From Echinococcus granulosus (taxonomy: Eukaryota; Platyhelminthes; Cestoda; Cyclophyllidea; Taeniidae), in assembly GCF_000524195.1 (NCBI RefSeq), contig NW_020170395.1:22454-81049 (forward strand): a DNA stretch of 58,596 nt, given 5' to 3'. The stretch's first letter is position 1. Each line of letters begins with the position of its first letter. Positions 1-58,596 of this stretch are shown one piece after another. Below the pieces are notes generated by a model. The model was given only the letters and a program-made list of their open reading frames with translations, had not been told where the DNA came from and did no database searches. Both the position numbers and the translations under genes were made by a program.

Positions 1-3000
1 GGATTGATGGTGTTGATAAATTTATAAGATCACGGCAGCGATGTGTCTATAAATTTCGCATTGAGAGCCATCATTTTCCTTGCCAGTGCTAGGGAGGAGG
101 AATAGACGGATAATTAACTGTCGCAAGCGAGAGGTATGCTGAAATTGTGTCTTTCTGGGTCGGGCTGCTCTAGACGGTGGATCGAAAGGGCTTCAAATTC
201 TCCGCATGCAGTTCACGTGATCACAGGAACCCTAGAATGCTCGCAGTAGAGCCAGTACTGACATTGTCATGAGGACAAAGACCGCACAGAAGATATGAAG
301 GTTATTGAAACACCTAGAGAAGATTTTTAGTACAGTCTTATGCGAAAAATTTTTAGGAACGAATAAGTGAACGTGACTGTGACGGAGATAGAAGGCGCGT
401 AACGGATAGTTCTGACAATAAAGAGCCGATGGTACTGGAACTCAAAGTTTTCATTAAAGTAGTCGACGATGTAGATGGAAAACGCTTCTAATAAATGCAT
501 ATTTTCACAGCAAACAGTATCCCTGCCTTGGCAACTGCGTCAATCAAAGTCCACACTCATTTGAAAATTTCACCCCCTTGTTCATTTGCAAGACTAAATT
601 TCATAAAAACACTTTTTTTACCAAGGGATAATTACGAATGTCAAAGGGTCGACGAGAAATGCAGCCTAAAACAAGGTAAAAAAATTGGTTATGAAGCAAA
701 AAACTGCAGTTCAACTTCTTAAAATCTATTTAATCATGTATCCAATGCAACAATTTGAGGAAAAGGTATGCCCTGCCAGCAGGCCCTTCAAACTGGTTTT
801 ATGGATCCTTGGGTCGCATTTAACGCGATACCGACGCCTACGGACGTACACGAATGCGGACCAATTGCTGGTCTCCATTGGTCAGATCCTGTCATTGAAA
901 ACATCCGACTGGGTGATCGAGTCGATATTACAGGGGGCTGCTTCCACTTATCTGGTCGCCATGTGATCTACTGATTCCTCAGAAAGATCCACACGATCAA
1001 AGCCGTTTGGGCTTATAAGGCTGAATCGAAGGAGCACGGCTTTAGATTTGAATCCCATCACTTTTAAATCCGAGGACTTGGACTTTGCGACGAAATTAAT
1101 AGCTAAGAGGAGCGTACGCTACAACCACGTAGAATGGCAAAATTCTTGAAAGCACTCAAAGCGCCACTGCTCAAATCGGTTGGTTTTGATCAACTGCCAC
1201 TTTTGACACATCGTAAGTTCGTAACCGGGTCGAAGCACGCAGTACCACTAGAAATGCAGAAAAAAATCAGAAGCGCGAGTGTGGGAAAACACGAGGCACT
1301 TCCACTGTCAATTTCAACCTTCATGCTGGTAGCACAAACTTCACACCCCCTTATCCATCTTCCCGATCGTCAGTTAACTTTGTCACAACCCATCTGTCTT
1401 CCACCTTCTTCATGTTTCCCGTGTCTCTAGCCATCAGCATCTAACTCGTACTAACAGGACTCCCTGAAGTCACCTCGTACCGCAGCACACGAAACTTCCA
1501 GTGCCCTCAAATAGTCATCAACCGTCACCCTTTAGTTACTGTGACAATCTCGTCGCCTCCGTGGTACGAACACTAGCGCGATCTGATGCGGTTACCCTCC
1601 CAACATCAGCTCAGCAGACACCAAGCGAGCGAGACTAACTTCGGAATTTTACTCACCCCTTGATTGCGGCAGTTTGGAGATATTCCGGCTTTATCGCCTG
1701 ATTGACTACTTCTGACTAACCAAGAATACTTTTTGATCCTTCTGTTTATGGTAATGAATTACGCAGCACACCCTCACGAAACCCAGTAGACCAATGGAAT
1801 GCTTGGCACAGGAAATCAACTGAAATGATGGGCAGCGCCTATGAATGACAGCATAAATCGGCCCTGCCCTCAAAAGTACGTCAACTCTCGTTTCACCGTA
1901 ACGCTGCCACAAAAGCGCTGTTCGACCAACCTAAATACTGAGTGCCAATCCGCTGTCATCAGTGAGCAGACGACTTGAGATCAATGCAGGTGAACATTGA
2001 CTTTGCAAGCGGTGAACTAAATGTACCCCTCAATCACACCCGTGAGTAGTTGACATCCTCCGACTACAACGCATACTATGGCTTTCGTACAAATGTGAGC
2101 AAAATACACTATAAAATAATCTGGTTGTCAGCACAATGTGTTGTCGTCACCGTCACTGTCATCGTCGTTGTCATCGCCGTCAGCATTATCACCAATTTTG
2201 TCATTATTAGTGTCGATGGCCACGGGAGTCGCCATCTCTCCGTGCATGTCGGTGCTCGTTTCTTTCGAGAAGGCACTCAACTCTACACGTACTCGATAGA
2301 TTCCGATCAGCAGCTTCTGGAATGGGCCAAAGACCTGCAAAGGAAAAATAAGGAGACATCTAGAAACCCCTTCTTCGGGCCGAAATACGCCTATGGCCCA
2401 CACAAACCTGGGTCTCATGATCCCACCTCTGGTACATGGTAATAGAGTTGAGGCCACCTTTATTCAGTCGATTGCCCAAGACGAACACCCGAAAACCAGG
2501 CAACTCGTCGACGTCAATCGGACTGCTGCTTGAGGACGTGTCTATAGTCCTGAAGTTCCGTACTGGGTTCAGACACACCGCGGGCGTGTGTGACCCGTTG
2601 AAATAAACGAGGTTGTAGACGGGCATCGATTGACTACAGCGAGGGGCTATTACCTGGCCATCCTACGAATGCATGGAAAAAGTGCATAGGGTGTGAAGTA
2701 TTTATAAAAGGATGAAAACGGGATGGGGGAGAGAAGCAGGTAAAGAATCAGGGAAAGAAGAGGAGCGTAGATACCCCTTTACCCACCTGTAGATCCACAC
2801 AGACTACGTAGAGGAGAATCAGTTCGTCCATTACTGAGCCCTGACTAATACTACTAAAGTGGTCTGAGTAACAAGGAGGCGTGTTGAAGGTAAGTTGTAG
2901 AAGGGTGGTCGATTTGACGTTGGAGACTATCTGCACAGGGATGAAGCTCAGAGAGCGCGGAGTGATGGATTGCTGTGTGGTAGGGTGACCGGGATCGATT

Positions 3001-3290
3001 AGTCTAGTATCCGGTGGCAGACTTCCACGCACTAGATTGGTCAAGTAGTGGTCCATCCTGCCGAGACAAATGCACGCAACAGATAGGCGACTTAACTATC
3101 AACGTAGGCTTTGATTGGGTTGGCATAGACTTGTGCAACGCCACACCTATGTCACCAGTCTCTTAACTCTTCTGCAGGCTTATGGAAGAGCCACTTAGCT
3201 TTGTATACTTTATAATTGTTTTTAGAGATAAAACGAAGGCTGTGGAAATAAACGATAGCGACCGATATGTGAGTGTCGAGAGAGGTGAAT
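1..3290. other. No supported gene
   Basis: Only short reading frames with no recognisable domain. One minus-strand stretch just below 2549 could be a downstream exon of the ankyrin-repeat gene: it follows a CAG acceptor, enters in phase 2 as the 3296 donor requires, and reads TIDTSSSSSPIDVDELPGF. Its pyrimidine tract is weak and no continuation with a good donor was found, so it is not annotated as coding. Confidence 0.5.
2142..2190. repeat. Imperfect GTC/ATC trinucleotide-rich tract
   Basis: A run of GTC, ATC and GTT triplets on the plus strand. Read on the minus strand it gives an Asp/Asn-rich stretch. It may be simple sequence or part of an acidic exon; neither can be decided here. Confidence 0.5.
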
Positions 3291-3295
3291 CTTAC

Positions 3296-5435
3296 ATGCG
3301 ATTGGCAGCGATGAGCGCCTCTTGGATGGCTGCATTGCCGAGGTGACGCGCTAGTTGGAGAGGCAATAGGGAGCGTTTGGTGCGCGGCGCCACTGCACTG
3401 GGGAGCGGGTTGGCGCCATACGCCAGCAACTGACCCACGACTGCCGTGTGTTCGCCGCGAATCGCCTAGTTCGTAGGCGAGAAGAGGAATGAAGACAAAT
3501 ACACCGACGTTTAATTCAAACAACTGTCCCATTCGTCGACGAAGTGGTGTCGTATATCTGTCTAGTGGCTTCGATTTTTCAAAGTCACGCTAAATCTACC
3601 ACCACGAACAGAATGCTCTAGCTTGAAGGAGGCATGATTCAATACATCTACTTGACTTCTAACCTTTAAGCCATGATTTAAGATTTCACTTGTTAGGCTT
3701 TTAGCATTTTTGATTAACTTTATAACAGCAGTCAAAAAGGGACTGCTTGGCTAACCCATGAATTACGTGGCGAAAGAAGCCCATCGTACTTTGTCATAAC
3801 GGCAAAAATGGAAAATCTTCGAGGATCTGATTTATTTTATTATGCTCATTCAATTTATGCAAAAAAGACCCACTTCGTCCTCAGTATCTCATCAGTGGAA
3901 AAGCAATCATCCCAGATGCCCCAGGTAATTGACTAATTGAAACGGTCGGACAAGAAAACGAAGGCCCCAAAGCGAGAACAGTGAACTGAAAAATAAATAA
4001 AAGGACTTACCAAAAGTAGTGCTGTTTCCGACTTTGCATTAATGGCGTCAGGATCGGCACCCCACTGAAGGAGCACCATTGTGGTCATTGTGTGACCCTG
4101 TGCAGCGAAGCAGACCAATAAAATGGAAATTTTCTCAGCAACTAAGGTGGCTCATACGCATTCATATCAGAGCGAGAGCCAGGTAATGCCGCTTTTTCGT
4201 TAAAAAAAGAGGAAGAGGGTTAATTTCAGGTAAATAGAAATAGTGAGCTCACAACTGCTGCTGCGGCCATCAAAGCAGTGGTCTCTGTTTGAAACGCCTT
4301 AGCGTCCACTTCTGCTCCAGCGCGCAATAACATTCCCGCAATGTCCGCAAAACCTGTGAACATTTCCAAGCAAAATGAAAGTCTAACAGTGATATATGTG
4401 GTGGGTGCTTTGGAATGCAGTTCACACGTTTTCCTGTCACTGACAAGTAAAAGGTCATTTTCGCTCCCGCATCTGTAAACCAATGAGGATACAGCTAGTG
4501 TAAAAATAAATCACTTTTAGTTCCCATTGACTGCTAAAATTGTTTATTCGAGATGGCCGAAGAATATGCCTACGAGCATGAACAACTCACCATAAGCTTC
4601 AAGAACACGGACTTGGAAAAGCAGAAACCAATAAATGACCTTAGTTTTCTAACCAAGTGACGACCAGGAGTAGGCCCTTCTACCCTCCCACTTTAACACT
4701 TTCTAGTGCTGTGAAAAAGGCCAGGGTAATAGTAACAAGCTGAACGTGTTTTAGTAACCTAAGGAAATATTGCAAAAAAATACATGAGCACCAATTAAGA
4801 AATAGACCAGAGAACTGGAGTAATAGAGATCCAACGGCGCCAACAATAGTCACATATAGTTGTAATTGTCGTTGAGATAGTTACCGGCAGTTATATCTAA
4901 AGCATTAATTACTCTATAATATTTCTCAATAAAAACGCGTTCAACACAATGGTCGCATATTAACATTCAGTAGTCGGTAGGGCCATTTCAGAAGCTAAAA
5001 ACGATCCAATTTCCTCTCTAAGCCACTCAAACATAAAAAACCTCTTGTCAACCTTTCTATCGAAGGGTTTTTACCCCTTAGTTGTGCATAAGCCCACTGG
5101 ACAGATGGCAGTAAAAACGACGTCAAAACCTAACCGAAAAATAATGCTTCATAGGAGTACCTTGTCTTGCCGCAAGCATCAGGAGGCGCGGTTCCAGGGG
5201 AACATTCACGTTGGGGGTGTTGGGAAGGGAAAGAATCCGGCAAACCTCATCAGTGTCTCCGATAAACACGGCGTCCTTGAGAGCTGCTTCGTCTGATGCT
5301 GAAAAGCAAGGAGAAATACCCCAGTTACCATGGTCCTAAAGTTTGAGCACCAGTAATCTGCGGCAATATCGAGGGGTACTTACTCGCTTGAAATTGAGGC
5401 CGAAATGCCTTACTTTGACGCACAAATGGCAACGG
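3296..5435 (-). CDS. Ankyrin-repeat protein (partial gene)
   Basis: Exons in transcription order on the minus strand: 5435-5384 (52 nt), 5298-5161 (138), 4353-4253 (101), 4097-4011 (87), 3465-3296 (170). All have AG acceptors and GT donors, and the phases agree (0/1, 1/1, 1/0, 0/0, 0/2). The joined reading shows successive ankyrin units: ALKDAVFIGDTDEVCRIL, then LLMLAARQGFADIAGMLL with RAGAEVDAK, then GHTMTTMVLLQWGADPDAIN, then ETALLLAIRGEHTAVVGQLL with AYGANP, and a final helix pair near LQLARHLGNAAIQEAL. That is about four or five repeats, presumably a protein-interaction scaffold. Neither end is fixed. A possible upstream exon at 5863-5826 (TAG acceptor, donor gtacgt, phase 0 exit) joins in frame but lacks a certain start. 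The orthologue is not recognised. The gene is divergent from the large plus-strand gene. Confidence 0.8.
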
Positions 5436-8400
5436 CTAAAAGAAATAATTTTCAGTAAATCCCAATGGTTTTTCAGCATAAATGTGGAGTGCTTTCATTA
5501 GGTACCTCAGCCGCAATAAGGGCTGCAAAAACATGAAACAAGCCTATCTTGGAAGCCCACTGTTACGACTCAAGCTCGCATGGCTAAGAATGTAGTGTTC
5601 AACTCGAAATGAAGTTGAACAGGGAAGAACACAGTCGAAATTGGTTACCGTAAGTTAATTAAGAAGCTATTTAGCTGGTAAATGACAATGGTTGGAGAAG
5701 ACATGACATTTCGTGACAAATACCGTGAATTCACAATTCATTGAAGATGCAGAAACCACTAATTTTCCCATTAGTACCTGCAAAGACCAATACACGGAGG
5801 ACTCAAATAAGATGATGGTACGTACCAAGGCTGGAGGTTTTGCAGAAATACCCGAAGGCGGCACTAAATGCGGAAAGATAATGTTAGAATTGCGAAATCA
5901 CGATCTTACGTGTGCATGGATCGATCAAGGCATTGGCCTTAACTGTCAGCTCAGTGGAACCATTTCCACTGTCTGCAGCAGCTTGATTTTCAGAGTTTGA
6001 GACGGACAATATCTATGAGAAAAAGAACAAACAATGTAAACTGGTCCTCGCATTTTTATTTACCAAAAATCCTCCTAGCGATAAAATTAGCTAAGATAGA
6101 GCAAGACGATGATTATTAAATTCCAGCTTCTAACCGGCCGATCTCGGCATTGCCGGTGTAGAGCTCCGCTCATTTCACTCATGTCTGACCCCCTCTATCA
6201 AGTGTGGCAATAGGTTTATAATTATCACCATTTTAGAAGGAATTCAGGACGCGTTGATGCTAGCTGGTAAGAGACGTGCATTAAGCTATAGTCAAAATAC
6301 ATTAAAAAGTAAATGAAGGCACAAAACAGGGGTTAAAATACACAGGAATCTAGAAGGAGCCATATTAGTTGGAAAAAAGTTTGCCAATTTCAGCACTATT
6401 TAAAAGAGAACAAAGTGGGATTCGAGGGCCAAACTAGATCACTTCCGGGAACTGTGATAGATAAGTCAGAGAAACAACTCACACGAGACAAACTTTGGGA
6501 CAGTGGACTTTCCTGGGCTTCTCTCAAAAGACGCGGATCACGTGAGGCGTCAACGCTCATCGATCTTCACTAAGGTTCAAAGTTCAAGAAACATGTCTAA
6601 CCAAACATACAGAACCCCATTAAAGGTAAACAGGCACGAGCAAGCTTATTTCACGTGTTTGTAATTTCTTCGTTATTACTCGCCGGCACTCCCTTTATAA
6701 TTTCTATAAATAACACTAATTAACAGCCCCTTCAATGTCACTATTCAAACGTGAAACATGTGTAACACAGGAGATGCACGAGAAGTAAAGTAATTAAATT
6801 GCACCAAGTTATTATTACCGGGCGGATTGAACTAGGCGAAATAGCAATGTCAACCTAAAAATACCTACTCTAACATAGCAGAACAGATGGAGAGGCCAAG
6901 GTTTGCATGCGTTTCAAGATGGAAAAACGGGGTCCGTACACGGGACGGACGAAATCATCAAAAAAGTGCTAAACGCGCACCAGACTAACACTCATGGGGA
7001 GAACAAGTTGAATACTAACCCAAGATAAAAAAGCAAATTCCGGAGGGGAAACACGGCAGAAACACTGCCTTTTGCACTTGAAATCGACCAGCACCAATTA
7101 TTCTCATTATTGCCACTTAGTATCAAAATTCAGCAAGTAATACAGTGGTAAACATTGGCAAGTTCTGCCGGAGCTAATAATGGCTAAAAGCAAATAAGTG
7201 TCTATTGATTTCATAAAACCAAGGCATGCTAATACCGACAGACAAACCACATCGAGAAACCCCGAATAAGGGATGAGGTGAATGGCTCCAGCTGCAAGAA
7301 CATGCCAGTTAAAACAAGTCTTGTTGAAAAATGGATCTCATCTCTAATTTACAAAAAGAAACAAAGACAATAGTGTGTAAAAAAGCCTAGAAGATGAAAC
7401 ATAAACAGATAACTGAAGGGCCTGAAACTTAGGGAGATTATGACATAGCTTCTTTTGCTAAAACTGTGAGTTGAACATCCAACGTTTAGCAAAGGCGCTT
7501 CTCCAGCTTCCCTATGAACAACCTTTTGCGTCATTCATTACAGTTTAGTCAGTGCTGTAAAAAAATTCAAGCTGAAAGATACATGGCTGCGAGGTCTCTG
7601 ATCTGTCTTAATGGCTTTACTAGACCCGGATTTTCTAATTGTATGAGAGCTAGATTTGGGAGAAGCGATTTTAGTGACCATCATGCACGTCAGTGGGTAG
7701 TATAGGGACACTGGCCATACGACAGAGTCGTATATGAAAGATGGTATTAGTCACAGTTTCGGAAAGGTAGTTTTGCCTTGCTTCCTCTTTACCAACTGTT
7801 TACTTCAGTCCTTCCAGCTATATCTATTTAGATTCTATCCAGTTAGAGGAGATGTGGAGGAGGTATTGCGGTTTCGTGCATTTGGCATCTCCATACAAAA
7901 ACGGCAAATAGACTCACAACAAAAGTTTTTGGATAATTTACCGGTAGTTTTACTTCAGCTATTAAAACTTTTTTGCAGAACATAATTTTAAGGTACTTGC
8001 CGAACGTAAACTTGATTTTGACCTCCTTGTTGAGGATCTTTACCAGTCCTTTCATTTAAAGTATTTGCACTTGTTCCACCTTGCTAGGATGTCCTTCAGG
8101 ATTGGATATGCTTTCCACTGTTGCCAATGCAGAGTCGCGAGGCTTTCGTAAAAACAGTGGAAAACATAATACATATTCGGCATGAGGAAGGAACCAGGGC
8201 CTTTAGTCATTTCTAAGGGCTGGCTAAACTAACAAAAGTGAAATGACAATGACTCAAGGTGCCCCGTTCCACCTCAACCGAGAGTTAGACATCCAACTTA
8301 TTACGACTCTATTCCGAGAGCGGTTATAAAATAATTTGCCGTGGAATGTTATTTGTCGTTTATTTGCAAGTAATACACTTACCTGTAAGCTCCGCAGTTT

Positions 8401-8640
8401 TGTTTTTTAGAGAAGGTAAAAAAGTTGTTAAGCAGCATGTGAACCTAAATGCAATCCGACCGTTGCTAAAGCTGGACATTTTGCTTAGGCGTGCAAAAAC
8501 ATAAAAGGGAAATACGAATCTTTATTACTTATTTTTAATTCTGATTTTTGAGCAGCTTTAACTGTACTATGAATTTTTCTTTAGAATACGTTCTTTTTAA
8601 CCTTGAAGTTCATTTTCTTGTCTCTTTTACGCACCGCGTG
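5436..8640. other. Intergenic region between divergent genes; no supported gene
   Basis: About 3.2 kb with no domain-bearing frame and no RNA gene that I can recognise. It separates the start sides of two divergent genes and probably contains the promoters of both, but no promoter motif can be pinned down. Confidence 0.5.
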
Positions 8641-8687
8641 TTTTGGGTTTCCTGTCTTCGGCGATCCTGCGTGAGCTACAAATTAAA

Positions 8688-8696
8688 ATGAATAGT
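8688..8696 (+). CDS. Putative start exon of the MAM-like gene (Met-Asn-Ser)
   Basis: ATG AAT AGT is followed at once by a good donor (gtaagg) in phase 0, as the signal-peptide exon at 9307 requires. Joined, the N terminus is M-N-S-I-V-T-A-L-F-T-L-T-L-A-S-W-A-S-A-S, a classical signal peptide. The exon at 9307 has no ATG of its own in frame (only GTG), so an upstream start is needed. The 5' end of the exon and its UTR are unknown, and another upstream ATG is possible. Confidence 0.5.
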
Positions 8697-11600
8697 GTAA
8701 GGATTTCATACCTTGTTCTGCACTACGTCATATACTTCACTCTTTTTAAATCTTATTTTGGTTTTTAATTTTGTTGGTCAATGTGCTTGTAACCATGCAT
8801 TTGTGAAATTATATTTTGTGGGCTTCCCGCGTTCTGTTTATCTGGTAGCTCAAAAGCACAGTTTCTTCCACTGTTTTACCTCCGGTCTTTTCCCCTTAGA
8901 ACTCATGTTTTTTGCTTAATCTTGCTCTTGGGTCCTTTTGTAGTTCCTTCTTTGTGAGGTATAATTTAATTGCATTTATTAAATTTAAATCAACTTCCCA
9001 AGGCTAGTTAGTTTTGTGATAAATTCCTTCAAGCGCAGGTCTTTTTGATGTTACTATTAGAACATGGTACTTTTATCCGTATTTTGCTTTCCTTTGATAT
9101 TTTTCTTGACTGAACAATCATACCCTCTCGTCAATTTTGATGTATCTTCATGTGGCGTTGAAGTGAAACTTAGTATCCTTATGTTTATTCTAGTGTTTTC
9201 GTCTTTTTTTACTCAGTGCCAAATGGTTCTGCATTTTTGTCCTCTTTACGCTCTTTTATTACCATTAAGTCTTCCTTATTAAATAAAGATTTATATTCCC
9301 TTGTAGATTGTGACGGCTTTGTTTACTTTAACTCTTGCGAGTTGGGCCTCTGCTTCAGGTAAATTTTTCAATAACGAAATCTTGGGGTTTCTTCTACTTG
9401 TATATTTTGCAATCATGCTTGTTGCTGTGAAAAACATGCACCGTGCTTTATCTAATGCAAAACCATTTCCGAAATTTCCAAAATGGATAAATTTCCGGGT
9501 TTATTCGGGATGGATTGTTATACTTATTTTTATGCTCTCAGTGTTGGGGTAAACCTCTTCTCTATAATTACGACAAATTTTGTGAGACTCGAGTGTAACA
9601 CATACAATGAAATTCGTATCTTTTGTATTGCACTAATTTACTTCTATCACAAATTCACTTCTTGAGCTTTGTTAATCTGGCTGGTATCGCTTTTTTTCCT
9701 TCGCTTTTGGAAAATAACTAACTGCGAAATCTTATCCGCGTTATGAAAAATTTATTCTGACTCACTTTCCTATGGTCGTTATCATCGATTGGTGCTTTTG
9801 GTTTTTCCGGTAAATGTAGCTCGTCTGACTCTGTCGATCGTGTTTCTTGTCGATGCATTTCTATCCTCTGGTGCTCCCGTTCTCCTAGCCGTTCGTTCTA
9901 ATTCCTCCCAACATATTCGAATTTCCGCATATGTGCAAATTCTATTACCAACTTCAAATATGCAACTTTTCTGTTGCCGTCAATTGGGCTGATTTCACTG
10001 ATTCCAGTTCATTTGACCTCCTTTTCCGTAGCCGGATCAGTGACTCCCAAAGCGGAATGCAAATTTGACAAGGGTATGTGCGGCTGGAGAAGCGATCCAA
10101 CCAATCCTTGGTTAATCACTACTCTCAACAAGAGCACCCCACAGTTCCCGTTGCCAAACTCAAGTTGGCCTATCCTTTGCCTCTCAAAGGAGGTCCTGCA
10201 AGAAGCCAATTCAGGCGAATCCTGGTTTGCGGACGACGTTAATCCTTCGGTTTTTAAGACACCTCAATATCTTATCCGAACCCGTCTTCGCAGCCCCAGT
10301 GTGCCTGCCTCTCTCGGTCTCCGTTGTCTTACTTTCTCCTCCTTCTTCAATCTGGGCAGACGTGTGGGTGCTGCAAGCGGCCATTTGGGTCTAGCTCTTC
10401 TCTTACAAAAACCCGGGTGATTGTTCATCTCTGTCTAAACATCCTCCATCCAATAGGTAAAGGAAGAGAATGTGAATCAGGTTTTGAAGGGGAGAAAGGG
10501 GCAGAGTGGTTGTTTTAATCAGCTACCATCGGTCCTTTCCTTTGTATCTTTTCTCGATTTTGTGATTTGCTTTCCTCCCCCGCCTTGTCAGGCACAATTG
10601 TCGGTGTGCATACCTTCTATTCGCACACTTGTGGATGGGTAAACGAAGCAGCCAACTGACAGCATTGGTGGATGCTGAAGCAGCAGGGTAGTTGGTTTAC
10701 CCGCTGTCCACTGCAGTAACCTGCGAGACCACAAATGAGAAGCCTACAAGTCCATTTTGGTTTCCTCAAGTAAATATCGACGCAAGGAAAGTGAAACATC
10801 GTTGCTACTACTGAAGTGCATTTTTGGAGTCTCCCAGTTTCGGAGGCGATGGCCCTGCATCGCTTGCAGTTTTCTTCCCTTGGTCCTGCGGGGTTGATGA
10901 GAATGAACCCGTCACGATGGCAGGAAGTGTGACTGGCTGCTTTTTTCTATGGTCTCTTAATTTCGTTTTATGGTAACTTTTTGAAAGGCGAAGCTAACGA
11001 TCGCGATCGAATCGCTCTTTTTCCTCTTTCATTTTCACCAGGGTTGTCATGGTCGATCAAGCCGCTTGCTGTTTGCGATTTTGACGATGAAGAGACGTGC
11101 GGGTGGATGCATGAAGAAGCTGTATGGTCACACCGATGGGCGATTGAACAAGGCTACCTATGTCTTGCGGCTAAAGTGCCCTCCTCATCATCTAGAAAAA
11201 AGACTTCTTGGGTATCCAGCCTCTCCAGTGGGCAGAGGAAGCCCACTGCAGATGCTCATGTCCGATTTGCCAGTGCTCCCATTTCTGCTGTTGTCGGAGT
11301 AAAGTGTATCGTCTTTGTGTATTCTATTAATTTAGCACGAGGAAAGGCGTCCAACTTGGGCTCGTCTTTTGGCAGTTTAACATTGTTGCAGCAACAGGAA
11401 GGGTGCGTTTCCAATTCGTCTTCAATTTGAACCGTTACGTCGTTTCTGACTAATCTTCCCTGAAATTGAGGGACTTATCAGTGGCTCTTGCTCACTTGTT
11501 TCTTAGTCTACTCTCCAATCATCCACAATCGGTCTGTTGATTGTCTGTCGCTCATGTAATTCCGCCTTTCGGTACAGATCGCGCCCAACTTTATCGTTAA

Positions 11601-14600
11601 ACACTAAAGCTATCCGCCTTAAAATAAGGCTGATACTAAAACCACTTCTATGGTAACCGAATAATCCCTCGTTCTAAAAATCCTGTAATATTTTTTTATT
11701 CTGACTCGTGGTTCTGACTAATAGGTTTATCTTTATCTGAAGCGAGCCGAACGCGTCTCAATTGCACCAATTGTAGACCTTACAACCACGTGTTGAAATG
11801 GTTTGCCACTAGATTTCAAACCAGCCACCAGTTTCTCCTTGTTGACAATGGTGGTACAAGCTTTATTCCTCCATCTCGATGTTCTGCTTTTTCTGGTACT
11901 CCTTACTGCTTTGTTCCAAACCTTCGAGATTCACTTTGCAAAAAGTGTGGCTGAGCTGCCCTCTTTTGCTCTTCTTTTCCTCCTCCCTCCAAATTTGCCA
12001 AAATCTTCCGAAGCGCTTACAATGTGGGATTACGATGACGGTCGGATGCATGATATGGTGCCCTGGTAACTAACGGGCGGTTAAACGGCAGTCGCCGTCT
12101 GTCTTATGGCCTTAGTGCCCTTCTCGTTCTCCCTCGACATGGCGTGTTCCTTGTTTCCTAGTAGCTTAAGGCCAGTGCAAGTCCCTTGTAGGCATTCTTG
12201 TTCGATTCGACATTCTTCCTGTATGTGCTGTCTTCGAGTTAATGTCCCCTTCTCGAATATTCCATGAATCTCAGGTGTAGAAAGACTTTTGAGTCAAGTT
12301 GACTTTTTGGCAATCCGACATCGTTGTATCTTTTTTATTCTCCCTTCTACGATTTATTCTAGTGGAATATATAGCATTTTTACTGAACCTCGAGTCCACG
12401 ATTAAATAAGCGGAAGATTATGCGACTTGTTTTACCCTGTTTTTTGCGAATTTATTTTTGCCGGAGTTAGTAACTTGAATTATTCCTCTCCGGTGTGTGC
12501 TTGATCTTGCATTCCCAGTGTTGTCCACTTCCTCGTTTCAAGCATTTTCACGGTTTTGTATCTAATTTAACAGGTCTTTTTAAACCTCATTGCAAAACGA
12601 TGAAGATTAGGAGCTACCTCTTGTTTTTTCTCTCTCCCTCTTTCCTTCATTTTCGCTAGAGACGCCGCTCATCAAACCGGTGGCAGTTTGTAATTTCAAC
12701 GATGGCGATACGTGTGGTTGGATGCATGAGGGGGCTATATGGATGCATCGATGGGAAGCCGAGCAGGGTTATCTCTGTCTCAAGGCTAAAATGTCCACAT
12801 TTTCGTCCAAAATGAAAACTTCTTCATGGCTACCTGGCCTCTCCACTAGTCATCGAAAACCATCCGCAGACATTCGAGTTCGATTCACCAGTTCCCCTGT
12901 ACCGTCTGCCTTCGGGTTGAAGTGTATCGCTTTTGGTTATTCCATTGGTTTGGAGCGTGAGAAGATGGATCTTTCTGATGGGTCTTTCTGCAGTTTGGCG
13001 ATGTTGTTTCAAGAGGAAGGGTATTTCTTTATTAAACCATTGCTTTCAACTGGAACTTCCATTAATCCTACTTGGGTTTCTGATTCTATTCTGATCTGTC
13101 CTCATTCAAAGGCTTTAGGTATTTACACCACCTACTTTTCCATTCATTGTCCTCGGCAAGGCTGTTTATGGTCCCCCACTGCCTCTTTGATCGCCAAACG
13201 TTTAGGCTGCTGTTGAGAGGGGGTGAAATCTAGTCCCTGTAATAGAATTTGTTCCTTTTTGACGATGTCATGATTCTTCGGCCCTAATTTTGAGTCTCAA
13301 TCTGTATGCGTGAAGGGCTGCGAGGTTTGTTTTGCTCTTTCTTGACTCCATAGTTGCACGATTAAGTGAACTATCATGTTTGAGTTTCTGTACAGATTTT
13401 CGAAAGATCTCCAACAATATCTACCTGACTTTCGCTCCCATGAGTTCTTCTTTGGACCTCTGCTGTCTATATTTTAAACCGATTTTGCACGTTTTATAAT
13501 ATAGTGACCGGGAAGTGTCGACCAAACTTTCTTTCCTCCTAATTTTTCCTTCGTTCTCGCTAGAGTCGTCGTCGTTGCTCAAGCCACTGGCAGTTTGTGA
13601 TTTTGACGACGGAGAAACGTGCGGTTGGGTGCATGAAGAGGTTCCCTGGGCGTATCGATGGGCGATTGTACGGGATCGCCTCTGTCTCAAGGCCAAAGTG
13701 CCCTTAAACTCCCCGTCCAAAAAGATCTCTTCTTGGCTTCGGGGTCTTGCTATTGATCAATCAAGTGACGAAATTGATATCAAAGTTCGGTTTTCAAGTC
13801 CTCCTATTCCTGCTTCCTTTGGAGTGAAGTGCGTTGTATTTGTGTACTCGATGGATTTCGGGCGCGAAAAGACCTCGAAGCCTGTCCGAGCTTCTGGAAG
13901 TCTCTCCTTACTTCAGCAACAAAAAGGGTACTTTTTCATTCACATCCAAAGTGCTTGAAATGCCTTCACTTACCTTAAGGGGTTAGTCCTGTTTGAAAAT
14001 CTTGAATCCCAAGGTGCTAATGTGATTCTCGTCACTACATTCTAACTGATCATTCAAGGTGATCTGCGTGGGGAAAAGACTTGAGTATGGTTATTTTTAC
14101 AATTTCGTGTTATTAAAGCAAAGAAAAGTGTTTTTCGCTTGGTGATCGCTTCGATTTAAGGATTTTCTTGGTACTTTTGCGTTTTATGAGGAAATTATGA
14201 CCTGTCTGCAAAGGGGTATTGAGTACTCACATTATCTTGCATTACGTTTGCCATCTTCACAGAAGGTGTCCATTGTGTATTTCTCATTTTCATCGATGTA
14301 AAGTGGATTCGAACTGTTACTGAGAAGGTTTGAATTGAAATTTAGATGCTAGACGTTCTCCGTTCTTGGCAACGTTGTACCTTTATTAATTTTGATACCA
14401 CAGGTTACATTTGACTGTCTGTCTTTCTATTCGTTCGTCTCAATTGCATGACATTCTATTCGGTCTTGGCCTTGCAGCTACTGTTGATTCTACCTTCAAC
14501 TTTCGAGCAAATATATTGCGTTCTTTTGGGGTTAAGTTGGTTTTGTCCTTGCGCGTTTCCTCCAGTTTATTTATATTCCATGGTTCAGTTTTTCAGTTTT

Positions 14601-17600
14601 CAGTATCCATATCTTTATTTGTCTGATTTTTGCAGGAAATTAGCTGGTAAATTTTGTTTGAGCTGTTCTTTCTTCCCTTTCATTTCCAGTGGCAGCTTCC
14701 GATTTCGACGATGGTGATGTGTTTGGTTGAATGCACGGAAAAGCCACATGAGCACATCGATGGGCAGTTGAAACAGTCTCTTTCAAGCTCACTAGAAGTA
14801 CTTTAACCGAAAAGTATATTCCTTTTCTTTTATTAACCAATCAAGCGATGTAACTGATGTCAGTGATCGACTCATTAGTTATTCCTGTTTTACTATCCTT
14901 AGACTAAGGTATGTCGCCTTTATATATTCCATTGGTCATGGCCGCCAAAAGTCCCTCCAATTCTGTCGGAGCTTTTAGAAGTTTCTCTTTACGCCAGCAA
15001 CATCTGTCACCCCACGGGCTGTTGTAAGAGCAGTCTCGGTACCTGTCGTGATGGTTGTTTGATGTTCAGAGAGCACTCTTAGTGTGCTTTCGTTTTCTTT
15101 CCTTCCCACATGCAGATATCTTCATGCCGTTCCACGTCTGGACCTTCGAAGAAGGGGACATGGAAGATTGGTCTAATGACAATAACAACGGGCAGCAGAA
15201 GTGGCATGTTGGGACAACACACCTACCTTCCTCCTCCATCTGTGTGTCTGCAAAAGCTTCAGGAAAGAAGTCAAAAAAATTTTTCTCTACAACTTATTCC
15301 AAGAAGACCTCTTCTCGTCTCTGGAGTCCCAGCGTATCTGGCAGTTTTGGAATCAATTGTATTACCATCCAATATGCTATCGAGAGAGCCAGTCGTGATG
15401 CCAGTCTATCTCTGCTCCAGCAAAGCTCGGGGTGCTTACTTGTCTTCTCATGCCTCCTGGCTATCGGAAACTACAGCTGATAGTAGTCTGGCAGATTCAT
15501 CAAACTTGGAGACCAACACTCGCTCTTTTTTTGTTTCATGCAGAGGTTTCCTTCCAATCCAAGTATGGGCATTTGAGGACACTTTTGATGGTTGAAAGTG
15601 GCAGAGTGACAATTGCCATCAGGAATGGCGAGTTCTGTTATTGGAGAGCCGGCAAACTAGATCCATTATTTTCTCATTTACAGGTGTCTCTAATGAAGGG
15701 AAAGGGGTAGAAGAAATACCTTTGTCTATTAGAGAAGGCACTAGTGGCGGCTGAATTCGTCAGTCCGTCCATTCTCACATCTACTGCGATGCGTTGTTTC
15801 ACTATCCTTTATTACCTGGACGCCACTGTAAACTTACAGCTCCTTCATTAAGGTGGATCCTGTGTTTCCAGTCAGTGTGAAGTGTTAGCGTTGAATTTAA
15901 TTCCTGTTCTGGTTTTTGCCCATTTTTCACCTTTGCAAGCTTGGAGAGTTCCTTCGTCTTTTGGTCGACTCGTCGGTTTGGTTCAGGCAGTAGTGTTGGG
16001 ATTGGCACTTTTCGCCTGTTTTCCCTAATTGTTATCAGCCGTTTTCGTTTTTTTTCCTGTAGAGACCCCTCCGAAACCCTTTTTTGTGTGGACCTTCAAC
16101 GAAAACACAGGAAAGTGGACCAACGATGCCGCGAATTGGCATCAGAAATGGGAGCTTATTAACGGAGCCATTTGTTTGCGTAATGTGCCGTCCGAATCTG
16201 GAGAATCTGATGATACTATGTTTTGGTTATCCTTGAATACTGTAAAAGAAGACATAATCAGGAATACAAAGGCTCTGCTCTGGAGCCCGCCTATTCCACA
16301 AAGTGTTGGAATGCGCTGCATCACCATGGACTATTTGATAGACATGTTTTCTGAGAACTCTGAGGCCCATCGTCTTGCCATGCTGCAACAACAAACTGGG
16401 TGATTAGCCTCCATTTGAATGCTATTAGAATGAAGGGTACCCGTGGGTGCGGTTTTTATCCATTTCACTCGATATTTGGGGTTGTGATCCACGAGCATTT
16501 TCTTTCGCTTCCAAGATCCGCGCTTGATGGTTGGAAATTCGCTGTTTTCTGGTTCAAACTCTTAATCGGGTTATTTCATGATGATTTAGTAACAGTGCTT
16601 ATTAGTACCTGTATTCTTCGGCTTCTATAAGTCGTTTTCGTTTCGCCTCCTGTAGATACGCTTCCGAAACCACTTTTCATGTGGACCTTCGATGAAAACA
16701 TTGGCGGTTGGGTCAACGATATTTCGAATTATCACCAGAAGTGGGAACTCATTAATGGAGCTGTCTGCTTACACAACGTGCCAGCTGATACTAAAATTTC
16801 CTCTGGCGGTATGCCCTGGTTTTCTGCTAATTCAAGGAAGGCGGATAAGGCAACCCGGAATCCAAAAGCGCCATTATGGAGTCCTCCTGTTCCACAAACT
16901 GTAGGAATGCGTTGCGTCACGATAGATTACAACATCAGTTTTAACGGCGTTGAGTCTGGATCTTACAATCTTGCCTTGCTTCAACAACAAGACGGGTGAT
17001 TATATTCAGTCTAAAGTTTCCTCGATTTGTCACTTGTTCAATTCTCATCCATTCCTTTCTCCTCACCTCCGGCATTGTGAGGTGTTTTTTTGCTTTGATT
17101 GAACTGGTGGAAATTTTTGTTCAATAAGAATCCAGAGTCCCGTGAATGGTACTGAAGGTCAATAATTCATTGTTAGTCGACATTCAATCAGTTATTTAGG
17201 TATCTATCCTTCCATTTGCATATAGATTTTCGGTTTTGATGACGAAGGTAGTCTTTTTCCTGTCCTGATTATGAATTGATTATTTCATGGTTTTTGTACA
17301 GCTTGTTTTTCGTATTCAATATTCTCTATCATCCGCTTCAGTTTTGCCTCTGGTGAACTTGTTGTGTTTGTACCTTTGATGAATCTATGCGTGATCGGAC
17401 CAACGATCTTCCAAATTGGCATCAGAAGTGGCGTCTGTGAGGGGTTTAACTGTTCCTGTGATATGCCTGCTAAGCCTAAAATGAGCTTTGAACTTGCACC
17501 CTGGCTTCTTTTTGGTGATATAAAGGAAGATAAAACTATGAAGAACGCAAAAGCCTTTCCCTGGAGTTCCTTCCATTCCACAAGCCACTGGAGTGCGTTG

Positions 17601-20600
17601 CAATCCATGCGCTCTTCGAAGTTTGTAACTCGATTTTCGTCTTGTTAACTGAAAGTTCCTTTTTCGGTACCGCAGTGATGATTTTGACGTCGGTTTTCTC
17701 CACATTCTTCTCGTCGTTTTCGTTTTGTTCTCTGTAGATACTCCTCCGAAACCGTATTATGTGTGGACCTTCACTGAAAATACTGGTAAATGGATCAACG
17801 ATATTTCGAATTGGCATCAAAAATGGGAACTTATGGATGGTGCTGTCTGCTTACGCAATGTACCAATCGAAACGGCAACGCACCCTGAAGATATACCATG
17901 GCTTTTTGAAAATGCTGAAGTTAAAGATAGAATCGCTCGAAATTCAAAGGCTCCTCTCTGGAGTCCACCTATTCCACACTCCCTTGGGATGCGTTGCATT
18001 ACGATGGACTACAAAATCACTGCTGAGACCGAAGATACCGATACTTATAGTCTCGCCATGTTGCAACAACAGGATGGGTGAATACCTTCATTAGTAAACT
18101 CTTGTTGAGCTGTCGTTAGTGCTCTGACTTTCTCAACTGAAACCTCGCTTCTTTCGATTCAGTGGCTGAAACTTTTTTTATTGGTCAGAAGGCATCCTTC
18201 TGACCATCGGCTTTTGATGTCTGTAACGGTCCAAACTCTTTCGGGCTTTCGGATGCGATAGTTGGGCCTATTATCGTCCGTTTTCTCCAGTTTTTGTCAG
18301 CCGTTTTCGTTTTATCTCCTGTAGATGTTCCCCCGAAGCCATATTTTGTCTGGACCTTTGACGAAGACACAGGCGGTTGGGTCAACGATATTTTGAATTG
18401 GAATCAAAGGTGGCAGCTCATCGACAGCGCCATCTGCCTTTGCAATGTGCCAGATGAACCTAAAAAGTACACTAAAGCTCTCCTTTGGCTCTCTTTGGTG
18501 GACAAAACGGATAAAAAAGTGGCAAACAATGCAAAAGCTCCTCTCCGGAGTCCACCTATTCCCCAAGCCGTTGGAATGCGTCGCATCACGATGGGTTACA
18601 GCATCAGTGTTGATCCCGTAGAATCTGCACCGTACAGTCTTGCCATGTTGCATCAACAAGTGGGGTGACTAAATTCATCCTAACCTTCAGTCGGTTTATC
18701 GCATTAAGTCTCCAGTTCCAATCCATCCTCACTCCTGATCTACTAGTCCAATTTTTCTAATTACCACTTGAGCTTGTTGATCCGTGAAGGTGATTTTCTG
18801 AGTTACATACTGGTTTGTTTGTCCTTGGTGATCGGAATCGCAAGTAATCTTGGTAAAGATCCTCGTTGGTGCTCTCTGTCGCGATTTTGGTGATTGGACC
18901 TCAGTACCCCCTGGTTCCTATCAGTCCTTTTCTTTTGTCTTCTCTAGACGCTCTTCCAAAACCATTTTTCGTTTGGACCTTCAACGAAAACACAGGAAAG
19001 TGGACCAACGATGCTGCAAATCAGCGTCAGAAGTGGGAGCTTATGAGTGGAGTCATTTGTTTACACAACGTACCGATTGAGATCGAAGGGTCCAGTGATG
19101 ATATGTCTTGGCTTTCTTTGACTGATGAAGGAGAAGAGAAAGCAACCAAGGGTGCGAAGGTTCTTTTCTGGAGTCCACTCATTCCACACGTTGTTGGAAT
19201 GCGTTGTATCGCAATGGACTACCGCATTGGCGCCGATTTTGAAGTAGCTGAGAAGTATAGTCTTGCCATTTTGCAGCAGCAGGACGGGTGATTGGATACG
19301 ATTCTATTTACCTTCAATGGTTTTTTCCTCACTTAGTCTTCCGGCTCCTTTAGTCTTTACTCTGACATTCCGAAGTATCTTTGCTTTCTGATCAACTCAA
19401 TGTTGGTGGATTTTCACTCACTGAAGTGACTTAGTCTTGAAATGGAGTCGTCGATTATTGTCGGTCAGGTGCTTCGTGTTATGTTTTCCTCCAGCTGTTC
19501 CTGTTGCGTTTTTGTTGTTCTCCGACTCAAGTATTCTCCAGTATGTCAGCCATTTCCGTTTTGTCCCCTGTAGATTCACTTCCGAAGCCCTATTACGTGT
19601 GGACTTTCAACGAAAACGCTGGTAAATGGGTCAACGATCCTGCCAACTGGAATCAGAAATGGGAACGCATTGATGGAGCCATCTGTTTGTACAATGCACC
19701 GATTGAACCTGAAACTCCTTCTGACGACATGCCTTGGCTTTCTGTTAAGTCGCAAAAGGATGACAAAACTGATAGGCGCACAAAATCTCCTCTCTGGAGT
19801 CCACCTATATCAGAAGCTGTTGGAATGCATTGCATTACGATGAACTATCTCATCCATGTCGGTTCTGTAGTTTCTGGCGCCTTCGAACTTGCAATGTTGC
19901 AACAACAGGAAGGGTGATTGCTCTTAGTTTAGAGTAGTGTCAAACTACTGTTTGCATTGAAATTTCCAGCTCGTTTTACCTTTATCCCTGGTCCTCTGAG
20001 TTGTCGATTCCCTTGGAATTGTCGGTTTTGGTTGTTTTTTTTTTTTTCGTGAAGACGCTTGTTTTGCGCTTCCATTTCCTACTATTTCTGTTGAGAGGCT
20101 TTTCATATCCTTTTCAACATGTATTGTCAAACGGTTTGATGCGTCACTGGTGTAGTTTACTTTTCCTCCAGTTCCTGCCTGTTGTTTTCGGATTAACCCC
20201 CCCCCCCACTCCGTGACCATGTAGCGCTTTCACCCAAGGTGAAAAGATGGCAAATGGGTCAACGATACTGCTAACTAGAATCAGAATTAAGACCCAATAT
20301 CTCCTTTCGCAATGTGCCTTGGCTTTCTTGGAAAGATAGGAAGGAAAACAATATTTTTAAGAATGTATGGGCTGTTTAAAAAGCGTCGTGTCACCATGGC
20401 CTGTCTCATCAATATCGGTTCCATGTTTTCTAAGTTCTAGCCTTTCCACGTTGCAATACTATTGGCTACTTGTCGTCATTAATGAGTCTTCTAGTCTGAT
20501 TTGTTTATTCCTGAAGTCGCCTTTCTAAAATTTATGCTTTAATTTTCCGCTCCTGTTCACTGGAACGTTTCTACTTTCATATTAAATGTGAAGTGATTTT

Positions 20601-23600
20601 TGTGTCAGTGGTTTTACTTGTCCTCCATTTCCTCTAGTCTCTTTCAGTCGTTTTCGTTTTGTCTCCCGTAGACCCCCTTCCGAAGCCATATTTTATCTGG
20701 ACCTTCGATGAAGATACAGGCAGTTGGGTCAACGATGCTGCGAATTGGAATCAGAAATGGGAACTCCTAAGCGGGGCCATCTGCTTGCGCAATGTACCGG
20801 TTGAACCTAAGAAGCATTCTAAAAGCCTACCCTGGCTTTCCCTAACTTCCAAAAAGGAAGACGAAGCTGTTAAGAACACAAAAGCCCCCCTATGGAGTCC
20901 ACCCATTCCACAAGATGTAGGCATGCACTGCGTCACGATGGATTACAAAATCGACGTAGATTCCGAGGACTTCCGGATCTATAATCTTGCGCTGTTGCAG
21001 CAGCAAGACGGGTGATTCATTTCAGCTGAAATTTCCGTTTAGTTATCGGCAGCACTAAGACTTCTGTTTATCTCTGATGGTCTAAAGTGTACTATTTTTC
21101 CACACTGATCGGTGTTTGTGATGCTTTATATCGACTGATTCCCTCTTCTGGTAATCATACTTCTCTTCGTTTCAATTTCCAAACGTCTCAGTTTCTTGAC
21201 TTAAGCTCTCCACCAACTTACTTCGTGACTGTGATGTTTATGGGTGTCCGTCAGTCATTTCAGTTCTTGTCTCCTTTGGATTCTCCGCTTGAATACATAT
21301 TACACTAGAGTCTTCAATGAAAATATGTGGAAATGGGTTAATGGTCCATCAGATTGGAACGAAAGTGGGAGTGTTCAACGGAGTTCAATGTTTGGACAGT
21401 GTACTAGCTGAATTTAACTGTCGGAAAGATGTGGAACCACTGGTGTCTGATGTTTTCTTATCCGAAGCTTGTCTGTATGCCGGGCAAAAATTTCCTCTCT
21501 GTGGTGAACCGCGCTCAGCGTCTAGCCTTGATAGTTGAGACAATGTCGATCCCGTTCGGACATCGTCTCAATTAAAGGCCAGCTTTAAAAGTTGTATCCA
21601 GCGTCTGATAAACATGGGGCTACTCTAGCACGTTTTGAACATCAAGATAGGTGCCCAACTTCACTCTTGTGCTGCATTTTTCCCGTTGTTTTGGTGATTA
21701 GTTTCTGTTGAAGGTCATGATTTAATAGATTCTTCCTGCTCGCTTTCGAACATAGCTCGTTTTATGACTTTTTTGTGGTACTGATTCCTCCCAAGACTTT
21801 TGACTTCTTGTTTTCTTTTTTTTAATCTGGATGTTTCTACTCTATTCTATGCTGGTCGTTTAATGATACATCTGAAGATTGGACGAATGATGCTGGTAAA
21901 TGGGATCAGAAAGGGGGAGTGCTGTTTAGGAAAGATGCAGACGTACTACGCCTATCGACAAAGACCCAATCCGTATTCTCTCATCTGATCGTAAAGACGA
22001 ATTTTTGGTTGATTGAAGGGGCCCCGAGGAGTCGGTTTCCATCGACGTGCAAGCTCATCTGTGTAGTTCTAGGACTTCTACAAAGCTGCGGCTTAGATGC
22101 TTGCTCATCTCTTACACTTTGAACATAGATGGACCTGCAGTTATATCCTCTCGAATCAAAGCTAGCTTGTCTTTTCCCCAACTGCAGTCCCAGCATCTTG
22201 ATTAATGCACTTTTGGGAATCCTTGGGGTGGATTTCTGTCGATAGATAGCTTAGGGCTGGTGTGAGTAGTAACTAAGTGATCTCTCGTTTAGGGCTCTCC
22301 AGCGTCCTCCACACATGGAAATTCGAGGAAGACTTGGCCGATTGGACCAATGATCTTACCAATTGGCATCACAAGTGGCAGGTTGAGTGGCATCAACTCT
22401 GTCTTGCCGCTAAGCCAACCTCTGATGGAAAAAATCGGTCTCCTTGGTCTTTTTCTACCAGAAAAAATGTTAGTGATCCATCTGCCGGTGTTCAAGCTCG
22501 TCTTTGGAGCAGTCCTATTCCTTCCGAAGTCAGAATCGGTTGCCTCACTCTGTCCTTTCTCATCTCCGGGGTTGTCATGGGGAGATCGGTCGATACGACA
22601 AAATCAGTGCAACTGAGCCTTCTCCGGCATCATGACGAGTGAATATGCGGTTCTAGCGTTTAGTTTTCTCATCTACTTGTAATTCATTGAACTCTCTGTG
22701 TGATGCGAATCGAGTTTTTTAGGTTTTGCCGATTTCCACTTTTTCATCCTTCGGTTAGTCTAGCCGGCCTAAAATAATGCCGAAGTTCTTTGTGGTTAGC
22801 TGAGAATTTGGCGACGACATTTCGTTCGTTTGAGGACCCATTTGTTACCCAGATATCGTATGAAACTCCTGGGTATTACTGGATTTGTAATCAGCCACCT
22901 GCAACGCTCCCGAGTGTTTACCCGACTCTAAGATTTCAGCCGTCTCCCTAACCAATATCGTTTTGTCTTCGCATCTAGAACTACCAAAACCCCTGTTAAC
23001 ATGGACATTTTCCGAAGATCTGGAGGAGTGGACAAATGATGGGGACAATTGGTTGCAGAAATGGCGAGTCTCACAGATACGCAATCAGAAATTGCTGTGT
23101 CTTCACACAAAAACCTCTCAGCGAAGTCGGCAATCGATTCTGCTCTCTGAACAAGATCTCTCCCCTAATACTAGCATTCAAGCGCGTCTCTTGAGCCCCC
23201 TGATTCCTGCTCGTCTTGGTCTGCGCTGTCTGTTTATTACCTATTCGTTCGATTTTGGCACTGGGATGAAAGTGCCAAAATCTACGAGTCTGAATCTTTT
23301 GCAACGTCAGAAAGGGTGCCTATTTCATTCTGAATTTTCCGATTTTTGCATAATTTGTGCTTTGCGAATTTAAGCCGTCCAACTGAAAAGTTTATTGGTC
23401 GTATGTGTTATGTTTGCATCCGTCAACTTCATCATTTTCTTTATTGTTTTTCTCGTTGGTCTGAGGTAATTATGATGGAGTTTCAACTGGAATTTGGAGT
23501 GCTAAATCAATTCATTGCTCCAAACGTGGTCTCTTATCATCTATCCCAGCGTTTTCTCGAAATCACCTGTCCAAACACTGCCTGTAACCCATACGCGTTT

Positions 23601-26600
23601 TCTTTTTTCGAATTAGGGGTCTGTGGTAATACCGCCAACTGTTCCAAAGCGTTTAAAGTCGTCTTCCTAATCAAAACCATTTTATCTTTGCATCTAGAAC
23701 TGCCAAAGCCTCTGCTAACATGGACATTTTCCGAAGATCTAGAAGAATGGGCAAATGATGGAGACAATTGGTTTCAAAAATGGAAGGTTTCGTCGATGCG
23801 CAACCAGACCTTGCTTTGTCTCCAAGCTAAACCATCCCAGCGAAGTCGACAGTCGATTTTACTCTCTCGTAAAGGCGATCCGATAAAACCTAACTTCAAA
23901 GCACGTCTTTTGAGTCCACCGATTCCCTCCGATCTGAGTCTACGTTGCCTTGCCATCGCCTATGCATTCGACTTAGGTCCTGGTCTTGAAACCCCAAAGG
24001 CAATGCGTTTGAGTCTCTTGCAGCGTCAGAAAGGGTGCTTATGCTTTCATTTCTCACGTCGTTCCCCTCCTCTTCCATAAGTTTATTTGTCCAGCCTCTG
24101 TCCACCCACAAATGTTTCGAATCTGGGGTAAGAGGTGGCTTAAAGGCATTGGTTTTCATCTACCCAATCGTAAAAGACGAAAGACCAATGCCAGTGGCAT
24201 GCTGTTTCTCACGTGACAGTCATCTCTTACGCTGATTTGTCAATTATTGCGCCAATCATGGCGCGGTTTGGCAGGCCACGATTTCCAGTGTGGCGGGCGT
24301 GCGCTTTTGACGCATGCATTGCTTGGCTTATGCGTCATGCGTCCGAAGGGCGGTTGTCTGACAATGCGCACAGCCGTGTGAGAGCCCGGTGCCCCACTTT
24401 AGTAGAATACAGACATTACAATCGGTTTCTGTCTTTCCACCGTAGGTGCAACTTCGCTCACTTGTGGCTTTGAGAATGGCAGTTTGTGCGAGTGGGGAAA
24501 CGATCTGAATAACTGGTTGGCTACTTGGAAGGTGGACAATTCGACCCTCTGCTTCAAACCTCTGCGACAGCATTCCAAGTCAAAGACGGAACTGTTTGCT
24601 CGACTCTACAGTCCTTTCCTGAGCGAGGAGGATGTGATTGGATGTGTGAAATTTAGCTACATTATTTCTATCACGAGCAGTCGTGGTGGTTCAGTTCAGC
24701 AGTCTGCGAGGTTGTCTTTAATGCAAAAACAAATGGGGTGAGGTCAGACTCTGTTGCTCCTCCAGATTGGATAAAGTGGTTCCCATTTGTTACAGTTCGG
24801 CTGAAATTCTTGTGAATCCTGGATGATTTTAGTTTTAGTTGAATTTTTTAGAGAAGCTGAATCCGTCTGGCCGTATTCTTTGTTGTTATTGATGTTCGTC
24901 TCCTGTGTTGGTCTGTTTGTCATCTCGACAGAATGGCAATATCTGTCTATTCCGTGCATAGACGGCTTCTTATTAGCTGCCTTGGGGACCCTCTTCCCGA
25001 TCATTACGTAGTTCAGGTCACATTCGCTCCACTTTAGTCGTTCCTTCATTTATGGAGAAGTGGCATTCCCTCCCGGCTTTTCTGAAGTCAACTACTCATT
25101 CGATGCCTGTTCGTTGTGGCATTAGTAGGTGCTGGGTTCTTCAAACTTGTCGCCGATATTGAGCGTTTTCCGGGATTTTAACTCTCATGAATATATTTAT
25201 CCGTTTCTTTTGGTTTGTGATGCTAGATTACAAAATACAGATACGTGGGAACGACAGATTGAGTATCCATATTGACGCCTACTGAGTTGAATACCGGTTT
25301 CTCTTTTCTTCCATCTATAGATGGGCGAACGAATTCATTTTCCTGTGACTTCGAATCCCCCGGAATGCAATCTTTTTGCCATTGGAATATCGATCCCAGA
25401 GACAGTGGTGCTATGTGGGGTATCATCTGGAGCCCAAACTTGCACACCAACATGCTCTGCCTGACCCCTGCGGCAGGCGTATATACCGACGGTGACGATG
25501 ACGCTTTTGATTTGGGCGAAATTAATGCGATTGCAATGCGAGCGAGATTCTGGAGTCCGAAGTTTCGCGTAGCAAAGGCCGACGTAGTACCACGATGTAT
25601 CAAGTTCTTGTTCAAGTTCGATCAACCAGTCAAAGACTCGCCCCTTTCCTTGAGCTTAATGTTTCACTCTTCAAGGTAAAAGATGGATCCATTAGCAATA
25701 ATAGGGTGCAAAATGTTGAGTGAATCGTACTTTATCCAACGATCTAGGTGAACTGGAGGGAATATGAATGTTGATTTGATACACCACTGGCTAATTATTT
25801 CGAGTTTCGGTAGATGGATCGAGGTACCAAAGGCGTCATCCTTATCAGTTTACTTATTTAATCTGCCATTAGCTACCGTTTGCTATCTTGTGAAGCTATT
25901 TTTATGGAGTTGACATTTTGGCTCGCCGATACGTCGGTCGTTTGTTTTCTCTGTTCAGGATTAATCTTGGCTAAGCTGTGGTCCATCGTCTCCATATGAA
26001 TCGATTTTTATCCGATCCTCTTTTTTTGGTGGAGACATTTGATCTCTTTCAACTGAAATTTTGTTCTTTCCTAATGAAATTCTTAGATTTCGGTCGACAT
26101 TTTATTTTGTATGTACTTCTTGTCTTGTCTGTTTGGATTTTAATTTTGTCTGTACGATATCCATTTATCATTTCTCGATTTCTTTTTTTTTGCAATCAGC
26201 TGTATCCATTGCTGCGCTTACACTATCCGTTTATCCTTATCAGGAACTAAGCTTGGTTATTGACGTTGTTTTGTCATACACAGAGTGCGTAAATAACTAC
26301 TGACGTTGAGCCTCTCTCTTCTACTAGATCGGACGTCTCTCGATTGTGCCTTTGAAAATGGGTCAATCTGTGAGTGGACCAATGATCCCAACAACTGGTT
26401 CGCCACTTGGGGAGTGTTAGATTCGCTTCTTTGTTTCAGACAGCATCGTTCTGCCTCGGGAAAACAGACCGAACTGTCTGCTCGTCTCTATAGTCCCCTC
26501 TTGAGTGGACACTACAGGATTGGTTGCGTGAAATTGAACTTTACGATTTTTAGTAGTCGTCATCAGCATCATTCGGCTAGGCTTTCACTTTTGCAAAAGC

Positions 26601-29600
26601 AAATGGGGTGAGATTATTCGATCACATCTTTCGGCTGCCTTGTCATCCCTACTCAATACCTTGACGTTTGATATCACGAGAATAGTTAAAGTGATGCCTT
26701 TACAGTCGGGTTGATAGCTTTGCGATCGCATCTAGTCGTGAGATCTGTACTTGATAGCGCAATTCTTGTGCTAAAGGTGAATTATAAATCGAATTGGAAA
26801 CGTTAAAACCCATTGAGGTTCTTATTCTGTGTATGTAATGCTTGACATTCTCGTTGATTTTATTTGCGTCACCCGTGATTTCCATTTGCTTTTCGATGTT
26901 TTCACTCCAAAATTTCGTTACTTCCATGGCGCTCTCCGCCATCGTCAGTGTTCAGCAAGAGCGGACATTTCTTTCACGTGCCATTTGTTCACTGACCTGG
27001 CACAGTTTCTGGAAGTCACTTGCTAACACTCGGTTTCTGTGTTTCCATCGTAGGTGGGGCGTCGCTCAATTGCACATTCGAGAGTGGGAGTCTGTGTACC
27101 TGGTCAAATGATCAAAACAATTGGCTCGCAACATGGGAAATTGTGCAAAGAAAGAACACAATTCTCTGTCTGAAACCTCTCCGTATTCCATCTGATGCAA
27201 ATGCGGAGATGTCTGCCCGTCTCTACAGTCGTTTCTTGAGTGTACAGGATGGAATTGGATGTTTTAAGTTCAGCTACATTATCTCTCCAACTGAAGTTCG
27301 TAGTAGCGCTCATCTTGAACAGTCTGCAAAACTGTCCCTCATGCAAAGGCAAATGGGGTGAGGAGGGAATGGTCCAACATCTCACCAATATGGTTTTTCA
27401 GTCGTTCTTCATTAACTTCTTCGAGTTGGTTTTGTTTATAAATGGGCTTGGTTCCAGTGAATACATCTATTCACGTCAATATTTCTTGATGTCGTTTTTT
27501 TTGTCTTCCACTGAGTGGTCCATTATCTCAGTAGAATAATTTCGCTCTAGCTTTCCTTGATGACTTCTCATTCGTTCATTTGACTGTTAATCCCATTTTT
27601 CATGGTATGGGACCGTTTTCAGGCTACTCGCAATGCTAATGAGCCACAGTTCCTTAGTTTTTCGATTTCCCTCTACTTTTATCAATCTCGGCACTTCAGC
27701 ATCCGATGTTAGTTGATTAGGTTCCCATTTATCTGAAAGACTCAGATAATTGAATACTAAGCCCTCCTCTGATGTCTCATTTGTAGGACATACAGCACAT
27801 ATTGTAACCAACTGATGTGTTCTTCCTCGTCCTCAGACCACATTTCTTTGCTTCCTTTCAGAGGTGTCCGCCTCTTTATTCGCTTGTGATTTCGAGGTGC
27901 AGGGACTAAAATCCCTCTGCGGATGGAAGGACGATCCCAGGGACAATGGTGTTGCCTGGATCATTGTCTGGAATTCCGATCTTCACACCAACAGCCTTTG
28001 TATGACGCTTGCCACATCGAGTCGCTACGTGGCAGATGATGATGGCAATTTTGGTTTTGGCGGTATTAATGAACCTGTGATGCGAGCTAGGTTATGGAGT
28101 CCAAAATTCCATGCTGCAAAGACCTATGAGGCACCGCAGTGTGTCAAGTTCTCGTTCAAGTTTGATCAACTAGACGCCGAGTCATCTTCTTCCTTGAGTG
28201 TGATGCGTCATTCTGTGAGGTAATCCGTGGATTCACTGCATGCCGATAGGGAGAATTATGATTGGGTTGCAATCTGCCAATCTGAGGGAGAAATAGAAAG
28301 GTAGTGTGAAACTGCTGTGGCTGTTGACATACAGCTGCGGGAAGGAAGTCTTCCACATCCGTTAGCATTAGTGTCTTTTGATCACGACTTCGGAGATTGG
28401 TGTATTTATTGAATTTTACTGTATTTTTACATGACAGGGACATTTACTATGGTTCATTGTTATTTTGGAATTCTTGACCCAAAATCGGAACGAAATGACC
28501 AAAGAAGAGGAGATAATGAAGGATTGATTCTCACTACTTCTTGTTGCTTCAGTGATCTAGTGAGCTTGTCGATCACTTTCTATTGCACTTCAAGATCGGC
28601 GGTCTCCGGATTCCACGCTTCTTTTCTGACTTTTTCAATGACGTATAAAGGAGTTTCCTTTATACTGGCTCTGAATTCACTGTTTGAAGGTGATATTGAT
28701 TGTTGTAGAAACAATGAGCGGAGGGCGTTTCGAAAGAGTTCGAGTATTCCGTTGACTCGGATACTGAATCCAGGAACGCGACGTTGCAAAAGGACAAGGG
28801 TTTAATTCGTCTCCTTCTTGATGCTTAATCAGCCTGGCGAATTCGGCTGTGATTGATCCTCATTCTAGTTCCAAGGTCGACGAATTTCGTTTATGGTTAT
28901 CCATGCAGGGAGGCGTTTCCTTCCACATTGGTTCTGATTCTGTGTTGATACACCTTAAATCCTCATTTCAGGTTTGATTTCTGCTGTCTTCCCGTCAGAA
29001 TCTTTCGTCAGTAGTACTTTTAACTATTCATTAGATCCACAAAACTTGTGATGAACATGTTAGTGGCGGCTAAATTGTTCTCTCGTTTCTGGAAATTCTT
29101 CCGGCTCTAAGTAGACCCCACTGTTTCCCCTTTTCAGCAGTTTCAACAGCTGGAAAGTCACCGTTGGACTGCCATTTCGATAATGCCTGCAGCTGGATGC
29201 CAGACCCTCGTGATAGCACAGCAAAGTGGCAAATTGAGAATGGCACCATGTGTCTGCGTCCTGTTAGCCTTCCACAGCATTTCGAATCCTTTTCCGATCT
29301 TGAATCTAGTCATAGTGATCGGCGTGCACGGCTATGGAGTACTGATATTCGTTTCCATCACAATGTTCAGTGTCTCTGTTTCATCTATTCTCTCAGCTCC
29401 ACACCGGTGGATAAGTTCTCACTTTCCGTTCTGCTTCACTCGTCGGGGTATGATGGAGGCCCTAAATAGTAGCCTAGGAATATACCTCTGCCCATGGCAG
29501 TTAGGATAGGCTACTCTTAGATTTGCTTTTTTATTTTTGTCATTTTAAAGTAATCCATGCCTTTTATGCGTCATATTTATATTTTTTTATATATGGTTAT

Positions 29601-32600
29601 TCTTCTTTCATTTCCACTTCGTCCTTCCATCTTGGTGTGCATGCTCCCAGATTTGAATGCTTGTCGTTTCGCTTTCACTTTGGGATGTCTGTCGTGACTG
29701 ATGCTCTCTTATGACCCTTTGCTCCCTTTTTAGTCTAGCTGCTTATCTTGTAGGGAGTAATAAGGCATATAGGCTTCTACCCCCTCTTATCTTTCTTGTT
29801 TGACTGATGATTGGCTGCTACCTTCGTTCGTTTGAAACAGGGGCTTGGGCTTAGGCTGTAGCACTGAGTAAGATTAAGGTCTAGTCGTCCTGACTGTTGA
29901 TCTCCAGGTTAGTGTCTACCCCTTTAAAAGCATGCTTGTTAAATTATGGTTTTTAGCTTTCTTAGGCGGGTTTATTTCCGGCTTTTGAAGCATAGTACCA
30001 CTGCAAGTATGGGTCACACTCACATCTAAGGTCAAGCAACCAGTTGCTAAAATTTGCCTTCCTTCCAACTGTGCCCACACGTGTACCGCATCCTTCACAG
30101 TGCAAAGTCTGCTACTACGCCAGTTTTTTGTGTAGTTCTATATGTTGGCACACGCAAAATCATTATTTGCAGCGATTTTTTCCTCTTATTATTTCTTCAC
30201 CTTGAAGTGCCTGCCAGCTAATTAAGGGCGAACATTTCGGTAGGCCTGCTCACACAGAGAGTAGCTAAATTTACTTCTTCCTAACGCCAATAGGGTCTTG
30301 TGGAATACAGTAGGTTCTCATTCCGTGTAGAGCGTGGCTGGTGTCACCTCCATTCCAGCATTTTTGCTTTGAAGGATTTCAGGGAACGTGAATCATGATG
30401 CGTTGGACAAAGTAGATACCTCCTCAGATGTCTTTCTTTTCATTATATAGTCTAACTCTTCCCTTTTTTTCTTCCTCTTTTAACCATCGTTCTATTTTTT
30501 CTTTCCTCTTTCAAACCGGCATTTCGCTCTCATTCTTGCAGAAACTGTCAGAAAATCCTAGACGCCATAACCGGTCAGGAATTTGAGGTTTGGTAAGGCG
30601 AGGCTTCTCCGTTATAATTCATTCCACCCTTATATAGTCGGCCCGTTCTATTGTGGAATTCCTCCGTGTCACGTGCTCCCTCCTCTTCTTCCTGGAATAC
30701 CGCTCTCATAGACCTTGGAACTGATTCTTCGACTGATTTCAAGGTATTCCTTGCCCCTCGCTCCCCGTTTTTCCCCAAATTAGGGGTCCTAGTGTAGCTG
30801 GAAAGATTGTTGACTTCCCTTTTTTCAGTTCAATCTTGCTACTACTTTAGCCTTCTCCATTTTCCTCCTTTTGTTTTTCATCAATTCTCTCATTGTTATA
30901 CAGAAATTTGCGAGAAGTATTGGATCTGGCTACAGGGAAGACGCTTCAGATTAGGTAAATAAGACATTCGTGTTGTTCTAAATGACCCTAATATAGTCAA
31001 CCTGAAGTTATTTGGTCGTCCAAAGCGCTCTCGCAATCTCTTGCATGGCAGACTGCCCACGTATCATTAAACTCCAGCAGTAAGGCTGGGGATTTCAAGG
31101 TGAGACTGTTTGGTGTCTCCTTCCCTCTTCCCCTCCTCCATTCTGCCTTCCTTTTCTTCCACGATCTTTTTCTCTTTCTCACACCGTATTCCTTCTCTCT
31201 GCTCCTCCAGTAGCTGTAAAGATATTCGTGATCCAGCGACCGGAGATATTCATCATGTCTGGTAATTTCTCGTCCCCGTGTATTTGCGAAAATCTGTAGT
31301 AAATCCCATCACTTATGGTCTTCAAATAACACCATGGGTACGAAGTCCGTTTGGACACGAAATTCTGTCGATCTAGACAGTAATACGACCTCCGATTTTC
31401 AGGTGAGGAACTATTTAATTCGATCGTCATTTCATTAGCTGTCAATTGTTTAGATCTATGATATTGCTCTGTTTTTCACTCATTGTTAATTACTCATTAT
31501 TCATAATTAGTTTCGGCACTTACTACAACGCTTCTGTGATTCCCAAAACATTGGCAGGGGGAGGATTTCAACTAACAATTAGGTTTACTTTTAAGGAAGT
31601 GCGCAGACATTGCAATTTTAAATTCGTGATAAAGGGCATACCATTTCTACCAATTATTCCTCATTTTATCATTCTCCTGCGTTTGTTTGATGTGAACTCA
31701 CATTCCATCTGGAGGGCCTTCAATTCCATGGTTCCGTTGAGCCCAATGACCCAGATTAGATTTTGAGGTCTATAGTGTTCCTATGGCTACTCTTCAATCC
31801 TTCCAATTCCTCCTTTCCAATCCTGTTTAATTATTTGTCTGGGAAAACCGCCTTTGACTGTAATTTTTCATTGTCCTTCTAGTAACTGCCACTCAATCCT
31901 TGATCCTGTAAGTGGTGATGTGATCGAGTATTGGTAAAATCGTCTCCATTGCACATCAACAACCTCTTTCTAGTAAACCTCATCTCTTGTGGAAAAGCGA
32001 ATCAAGCTCTGGGTGGCAAAAGACCTCATTGGATCTCATCTCTAATTCCTCTACTGATTTTCAGGTGAGAGGGGTATTTTAGTTAATGCTCGGCGTCTCT
32101 GTCTCTCCTCTATTTACCCACCTTATCTTCCCACTTCTCTCCTTTCTCTTCATCTGTTTTAGTAGTTAAAAGGAATGTACGCCTCCCCATCTTTCTCATA
32201 ATAACCCTTATCAGATATCACATCAAACTGAAGGACAAATAAAATACTGGTAACTTGCGTCCCTATTTCACTATGACTACCTTATAGCAACCCAAAACAT
32301 CGGAGCTGCGAGTTGGTGTAAAAGTGCCGTAGGTCCGACTTCGAGGTGATTGGCCTTGCAAACGGTTCCTATATCGTTAGCTCAGTGGGATTTTGTGTAA
32401 ATTCGGCTTGTTTGAATCACCTGCACTCATCTCTTAATCTTACTCCCTCCTTCGTTTGCCGCATTATCTATTCTTGTCCTCGTCGTTCTCATTTAGCCTT
32501 TACCCATCCTAGATTTTGTCGTGATATTCCGGATCCTCTAACTGGCAAGATGATTCGATATTGGTAACCAATTTTCAATGGATATCCAGTAATTCCTCCT

Positions 32601-35600
32601 TGTTTAGTGAACCAAAAGCCCTGTGGTCAACAAATACTACAAGTGGTGCTTCTACTTGGTCCAAGGCCGTAGTTAGTTTGAACTCCGGCGAAGCTGTCCT
32701 GAATGGTGATTTTCAGGTATCAGTTGTAACACGTCTCCTGTCATCGATGCATGCAAAATAAGTAACTTATTCAGCTCCCATTTACCTCTTTTGATCTCCC
32801 CCTTCTTTTCCCTCTGCTACCTACCTAATCTTATCCTCTGAGTCCTTGTTTCCTCTACCTATTTACTATTTACAAGTTGTTAATTCTTTAATCAAAAAGT
32901 CAAAAGTCCCTCGTTATTTTCATGGTTTTTTTTGTTAGCACTTTCAATTTCATGTCATTTGTAACGGAGGCCTTTGACACACTACAGGTTCGACGTCCAG
33001 TTAGCATAGTGTCATTGTTGATCTGTCTTCTGTGACGAAGAACCATTTCCGGGCATTTAGTGTAGCCCTACCAGGTGGTGGATGTTCATGAAACTCGATA
33101 GTGAAATCGGTCGACTTAGAACTCTAATTCTGCACCGAACTTTCAGGGTTTGAGACTTTATTATGCTCCTTTTAGCCTTATATCACGATTGAGTTGCTCT
33201 GTGCCCTTTTCTTGTGCCTCTTCATCTCTTCACTGTCATTCCCTCATCTTGTGGCAATATCACTGTGGCTGTTAAAGATGCACGATATTGGTTTACTATG
33301 AACAGGTCGTTTACCAAGACAGTAATTGACCGATTGAGTTTAATTTAAAATCCTGCAACTTATTCCTTACTTCCTCGCTTTCCCTTGCTTTTTCCATTTT
33401 TTCTTCTAATGCTTTTTTTCTCTTTCGTCTCAACTCAGTCGTTGCGTTCAAGTTATTCATCCGCTAACTGGGAAGCCGTCAAGTTTTTGGTGGGTTGTTC
33501 AGCCGTCTTTTGGTAACACGCTCCATTCTCTGATAGCTCCAATGATGATCTCTGGAATACTACAGGTTCAACGTCAGATTGGCAAACTGTCAAAGCCGAC
33601 TTGGCTTCTGCGGCTAAGAGTGATTTTCAGGTATTTGTCGTGACCTTAGTTCAAATGCAATTGATTGGCTAATCTAAGAGCGCATCTTAATTTAGCTTTC
33701 AAAATTTTACCTGGTTATTCTTCTCATTCTCAGTTAGATTTCTCTCATCTCGAAATCCTGTTCTACTTATTCACTGTGGGCGGCTTTTCTTTCGTAATAG
33801 GCTTTGGACTGCTTTAGTACGCTTCATCGCAATGTAAAATCCAACATTAAGTAGAGAAGAGTTGTAGATGCTCCCCTAGCGGTCTGTTTGGTGTGCTTCT
33901 CCTTCAATCCTGGCTTTGCTCTTTTTCGTCCGTTTTCCTTCTCCCCCTTCTCATGTTAATTCCACTTTGCTCCCACAGATCCTGCCATGAATTTGTGGTC
34001 CCTGAAACTGGTAAAAAGATCCAATATTGGTAACCATTTTTTAAGATTCCATTAACACAATTCTGTGCGTTTAGTGAACCAGAAACTTTGTGGTCGGAAA
34101 ATGCCACAAGCGGTGCATCCACTTGGTCAAAGGCCGTAGTTAGCTTGGATTCTGGCGAGGGTTCAGTGAAGACCGATTTTCAGGTACTAGCTGCTACTCT
34201 TCCGAACAAACGTTTTGCAAAAGTAATGAAATTCGCCAAGTCCATTTCAAATAAGGTTATGAATGTTGAATCACCGCTTTTGATCTATTCCTTCCTCTTT
34301 TCCCTTTCTTCTCTTTACCTGATATTTCATCGTCTTCCTAACGCCTTGTTTCTCTTATCAATCCAGTGACTGCGTTCAAGTAGTCCATCCTGTGACTGGA
34401 CAAACTTCAAGTCATTGGTGGGTTGTTTTGTAGTCATTGGGTAACACGCTCGGTGTCTTGCTAGCTTCAACCAATATCTCTGGAACACCACAGGTTCGAC
34501 GTCAGGTTGGCAGATGGCCAAAATTGATTTGACTTCTCTAGCGAAGAGCGACTTTCAGGTATTCTTCGTGATGTTGCTGTCCTATTTTGTCTAAAGACAT
34601 CACGTTGATTTGTCTACCAATCTCCCTTACTTATCTGGGCACTTTTTACATCCATGGCTTTTTGCGTTCAGTATGCAGACTTCTTTTCCTAATCATTTTA
34701 GTGCAGGCTTCCGTTTTTCGACTTCTCTTCGTAGCATTCCCATCACAGTTACGATCTATCTTGGAGCTCGCTCAATATCATTTTGCTTCTCATATTTCCA
34801 CGTAACATTAGTTTGTCTTCCCCGTATTTCAGTTGCTATTTTGCCTCTGGATCGCGCAAAATTCTACCAATTAATGTCGGTGTTCACTTTTTATATCTTA
34901 ATTTTGTCTGTTAATTATCTTTTGACAAGATCTAATTGCAAAACGTGGGGAGCAAGCTGTCTCGGAGTGGATGCTTGTATAACATCATCATCTTTGGCTT
35001 CTTACTTATCTGTTTCTTTACTTTTAAATATTCTTCCCTAATGCTCTATTTCTTCGGTTAACTCAGTCGCTGCGTTCAAGTTCCCGATCCGAAAACTAGG
35101 AAACCGGCAAGCCTTTGGTGGGTCGTGTGACCTTTAGATAACACTCAACTCCTTGCTAGCTTCAATGATGATCTCTGGAACATAACTGGCTCTACGTCAG
35201 GTTGGCAGACTGTCAGAGTCGATCTTACTTCTGTAGCAAAGAGTGATTTTCAGGTATTTGTCACGAGCTTGGTCCCCTCATAACAGACAGATATTACTAA
35301 CTTCCTGCATTTTAAGGTCCTCTACTCATTACACTTATCTTTTATAACTTTTGACGATGTCATTCACCCACATTCGTGACAATCTTAAATGCTTCTCCTG
35401 GTTACTGTCGGTTCGTTTTGCTTCTGTTTTGATTTACCTTCATTCTCTTCAGTTGTAGTATCTCTTTACTTCTATCTCATTGTAATGCTTTATCCTTTCA
35501 TGCATCGTATCTTCACTGTTCGAAAGTTCTTTAGAATCAATGTGCAGGTTTTTTTTTGGAATTTTACTAACTTCAGTGAGACAAGAGGAAATGGTTATTT

Positions 35601-38600
35601 GAGTGTCTGGTTTGATCCATCAAACTGAAGTCCTCACTTCTTACCTGTTTTCTGTCCTTTTTTCGTGCCTTTCCTATCTTTCCTAATCCACTGCCTCCCA
35701 TCGATTTAGCGACTGCGTCCAGGTTGCCAACCCGAAAGGTGGCAAGGCCACAAGTGTTTGGTGGGTCATTCTGTGGTCGTTAGATAACGCGCCTAACTCC
35801 TAATAGCTTCAGTGAGGACATTTGGAATACAACTGGCCCAACATCAGGTTGGAAAACCGCTAGGGTGGACTTGACTTCTGTGACAAAGAACGATTTTCAG
35901 GTATTTGTGGTGGCTTTGGACTCCCTAACTACTGGAAAGTATGCGTCACTAAAATTTTTTGGGAATTTTAATGCGTCTTGAACAAGGTGCTAGCTATAGT
36001 TACGCCTTTTCAACATCTTACTTAAAAACCCTTCTGTTGAGCTGCTTAGCGCTCATGTATCATGATCGCCTTTGGTTGAGTAATCGTGCAAGGCCGCAAT
36101 TCCCACGAAAATTAATTTGACCCCTGCCTGAGTGTGCCAGTTTGGAGAAGTGTGCTTCTGCCAAATCTCCTACTCCCTTACTGTCTTCTTTTGCCTTTCA
36201 TTTCCTGCCCTTGAATCCTTCTTAACACTTCATCTCTTCTGCCACCTCAGTGACTGTGTTCAAGTTGCTAATCCGAAAACGGGAAAACCAACAAATTTCT
36301 GGTGGGTAACTTGAGGCGCTTTGGATAACACACTTGATTTCGCATTAGCTTTAATGATGACCTCTGGAACACAACAGATTTATCACCGGGTTGGCAAACC
36401 ACTAAGGTGGATTTGACGTCTGTGGCCAAGAGCGATTTCCAGGTACTATTCGAGACTTCACCGTCTCACCTTAGTTTACGTGTTTATTTGACTAATCAAA
36501 GGATACTTTTTATTCCATTGTACCACTTTTCAAGCACCCTCATGCGCATCTTTTAAACATATTCCTTTAATTTATCTAACCTTCAGTTCCGTCTCGTGTT
36601 TTCCCACTGAACCCACATCAGTCCTTTTTAATCATGTGCTCATACGGTTTCGTGGCAGAATCATTTTAGTTCTCAATCCATGCAGTGTTCTTAAGGACCT
36701 TCACTCTGTTCTTGCATTCCAGCATATTTGACTTGCACTACTTTGTTTTGCGAAGGTAGTTTTCTATCTATTGTAATCGCCTTGGTTTCTTCAATATTAT
36801 TTATTGCCACACCTGTTTCAGAGACTTTGTCGGGAAATCTATAATCCTCTAGTCATCAGAGTGATTCTACATTTATTTCTGATTCCGTGATGAATGCTAA
36901 TCGTTGAACCAGAAATTTACCATCCTTCGTGGTTTTAAAGTCGCAAAGATTTCTTAGCGTAAAGCATCGTCATTCTCGTGCTATTAGTCCTTGGATTGGT
37001 AGTTGAGAAGGTAGTGCGGGTAATGGTGTGTCGGTGTTTAACCATCTGCTTTTCTATCTTCTACTTCTCTATCTTCTCTCCTTTTTTCCCAATAATATTC
37101 TGTCCCTTTTGTTAATTTAGTCGCTGCGTTCAAGTTCCCGACCCGATGGGTGGAAAAACTACAAGGGTTTGGTGGGTTTTTGACGAGTTTAGGATAACAC
37201 GCTCAATTCCCTGTTAGCTTCAATGACGATCTCTGGAATGCCTCTGGTCCTGCGTCGGATTGGCAGAATGCTAAAGTCGATTTGACTTCTGCAGCAAAGA
37301 CCGATTTTCAGGTATTTAGCGTTGTTTCACCTTAGATGGCGTCAGTCAAGCCAATAAACGAAGCAAATACATTTTTCAGGCAGCATTTATAGTGTAATTA
37401 CATTTCGTTAATAAGTTTACGTCGTGTCGTAAAATCGTACTAAATTGTCCCTTCTTTCCGGCTTGTTTGGGCTCCTTCTCCTTTGACTCTGCCCTCTTTT
37501 TACTTCATTCTCTTTCCTTTCTTTGCCGCATTTCTGCTATGCTTCGCTCTCCACAGGTCCTGCAGTGAATTTGTGAACCCTACGACAGGTAAAAGGATTC
37601 AACACTGGTAACTAGTTTCCTTGGATTTCATTTAATCGCTCTCATCTGTTTAGTGAACCAGAAACTCTGTGGTCGGCGAATTCAACTAGTGTTTTTTCGA
37701 CTTGGTCCAAGGCTGTAGTTAGTCTGGATTCTGGTGAATCCGTCGCAAAGAGTGATTTTCAGGTACCCGTCAAAATTTTGCTATCATCTTCGATGGGCTA
37801 GTAGAGGCAGTTAAGTAGAACCGCTAAAAAACTATTTCGGTGACATTTGTGTTTTTTGTTATGCTTTGTCACCTTGCCATTCTAGTGGCATTCCTTCTGT
37901 TCTGTTTCTTGTCTATTTTTGTCGTTTATAGAGATATGTTTCGGTACTTCATTATGCTAAAATGTCATGCTCAAACTATTCTTTGACAGTCGTGCCTCAT
38001 CAGTAGTTTCGACTCGTGAAAAATTGTCACTTTTTCCCTAAATCATGCCTTTCCTGAATTTCTGAATCCATTTTCAATTGGTTAAACGGAAGATTTGGCT
38101 TCCTCTGAAGCCATAAAGCGACTTACAATATAATCTAAAAACATCCCTGTTTGTAAAATAGCAGCTCTAATCATGAAGCTTGTATGCTGATTTGGATGGA
38201 TTAGATGTTCATGCCGCTAAATAGCTCTATTACTGTTAAGTAGTATTGAAGATTAAAACGTGGGATTGCTTGATGCTGTCTTCCTCAAACCTCCTTCCTC
38301 CTGCTCTTCTTTGATCTTTTGACTTTTTTTTCCACCCCAACTTTAATCCCATTGAGTTCTTCCGTCTGCTCTTTTAGTAACTGTAAAAATGTTCGTGATG
38401 CCGACACCGGTGAAATTCACATCATTTGGTAATTTTCCGCCTTCATTTAAACTGGCAAATTTGCAGTAAACCCAACCAATTGTGGTCTTCAGTCGACACC
38501 GAGGGTGCGCATTCAGTATGGACACGGGCTTCTGTTGACTTAGGCAGTAATACGACCTCAGATTTTCAGGTGAGAATAAGGATCTCAAGCTCATTATTAG

Positions 38601-41600
38601 ATGGAATAAACAAATTATTGGAGAGGGTGAAGTAGCCAACATGCTGATTGATTGTTCATTTCCCACCTCTTTCTTTTCTCGCTTCTGTTCTTGTCTTTCC
38701 TTAACTTACATCCCCCTCATTAATGCCTACTTTTCTCATTAATACAGTAACTGTGTTCAAGTTATCCATCCAAAAACAGGAAAACCTTCAAGTTTTTGGT
38801 GGGTTTTGACCATCCTTAGATAGCTTATTGGATAACCCATTAGCTCCAACGATGAGCTTTGGAATATTACTGGCCCTACGTCAGGTTGGCAAAGTGTCAA
38901 AATCGATCTAACGTCTCTGACAACGGGAGATTTCCAGGTATTCTGCACGATTTTTGCTGGCTTTCTATTAGTTGTGTGTCCTCAGGAGGTTAACCGAGAG
39001 GCCGTGCCTAGTTATCACTTCCAGATTTTGAAAATTCTTTCGTCATTGCTTCTGATTATAGGTAAACTTCCTGGCCCTGATTAGTTTTCCTTTGTAGAGC
39101 CGTAGTAACTGCTGAATTATACGGAAAACTGGGCTTTTCTTTAAGCTTCATTCTCTTTTGATTTTAATTTTAATCTAGTTCGCTTCGGTAAAAATATGTA
39201 TGATTTGACCGGGGTGAATTTTTTTCACATATAATGATTCCCAATGTTCCTTTTCATACTCATGCTCATCGCAACCTTACAGAAAATGGTGAAATATTGA
39301 TATAGATACTTGGTTTGGATAGATTGGTGTTCCCAAAATTACGTGACCGTCTTAATCGAGGGTGACTGGAAACCTTGAAATGTGGTCGCTTGATGTTTTC
39401 TTTCTCCTGCTTTCTTTTTGACTCTTTTGATACTCCTTACTTTCCCTCCTTACTCTCCTGTTTGCTCTTTCAGTAACTGTAAAAAGCTTTTTGATCCCGA
39501 AACTGGTGAACTCCATACCATATGGTAATTTTATCGCTTTCATTCCAACCACGAGCTTTGCAGTAAACCCCTTCGATTGTGGTCTTCAACTGACATCATA
39601 GCTGGGAATCCCGTTTGGACACGAACTTCTGTCAGTCTAAGCAATACTTCGGCCTCAGATTTTCAGATGAGAGTTGACGGCCCTAGTTCACTGTTTTCGG
39701 CCAAACAAACGAGCTAAGATTGATCATTTCAGCGAAGTTACTTCGTCAAGGGTATCTCAACTGGCAAACTTGAGTCTGTGTTGAATCAACTCTTTCAATC
39801 CCTTCTCCCCTACAAACCCTTTCCTTCTATCTTTGTTCATTTTTTCTCTTACCTATTTCTTCCATGAATTTAGTCGCTGTATTGAGGTTGCCGATCCGAA
39901 AACTGGAAAATCGTCAAGGCATTGGTGGGTTGTTATATGGTCTTTAGGATGACAGGTTCAACTCTCTATTAGCTTCAATGATGATCTCTGGAGTACCAAT
40001 GGCTCAACTTCGGGTTGGCAAGGCGTCAAAGTCGATCTGACTTCCGTAGTGAAGAGCGACTTTCAGGTATTAGTCGCAGCTCTGCTGTCTTGCCCTGGTT
40101 CATTGTATTTGGATGGGGTTGTTACTCGACAGGTCTTTTGGTGTCAGTGTTCGTCAAATTACATCACTTTGTTCAACCTCCCCTATGACTCTGTTTTTCA
40201 TTTTTCCAGTTCTTTTTTCTATTTATTCCACTTACTTTAGATTTCTTTCTTTGTGTTCGTTCTTTCCTTCAGCCTACTTGGTTTCACTATTCTTCCATTA
40301 TTCCTTTTACTGTTATTGTTAGGTTCACTTTCTGCTTCCTATTAATCTTGTCCTGACATTTCGATCACTGTAATCAGTAAATTAGTCGAATCAAACATCC
40401 CAGTTTTTATTTGATCCCATTTAACTTATCATTTGGAGTGCTTCGATAAAGCTGTTACTGACTTGGTTCATGACGTTGTCTCTCTGCACTCCGAGTCTAT
40501 TGTCCTCATATTCAATAAGGAAGCACTGTTTATTCGGTAATAAGTTACTTTGGCGTGGACAGTCGCGTGTTTGTGTTGATTTATCTCGCTCAATCTCTCC
40601 TTTACTATCTTTCCTTGCCTTTTCCACCTTGCTCTCTTTCCTGACATCCCTACTCTTCTTTCAATCCAGTGGCTGCGTTCAAGTCCCCCATCCGATAACC
40701 GGAAAGCTGTCAAGTGTATGGTGGGTCTTTTGACAACAGAAATTCTCATTATTAATAGTTCCAATGATGATCTGTGGAATGCCAGTGGTCCCACTTCGGG
40801 TTGGCAGAAGGCCAAAGTTGATTTAACTTCTGCGGTGAAAAGCGATTTTCAGGTATTTTATCCAACTTTACTGTGATCCATGTAGCTAGTCAAAATAGAA
40901 CTCTAAGTTCTGTCATTAATTTCGTATACCAGTGTTAGAAAGTTATTTAGGCCTCTGGTTAGTCATTTGGTGCACACTTGCTCAGATCATTTAAGCCTCA
41001 TCATTCCGACTTTTTTATCACCTCAACTACCCTTGTTTTCCCGATGTTTCTATCCTGACTGCTTTTCAATGAAGCTGCGCGAAGTCTGAACGAAGTTTCC
41101 ATAAGATGCAGGAGGGCTACTTAAGTTTATGGTTATATGCTCCATTTTGCTTGTGTGGATTTTCCCCTTTCTCTCTTCTACTTCCGCTTATCATTTCTCG
41201 CTTTCCTGTCTTCATCACTAATAGTGTGTTTCTTCTGTCACTCCAGCGACTGCATTCAAGTTATCCATCCAAAAACCGGGAAGCCTACAAGTGTTTGGTG
41301 GGTTTATTAGTGGTCTCTAGTTCTCATTCATTAGCTCTAATGAGGACATCTGGAAAACCACTGGGTCCACGTTGGGCTGGCAGAATGCCAAGATCGATTT
41401 GACCTCTGCCGCGAAGAGCGATTTCCAGGTAGTCAGATACCCTAACCGACAGACTAAAGTAACCACTCATCTGCGCTTCTTCTAACCAACTGGTATCTTT
41501 CTCCCCTCTTTAATCTCTGGCCTTGCTTTACTAACTCATCTTCTCTTTCACCCATTCCCGTCTTAGTATTTGATGTGTTTCCGTAATATTCTGCTCGTTT

Positions 41601-44600
41601 TAAGGACTAAGGCAGCTTCAATGGATATCCTAGAAAAACGCATAAACTACTAGCTAATTATTTACTTCTCTTTTTGCATTCGCTTTATAACTACACTCCC
41701 TTTCGTATATCTTCTTTCCTTCTATGTTATTTTTAGACTAAATCCCATATCATGTCGCCTTGTGGGAGTAAGACTTTCATTTTTGGTAACTAATTGTGAG
41801 CCTGTACAATATAGTGTAGCCTAGTGAATGAGCTGGACCATTTCTTTAGCGGTTGCTGCATCACACACCCATTCACGCACCCGCAAGCAGCCTGTAGACC
41901 AGTTTGGGTGACTCAGCGCAGCCCTCTTTGCTTACGGCTTAACTACCACTGTTGTTAGCGTAACTGTAGCTCTAGGAGTAATTACATCCACATTGTCTAC
42001 AGGTTGTCATTACGTCCTTTCTATAACATCCAGCAACGCAGCTATAGCATCAGGTCTTGACGTTTAATTCCCTTTTTCTTTCTTTAGATTATTCTAGAGG
42101 GAGTTATTCCTGCTGGCTATCCAGATGCAAGAATCTGTGTGGACAATATCACCAGCTATACGGTGCCCTGCAGCGGTGCGTTGCTCTTAATTTACTTTGA
42201 CTTGGATTTTCTACAAACTGTAACTCATAAGGCACTGGAGTCGCGGAGGGGCTAAGCGAGCAGTGGCATAGGTCGTGGAGGCTGATTCGCTCAAACAGAT
42301 ATATCATGTTATTGCAAAGCTGCCCACCCTTTTACACACTTCTAAGTGGCTGTATCTGATGGTTTGTTTCACATTGATTTGTTTGCGAGTGTCGGTCGAA
42401 TCCATGATGTGCATGCTGCGTGTGCCACTCAGTTCTGTCGTACGGGTTTGACCTGGTCTGTTTGGACGATACTTTAAGCGTAATTTACACTACTTTTTTG
42501 ATTGGAAAAACAGCGCAATTTTTATACATTGTTTTGAAATATTCGTCCATTTTATGGGTGCATTAACTCTTGCGTAAAAGTCGGTCATATTTTCTGGACG
42601 ATCAAATATAATTGGGTATTTTTTAGCCTCCTGCACCTTATTTCCAGTAATTGATTTTCCAAACTTTTATTTGATGTCTTTTTGGGAGAAATTTTAGAAG
42701 AAAGCGTGTGATGTTATTTCAAATAGTATTCATTGAGGCAATTATTAATCGGTTGAATCACTAGACCGATTTAGCCGTCTGGAATGCGAGGATTTCAGTT
42801 GACCGGAGCTCTCGAGTGTGACGCGTTTAATTGGCACGCGTCAAAGTGGGCATCAAAGGATGATTTGCGTATTTTTTTAGGCGACGTTAAGGCACTTCTG
42901 GTAAACAACATCGTGGATATGTCTACCCAAATAATTTATTCGTTTATTGAATGTCCGTAGTCGCCCAGATAAAGTCCGTAAATAGCGATCAAAACATTAA
43001 CTTACGCGCACTTAATCATAATGAGTTCGGTGGAGAGATTTTAGGAAAGCGTACTTTGGTGGCGTTTTGAGGATTGAAAGCAATTATCGGCAATAGTGGA
43101 TCACGGAACATAGGATGGAAAGTCGGTAGTTTTTTAACACGATAGACTTCGTCGGATAGGAAAAACGGACAATGTGGCAAGCGAACTAGCTCTGGAATTG
43201 GTAGATGAGATTTTGCTAAGGCAAAGCATCTGCTGCTTACGAAAATAGTGCTGTTTAAACTGATGAATCCACATTTAGACTCGGGCTATGCATAAACAAA
43301 TTGAAGTCCCTTCAGGGAACTTAATCACTTTTTGCCTATCGCTGGTGATCCTTTGCCATACCTGGTACTCCACAATGGCAGAATTTGAGCCATCTTCAAG
43401 GTATTGAAGTGTTTAACGTAAACTGCTGGATTGATAGAGATCTGTATTGTCGGTAGCTTATTCGTGCCCCGGTGGAATTATTACTTTTCCTATTCTTGTT
43501 TGAGCAGTGGTAGAATCGGCTTTGGATCTAAAATAAGGGGTTTTGCATATCTGTACCTTTGTAAATCCAGAACAAGGATCGCTTTGAAAGCGTTAAAACA
43601 TTCCTTGCAAATTGCTGACTGAAATTTGTCTGCATTGTTGATGGCTTGGGCATTGACAACTGACTTATTCCCTGCCCCTATCCTTGTTTGCACTACAACT
43701 TCATCTCCGATATGTTTGTCTCTGTAATGACAATGTCTTCAATGTATTTCAAACTGCCAGTGTAAAAGTTACCTGCATCGATGATGACTTAGAACATCCA
43801 CTGGCGCGTTACCTACTGTGCTATTTCTTGTTTAAAGTGTTAAAATCACTTTTTGGTCTAGAACGTGGTATTTCATGCTTAGTCCTCTGGTATATCAGCA
43901 GCAGAACTGAAGCTATCTTCAAGAAATTGTATTGCTTGCAAATTGGCGATGTAAACAAACTTCTGGATCCACTAAATGCGACGATTCTTGAGGTGGTTAA
44001 TGCTCTGATCCTTTTCTTCCCTCTGCACCTCAAGAATTGGAACCCAAACCGGTGAAGCCCTCGACCGCAACGTACACTTGGGCGCAGTACTTCGGGATCA
44101 CCTTCATTGTTGCACTGGCCTTTGGTCTGCTCATCCCTGTACTCTTCCTTGTGGGTATCATAGTGGTGTGCCGACGGCGTCATGCCTATCGCCACCACCA
44201 CTGCATGACCAACGGCTCTGGCGGTGGCATGAGCGTCAGCGGTGCTGGCAGCGGCAGCTACGGTAACAGTAAGCTCTTCTCCGCCAACCTCTGGCACTAC
44301 ATCGGGGGCAAGGAAGTCGCTGATGATCCATTCGCAGAACACACCGCCAGCATCCACCGCCCTCCTTTCTCTGCCCACAAATTCTCCGATGGCACATTGG
44401 GCATGCGTGGAGATGGAACACTTGATCTCCCTGATGTTGTCATTCCTTCTGGTGCGTGCCACTGTTATCCTAATAACTCTATGAATGCCACCTAAACCAT
44501 TTATTAGATTGTGGCCGGGTTATTCCCAAGATTATTATAAGGCGTGCCAGTCTAGAATTACGCCATGGTAGCTGAATCGTAGTCAAGTGTGCCTTGAAAA

Positions 44601-47600
44601 AGTGTCATCTATTTCTGACCCCTCGCCGTGATCATGCTTCTGCTTCGACTACTACAATTTCTCCGGCGAATCGCAGTTGGCTATGGGATGTGGATAACGA
44701 ACAAGTAATAACCACTTTTTATTTTATCCGTGATAGTGACGGGGTTCCTAAATGTTGGATTTTCTGTTAGGGGAGCATTGGTAAAAGCTAGGAAATCTTC
44801 TGTTATGAATAAATTTGCTACACTAGTTAATTTGCGTAGGTAAATCTGCTTAAAAGCAGCAAAGGAAAAGGGTTTAATGTCGTCAGATATTGGTTTTGGA
44901 TCAATGAGATTGCGGCAATATTGTATTCAACTCTTAAATATGACTTCTATCCGTTCAGATCTAGTCCTTTTCTAGCATTGATTATTGAACAGAAATTGAC
45001 TTTAGAATGACTACTAAAGGTCAGTGTTATTCAACTAGCTCTTCTATTGTAAACCTTCCTCTAATCAGCTGCCCGTAGTGCACGTCTTCCTTTAGTGGTG
45101 CTTTTGTGAGGCATTTATTCTGAGAAATGGGAGTTGTTGTTCTTTTAAAGTGAATTTTCAACACTGGCACCGAAGTGTCATCTAAATTGTTAGAATTAGC
45201 TTCACCATCAAATACCTCAGGTGGCATTAACAGGACTCCACGCCACAGGCCGATTAGTGCCGGACTGTAAACAGCATACGTAAAGCAGATGTCATTTTAC
45301 CATTGTCCGCTTTACTGCTTCCTCTACCGACAAGCCATCGTTCATGCCACCAGTGTCGTCGTTTCGTTCTTATTTATGCTTATCAGGTGCTGATCAACGT
45401 CGTACGAAAACGATAAGACTACTAATACTTCTGGATCGCGGCCAGCAGTACCTTTTATTACTTCACATCGAACAGTGTGTTGGTTCCAACAAGTCCCTTT
45501 TTAGATGCTGGTTGTTTCTTTTGTGAGGGCACTTGCCTAAAATGAAGATTCATTTAAAAATTGTGGTAACATGGTGCAGTTTGTGAGTATTTATGACCTT
45601 ATTGTGATTCATGTCTTTTATCTGCAATTCGCTCTATTCGATACAGTGAAGAAAATATATTATATATTTGCATTTAGCAAAATGCTCACTCTTCTGCAGA
45701 AAAATTTCAATCCAGATCTCGTCCTATTAAAAACATTGGTATTGACTATTTGTGGGGTGATTTATATGCACTGCTACCCATGGTTTCAATGTAGCTAGCA
45801 TATTCTTTGCGAGGGTATATCCCACCGTGCTGCCACTAATATGGGACTGCAGTTACTTTCCAAATGCGCTAATAAGATGTGGGGGTGTATCAACATTGTT
45901 GAATAATTTGAATACTTGAGGTCCTGATGCACCAAAAGCATTGGGTGCTAAAGAACTGGTATCGTTCCCAAGTCTGTTATCACTAGTTTTTATCTGAGTA
46001 GACCGACACTTGTGAAGTTGGGCAAATATTGTCTAAACGCTTTGGACTGACCTCCTCGATCTGTCTGCTTCTCCTCTGAAGGACGGGTGGTGGGTGGAAC
46101 CCTGATACGCCAGACCTCGCAGCCAGCGTACAACGGAGCACCTTACGGCTACCAGACAATGGTGACAACGGGCAAGGCAATGCGCTATAATGGCGTGCCC
46201 ATGGGCCCGCCCAGCAACATGCTCGCCTCGCAGCCCAACTTTACCATGGACTTTAACAGTCAAAGTGCCATGCCCAACATGGTCCAACAAGGTAACCGTT
46301 CCTCCAGTTGTTCATATCTTCATTTGCCTATTATCTGTCCAGCCTCATATATTCTCTATTCACTTGTCGAGTGTATGTCTATCTGTTCATTTAGCCTGTC
46401 CCTGAGACTAGCTCTGCACCTACTTTTTAGTCTATCTATCCAATGAGTTGGCTTCCTCGATCTCTCTATCTTTTTCCTTTCGGCTTATCTATTCACTCAT
46501 TTACCTCCATCTATCCCACTTCTCCCTCTTTCACGAATCTTTTGATTCATGGCTGACATAGCTCTGCAAATTACCTATTTTATCTCACTAACCCGCCTTC
46601 CTGTCTCTCTATCTATCCTCCCCTTTCTCCCTGTTCAACCATATGCTGATTTATTCATCGAATCAGGCATCCTTCCACAGTTGCACTTCGTTATCAATCA
46701 AATGGTATCAAAACGGCTCCAAAGTGGGATGGTAGTTTTTCAGGCATCAAGTATTGTATACAGGAGAGGTCAATGTTGTAACCGACGCTCGGACCGTCAG
46801 ACACCTAGCGTCATCCAAAAATACTGGTAATTTCGAGGGATCCTTGTAGTTTACTCGAAAAAATAGGAAGATCGGGGTAAAATCTGGAGATGGTTTACAA
46901 GGCGGGTGTGGGATCTATGGAACTTGTGATTGAAAAATCCCGGAGATGTGCTGTCATGCGCACTTAATATTACCCTTATTGTTTCCTAACATTGCTTGCT
47001 TCCCTTATAAAAATTAAGATTTGGCAAGAGCTTGAAAGGTATTGCCAGAAACAACTTATTTGGATCATATGTGCAACACTGCTGAAAGAGTTAGGAGTTA
47101 GCATTATGCCATAGTAGTGAATGAATTTGATTAAATGACTTTTCCGCATAACCCCTCTTCAATGCATTTCAACCATAAAATAAACCGTTTTTAATAGCTA
47201 CGTCACCAAATAAGCTGATTTGAAATAAGTCTCAAGACAATTTTAATCATACCCCTGAACGCTAGCAGATAATTGAGTGTCGGACAGAGGAGAGCTATCT
47301 GTCCATATTGGCAGATTAGCAAATAATTCCTCTCTTTTACCTCCTTCGCTCGGGCAACCACCAAGTGATGCTGGTGCCTTATCTAGCTATCTGTTCAATT
47401 AGGTAACGATGTGATCTTTGATTTGTTTATGCATTTAACAGCGGACGCTGAGTGGTAGTATGGAAAAGTGAAGCACACTTTCTTCTCCATTGTAATGCAT
47501 TTAAATTGATGTGTGATGTAGCTATTTTATTAATCACTCTTATGTCCGTCTTGCAACGATTACAATTTGTTACGAAATATTGCCCTTGAGTAAAGATGAG

Positions 47601-50245
47601 TGCGTTAATTTTCCTCAAAGAGGAAGATGTGCTCGAAACATTTTTTTACTTTGGTCTATAAGTGTGCTCAGCAAGGAAGCATGGTTTTCTACCTGGGCTC
47701 TTCCGAGTAAATCCTACCTTCTTCATAAACCTCAGGCTGGAAACAAGAACCAACTTCAGTTTTCGTCCGTCCAAAAGGGAGTGCTAAATGGTATATTGAT
47801 AACTGGAACCTATCCTTTTTCCTCCTTTCCTTCAGGCAACCAACAAATGATGATACCGACCGCAGGCGCTCCCGCTCCAAGTCAAGTGATGGTTCAAACC
47901 GATGCTGCTCAGCAGGTAAGTCTCCGCTCTCATCTGTCTCTGTCCAGGCGTGCTCATTTTTTTGTTATCCTCAGCAGATGATGGTCCAGCCCGCAAACTA
48001 CTTCCAGTCTCTGGCTCAACCAGCTACCCCGCTTTCGGGCTCTGGCGCCCAGCCCGCGATGGTCGCTCCCGCGGCTGCTCCCGCTCCGGCTGCTACTGGT
48101 GCCATTACCATGACGACTTCCGCCGTTCCGGTTGCTGCCCCTGCTGGTGCAAACATCGCCATGGACGACAATGGGCCCTTCGTGCTTCCCGATCCGCCCT
48201 CGGATCACCAACAGGAGCGTGATCAAGTAAATCTTGCGCACACACACACACACATGGACGTGTGATTTATACGTGTTTGTTCACTCGTTTTCTTAGGTTC
48301 TCTGTTCAAATCCGTGTATATGTAGGTGGGAACGCGGGGGTGGGGCTGGAATTTGTGTGGGCTGTGATTAGCATAACTGTGGAAAGATGAGTGTATCCCC
48401 TTTTCGCCTTTCACCTTTTCGGTTTTTCTGTCATTGGTAAGCCATGAATTACACCTCTGTCGTGGAGATTGCTGCAAAGTAGCCGGCCTGCTGTTGAGGT
48501 TCCCAGAGGTATGGATGTGTAATCAAAATACAACAAGAATAGGTCGAAATTTACATCATTTCCCCCACCAGTGTAACTTGATGATCCTCAACAACCTCTA
48601 AAATTAAATTAAACGTATATTTATCGAAAGCTCTTTAAAACTTGTAGAATCCTCTTCTAGTACTCTGTTTTTATGCAACAGATGGATGGGAAATATATTG
48701 TGAAATGATGTTTTGCTCTTAAGAGGGCATGAAAAATGCGTTCTAAATCAAATATCAGCACAAATGTGTTTAACATAAGGTAAAGCTTTCACTGATTCGT
48801 GAATCATAGCATTCTATATTCACTTTCTGGGGTTGAATACTCGCGTGTTTGCTGAAGGCAACAGTGTCACACCAATATTGCCGTCTTTTCACCCAACTGG
48901 TTAGATTTCTTCTGCAGTTTCCTGAACCAAATTGTCTCTAATCTTGTGTGATTTTGATGCTTTGGCTGTTTTGACGAAATTCCTGCTGTTAACGATTCTG
49001 TTTTTTGTCCACACAAGGTATTCATGAGTTCAAATTATTATTTTAGGGAAGGCTATAATTCTCTTACATAGTATTGGGAAAAGGAAGTTCATAACATTAG
49101 ATGTTATACTACCTAAGATTATGTAAGTCAAAGTAGTTACTTTAATAGGTACTAAAACTAAACACCTCTTGTTTTCAACTGTCGTTGTCCTTTTAACGGA
49201 TTACTTCAGAGGTTTCCTCATTTCTTGTGGTTACAGTTGAGCCTTTTGAACCTGTCTCACCAATACCAGTGTCTAAACTTGACAATCCGCTAGTAGAAGG
49301 CTGTACGATAGGTACCTCTGTCTTCATACTGAGAAATTGGCAAAGATGAGTTTGTGCTGCTGGTGTATGGTAAACTCCTGTTCCTCCTTGGCGCAATTGT
49401 TAGGGCCATTTCAACTCCCAAGTGATTGTCCTTGTTCTTCGCTGCATAGCCAGTCAGCTTCCTAGATGGAAACACGTCATTATGTCGCATTAATTCACAG
49501 TTCAAATTATTAGGAAATGTTTGGTGATCATAAAATATGCGCGGTTGAAATACCAACACCTCAATGAAATTCAAATTTATGCCACCATTACATAACAGAC
49601 TGGTTTCTTTCGCTCACCGAAGGAAGACAAAATTCACTTGTGAGTTTAGGCATGAGTCGTATCTTTACTGTCATCAAGGAATAACGCATCCCATTATTTC
49701 TTCTAGCATCTCATCGAACTACATAGTTCAATAAAGTTTCAAGTTTTTCCCGCTAAAGGTGATAGCTATTTAGTGAGTAATATCAGAATTTAGATGTGAA
49801 TCAAATTCAAAATACGTTTATTTTACCTGGCGGAGGGAAAGTACGTCCTTTTACTTGCATTTTATTTGTTAAACTCGATAACGTTTCAGGATGGTTGCGG
49901 TCGCAGATAGTGATCAACTAGGTTCCTTACTTGAGCAGCAGTTTCAGCCACTCAATTGGTGTTTTGCAGGTCGCGGCTGCCTTGGATGCGCTTAATGCTG
50001 CTACGGAGCCCCCACAACCACGCCAGACGACGTCGGCTGCAGCTGTGGCTAGCGGTGAGCACCCTCCACCGGGCTACGATGAGGCAGTGGGCATGGCAAT
50101 CACCCGTCCCGCTGGCGGTGCTGATGCTGCTGCTGCAGCCCCGGTTCTTCCTCCACGCCGCACTGCTCCTGCCAACAACGCCGCCGTTGCTGCCGAATCG
50201 CTGAGCTTGGCGCAGCGCTACGGACTCCCGGTGGCCGAAATCTAA
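8688..50245 (+). CDS. Single-pass membrane protein with a hypervariable MAM-like ectodomain; mutually exclusive exon arrays
   Basis: Invariant exons: 8688-8696, 9307-9358, 42088-42175, 44035-44451, 46082-46291, 47836-47915, 47975-48226, 49970-50245. Between the second and third lie 21 intact N exons and 19 a/b cassettes, listed separately. One isoform (N of 340 nt, b of 94 nt) sums to 1869 coding bases, i.e. 622 residues. Order: signal peptide, MAM-like domain (N half, hinge, C half, closing strand), short Pro-rich stalk, one transmembrane helix, Arg/His-rich juxtamembrane segment, Gly/Ser then Pro/Ala/Gln-rich tail with PPGY. MAM assignment rests on paired Cys before F-E/D and before W in the 'CDFDDGETCGW' motif, W...LCL, ARLWSPPIP, CLxFxY, LLQQ..G, LW(S)..W..a.vdL....DFQ, and the closing I-E-V-...-VDNI...C strand. 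Membrane MAM proteins are generally adhesive or recognition molecules. Each variant has splice sites and an open frame, and the phases allow only one N and one b per message. Array introns outside the listed exons and relics are pyrimidine-rich and show no other gene. Expression and true exclusivity are inferred. Confidence 0.85.
9307..9358 (+). CDS. Signal-peptide exon (invariant)
   Basis: 52 nt, acceptor tgtag, donor CAG|gtaaat. It reads IVTALFTLTLASWASAS and leaves one base (phase 1), which is what every N exon needs on entry. The hydrophobic core followed by A-S-A-S fits signal-peptidase cleavage. The last base G supplies the first base of the junction codon, giving Ala, Gly, Glu, Asp or Val depending on the N exon chosen. 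Confidence 0.7.
10032..10416 (+). CDS. Variant exon N1 (MAM-like N-terminal half)
   Basis: 385 nt, the longest variant. Acceptor cgtag, donor GG|gtgatt, phase 1 in and phase 2 out. Reads AECKFDKGMCGWRSDP, later WPILCLS, then LRSPSVPASLGLRCLTF and LALLLQKPG. Both Cys of the first MAM disulfide are present. It has a longer loop between the LCL strand and the LRSP strand than the other variants. Confidence 0.8.
10592..10890 (+). pseudogene. Relic N exon R1
   Basis: After a tcag the frame reads VHTFYSHTCGWVNEAAN and is then stopped by TGA. The match is to the CDF...TCGW..EA.W part of N exons. Downstream similarity decays and no donor with the right phase was found. Confidence 0.6.
11042..11402 (+). 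CDS. Variant exon N2
   Basis: 361 nt, acceptor caccag, donor GG|gtgcgt, phases 1/2. Contains LAVCDFDDEETCGWMHEEA, WAIEQGYLCLAAK, VRFASAPISAVVGVKCIVF and LTLLQQQEG. Four cysteines. Closest relatives are N3 and N4, forming an ancestral 'Cys-pair' subgroup at the 5' side. Confidence 0.85.
11995..12135 (+). pseudogene. Relic N exon R2
   Basis: Reads WDYDDGRMHDMVPW then TAA at 12067. Compared with the N4 motif (CDFDDGETCGWVHEEVPW) the ETCGW block is deleted. Similarity continues past the stop through the GCGGTT..., CTCTGTCT-like and AAAGTGCCC-like segments, then fades. Confidence 0.65.
12660..13020 (+). CDS. Variant exon N3
   Basis: 361 nt, acceptor gctag, donor GG|gtattt, phases 1/2. Contains VAVCNFNDGDTCGWMHEGA, GYLCLKAK, IRVRFTSSPVPSAFGLKCIA and SLAMLFQEEG. 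It has a fifth cysteine (GSFCSL) near its 3' end, one of only two variants with an odd Cys count. Confidence 0.85.
13564..13927 (+). CDS. Variant exon N4
   Basis: 364 nt, acceptor gctag, donor GG|gtactt, phases 1/2. Contains LAVCDFDDGETCGWVHEEV, DRLCLKAKVP, KVRFSSPPIPASFGVKCVVF and SLSLLQQQKG. Four cysteines in the canonical places. Confidence 0.85.
14690..15008 (+). pseudogene. Relic N exon R3
   Basis: Has a good acceptor (tttccag) and reads ASDFDDGDVFG before TGA at 14728: the second Cys codon has become Phe and the conserved Trp codon TGG has become TGA. Similarity to N4 persists to about the LLQQ region (gccagcaac). A recently dead copy of the N2-N4 subgroup. Confidence 0.75.
15116..15431 (+). 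CDS. Variant exon N5
   Basis: 316 nt, acceptor tgcag, donor GG|gtgctt, phases 1/2. Reads FMPFHVWTFEEGDMEDWSND, SSICVSAK, SSRLWSPSVSGSFGINCITI and SLSLLQQSSG. First variant in map order in which both Cys of the first MAM disulfide are replaced (HVW and EDW in place of xC and xCGW). Confidence 0.8.
15541..15755 (+). pseudogene. Relic N exon R4 and linked block
   Basis: After tgcag a frame reads LPIQVWAFEDTFDG then TGA; this matches the xVWTFEE..DxW motif of N5. It is followed by ctcatttacagGT and an agtggcggct(g)aatt block. The same three landmarks recur in the same order at 28900-29075. Confidence 0.55.
16063..16399 (+). CDS. Variant exon N6
   Basis: 337 nt, acceptor ctgtag, donor GG|gtgatt, phases 1/2. 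Contains ETPPKPFFVWTFNENTGKW, NWHQKWELINGAICLRNV, ALLWSPPIPQSVGMRCITM and LAMLQQQTG. Founder-type member of the 'PKPxxVWTF' subgroup (N6-N12). Confidence 0.87.
16656..16995 (+). CDS. Variant exon N7
   Basis: 340 nt, acceptor ctgtag, donor GG|gtgatt, phases 1/2. Contains DTLPKPLFMWTFDENIGGW, ISNYHQKWELINGAVCLHNV, APLWSPPVPQTVGMRCVTI and LALLQQQDG. PKPxxVWTF subgroup. Confidence 0.87.
17345..17645 (+). pseudogene. Relic N exon R5
   Basis: Clearly alignable with N6-N8 (CCAACGAT...TTCCAAATTGGCATCAGAAGTGG, CCTGGAGT, CATTCCACAAGCC, GGAGTGCGTTGC) but frame-shifted repeatedly, with no single open frame and no donor at the expected end. Missing start motif and LQQQ end. Confidence 0.75.
17738..18077 (+). 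CDS. Variant exon N8
   Basis: 340 nt, acceptor ctgtag, donor GG|gtgaat, phases 1/2. Contains DTPPKPYYVWTFTENTGKW, NWHQKWELMDGAVCLRNV, APLWSPPIPHSLGMRCITM and LAMLQQQDG. Confidence 0.87.
18325..18664 (+). CDS. Variant exon N9 (relocated cysteine)
   Basis: 340 nt, acceptor ctgtag, donor GG|gtgact, phases 1/2. Contains DVPPKPYFVWTFDEDTGGW, NWNQRWQLIDSAICLCNV, APLRSPPIPQAVGMRRITM and LAMLHQQVG. The cysteine invariant in all the other intact variants (MRC) is Arg (TGC to CGC), and LWSPP is LRSPP. A new Cys appears at CLCNV, where siblings have Arg or His, so the total Cys number is kept. Confidence 0.85.
18948..19287 (+). CDS. Variant exon N10
   Basis: 340 nt, acceptor tctag, donor GG|gtgatt, phases 1/2. 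Contains DALPKPFFVWTFNENTGKW, NQRQKWELMSGVICLHNV, VLFWSPLIPHVVGMRCIAM and LAILQQQDG. Confidence 0.87.
19574..19913 (+). CDS. Variant exon N11
   Basis: 340 nt, acceptor ctgtag, donor GG|gtgatt, phases 1/2. Contains DSLPKPYYVWTFNENAGKW, NWNQKWERIDGAICLYNA, SPLWSPPISEAVGMHCITM and LAMLQQQEG. Confidence 0.87.
20236..20470 (+). pseudogene. Relic N exon R6
   Basis: Alignable pieces of the N6-N12 type in order (AAATGGGTCAACGATACTGCTAACT, CGCAATGTGCC, CCTTGGCTTTCTT, CGTCGTGTCACCATGG, ATCAATATCGGTTC, TTGCAATACTA) with large deletions and in-frame stops. No usable donor. Confidence 0.75.
20672..21011 (+). CDS. Variant exon N12
   Basis: 340 nt, acceptor ccgtag, donor GG|gtgatt, phases 1/2. Contains DPLPKPYFIWTFDEDTGSW, NWNQKWELLSGAICLRNV, APLWSPPIPQDVGMHCVTM and LALLQQQDG. 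Last of the PKPxxVWTF run. Confidence 0.87.
21290..21650 (+). pseudogene. Relic N exon R7
   Basis: Resembles N6-N12: a GAATACATATTACAC..GAGTCTTCAATGAAAATATGTGGAAATGGGTTAA start, GATTGGAA, GGAGTTCAATG, ending near ATCAAGATAGGTG in place of AACAGGACGGGTG. Frame broken several times. It shows an active duplication front at the 3' end of the subgroup. Confidence 0.65.
21850..22140 (+). pseudogene. Relic N exon R8
   Basis: The segment TCTGAAGATTGGACGAATGATGCTGGTAAATGGGATCAGAAA matches the ED.TND..NW.QKW motif. Further weak matches reach the LWS..IP..V region, but frame and splice sites are lost. Confidence 0.6.
22293..22638 (+). CDS. Variant exon N13
   Basis: 346 nt, acceptor tttag, donor GA|gtgaat, phases 1/2. 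Contains SVLHTWKFEEDLADWTND, NWHHKWQVEWHQLCLAAK, ARLWSSPIPSEVRIGCLTL and LSLLRHHDE. It alone ends in GA, so the junction residue to the hinge becomes Asp or Glu instead of Gly. Confidence 0.85.
22979..23315 (+). CDS. Variant exon N14
   Basis: 337 nt, acceptor tctag, donor GG|gtgcct, phases 1/2. Contains ELPKPLLTWTFSEDLEEW, NWLQKWRVSQIRNQKLLCLH, ARLLSPLIPARLGLRCLFI and LNLLQRQKG. Sister of N15; the similarity extends into the upstream intron, so the duplication is recent. Confidence 0.87.
23698..24034 (+). CDS. Variant exon N15
   Basis: 337 nt, acceptor tctag, donor GG|gtgctt, phases 1/2. Contains ELPKPLLTWTFSEDLEEW, NWFQKWKVSSMRNQTLLCLQ, ARLLSPPIPSDLSLRCLAI and LSLLQRQKG. The long open frame running into its upstream intron is fortuitous. 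Confidence 0.87.
24446..24737 (+). CDS. Variant exon N16
   Basis: 292 nt, acceptor cgtag, donor GG|gtgagg, phases 1/2. Contains TSLTCGFENGSLCEWGND, WLATWKVDNSTLCFKPL, ARLYSPFLSEEDVIGCVKF and SLMQKQMG. The first MAM Cys pair is present again. Subtype shared with N18 and N19. Confidence 0.87.
25321..25675 (+). CDS. Variant exon N17
   Basis: 355 nt, acceptor tatag, donor AG|gtaaaa, phases 1/2. Contains NSFSCDFESPGMQSFCHW, NIDPRDSGAMWGIIWS, TNMLCLTPA, ARFWSPKFRVAKADVVPRC and LSLMFHSSR. Ends in AG, so the junction residue becomes Ser or Arg. Subtype shared only with N20. Confidence 0.87.
26328..26607 (+). CDS. Variant exon N18
   Basis: 280 nt, the shortest. Acceptor actag, donor GG|gtgaga, phases 1/2. 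Contains TSLDCAFENGSICEWTND, NNWFATWGVLDSLLCFRQ, ARLYSPLLSGHYRIGCVKL and LSLLQKQMG. Confidence 0.87.
27054..27357 (+). CDS. Variant exon N19
   Basis: 304 nt, acceptor cgtag, donor GG|gtgagg, phases 1/2. Contains ASLNCTFESGSLCTWSND, NNWLATWEIVQRKNTILCLK, ARLYSRFLSVQDGIGCFKF and LSLMQRQMG. Sister of N16; the intron just upstream is also similar (cggtttctgt.tttccatcgtag). Confidence 0.87.
27862..28219 (+). CDS. Variant exon N20
   Basis: 358 nt, acceptor ttcag, donor AG|gtaatc, phases 1/2. Contains ASLFACDFEVQGLKSLCGW, KDDPRDNGVAWIIVWN, TNSLCMTLA, ARLWSPKFHAAKTYEAPQC and LSVMRHSVR. Same subtype and same AG junction as N17. Confidence 0.87.
28900..29075 (+). pseudogene. Possible relic N block R9
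   Basis: Shares three ordered landmarks with R4: (t)ccatgcagGGAGGCGTTTCCTTCCA, CCTCATTTCAGGT, and GTTAGTGGCGGCTAAATT. No coding frame survives. Identification rests on the paralogy with 15541-15755. Confidence 0.4.
29141..29447 (+). CDS. Variant exon N21
   Basis: 307 nt, donor GG|gtatga, phases 1/2. Contains SPLDCHFDNACSWMPDP, AKWQIENGTMCLRPV, ARLWSTDIRFHHNVQCLCF and LSVLLHSSG. The acceptor is a tandem ttcagcag (NAGNAG), so use of the first AG (exon from 29138) adds one residue without frame change. Five cysteines. Confidence 0.85.
30294..30360 (+). pseudogene. Possible relic b exon before cassette 1
   Basis: After aatag the sequence reads L-W-N-T-V-G-S-H-S-V then TAG, where live b exons have Trp (compare SSVDTEGAHSVW of b14). 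No hinge exon or GT donor could be placed. Low-confidence. Confidence 0.35.
30542..30743 (+). CDS. Cassette 1 (hinge a1 + exon b1)
   Basis: a1 30542-30592 (51 nt, phase 2/2): NCQKILDAITGQEFEV. 45-nt intron. b1 30638-30743 (106 nt, phase 2/0): LLWNSSVSRAPSSSSW, ending STDFK|gtattc. The junction codon TG|T is Cys. Confidence 0.8.
30904..31099 (+). CDS. Cassette 2 (a2 + b2, hinge without cysteines)
   Basis: a2 30904-30954 (51 nt): NLREVLDLATGKTLQI. 42-nt intron. b2 30997-31099 (103 nt): VIWSSKALSQSLAWQTA, ending AGDFK|gtgaga. Unique in lacking both hinge Cys: the first is Leu, and the junction codon is AG|T (Ser) instead of TG|T/C (Cys). Confidence 0.8.
31211..31402 (+). CDS. Cassette 3 (a3 + b3)
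   Basis: a3 31211-31261: SCKDIRDPATGDIHHV. 38-nt intron. b3 31300-31402 (103 nt): HLWSSNNTMGTKSVWTR, ending TTSDFQ|gtgagg. Type II pair (with 2, 14 and 16). Confidence 0.82.
31883..32064 (+). CDS. Cassette 4 (a4 + b4, shortest b)
   Basis: a4 31883-31933: NCHSILDPVSGDVIEY. 40-nt intron. b4 31974-32064 (91 nt, the shortest): LLWKSESSSGWQKTSL, ending SSTDFQ|gtgaga. The loop between LW and W is shortened without loss of frame. Confidence 0.82.
32215..32345 (+). pseudogene. Relic cassette
   Basis: A 35-base hinge remnant (32215-32249; acceptor tcag, donor ctg|gtaact, contains TAA and a 16-base deletion) is followed at normal spacing by a 58-base b remnant (32288-32345, ending CTTCGAG|gtgatt) with TGGTGTAAAAGTGCCGTAG. 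Splice-site-like ends survive, but the frame does not. Confidence 0.65.
32513..32716 (+). CDS. Cassette 5 (a5 + b5)
   Basis: a5 32513-32563: FCRDIPDPLTGKMIRY. 44-nt intron. b5 32608-32716 (109 nt): ALWSTNTTSGASTWSKA, ending NGDFQ|gtatca. Type III pair (with 7 and 13). Confidence 0.82.
32985..33065 (+). pseudogene. Relic b exon
   Basis: ACACTACAGGTTCGACGTC followed by TTAGCATAGTGTC, GTTGATCTGTCTTCTGTGAC and AAGAACCATTTCC aligns with type I b exons from AACACCACAGGTTCGACGTC through GATTTTCAG. Frame and donor are lost. Confidence 0.7.
33439..33630 (+). CDS. Cassette 6 (a6 + b6)
   Basis: a6 33439-33489: RCVQVIHPLTGKPSSF. 47-nt intron. b6 33537-33630 (94 nt): SNDDLWNTTGSTSDWQT, ending AAKSDFQ|gtattt. 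First of ten type I pairs (6, 8-12, 15, 17-19). Confidence 0.85.
33979..34183 (+). CDS. Cassette 7 (a7 + b7)
   Basis: a7 33979-34029: SCHEFVVPETGKKIQY. 45-nt intron. b7 34075-34183 (109 nt): EPETLWSENATSGASTW, ending VKTDFQ|gtacta. Type III. Confidence 0.83.
34367..34558 (+). CDS. Cassette 8 (a8 + b8)
   Basis: a8 34367-34417: DCVQVVHPVTGQTSSH. 47-nt intron. b8 34465-34558 (94 nt): FNQYLWNTTGSTSGWQM, ending LAKSDFQ|gtattc. Type I. Confidence 0.85.
35067..35253 (+). CDS. Cassette 9 (a9 + b9)
   Basis: a9 35067-35117: RCVQVPDPKTRKPASL; the otherwise near-invariant Gly of the T-G turn is Arg. 42-nt intron. b9 35160-35253 (94 nt): FNDDLWNITGSTSGWQT, ending VAKSDFQ|gtattt. Type I. Confidence 0.85.
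35710..35900 (+). CDS. Cassette 10 (a10 + b10)
   Basis: a10 35710-35760: DCVQVANPKGGKATSV. 46-nt intron. b10 35807-35900 (94 nt): FSEDIWNTTGPTSGWKT, ending VTKNDFQ|gtattt. Type I. Confidence 0.85.
36251..36442 (+). CDS. Cassette 11 (a11 + b11)
   Basis: a11 36251-36301: DCVQVANPKTGKPTNF. 47-nt intron. b11 36349-36442 (94 nt): FNDDLWNTTDLSPGWQT, ending VAKSDFQ|gtacta. Type I. Confidence 0.85.
37121..37311 (+). CDS. Cassette 12 (a12 + b12)
   Basis: a12 37121-37171: RCVQVPDPMGGKTTRV. 46-nt intron. b12 37218-37311 (94 nt): FNDDLWNASGPASDWQN, ending AAKTDFQ|gtattt. Type I. Confidence 0.85.
37557..37762 (+). CDS. Cassette 13 (a13 + b13)
   Basis: a13 37557-37607: SCSEFVNPTTGKRIQH. 46-nt intron. 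b13 37654-37762 (109 nt): EPETLWSANSTSVFSTW, ending VAKSDFQ|gtaccc. Type III. It lies only 246 bases after cassette 12. Confidence 0.83.
38378..38569 (+). CDS. Cassette 14 (a14 + b14)
   Basis: a14 38378-38428: NCKNVRDADTGEIHII. 38-nt intron. b14 38467-38569 (103 nt): QLWSSVDTEGAHSVWTR, ending TTSDFQ|gtgaga. Type II. With cassette 15 it forms a unit duplicated as cassettes 16-17. Confidence 0.83.
38748..38937 (+). CDS. Cassette 15 (a15 + b15)
   Basis: a15 38748-38798: NCVQVIHPKTGKPSSF. 45-nt intron. b15 38844-38937 (94 nt): SNDELWNITGPTSGWQS, ending LTTGDFQ|gtattc. Type I. Only 178 bases after cassette 14. Confidence 0.85.
39474..39666 (+). CDS. Cassette 16 (a16 + b16), donor site mutated
   Basis: a16 39474-39524: NCKKLFDPETGELHTI. 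39-nt intron. b16 39564-39666 (103 nt): RLWSSTDIIAGNPVWTR, ending SASDFQ. Both frames are open, but the exon is followed by atgaga where its sister b14 has gtgaga. The GT donor is therefore AT, and the sequence is not a U12 AT-AC donor. The cassette may be newly dead or unusable; a sequencing error must be excluded. Confidence 0.7.
39874..40066 (+). CDS. Cassette 17 (a17 + b17)
   Basis: a17 39874-39924: RCIEVADPKTGKSSRH. 48-nt intron. b17 39973-40066 (94 nt): FNDDLWSTNGSTSGWQG, ending VVKSDFQ|gtatta. Type I. Confidence 0.85.
40670..40852 (+). CDS. Cassette 18 (a18 + b18)
   Basis: a18 40670-40720: GCVQVPHPITGKLSSV. 38-nt intron. b18 40759-40852 (94 nt): SNDDLWNASGPTSGWQK, ending AVKSDFQ|gtattt. 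Type I. Confidence 0.85.
41247..41428 (+). CDS. Cassette 19 (a19 + b19)
   Basis: a19 41247-41297: DCIQVIHPKTGKPTSV. 37-nt intron, the shortest of the array. b19 41335-41428 (94 nt): SNEDIWKTTGSTLGWQN, ending AAKSDFQ|gtagtc. Type I. Last live cassette before the invariant exon. Confidence 0.85.
41738..41870 (+). pseudogene. Possible relic cassette after cassette 19
   Basis: A hinge-sized piece (acceptor ttttag, about 49 bases, ending ATTTTTG|gtaact) is followed by tagTGAATGAGCTGG, which resembles the start of type III b exons (tagTGAACCAGAAACT). No frame is kept. Weak. Confidence 0.35.
42088..42175 (+). CDS. Invariant exon closing the MAM-like domain
   Basis: 88 nt, acceptor tttag, donor AGCG|gtgcgt, phase 0 in and phase 1 out. 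Reads IILEGVIPAGYPDARICVDN then ITSYTVPCS. This matches the last part of MAM domains (a V-F-E-A/G-V strand, a G-rich turn, I-A-L/V-D-D/N-I, and the final Cys). It accepts every b exon in frame and supplies two constant cysteines, one likely partner of the MRC/LRC cysteine in the N exons. Confidence 0.85.
42176..44034 (+). other. Intron, nothing else seen
   Basis: 1.86 kb between the MAM-closing exon and the transmembrane exon. No cassette-like exon, relic or second gene recognised. A 213-residue antisense frame across its 3' end is a shadow of the transmembrane exon. Confidence 0.6.
44035..44451 (+). CDS. Transmembrane exon (invariant)
   Basis: 417 nt, acceptor ctcaag, donor TCTG|gtgcgt, phases 1/1. 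It begins with a short Pro-rich stalk (ELEPKPVKPSTATYTW), then one hydrophobic helix at 44097-44168 (ITFIVALAFGLLIPVLFLVG plus IIVV) followed by CRRRHAYRHHH, a positive stop-transfer segment. By the positive-inside rule the MAM-like side is extracellular. A Gly/Ser-rich linker (SGGGMSVSGAGSGSYG) and a segment with DDPFAEH start the cytoplasmic tail. Confidence 0.88.
44452..46081 (+). other. Intron, nothing else seen
   Basis: 1.6 kb between the transmembrane exon and the first tail exon. Only short frames without domain signal. Confidence 0.55.
46082..46291 (+). CDS. Tail exon 1 (invariant)
   Basis: 210 nt, acceptor ctgaag, donor CAAG|gtaacc, phases 1/1. Reads RVVGGTLIRQTSQPAYNGAP, YGYQTMVTTGKAMRYNGVPM and a Gln/Asn/Met-rich end (PNMVQQG). 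Low-complexity cytoplasmic tail with several Tyr that could be modification sites (inference). Confidence 0.8.
46292..47835 (+). other. Intron with pyrimidine-rich CTAT-type simple sequence
   Basis: 1.5 kb. Bases about 46310-46660 are a T/C-rich tract with many CTATC/TCTAT units. No exon recognised. Confidence 0.55.
47836..47915 (+). CDS. Tail exon 2 (invariant)
   Basis: 80 nt, acceptor ttcag, donor CAG|gtaagt, phase 1 in and 0 out. Reads NQQMMIPTAGAPAPSQVMVQ then TDAAQQ. A 59-base intron separates it from the next tail exon. Confidence 0.8.
47975..48226 (+). CDS. Tail exon 3 (invariant)
   Basis: 252 nt, donor CAA|gtaaat, phases 0/0. Reads MMVQPANYFQSLAQPATPLS, a Pro/Ala-rich run, then DDNGPFVLPDPPSDHQQERD. 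The acceptor is a tandem cctcagcag (NAGNAG), so the first Gln is optional (exon from 47975 or 47978). Confidence 0.8.
48227..49969 (+). other. Intron, nothing else seen
   Basis: 1.7 kb between the third and last tail exons. Apart from the CA repeat at its start, no feature was recognised. Confidence 0.55.
48239..48254. repeat. (CA)8 microsatellite
   Basis: Eight perfect CA units just inside the intron, 12 bases after the tail exon 3 donor. Confidence 0.9.
49970..50245 (+). CDS. Last tail exon with PPGY motif and stop
   Basis: 276 nt, acceptor ttgcag, phase 0, TAA at 50243. Reads VAAALDALNAATEPPQPRQT, then EHPPPGYDEAVGMAITRP and an Ala/Pro-rich end (VLPPRRTAP...LSLAQRYGLPVAEI). The PPGY at 50066-50077 is a PPxY motif, the class bound by WW domains, suggesting NEDD4-like ligase or other WW-adaptor binding (inference). 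Codon choice is GC-rich relative to the introns. Confidence 0.87.
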   Translation, partial: VAAALDALNAATEPPQPRQTTSAAAVASGEHPPPGYDEAVGMAITRPAGGADAAAAAPVLPPRRTAPANNAAVAAESLSLAQRYGLPVAEI

Positions 50246-50643
50246 GCTGGCGAGCGGGCGAATGGGGGATGTATTGCATCGGATCCTGGCCGATCCAAGC
50301 AAGGCGGAATTCCTCACGTCCAATGCGCCATACTATTACCATTAATACTAATCGACTCTAAAATCGTCATCGCTTTCCTTTGCCATCCTATCTCGCTCTC
50401 TCACTCACGTTGACTCTGCTTGCATGCATTTTAGCTTTAGTAAACTGTCAAGGCAATCAAACGATCTTTCTCTTTAATCTCCACTTTTAATCATCTCTCC
50501 GCGTGCATGCTCTCCTCAGTTTACTAGCTTTTCAGTTTCACTTCCCCAATGACGCTATCATCAAGTAATCGTTAATTGACAACCTTGTTTACCTTCCATT
50601 TTTGTGTGTGCTTCATCGGCTTTTAACTCGAATTGTGTCATCG

Positions 50644-50649
50644 AATAAA
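50644..50649 (+). terminator. Polyadenylation signal AATAAA
   Basis: A canonical hexamer about 400 bases after the stop, followed by a T/G-rich stretch (tggtatgcatttgttttatttatttgtg). Probable 3' end of the large gene. Confidence 0.65.
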
Positions 50650-50669
50650 GTTTATCCCTCATCCCATAA

Positions 50670-52960
50670 GACGACTCTTGGTATGCATTTGTTTTATTTA
50701 TTTGTGGGTGTTGCTATGATACTGTTCCATCACAGAACCACCACTTCACTAAGCCAACTTTTTATTGTTGATTTCTAACTGCTGCCATTTAACTTGACGA
50801 TAATTATGTAATACCGTAACTTTCTAATGATGCATCTGCACTTGCTGTCTGTGTTTGCGAATTTCTTGCCCAAATCACGAGGTATTGGTGACTTCTTCGT
50901 CTAGATTTGTTATTTTATAATTTACCCTCGCGTTTCGTTGCGAACTAAAGTGGTCATGTATTCTGAACGCAGTCACCTCGACTTGAGGTGTACAATGCTA
51001 ATCTCATTTAACAAATGATTTATCCATAGCCTAGTTTGAATGCATCATCCTCGTCCCAGCCATTGCCGTACTGTAGACACTCGTTGGCCACCTTAAAGTT
51101 GGTGTTTGGAGCTGCATGACCTGCTACGCTGGTGCTGCAACGAAACGCTTGTATGAAGTTGGAAAGAATTTTGCCTTTTTTCGATGGTTTTTAAAAGCGC
51201 AATGGTGGTCAGTATCCACACGCACCAGAAGAGCTGAAAATATTCACAGGGAATTGTCCGAGGTTAAGTGTCTTCACTGTTTACCTGATTGTTAAGGTTG
51301 GGCAACGCCTTCATAGTGGGGATTGCTTGCTGAAAAGACCGCTCCTTTCCTTGACTACTGGTGTGTGTTGACAGCACCGGTGGAAATTTTCAGGCCACGT
51401 TGCCTGTGTGGCTTGACCCGGTGGACTTGGAAGCATGAGTCATCGGCCATATTTTAATCGACTCTTTGATTAACTTTATCCACGCCTTCATTGCATACGA
51501 CTACAGCTACGGCTCTGATTGAGTGGAGCCGAGCTTCAGCTGTGCTTCTAGTTGCGTCTAAATTCCCATATCAAAGCCAATATAAGGTGGAAGTGTAATA
51601 CGAAGAATGTCTAGTTTTAATATCCACCCTCTGGCGGTCGGTCCACCCTCCGTCATTTTAGGGTACGATTTTTTTGCACCCTGGTCCTCGTTTCCAAGTG
51701 ATCGTTGTATGCTTTTATAAATTCGTAGTTCGAATATCTGTTATGTTATTCGCATCATCTCACAGTTGTTTTTTGGTGAAACGCTTTCGAATTCTTTTTG
51801 GCGAGGCGTCAATGCAAACTGTAATACCATTACAAAATCTTAGCCAAAGGGTGCAAGTTTGTTTGTATTTTGCGTTATTCTATTCGCGTCTCACGACATT
51901 TGGAACCGAAGGACTCAAAAACTTTTCATTTTCAATATTTTTATTCTCGCAAGTGTTTTTTGTGGTTTGGTTGCAAACTGCGTCCAGGTAAAACCGGGAC
52001 TCATAGTTTATCAAGAGTAAAAGCTGATTTCATGGATCGCAAGCTGTATATACTTTTTGGCAGTTTTTTTTGTTATATTTGGAACCTATCCCAGGGTTTA
52101 ACCACCTGGAAAGCAGTTCTCACAAGGAAAAGTTTACCGGTATGGCTTAACCATCTTATGCCAGTCTGGTTGTCTTGATATCCTTATCGTAATTGGATGT
52201 TTTCGCGAATGCTTGTGTTCATTTTTGAATAAGTTGTACGTCGGTCAGGTGTTTAACACGCTAAATCATCATGGAGATGGCTTGTATGCTGTTGGGTAGT
52301 AACGGGATCACCGCGTTCAAGATGGCCATTGCAATCTTTACACGTTTGCGCTATCCAGATCCCTTACTGTTGAAGGTCTCATCCCCATTTTGCACTTGGA
52401 TTCTCCTGTACACTTACGCTTTCATTCACAAGCAACATCACACGTTGTTTCATGCGTGCACGCACTCACCACCACTATCACTGCTGCCGACTACCTTGAT
52501 TAGGGATGTGTGGGGTGGTCCGCGACCTATGTGCCAGACATTAGGAATGGATAAGACATGCTTTTCCCATACCATTACCTACAGTGCCTTTAGGGTGTTA
52601 TTCCTTATTATAAACGTAAAATTAAGCCTTCGTTTGACTGGAATGCCATCTGGCGCTTTGAACACTGGTCATTGCCTTTAAAAATCATAATCAGTTTTTT
52701 TTTTGCTTTTTCTATCAAAGGCATACGCTTGAAATTTACTTCTGGAAACACCTTTTTTGAAAAACAACCGGTAATCTTGATTTCCTGACGATTCTCTAGC
52801 GTTGAAATTATTCCAGAAAACCGTTACAAGGCGGAGACAGCTCGATATTAACCTAGTAGCAGCACAAGGAAGGTATTGGGAGCGATACAGTCGTCTGGCA
52901 GAATAGGCAACATGGTTCAATGCTCTTTTACCCGTTTGTTATCACTCCATTCCTTTCTTA
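50670..52960. other. Intergenic; no supported gene
   Basis: Only short frames. A plus-strand stretch around 52271-52376 (reading SNGITAFKMAIAIFTRLRY up to a possible donor gtctca) could be an upstream exon of the next frame, but there is no second line of support. Confidence 0.45.
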
Positions 52961-52967
52961 GAGTCCA

Positions 52968-53543
52968 ATGTACTCAAAGGGGGCCGTAGAAGTGCTGTCG
53001 GAGGGCGATCCAGAATGTCCTCCGCTAATTGGTCGTCCCACCCGACCCCATGCTCACCATCTCGCCTGTCGGCCACTTGGTAAGCGGCAAGCAGAAATGG
53101 TTCGCACGGCTCACATCTGTGCTGAGACTCGGATAGCTTTCGTCGGGAGTCTCACCGACACCGATGAGAAGGCGGTCGCTTACGCTCATCGACGTGCCAT
53201 AACTGCGGCTGTGGGCGACCTTTTCGGTAATATTTCCGGCGCCCCGTTGCTTGCTTTTGACCTCCTCAAGTGCACCGAAGTAAAGACAGGGCGAACAGAG
53301 GGAGCGGAGAAGTTGGGTGAGATTGAGGAGCGACGGTTCAGTCTCCTAATCGCGCTGCAGAGGGCCCACGTGAATGAGATGGTTACGGCGCTCTCGATGA
53401 TCACTGCGGGATTCTGTGGTGGCGAAATACTTCGTCTCTTTATGGCGCCCACCGCCCCGCCCGAAGTGCGTGCATCAGCTCGGGTGCTTGTGGATGTGCT
53501 TGGAGTGGCGGAGGCGCCCACTTCACTGGTGTCGGCAACGTAA
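52968..53543 (+). CDS. Unrecognised 191-residue protein
   Basis: ATG to TAA, open throughout and visibly GC-richer than its surroundings, which favours real coding. Contains PLGKRQAEMVRTAHICAETR, TDTDEKAVAYAHRRAITAAV, SLLIALQRAHVNEMVTALSM and VRASARVLVDVLGVAEAPTS, so it looks mainly alpha-helical and soluble. No signal peptide or membrane segment. A good acceptor (tttcttag at 52954-52961) lies just upstream and the frame is open to it, so this may be the last exon of a longer gene. A 242-residue antisense frame over its 3' half is judged a shadow. Family and function unknown. Confidence 0.6.
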   Translation: MYSKGAVEVLSEGDPECPPLIGRPTRPHAHHLACRPLGKRQAEMVRTAHICAETRIAFVGSLTDTDEKAVAYAHRRAITAAVGDLFGNISGAPLLAFDLLKCTEVKTGRTEGAEKLGEIEERRFSLLIALQRAHVNEMVTALSMITAGFCGGEILRLFMAPTAPPEVRASARVLVDVLGVAEAPTSLVSAT

Positions 53544-54280
53544 TGGAAAAGGCTTTCATTTCTGTTATCTTGGTATTGACAAAAGAGCCTCTCACTCAAA
53601 ATTTGGGGTGTTTCCAAGTGGATTCGGGTGTCGTTCTGTATAACCCAGTAGTTACTAGGTTTCCTACGGTAGAATCTGGCCATCTGTTCCATATGATGAC
53701 CAAGATATGGAAGTAGTTCTAGTGAGTTGCACACTTGTGCGGTTTCGGTATGCTGAGCACGGCACGGGTACAACTCATTTGAGTTAATTGAAGTAAGTGT
53801 GGGTGCCCTGTGCTGGCTGAGTGACTTCGGCGGACTGATTTCGGTGATCGTGGCCCATTTGTTACTTTGTGTCAGAGCATGGGTGTGGGCTCTGTTCGAA
53901 GGGCGTAAAGGCATAATTAATGGAGAAATGGTCTAGGGGTCGCAGAATGCTTGTGTGCTTGGGGTTATTTTTTTTTATACTGTCGGAGAGAGGGTGCATG
54001 AGTTGGCTGCAAGAAACAATCCTTGGGTACATTACCGCGTCTCAGAAGTGAAAGCGGTTCCCTATTGGTTCCCTTGAGCTGCTTTTGTGATAGCACTTAT
54101 GAGAAAAACATTTCCATAGTCGAGGAGGCAGTAACTTGGTAGGGATCTGCCATAAACTCATATGCTTTTTAAACCAGGCATTCTAAACTCAACTAACCAC
54201 TGTATCTTTTTCCATTAAAACAAAAAGTAATTCCAAATTTTGATTTTTTTGCATATTTTTTGGTATTCAATTAGGTTTAA

Positions 54281-55303
<1,023 letters not shown>

Positions 55304-58300
55304 ACATGGCTTCTTTCTCCCTCTCTTTTCCTCCCTCCTGTTTCATGTGTGCGCCTCATCTATGTGCTTTACATCTCCACTGTCATTTTAACCTCTCTGA
55401 TCCAGTGAATGGTGAACTCGCTTTAATTTTGATAATTATAAACTGTTAGCAGAACTTTATGTGATGCCTTACGCGTTTTGCGATCTATCAAGCAGTCGTT
55501 TTACATGCCTCATTAAAAGTAGCATGAATGAATTTAGGCCTCCATTGTAAATTGTGCTAATGCAGAGTGCCACTTAACCACACTTTTAGTAGGAGATTTC
55601 TTTTGCTTGTCTAACTTTTTTGCTTCCCTTTGGTGAAACCAGGGATGATAGCTAGATCAGGAAAGTACTATTTTGATAGTTCTGCCTTTCATTGTTGCCC
55701 TTGTAACTTTATTAGGCAATTGTATCCTTCACACTAAACTAAATCTTAGGTTTCCTTCTGTTGCCATATCTAAACGAGAATTCTGCCCCAGATTTTATGA
55801 CTCTTTGGCACACATGTTTGTGTGTACTTTTAGTGGTCCGTCTTTGGCCCGTCGAATCACTTATTCACCCTCTCTGATTCGCTTATACATGTGTGGCTCA
55901 TTCCATTCGTGGATAAGCGTGCGTCACTAGTGATGTGGACCATCGCATTGCAGTAAACATGTACGTGTGAATGAGCGACTGAAATATTTTGGTTAAGTAA
56001 GTGTATAAATTCACTTCTTTCTCTTGTGAATTAGTCAGCTCAATCCCTTTTGCCTCCGTATCTGCTTATTCGAAGTGGAATGACTAACTTTCGTAGAAGC
56101 TGTGGTATATGTCAATTTGAAAGTCACGCTTGGAGGACCAGCAGCACGTCTATGACCACCAGACTGAGAAGGTCCACGTGATGTTACATTTGTGGTCAGC
56201 CAGTTTTCCAAAATTTTGTAGAACCATTTGCCCAGTGGTGAAATCTAGCTAATGGGGTACGGAAACACTTTTGATATTTTATCACTGATTTTATCCACCC
56301 TTTGTTTAGTAAAATCATGAAGATTCTATGGAATTAAATGATCTGCTGCCCCACGTTTTGTGAGAACCTGAAGAATGCCAGTTGGTTGGCTGAGGTAATC
56401 TTTTTTGTAAATTTTTTAGCTGATTGTGCTGACTGATGACTCTAAAAGTTCACTTCATTGTGTGTGAGCTTGAACAATATCACTGTATAAATCATACTGT
56501 TTATAAATCTTCCGTCTAGTAGAACAGCGATAATGTAACTTCTGAGAGCATAAATCCCGAAACGTTTGAATACCTAGAGCCTCGATCCCGTTAAACTACG
56601 ATATGCATCATAATGTAAAGCCTTGGTGCTTGGATATACTACGGCGCAGCCATCTATTCTGCTCTCATTTAGTTTTGACAGAGGCTGCGCATGGCTCTCA
56701 TCTTACTATCGGTACTTCAAGATTTTATTCCATCATAATCCCACTTCAAGGGCGCCTTTAGCATTACAATGGATGACTTACATTTTACTTAAGGAAAGTA
56801 TACATATTGTGCAGTTCTGTCTGAGGATTTTTTGTTCGAGACAAGAGAAGACAACGCAAATTCTTGTTTGCTTTCTTAATGGGAAGAAATACGAAAAAAA
56901 CCAGTTAACAAAGGCCAACTCTATGCATACTAAGGTGCGAGTATGCACTGTCTGCAAAGCTTATTAATTTGTTTTAAGTAGACATTTCTGTCTATTTTTG
57001 GTTATTTGTAATGCTTTTTGACATTCGATATGGATAGCTTCCGTCAACTGGCTGATGTGAGCCCTAAGAAACACACTAGCAATTGTGAACCTCTTTAGCC
57101 AACCATCATCACGATTGTTGCAACTACGGAGGCACCCTAATGGCATAAGAGATGTAGTATGACTTGACTAGAGCATATCTAATCTAGATAAATAATTTGA
57201 AAGAATTGTGTTTATTTTTTCTACATCCATGATACGACTTTACTTACATCACTCATCACTGTGAAAATATGCCACTGGTCGCCATCGACTTGGGCTCCCC
57301 AGTTAGGAGAATAACACTTTTACAAATTTTAACACCCAAAGTATCTTCAAAAATTAACCTTTTCTGCTTTTAAGTGTTAATAAGGTGAAATGCAGAGTGA
57401 TGCAACAGATGAAGGAGGGTAGTTAGATTACTCATGGAAACGAATGTTTAACTCTAGCGTTTATTTCCCAAGCATATGATGTGATTTTTACATCGCAGAT
57501 GTACAGCACGACATGAAACGCGTGGTAAATTATCTGCGTCAAACTTGGATGTTAAGGAAAGAGGGACTCAACAATTTAAAGGTCATTTTAAATCTTATTA
57601 TATGATTGATGTTAGAAGAAGCTATGTTTGGAATAAATCACTTTATGCATGTCTATTCAAGATAAAATGAAGACCAATTGCACGACCATTCTTCAGCCAA
57701 GAAACGTTTTACCCCAATATAAGTCTCGAATTCGGAAATAGTTTATGCATAAGAAGTGAAACATAGCACTTTAACGCCCCAATCCTTTTTTTTTAAAGGC
57801 AGAGGAAGACATAATACTAGGCGAGAACTGCGATAGCCAACGTACAAAAGGGTCGCGAAACAAAAATGACGAGTTAAACAAATAAGCAAAGTGCTACATA
57901 GCCCCCTCTCCTCCTGACCGTCGGCCCCAGCGCTTCCATTTAGGTTAGCCTTCTGCGTCGGTCACCACAGCGTGGTTGGTTCTGTAAGAAAAACAAGCAC
58001 GGACCAGTTGCACCAGTCGCTGACTTTGAGTGCAGCTGAGAGGATATCTGACCGCAAGATCACTGAACACACTTGATAAGTTCGGTAAAGTTGGAATTTC
58101 GTCCTGTTTTGGAATTGTACTAGAGGAGGGGAGAATGCGCCAGTTATCAAACCTGTCCGTCGCTAGTCATGAAAACAGCAGGCCAAAAACGGATTCGTGT
58201 AATAAAAGATGGGTTTTAAAATAGCCCAGTGAAAATAAGGTTTCGCATCTATTAATCCTTTCCACATTGTTCTCACTTCAGTGTTACCCAGGCCAATACC

Positions 58301-58596
58301 CATCTGGCTTCTATCCAGCCAGTGGAGAGGGAGAAAAGACATAGCGCGTTCAATTATTTGACATTTCCCAACAGCTACTGTAGGCAATAATACAATCAAC
58401 CTTTCTGGATAGTTCAAAGCTAGAGCCGTTTCATTGGTTAATGGCATTCTTGCATAGCACGGGAGTGAGGCACTTGCCGAAGGTAGATATCGTCTTTACG
58501 CCCTCCCTTATAGGACGTCACTGATTTTCCCATTTGTAGCACGCATCATTCTTCCGTCGCATTAAGATTTAGCAACAAATAGAGATATGGCTGTTG
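55304..58596. other. Rap1 3' flank and intergenic; no supported gene
   Basis: AT-rich. Only short unrelated frames, including a 94-residue minus-strand frame at 58163-58447 with no recognisable motif. No clear polyadenylation signal could be assigned to Rap1. Confidence 0.5.

Follow-up and report, generated by a model that had tools for sequence, protein, structure and literature searches.

A single locus of Echinococcus granulosus, located in the 58,596-nucleotide stretch of DNA that was analysed (the window), carries 21 alternative exons (N1 to N21) for the first part of a MAM domain and 19 two-exon cassettes (C1 to C19) for the next part, all placed between constant exons. With a probability that we put at about 0.87, the locus is predicted to give rise to mRNAs with exactly one N exon and one cassette, each encoding one of 378 forms of a MAM ectodomain that share one membrane anchor and one tail. 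The initial annotation had described a signal exon, an N array, the cassettes, and closing, transmembrane and tail exons, and all of these elements were found where it had placed them (Table 1), with the transmembrane exon and the four tail exons located beyond 9307-42175, the range first noted. The 21 N exons that it had counted as intact are all open, bordered by AG and GT and 1 mod 3 in length (between 10032 and 29447), and the 19 two-exon cassettes were likewise all found and are open (between 30542 and 41428). Exon a of the cassettes is exactly 51 nt long in 19 of 19 cases, exon b is 1 mod 3 in length in every cassette, and the inner introns measure 37-48 nt. The only non-GT donor was that of cassette 16, where AT is located at 39667-39668. 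All array and constant exons are on the plus strand; the N and cassette exon profiles gave zero matches on the minus strand of the window at domain E <= 0.5, and neither profile had a match below 1e-9 in 20 copies of the window simulated with a second-order Markov model. A genome search revealed no second copy of the constant part, and a tRNA scan and an Rfam scan of the window returned no match.

Table 1. Constant exons, alternative exons and N-like stretches of the locus (window coordinates; a and b, the two exons of a cassette).
Feature	Position	Strand	Details
Signal-peptide exon (constant)	9307-9358	+	52 nt; phase 0 in, 1 out; reads IVTALFTLTLASWASAS
N1 alternative exon	10032-10416	+	
N-like stretch, degenerate	10606-10875	+	E 4e-7; no whole open exon located
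N2 alternative exon	11042-11402	+	
N3 alternative exon	12660-13020	+	
N4 alternative exon	13564-13927	+	
N5 alternative exon	15116-15431	+	
N-like stretch, weak	15554-15827	+	E 0.14, 1e-3; possible N exon relic
N6 alternative exon	16063-16399	+	
N7 alternative exon	16656-16995	+	
N-like stretch, degenerate	17357-17620	+	E 5e-6; no whole open exon located
N8 alternative exon	17738-18077	+	
N9 alternative exon	18325-18664	+	
N10 alternative exon	18948-19287	+	
N11 alternative exon	19574-19913	+	
N12 alternative exon	20672-21011	+	
N-like stretch, degenerate	21841-22172	+	E 4e-3, 1e-5; two pieces (best 21987-22172)
N13 alternative exon	22293-22638	+	
N14 alternative exon	22979-23315	+	
N15 alternative exon	23698-24034	+	
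N16 alternative exon	24446-24737	+	
N17 alternative exon	25321-25675	+	
N18 alternative exon	26328-26607	+	
N19 alternative exon	27054-27357	+	
N20 alternative exon	27862-28219	+	
N21 alternative exon	29138-29447	+	
Cassette C1	30542-30743	+	a 30542-30592, b 30638-30743
Cassette C2	30904-31099	+	a 30904-30954, b 30997-31099; no cysteines
Cassette C3	31211-31402	+	a 31211-31261, b 31300-31402
Cassette C4	31883-32064	+	a 31883-31933, b 31974-32064
Cassette C5	32513-32716	+	a 32513-32563, b 32608-32716
Cassette C6	33439-33630	+	a 33439-33489, b 33537-33630
Cassette C7	33979-34183	+	a 33979-34029, b 34075-34183
Cassette C8	34367-34558	+	a 34367-34417, b 34465-34558
Cassette C9	35067-35253	+	a 35067-35117, b 35160-35253
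Cassette C10	35710-35900	+	a 35710-35760, b 35807-35900
Cassette C11	36251-36442	+	a 36251-36301, b 36349-36442
Cassette C12	37121-37311	+	a 37121-37171, b 37218-37311
Cassette C13	37557-37762	+	a 37557-37607, b 37654-37762
Cassette C14	38378-38569	+	a 38378-38428, b 38467-38569
Cassette C15	38748-38937	+	a 38748-38798, b 38844-38937
Cassette C16	39474-39666	+	a 39474-39524, b 39564-39666; b donor AT, not GT
Cassette C17	39874-40066	+	a 39874-39924, b 39973-40066
Cassette C18	40670-40852	+	a 40670-40720, b 40759-40852
Cassette C19	41247-41428	+	a 41247-41297, b 41335-41428
Closing exon of MAM domain (constant)	42088-42175	+	phase 0 to 1
Transmembrane and juxtamembrane exon (constant)	44035-44451	+	
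Tail exon 1 (constant)	46082-46291	+	
Tail exon 2 (constant)	47836-47915	+	
Tail exon 3 (constant)	47975-48226	+	CAGCAG acceptor; in model P0001 the start would be 47978
Tail exon 4 (constant)	49970-50245	+	PPGY and PVLPPRR motifs; stop codon at 50245

In-frame read-through was obtained for all 399 combinations of one N exon with one cassette. The earlier count of 378 forms, rising to 399 when cassette 16 is included, is arithmetically exact; with no GT donor in cassette 16, the predicted number of cognate forms is 378. With canonical splice sites, none of the combinations of two N exons (0/3990) or of two cassettes (0/3591) was in frame, and the same result was obtained with three N exons (0/1330) and four N exons (0/5985), both tried with C19 only, as well as without any N exon (0/19) or without any cassette (0/21). 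The N variants share their phase and the cassette variants likewise, such that one of each fits and two do not. The frame also permits skipping of exon a (399/399) and joining of exon a to a later exon b (3591/3591). The logic of one N exon plus one cassette, as first proposed, is supported by this reading frame together with the fluke models described below; in E. granulosus itself, splice-site use, expression and strict exclusivity are predicted from the sequence. Given that the phases of the two arrays admit one unit of each between the constant exons, we propose that each mRNA would join one N exon and one cassette into one MAM ectodomain on the constant membrane anchor and tail, and that the choice may be made by regulated splicing and not just by frame and nonsense-mediated decay removing the wrong products.

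MAM domains have a conserved cysteine pattern and a jelly-roll fold. The ectodomain had been called MAM-like, and the spliced products proved to contain a true MAM domain (PF00629): three of the first five E. granulosus pairings matched it with 54-55 bits against a curated score of 26.4, over positions 1 or 2 to 157 of 158 (E ~1e-14), and the three fluke models tested also matched above the curated score. When the 21 N exons were each paired with C18, 17 gave PF00629 at E <= 0.01, the N6 plus C18 pairing being common to this set and the first five; Pfam MAM missed the other 4 of 21 and 2 of the first five. The full Pfam domain is made up of N exon, cassette and closing exon together, and the four N exons that match PF00629 alone cover only positions 1 to 83-94 of 158. 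Among the spliced products, MAM was the only domain over its Pfam cut-off; no other extracellular domain or enzyme was found, including the Ig and fibronectin type III domains by which the Dscam family is recognised. The best relative by sequence among solved structures was neuropilin-1 (E 6e-5). The first cysteine pair is kept in N1-N4 and N16-N21 and is absent from N5-N15 (11 of 21), and C2 is without both cassette cysteines.

The same gene was found across tapeworms and flukes, and its constant part is 100% identical in two E. granulosus database entries. One N exon plus one cassette was present in 36 of the 37 fluke database models with a recognised constant signal, as classified with profiles built partly from the fluke models themselves; the 37th, the signal-bearing Trichobilharzia P0075, chains units. 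The 35 signal-bearing fluke models with a complete cassette contained 34 pairings of 17 N types with 17 cassette types, where types are 75% identity clusters pooled over species, and a single N type was paired with as many as 4 cassettes, as was a single cassette with as many as 4 N. The phase-1 junction is conserved: all 37 fluke models have A, G, V or D as the first residue after the signal, all 21 E. granulosus N exons have A, D, E or G there, and every one of these residues has GNN codons. Clear single-variant counterparts were found in other tapeworms, namely N21 in Hydatigera (81%) and C17 in Taenia (85%). In a tree of the N exons, tapeworm and fluke sequences interleave and form three mixed groups, two of them well supported, which suggests that the N variants are older than the tapeworm-fluke split. 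Median dN/dS was 0.12-0.23 in seven of eight variant groups and 0.58 in the C_gamma cassettes, where dN exceeded dS in one of three pairs; these values come from 70 usable pairs of 80 with dS near saturation, five of the eight groups contain only between one and three pairs each, and no group includes N1, N5, N13, N21, C1, C2 or C4.

Several N units or several cassettes are chained in 13 of the 76 collected protein models, including P0001-P0003 (E. granulosus and E. multilocularis), P0075 (Trichobilharzia) and P0076, and the locus could be read from P0001, P0002 and P0076 as encoding one long protein with many N units and many cassettes. We regard such a protein as very improbable, since two, three or four N exons (the last two with C19) or two cassettes are never in frame and nearly all signal-bearing fluke models hold one of each. 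In the E. granulosus chained models, an off-phase acceptor inside exon a drops the first cysteine or intron sequence is read through after exon b, and we take these models for probable prediction artefacts. Scarcely more credible, and if anything less so, is the view that each N exon or cassette is a small gene of its own with its own promoter or spliced leader acceptor. Any acceptor could in principle gain a start from a leader that ends in ATG (passages in PMC3510090 and PMC12582326); however, N exons are entered in phase 1, which would put a leader ATG spliced to one of them out of frame, no signal peptide is found at the start of the N exons, and a single closing and transmembrane set was found in the genome.

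It is also conceivable, though improbable, that one N exon and one cassette are picked but only a few favourites are used, the rest being slowly dying copies. The degenerate N-like stretches amid the intact exons and the lost donor of cassette 16 are in line with this, whereas the open state of 21/21 N exons and 19/19 cassettes, the low dN/dS in most groups, the counterparts of variants in other tapeworms and the many variants used in fluke models argue against it. As for what one-plus-one splicing would serve, we tentatively suggest, as the least certain step of this reading and at odds somewhat short of even, that it may provide a set of surface labels, or of adhesion specificities, that is fixed and feeds one conserved cytoplasmic tail (PPGY, PVLPPRR). 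That the diversity instead faces the host, as antigenic variation or varied host-ligand binding and not as recognition among the worm's own cells, appears less likely than not: 67 of 67 matched proteins came from parasitic flatworms, both tapeworms and flukes, in a search confined to relatives sharing exact 5-residue words, but the variants look old and mostly constrained, unlike fast-changing antigens.

No ATG lies within the signal exon, and the start codon may be supplied by a trans-spliced leader or by a short upstream exon. Flatworm spliced leaders end in ATG, as stated in passages of PMC3510090 and PMC12582326, and the leader-derived start is put forward as a proposal; a set of spliced leader patterns was absent from the genome, exactly or with <=3 mismatches, a search in which the patterns used may be inaccurate or the assembly may lack the leader gene. 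Another start candidate is the ATG immediately before GT at 9064-9066. For docking-selector pairing, 226 30-nt windows from three constant introns were compared with the flanks of 10 of 21 N exons and 8 of 19 cassettes, and 318 windows from non-array introns served as controls. The best docking windows had z of -2.3 to -2.7 (four sets) and the best controls -2.5 to -4.2, indicating no excess, and a Dscam-type docking-selector mechanism is not supported by these comparisons.

Arthropod Dscam1 has tandem clusters of alternative exons, one of each cluster being used, with a constant membrane anchor and combinatorial output. The Dscam family carries Ig and fibronectin type III domains in tandem, and Dscam-type splicing has at least one cluster with docking-selector RNA pairing. 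The flatworm locus resembles Dscam1 of Drosophila and Anopheles in that clusters of homologous tandem exons alter an ectodomain on a constant anchor. However, Dscam1 varies Ig domains in arthropods whereas the flatworm locus varies a MAM domain, its two clusters jointly build one domain, each cassette of the second cluster has two exons separated by a tiny intron, and docking-selector pairing was not found in the flanks compared. A MAM domain is shared with neuropilin, and receptor tyrosine phosphatase mu is also a MAM receptor; in contrast to both, the MAM domain itself is variable here, with no other extracellular domain or enzyme found. To our knowledge, large combinatorial ectodomain exon arrays have been an arthropod speciality. 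At just under even odds, tapeworms and flukes may have independently invented a second large splice-coded receptor repertoire, with one MAM domain, two one-of-many choices, hundreds of surface identities per genome and a single signalling tail, kept since the tapeworm-fluke split for cell or tegument recognition. If true, this second, unrelated array would show that evolution has reached such a logic repeatedly, with other folds as well. For mosquito Dscam, a passage in PMC4015677 gives 31 920 splice forms, and passages of the same paper discuss schistosome micro-exon genes and polymorphic mucins as diversified at the RNA level; unlike these schistosome genes, the present locus uses large domain-part exons and a strict one-of-each frame.

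The entries A0A068WJF3, ECG_03129, A0A5K4F7P9 and others, named 'MAM' or 'MAM domain-containing protein' in Echinococcus and Schistosoma, represent the same gene, and no record name mentions an exon array. The Echinococcus 'MAM' entries lack N exons and chain cassettes, which has probably led to a misreading of expression counts and of antigen work for this gene. In a literature search (preprints not covered), the locus was unnamed in titles and abstract beginnings among the matches listed; 'MAM domain' and 'Dscam' are absent from the main text of PMC8587495 and PMC4203478, on Echinococcus and Schistosoma splicing, and none of the five terms looked for occurs in PMC8894454. The locus belongs to parasites that infect humans and livestock, and it encodes a membrane receptor whose tail is conserved. 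It allows direct tests of whether each cell draws on the repertoire stochastically, of whether an ectodomain binds others like itself and of the means by which exclusivity is maintained when no docking-selector pairs are visible.

As a separate observation, degenerate N-like stretches are interspersed among the intact N exons, and the three listed as degenerate in Table 1 are likely relics.

In a protein search, two E. granulosus entries, A0A068WJF3 ('MAM') and ECG_03129, matched the constant part of the receptor with 100% identity. The initial annotation had proposed one signal exon followed by 21 intact alternative N exons (N1-N21, encoding the first part of a MAM-like domain), 19 two-exon cassettes (C1-C19, each an exon a plus an exon b, encoding the next part), a closing exon, a transmembrane exon and a tail; this array was borne out, and all borders were located.

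Exons of the receptor gene and their positions in the window
Feature	Position	Properties
Signal exon	9307-9358	reads IVTALFTLTLASWASAS; without ATG; splice borders located
21 N exons	10032 to 29447	21/21 open, with AG and GT borders and length 1 mod 3
19 cassettes	30542 to 41428	exon a exactly 51 nt; inner intron 37-48 nt; exon b 1 mod 3
Closing exon	42088-42175	downstream of the cassettes
Transmembrane exon	44035-44451	after the closing exon
Four tail exons	up to stop at 50245	

Pairwise identity was 13-68% among the N exons (median 27%) and 27-76% among the cassettes (median 39%), and degenerate N-like stretches were scattered among the intact N exons. A GT donor ends 18 of the 19 cassettes; the exon b donor of cassette 16 (39564-39668), which is otherwise intact, reads AT instead, and a Hymenolepis diminuta cassette related to it (63%) is joined to a closing exon. 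Between C5 and C6 lies a faint cassette-like stretch (32981-33049, E 0.08), possibly a relic. The acceptor of tail exon 3 reads CAGCAG at 47972-47980, where the database models P0001 and P0004 differ by one glutamine. When the 103.6-Mb assembly (in which the window is contig 258:22454-81049) was searched with single exons, no second copy of the closing and transmembrane part was found, the matches being these two exons themselves; as lower bounds, N12 gave at least 14 matches and N16 at least 4, all in this array, and the Pfam MAM model gave at least 4, with 4/4 inside the array.

Splice combinations were enumerated on the actual sequence, using read-through to the common stop as the criterion. 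The phases run 0 to 1 in the signal exon, 1 to 2 in N, 2 to 2 in exon a, 2 to 0 in exon b and 0 to 1 in the closing exon. All 399 combinations of one N with one cassette were open to the same stop, in agreement with the 399 in-frame ectodomains claimed for cognate cassette use with cassette 16 included. No frame stayed open with two N exons (0/3990), with three or four N exons joined to C19 (0/1330 and 0/5985), with two cassettes (0/3591), when the N (0/19) or the cassette (0/21) was omitted, or when exon b was skipped (0/399). Skipping exon a (399/399) and joining exon a to a later exon b (3591/3591) also left the frame open, so that frame alone does not impose cognate a-b use; P0034, a fluke model, does skip exon a.

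Taken singly, four N exons match the MAM profile, and these matches span no more than its first half, ending at position 83-94 of 158. Once an N exon, a cassette and the closing exon were spliced together, 3 of 5 pairings matched profile positions 1/2-157 with 54-55 bits (cut-off, 26.4 bits), which upholds the description of the ectodomain as MAM-like; N17 with C7 and N20 with C1 showed no MAM match. Joined to cassette 18, 17 of the 21 N exons matched MAM at E <= 0.01. By sequence, the best relative of solved structure was neuropilin-1 (E 6e-5, with a profile built from 38 models of flukes and tapeworms); the predicted structure model was of poor quality. The first cysteine pair is kept in N1-N4 and N16-N21 and absent from N5-N15 (15116-24034). 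At one position where 90% or more of N variants keep a cysteine, N9 carries an arginine.

Three protein searches collected 76 related proteins, and all named organisms were tapeworms or flukes (P0009 is nameless). We sorted 74 of these models with profiles derived both from the E. granulosus variants and from the very fluke models being sorted. Four contained no unit; the other 70 carried one N and one cassette (50), a cassette alone (9) or several units of one kind (11). Among the 74, all 36 that start with a recognised constant signal contain a single N and a single cassette. When variants were clustered at 75% identity with species pooled, the 35 signal-bearing models with a complete cassette resolved into 34 different pairings, drawn from 17 N types and 17 cassette types. 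Pairings were mixed within single species: in S. margrebowiei, N type n12 occurs with two cassettes and cassette c8 with two N types. Chaining, the stringing together of several N exons or several cassettes, was seen in 13 of the 76 models. Among them are two later matches: Trichobilharzia P0075, with the constant signal, three N exons and one cassette, and Rodentolepis P0076, with eight cassette units. The E. granulosus chain models enter C10 exon a at an internal acceptor, after ...TGCGTCCAG, and run beyond the C10 exon b donor into the intron (VFVVALDSLTTG). Given this internal acceptor and intron read-through, checked in the E. granulosus models alone, we think that the chains are predictions dodging the phase conflict.

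Tapeworm and fluke N exons interleave in the tree of N exons (tapeworms, 21 rows; flukes, 17 rows; midpoint root, several long branches), in which the starred branches force at least three label changes. Mixed groups contain N17, N20 and N21 (the DPRD group; support 97/93, starred), N16, N18 and N19 (94/92, unstarred) and N1-N15 (98/97, starred). In the cassette tree, built on few columns, the tapeworm and fluke sets separate (90/84). The Hydatigera counterpart of N21 shares 81% identity (next best, 30%), and the counterparts of C18 in Hydatigera and of C17 in Taenia solium share 85% each. Median dN/dS was 0.12-0.23 in seven groups of close paralogues and 0.58 in the three-member cassette group C_gamma, at a median dS of 0.5-2.1, with 70 of 80 pairs usable and seven variants in no group. 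Together with the degenerate N-like stretches among the intact exons, these comparisons suggest an old and maintained variant set with some birth and death.

In the mechanism that we propose, the pre-mRNA would span the entire array, the signal exon would be spliced to one N, that N to one cassette, and the cassette to the closing exon; double-N or double-cassette products would be out of frame and lost. Each cassette, whose inner intron is tiny, probably behaves as a single unit. At 247-1281 nt, the spacing of neighbouring N exons exceeds what simple steric hindrance would allow, and an RNA pairing test of windows from the constant introns against the flanks of 10 of the 21 N exons and 8 of the 19 cassettes showed no docking-selector pairing, the intronic pairing known for Dscam. 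The constant tail is conserved between tapeworms and flukes and carries PPGY and PVLPPRR motifs, and all variants would thus report to one partner set. Because the variants look old and constrained, we tentatively prefer a fixed repertoire for recognition to a fast antigen race. According to passages in two papers, flatworm leaders end in an ATG usable as start codon (PMC3510090, PMC12582326). Joined to the signal exon, a leader ATG would give MIVTALFTLTLASWASAS in frame, and joined to an N exon it would be out of frame; the other start candidate is an ATG ahead of a possible donor, at 9064-9066.

Dscam is a known combinatorial mutually exclusive array, and the receptor array is predicted to be of the same kind. 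To our knowledge, the domain, the phylum, the two-choice single-domain design and the cassette form are new relative to known arrays. The literature search, which covered published papers, did not find the locus named in titles or abstract starts among the matches listed, and the annotators of fluke genomes may already have noticed the array.

Upstream of the receptor, exon-like frames on the minus strand (1-8500) look ankyrin-like by eye, and two of them gave no match when searched against Pfam. Downstream, an open frame at 52967-53543 has no Pfam match; by eye it is similar to the C-terminal part of P0007, a Spirometra model in which that part is fused to the receptor tail, and it probably represents a neighbouring gene that is conserved. 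Farther along, at 54365-55303, the strand of the receptor also carries a Ras-family GTPase gene that looks Rap1-like by eye, its first exon matching PF00071 (E 5e-20).
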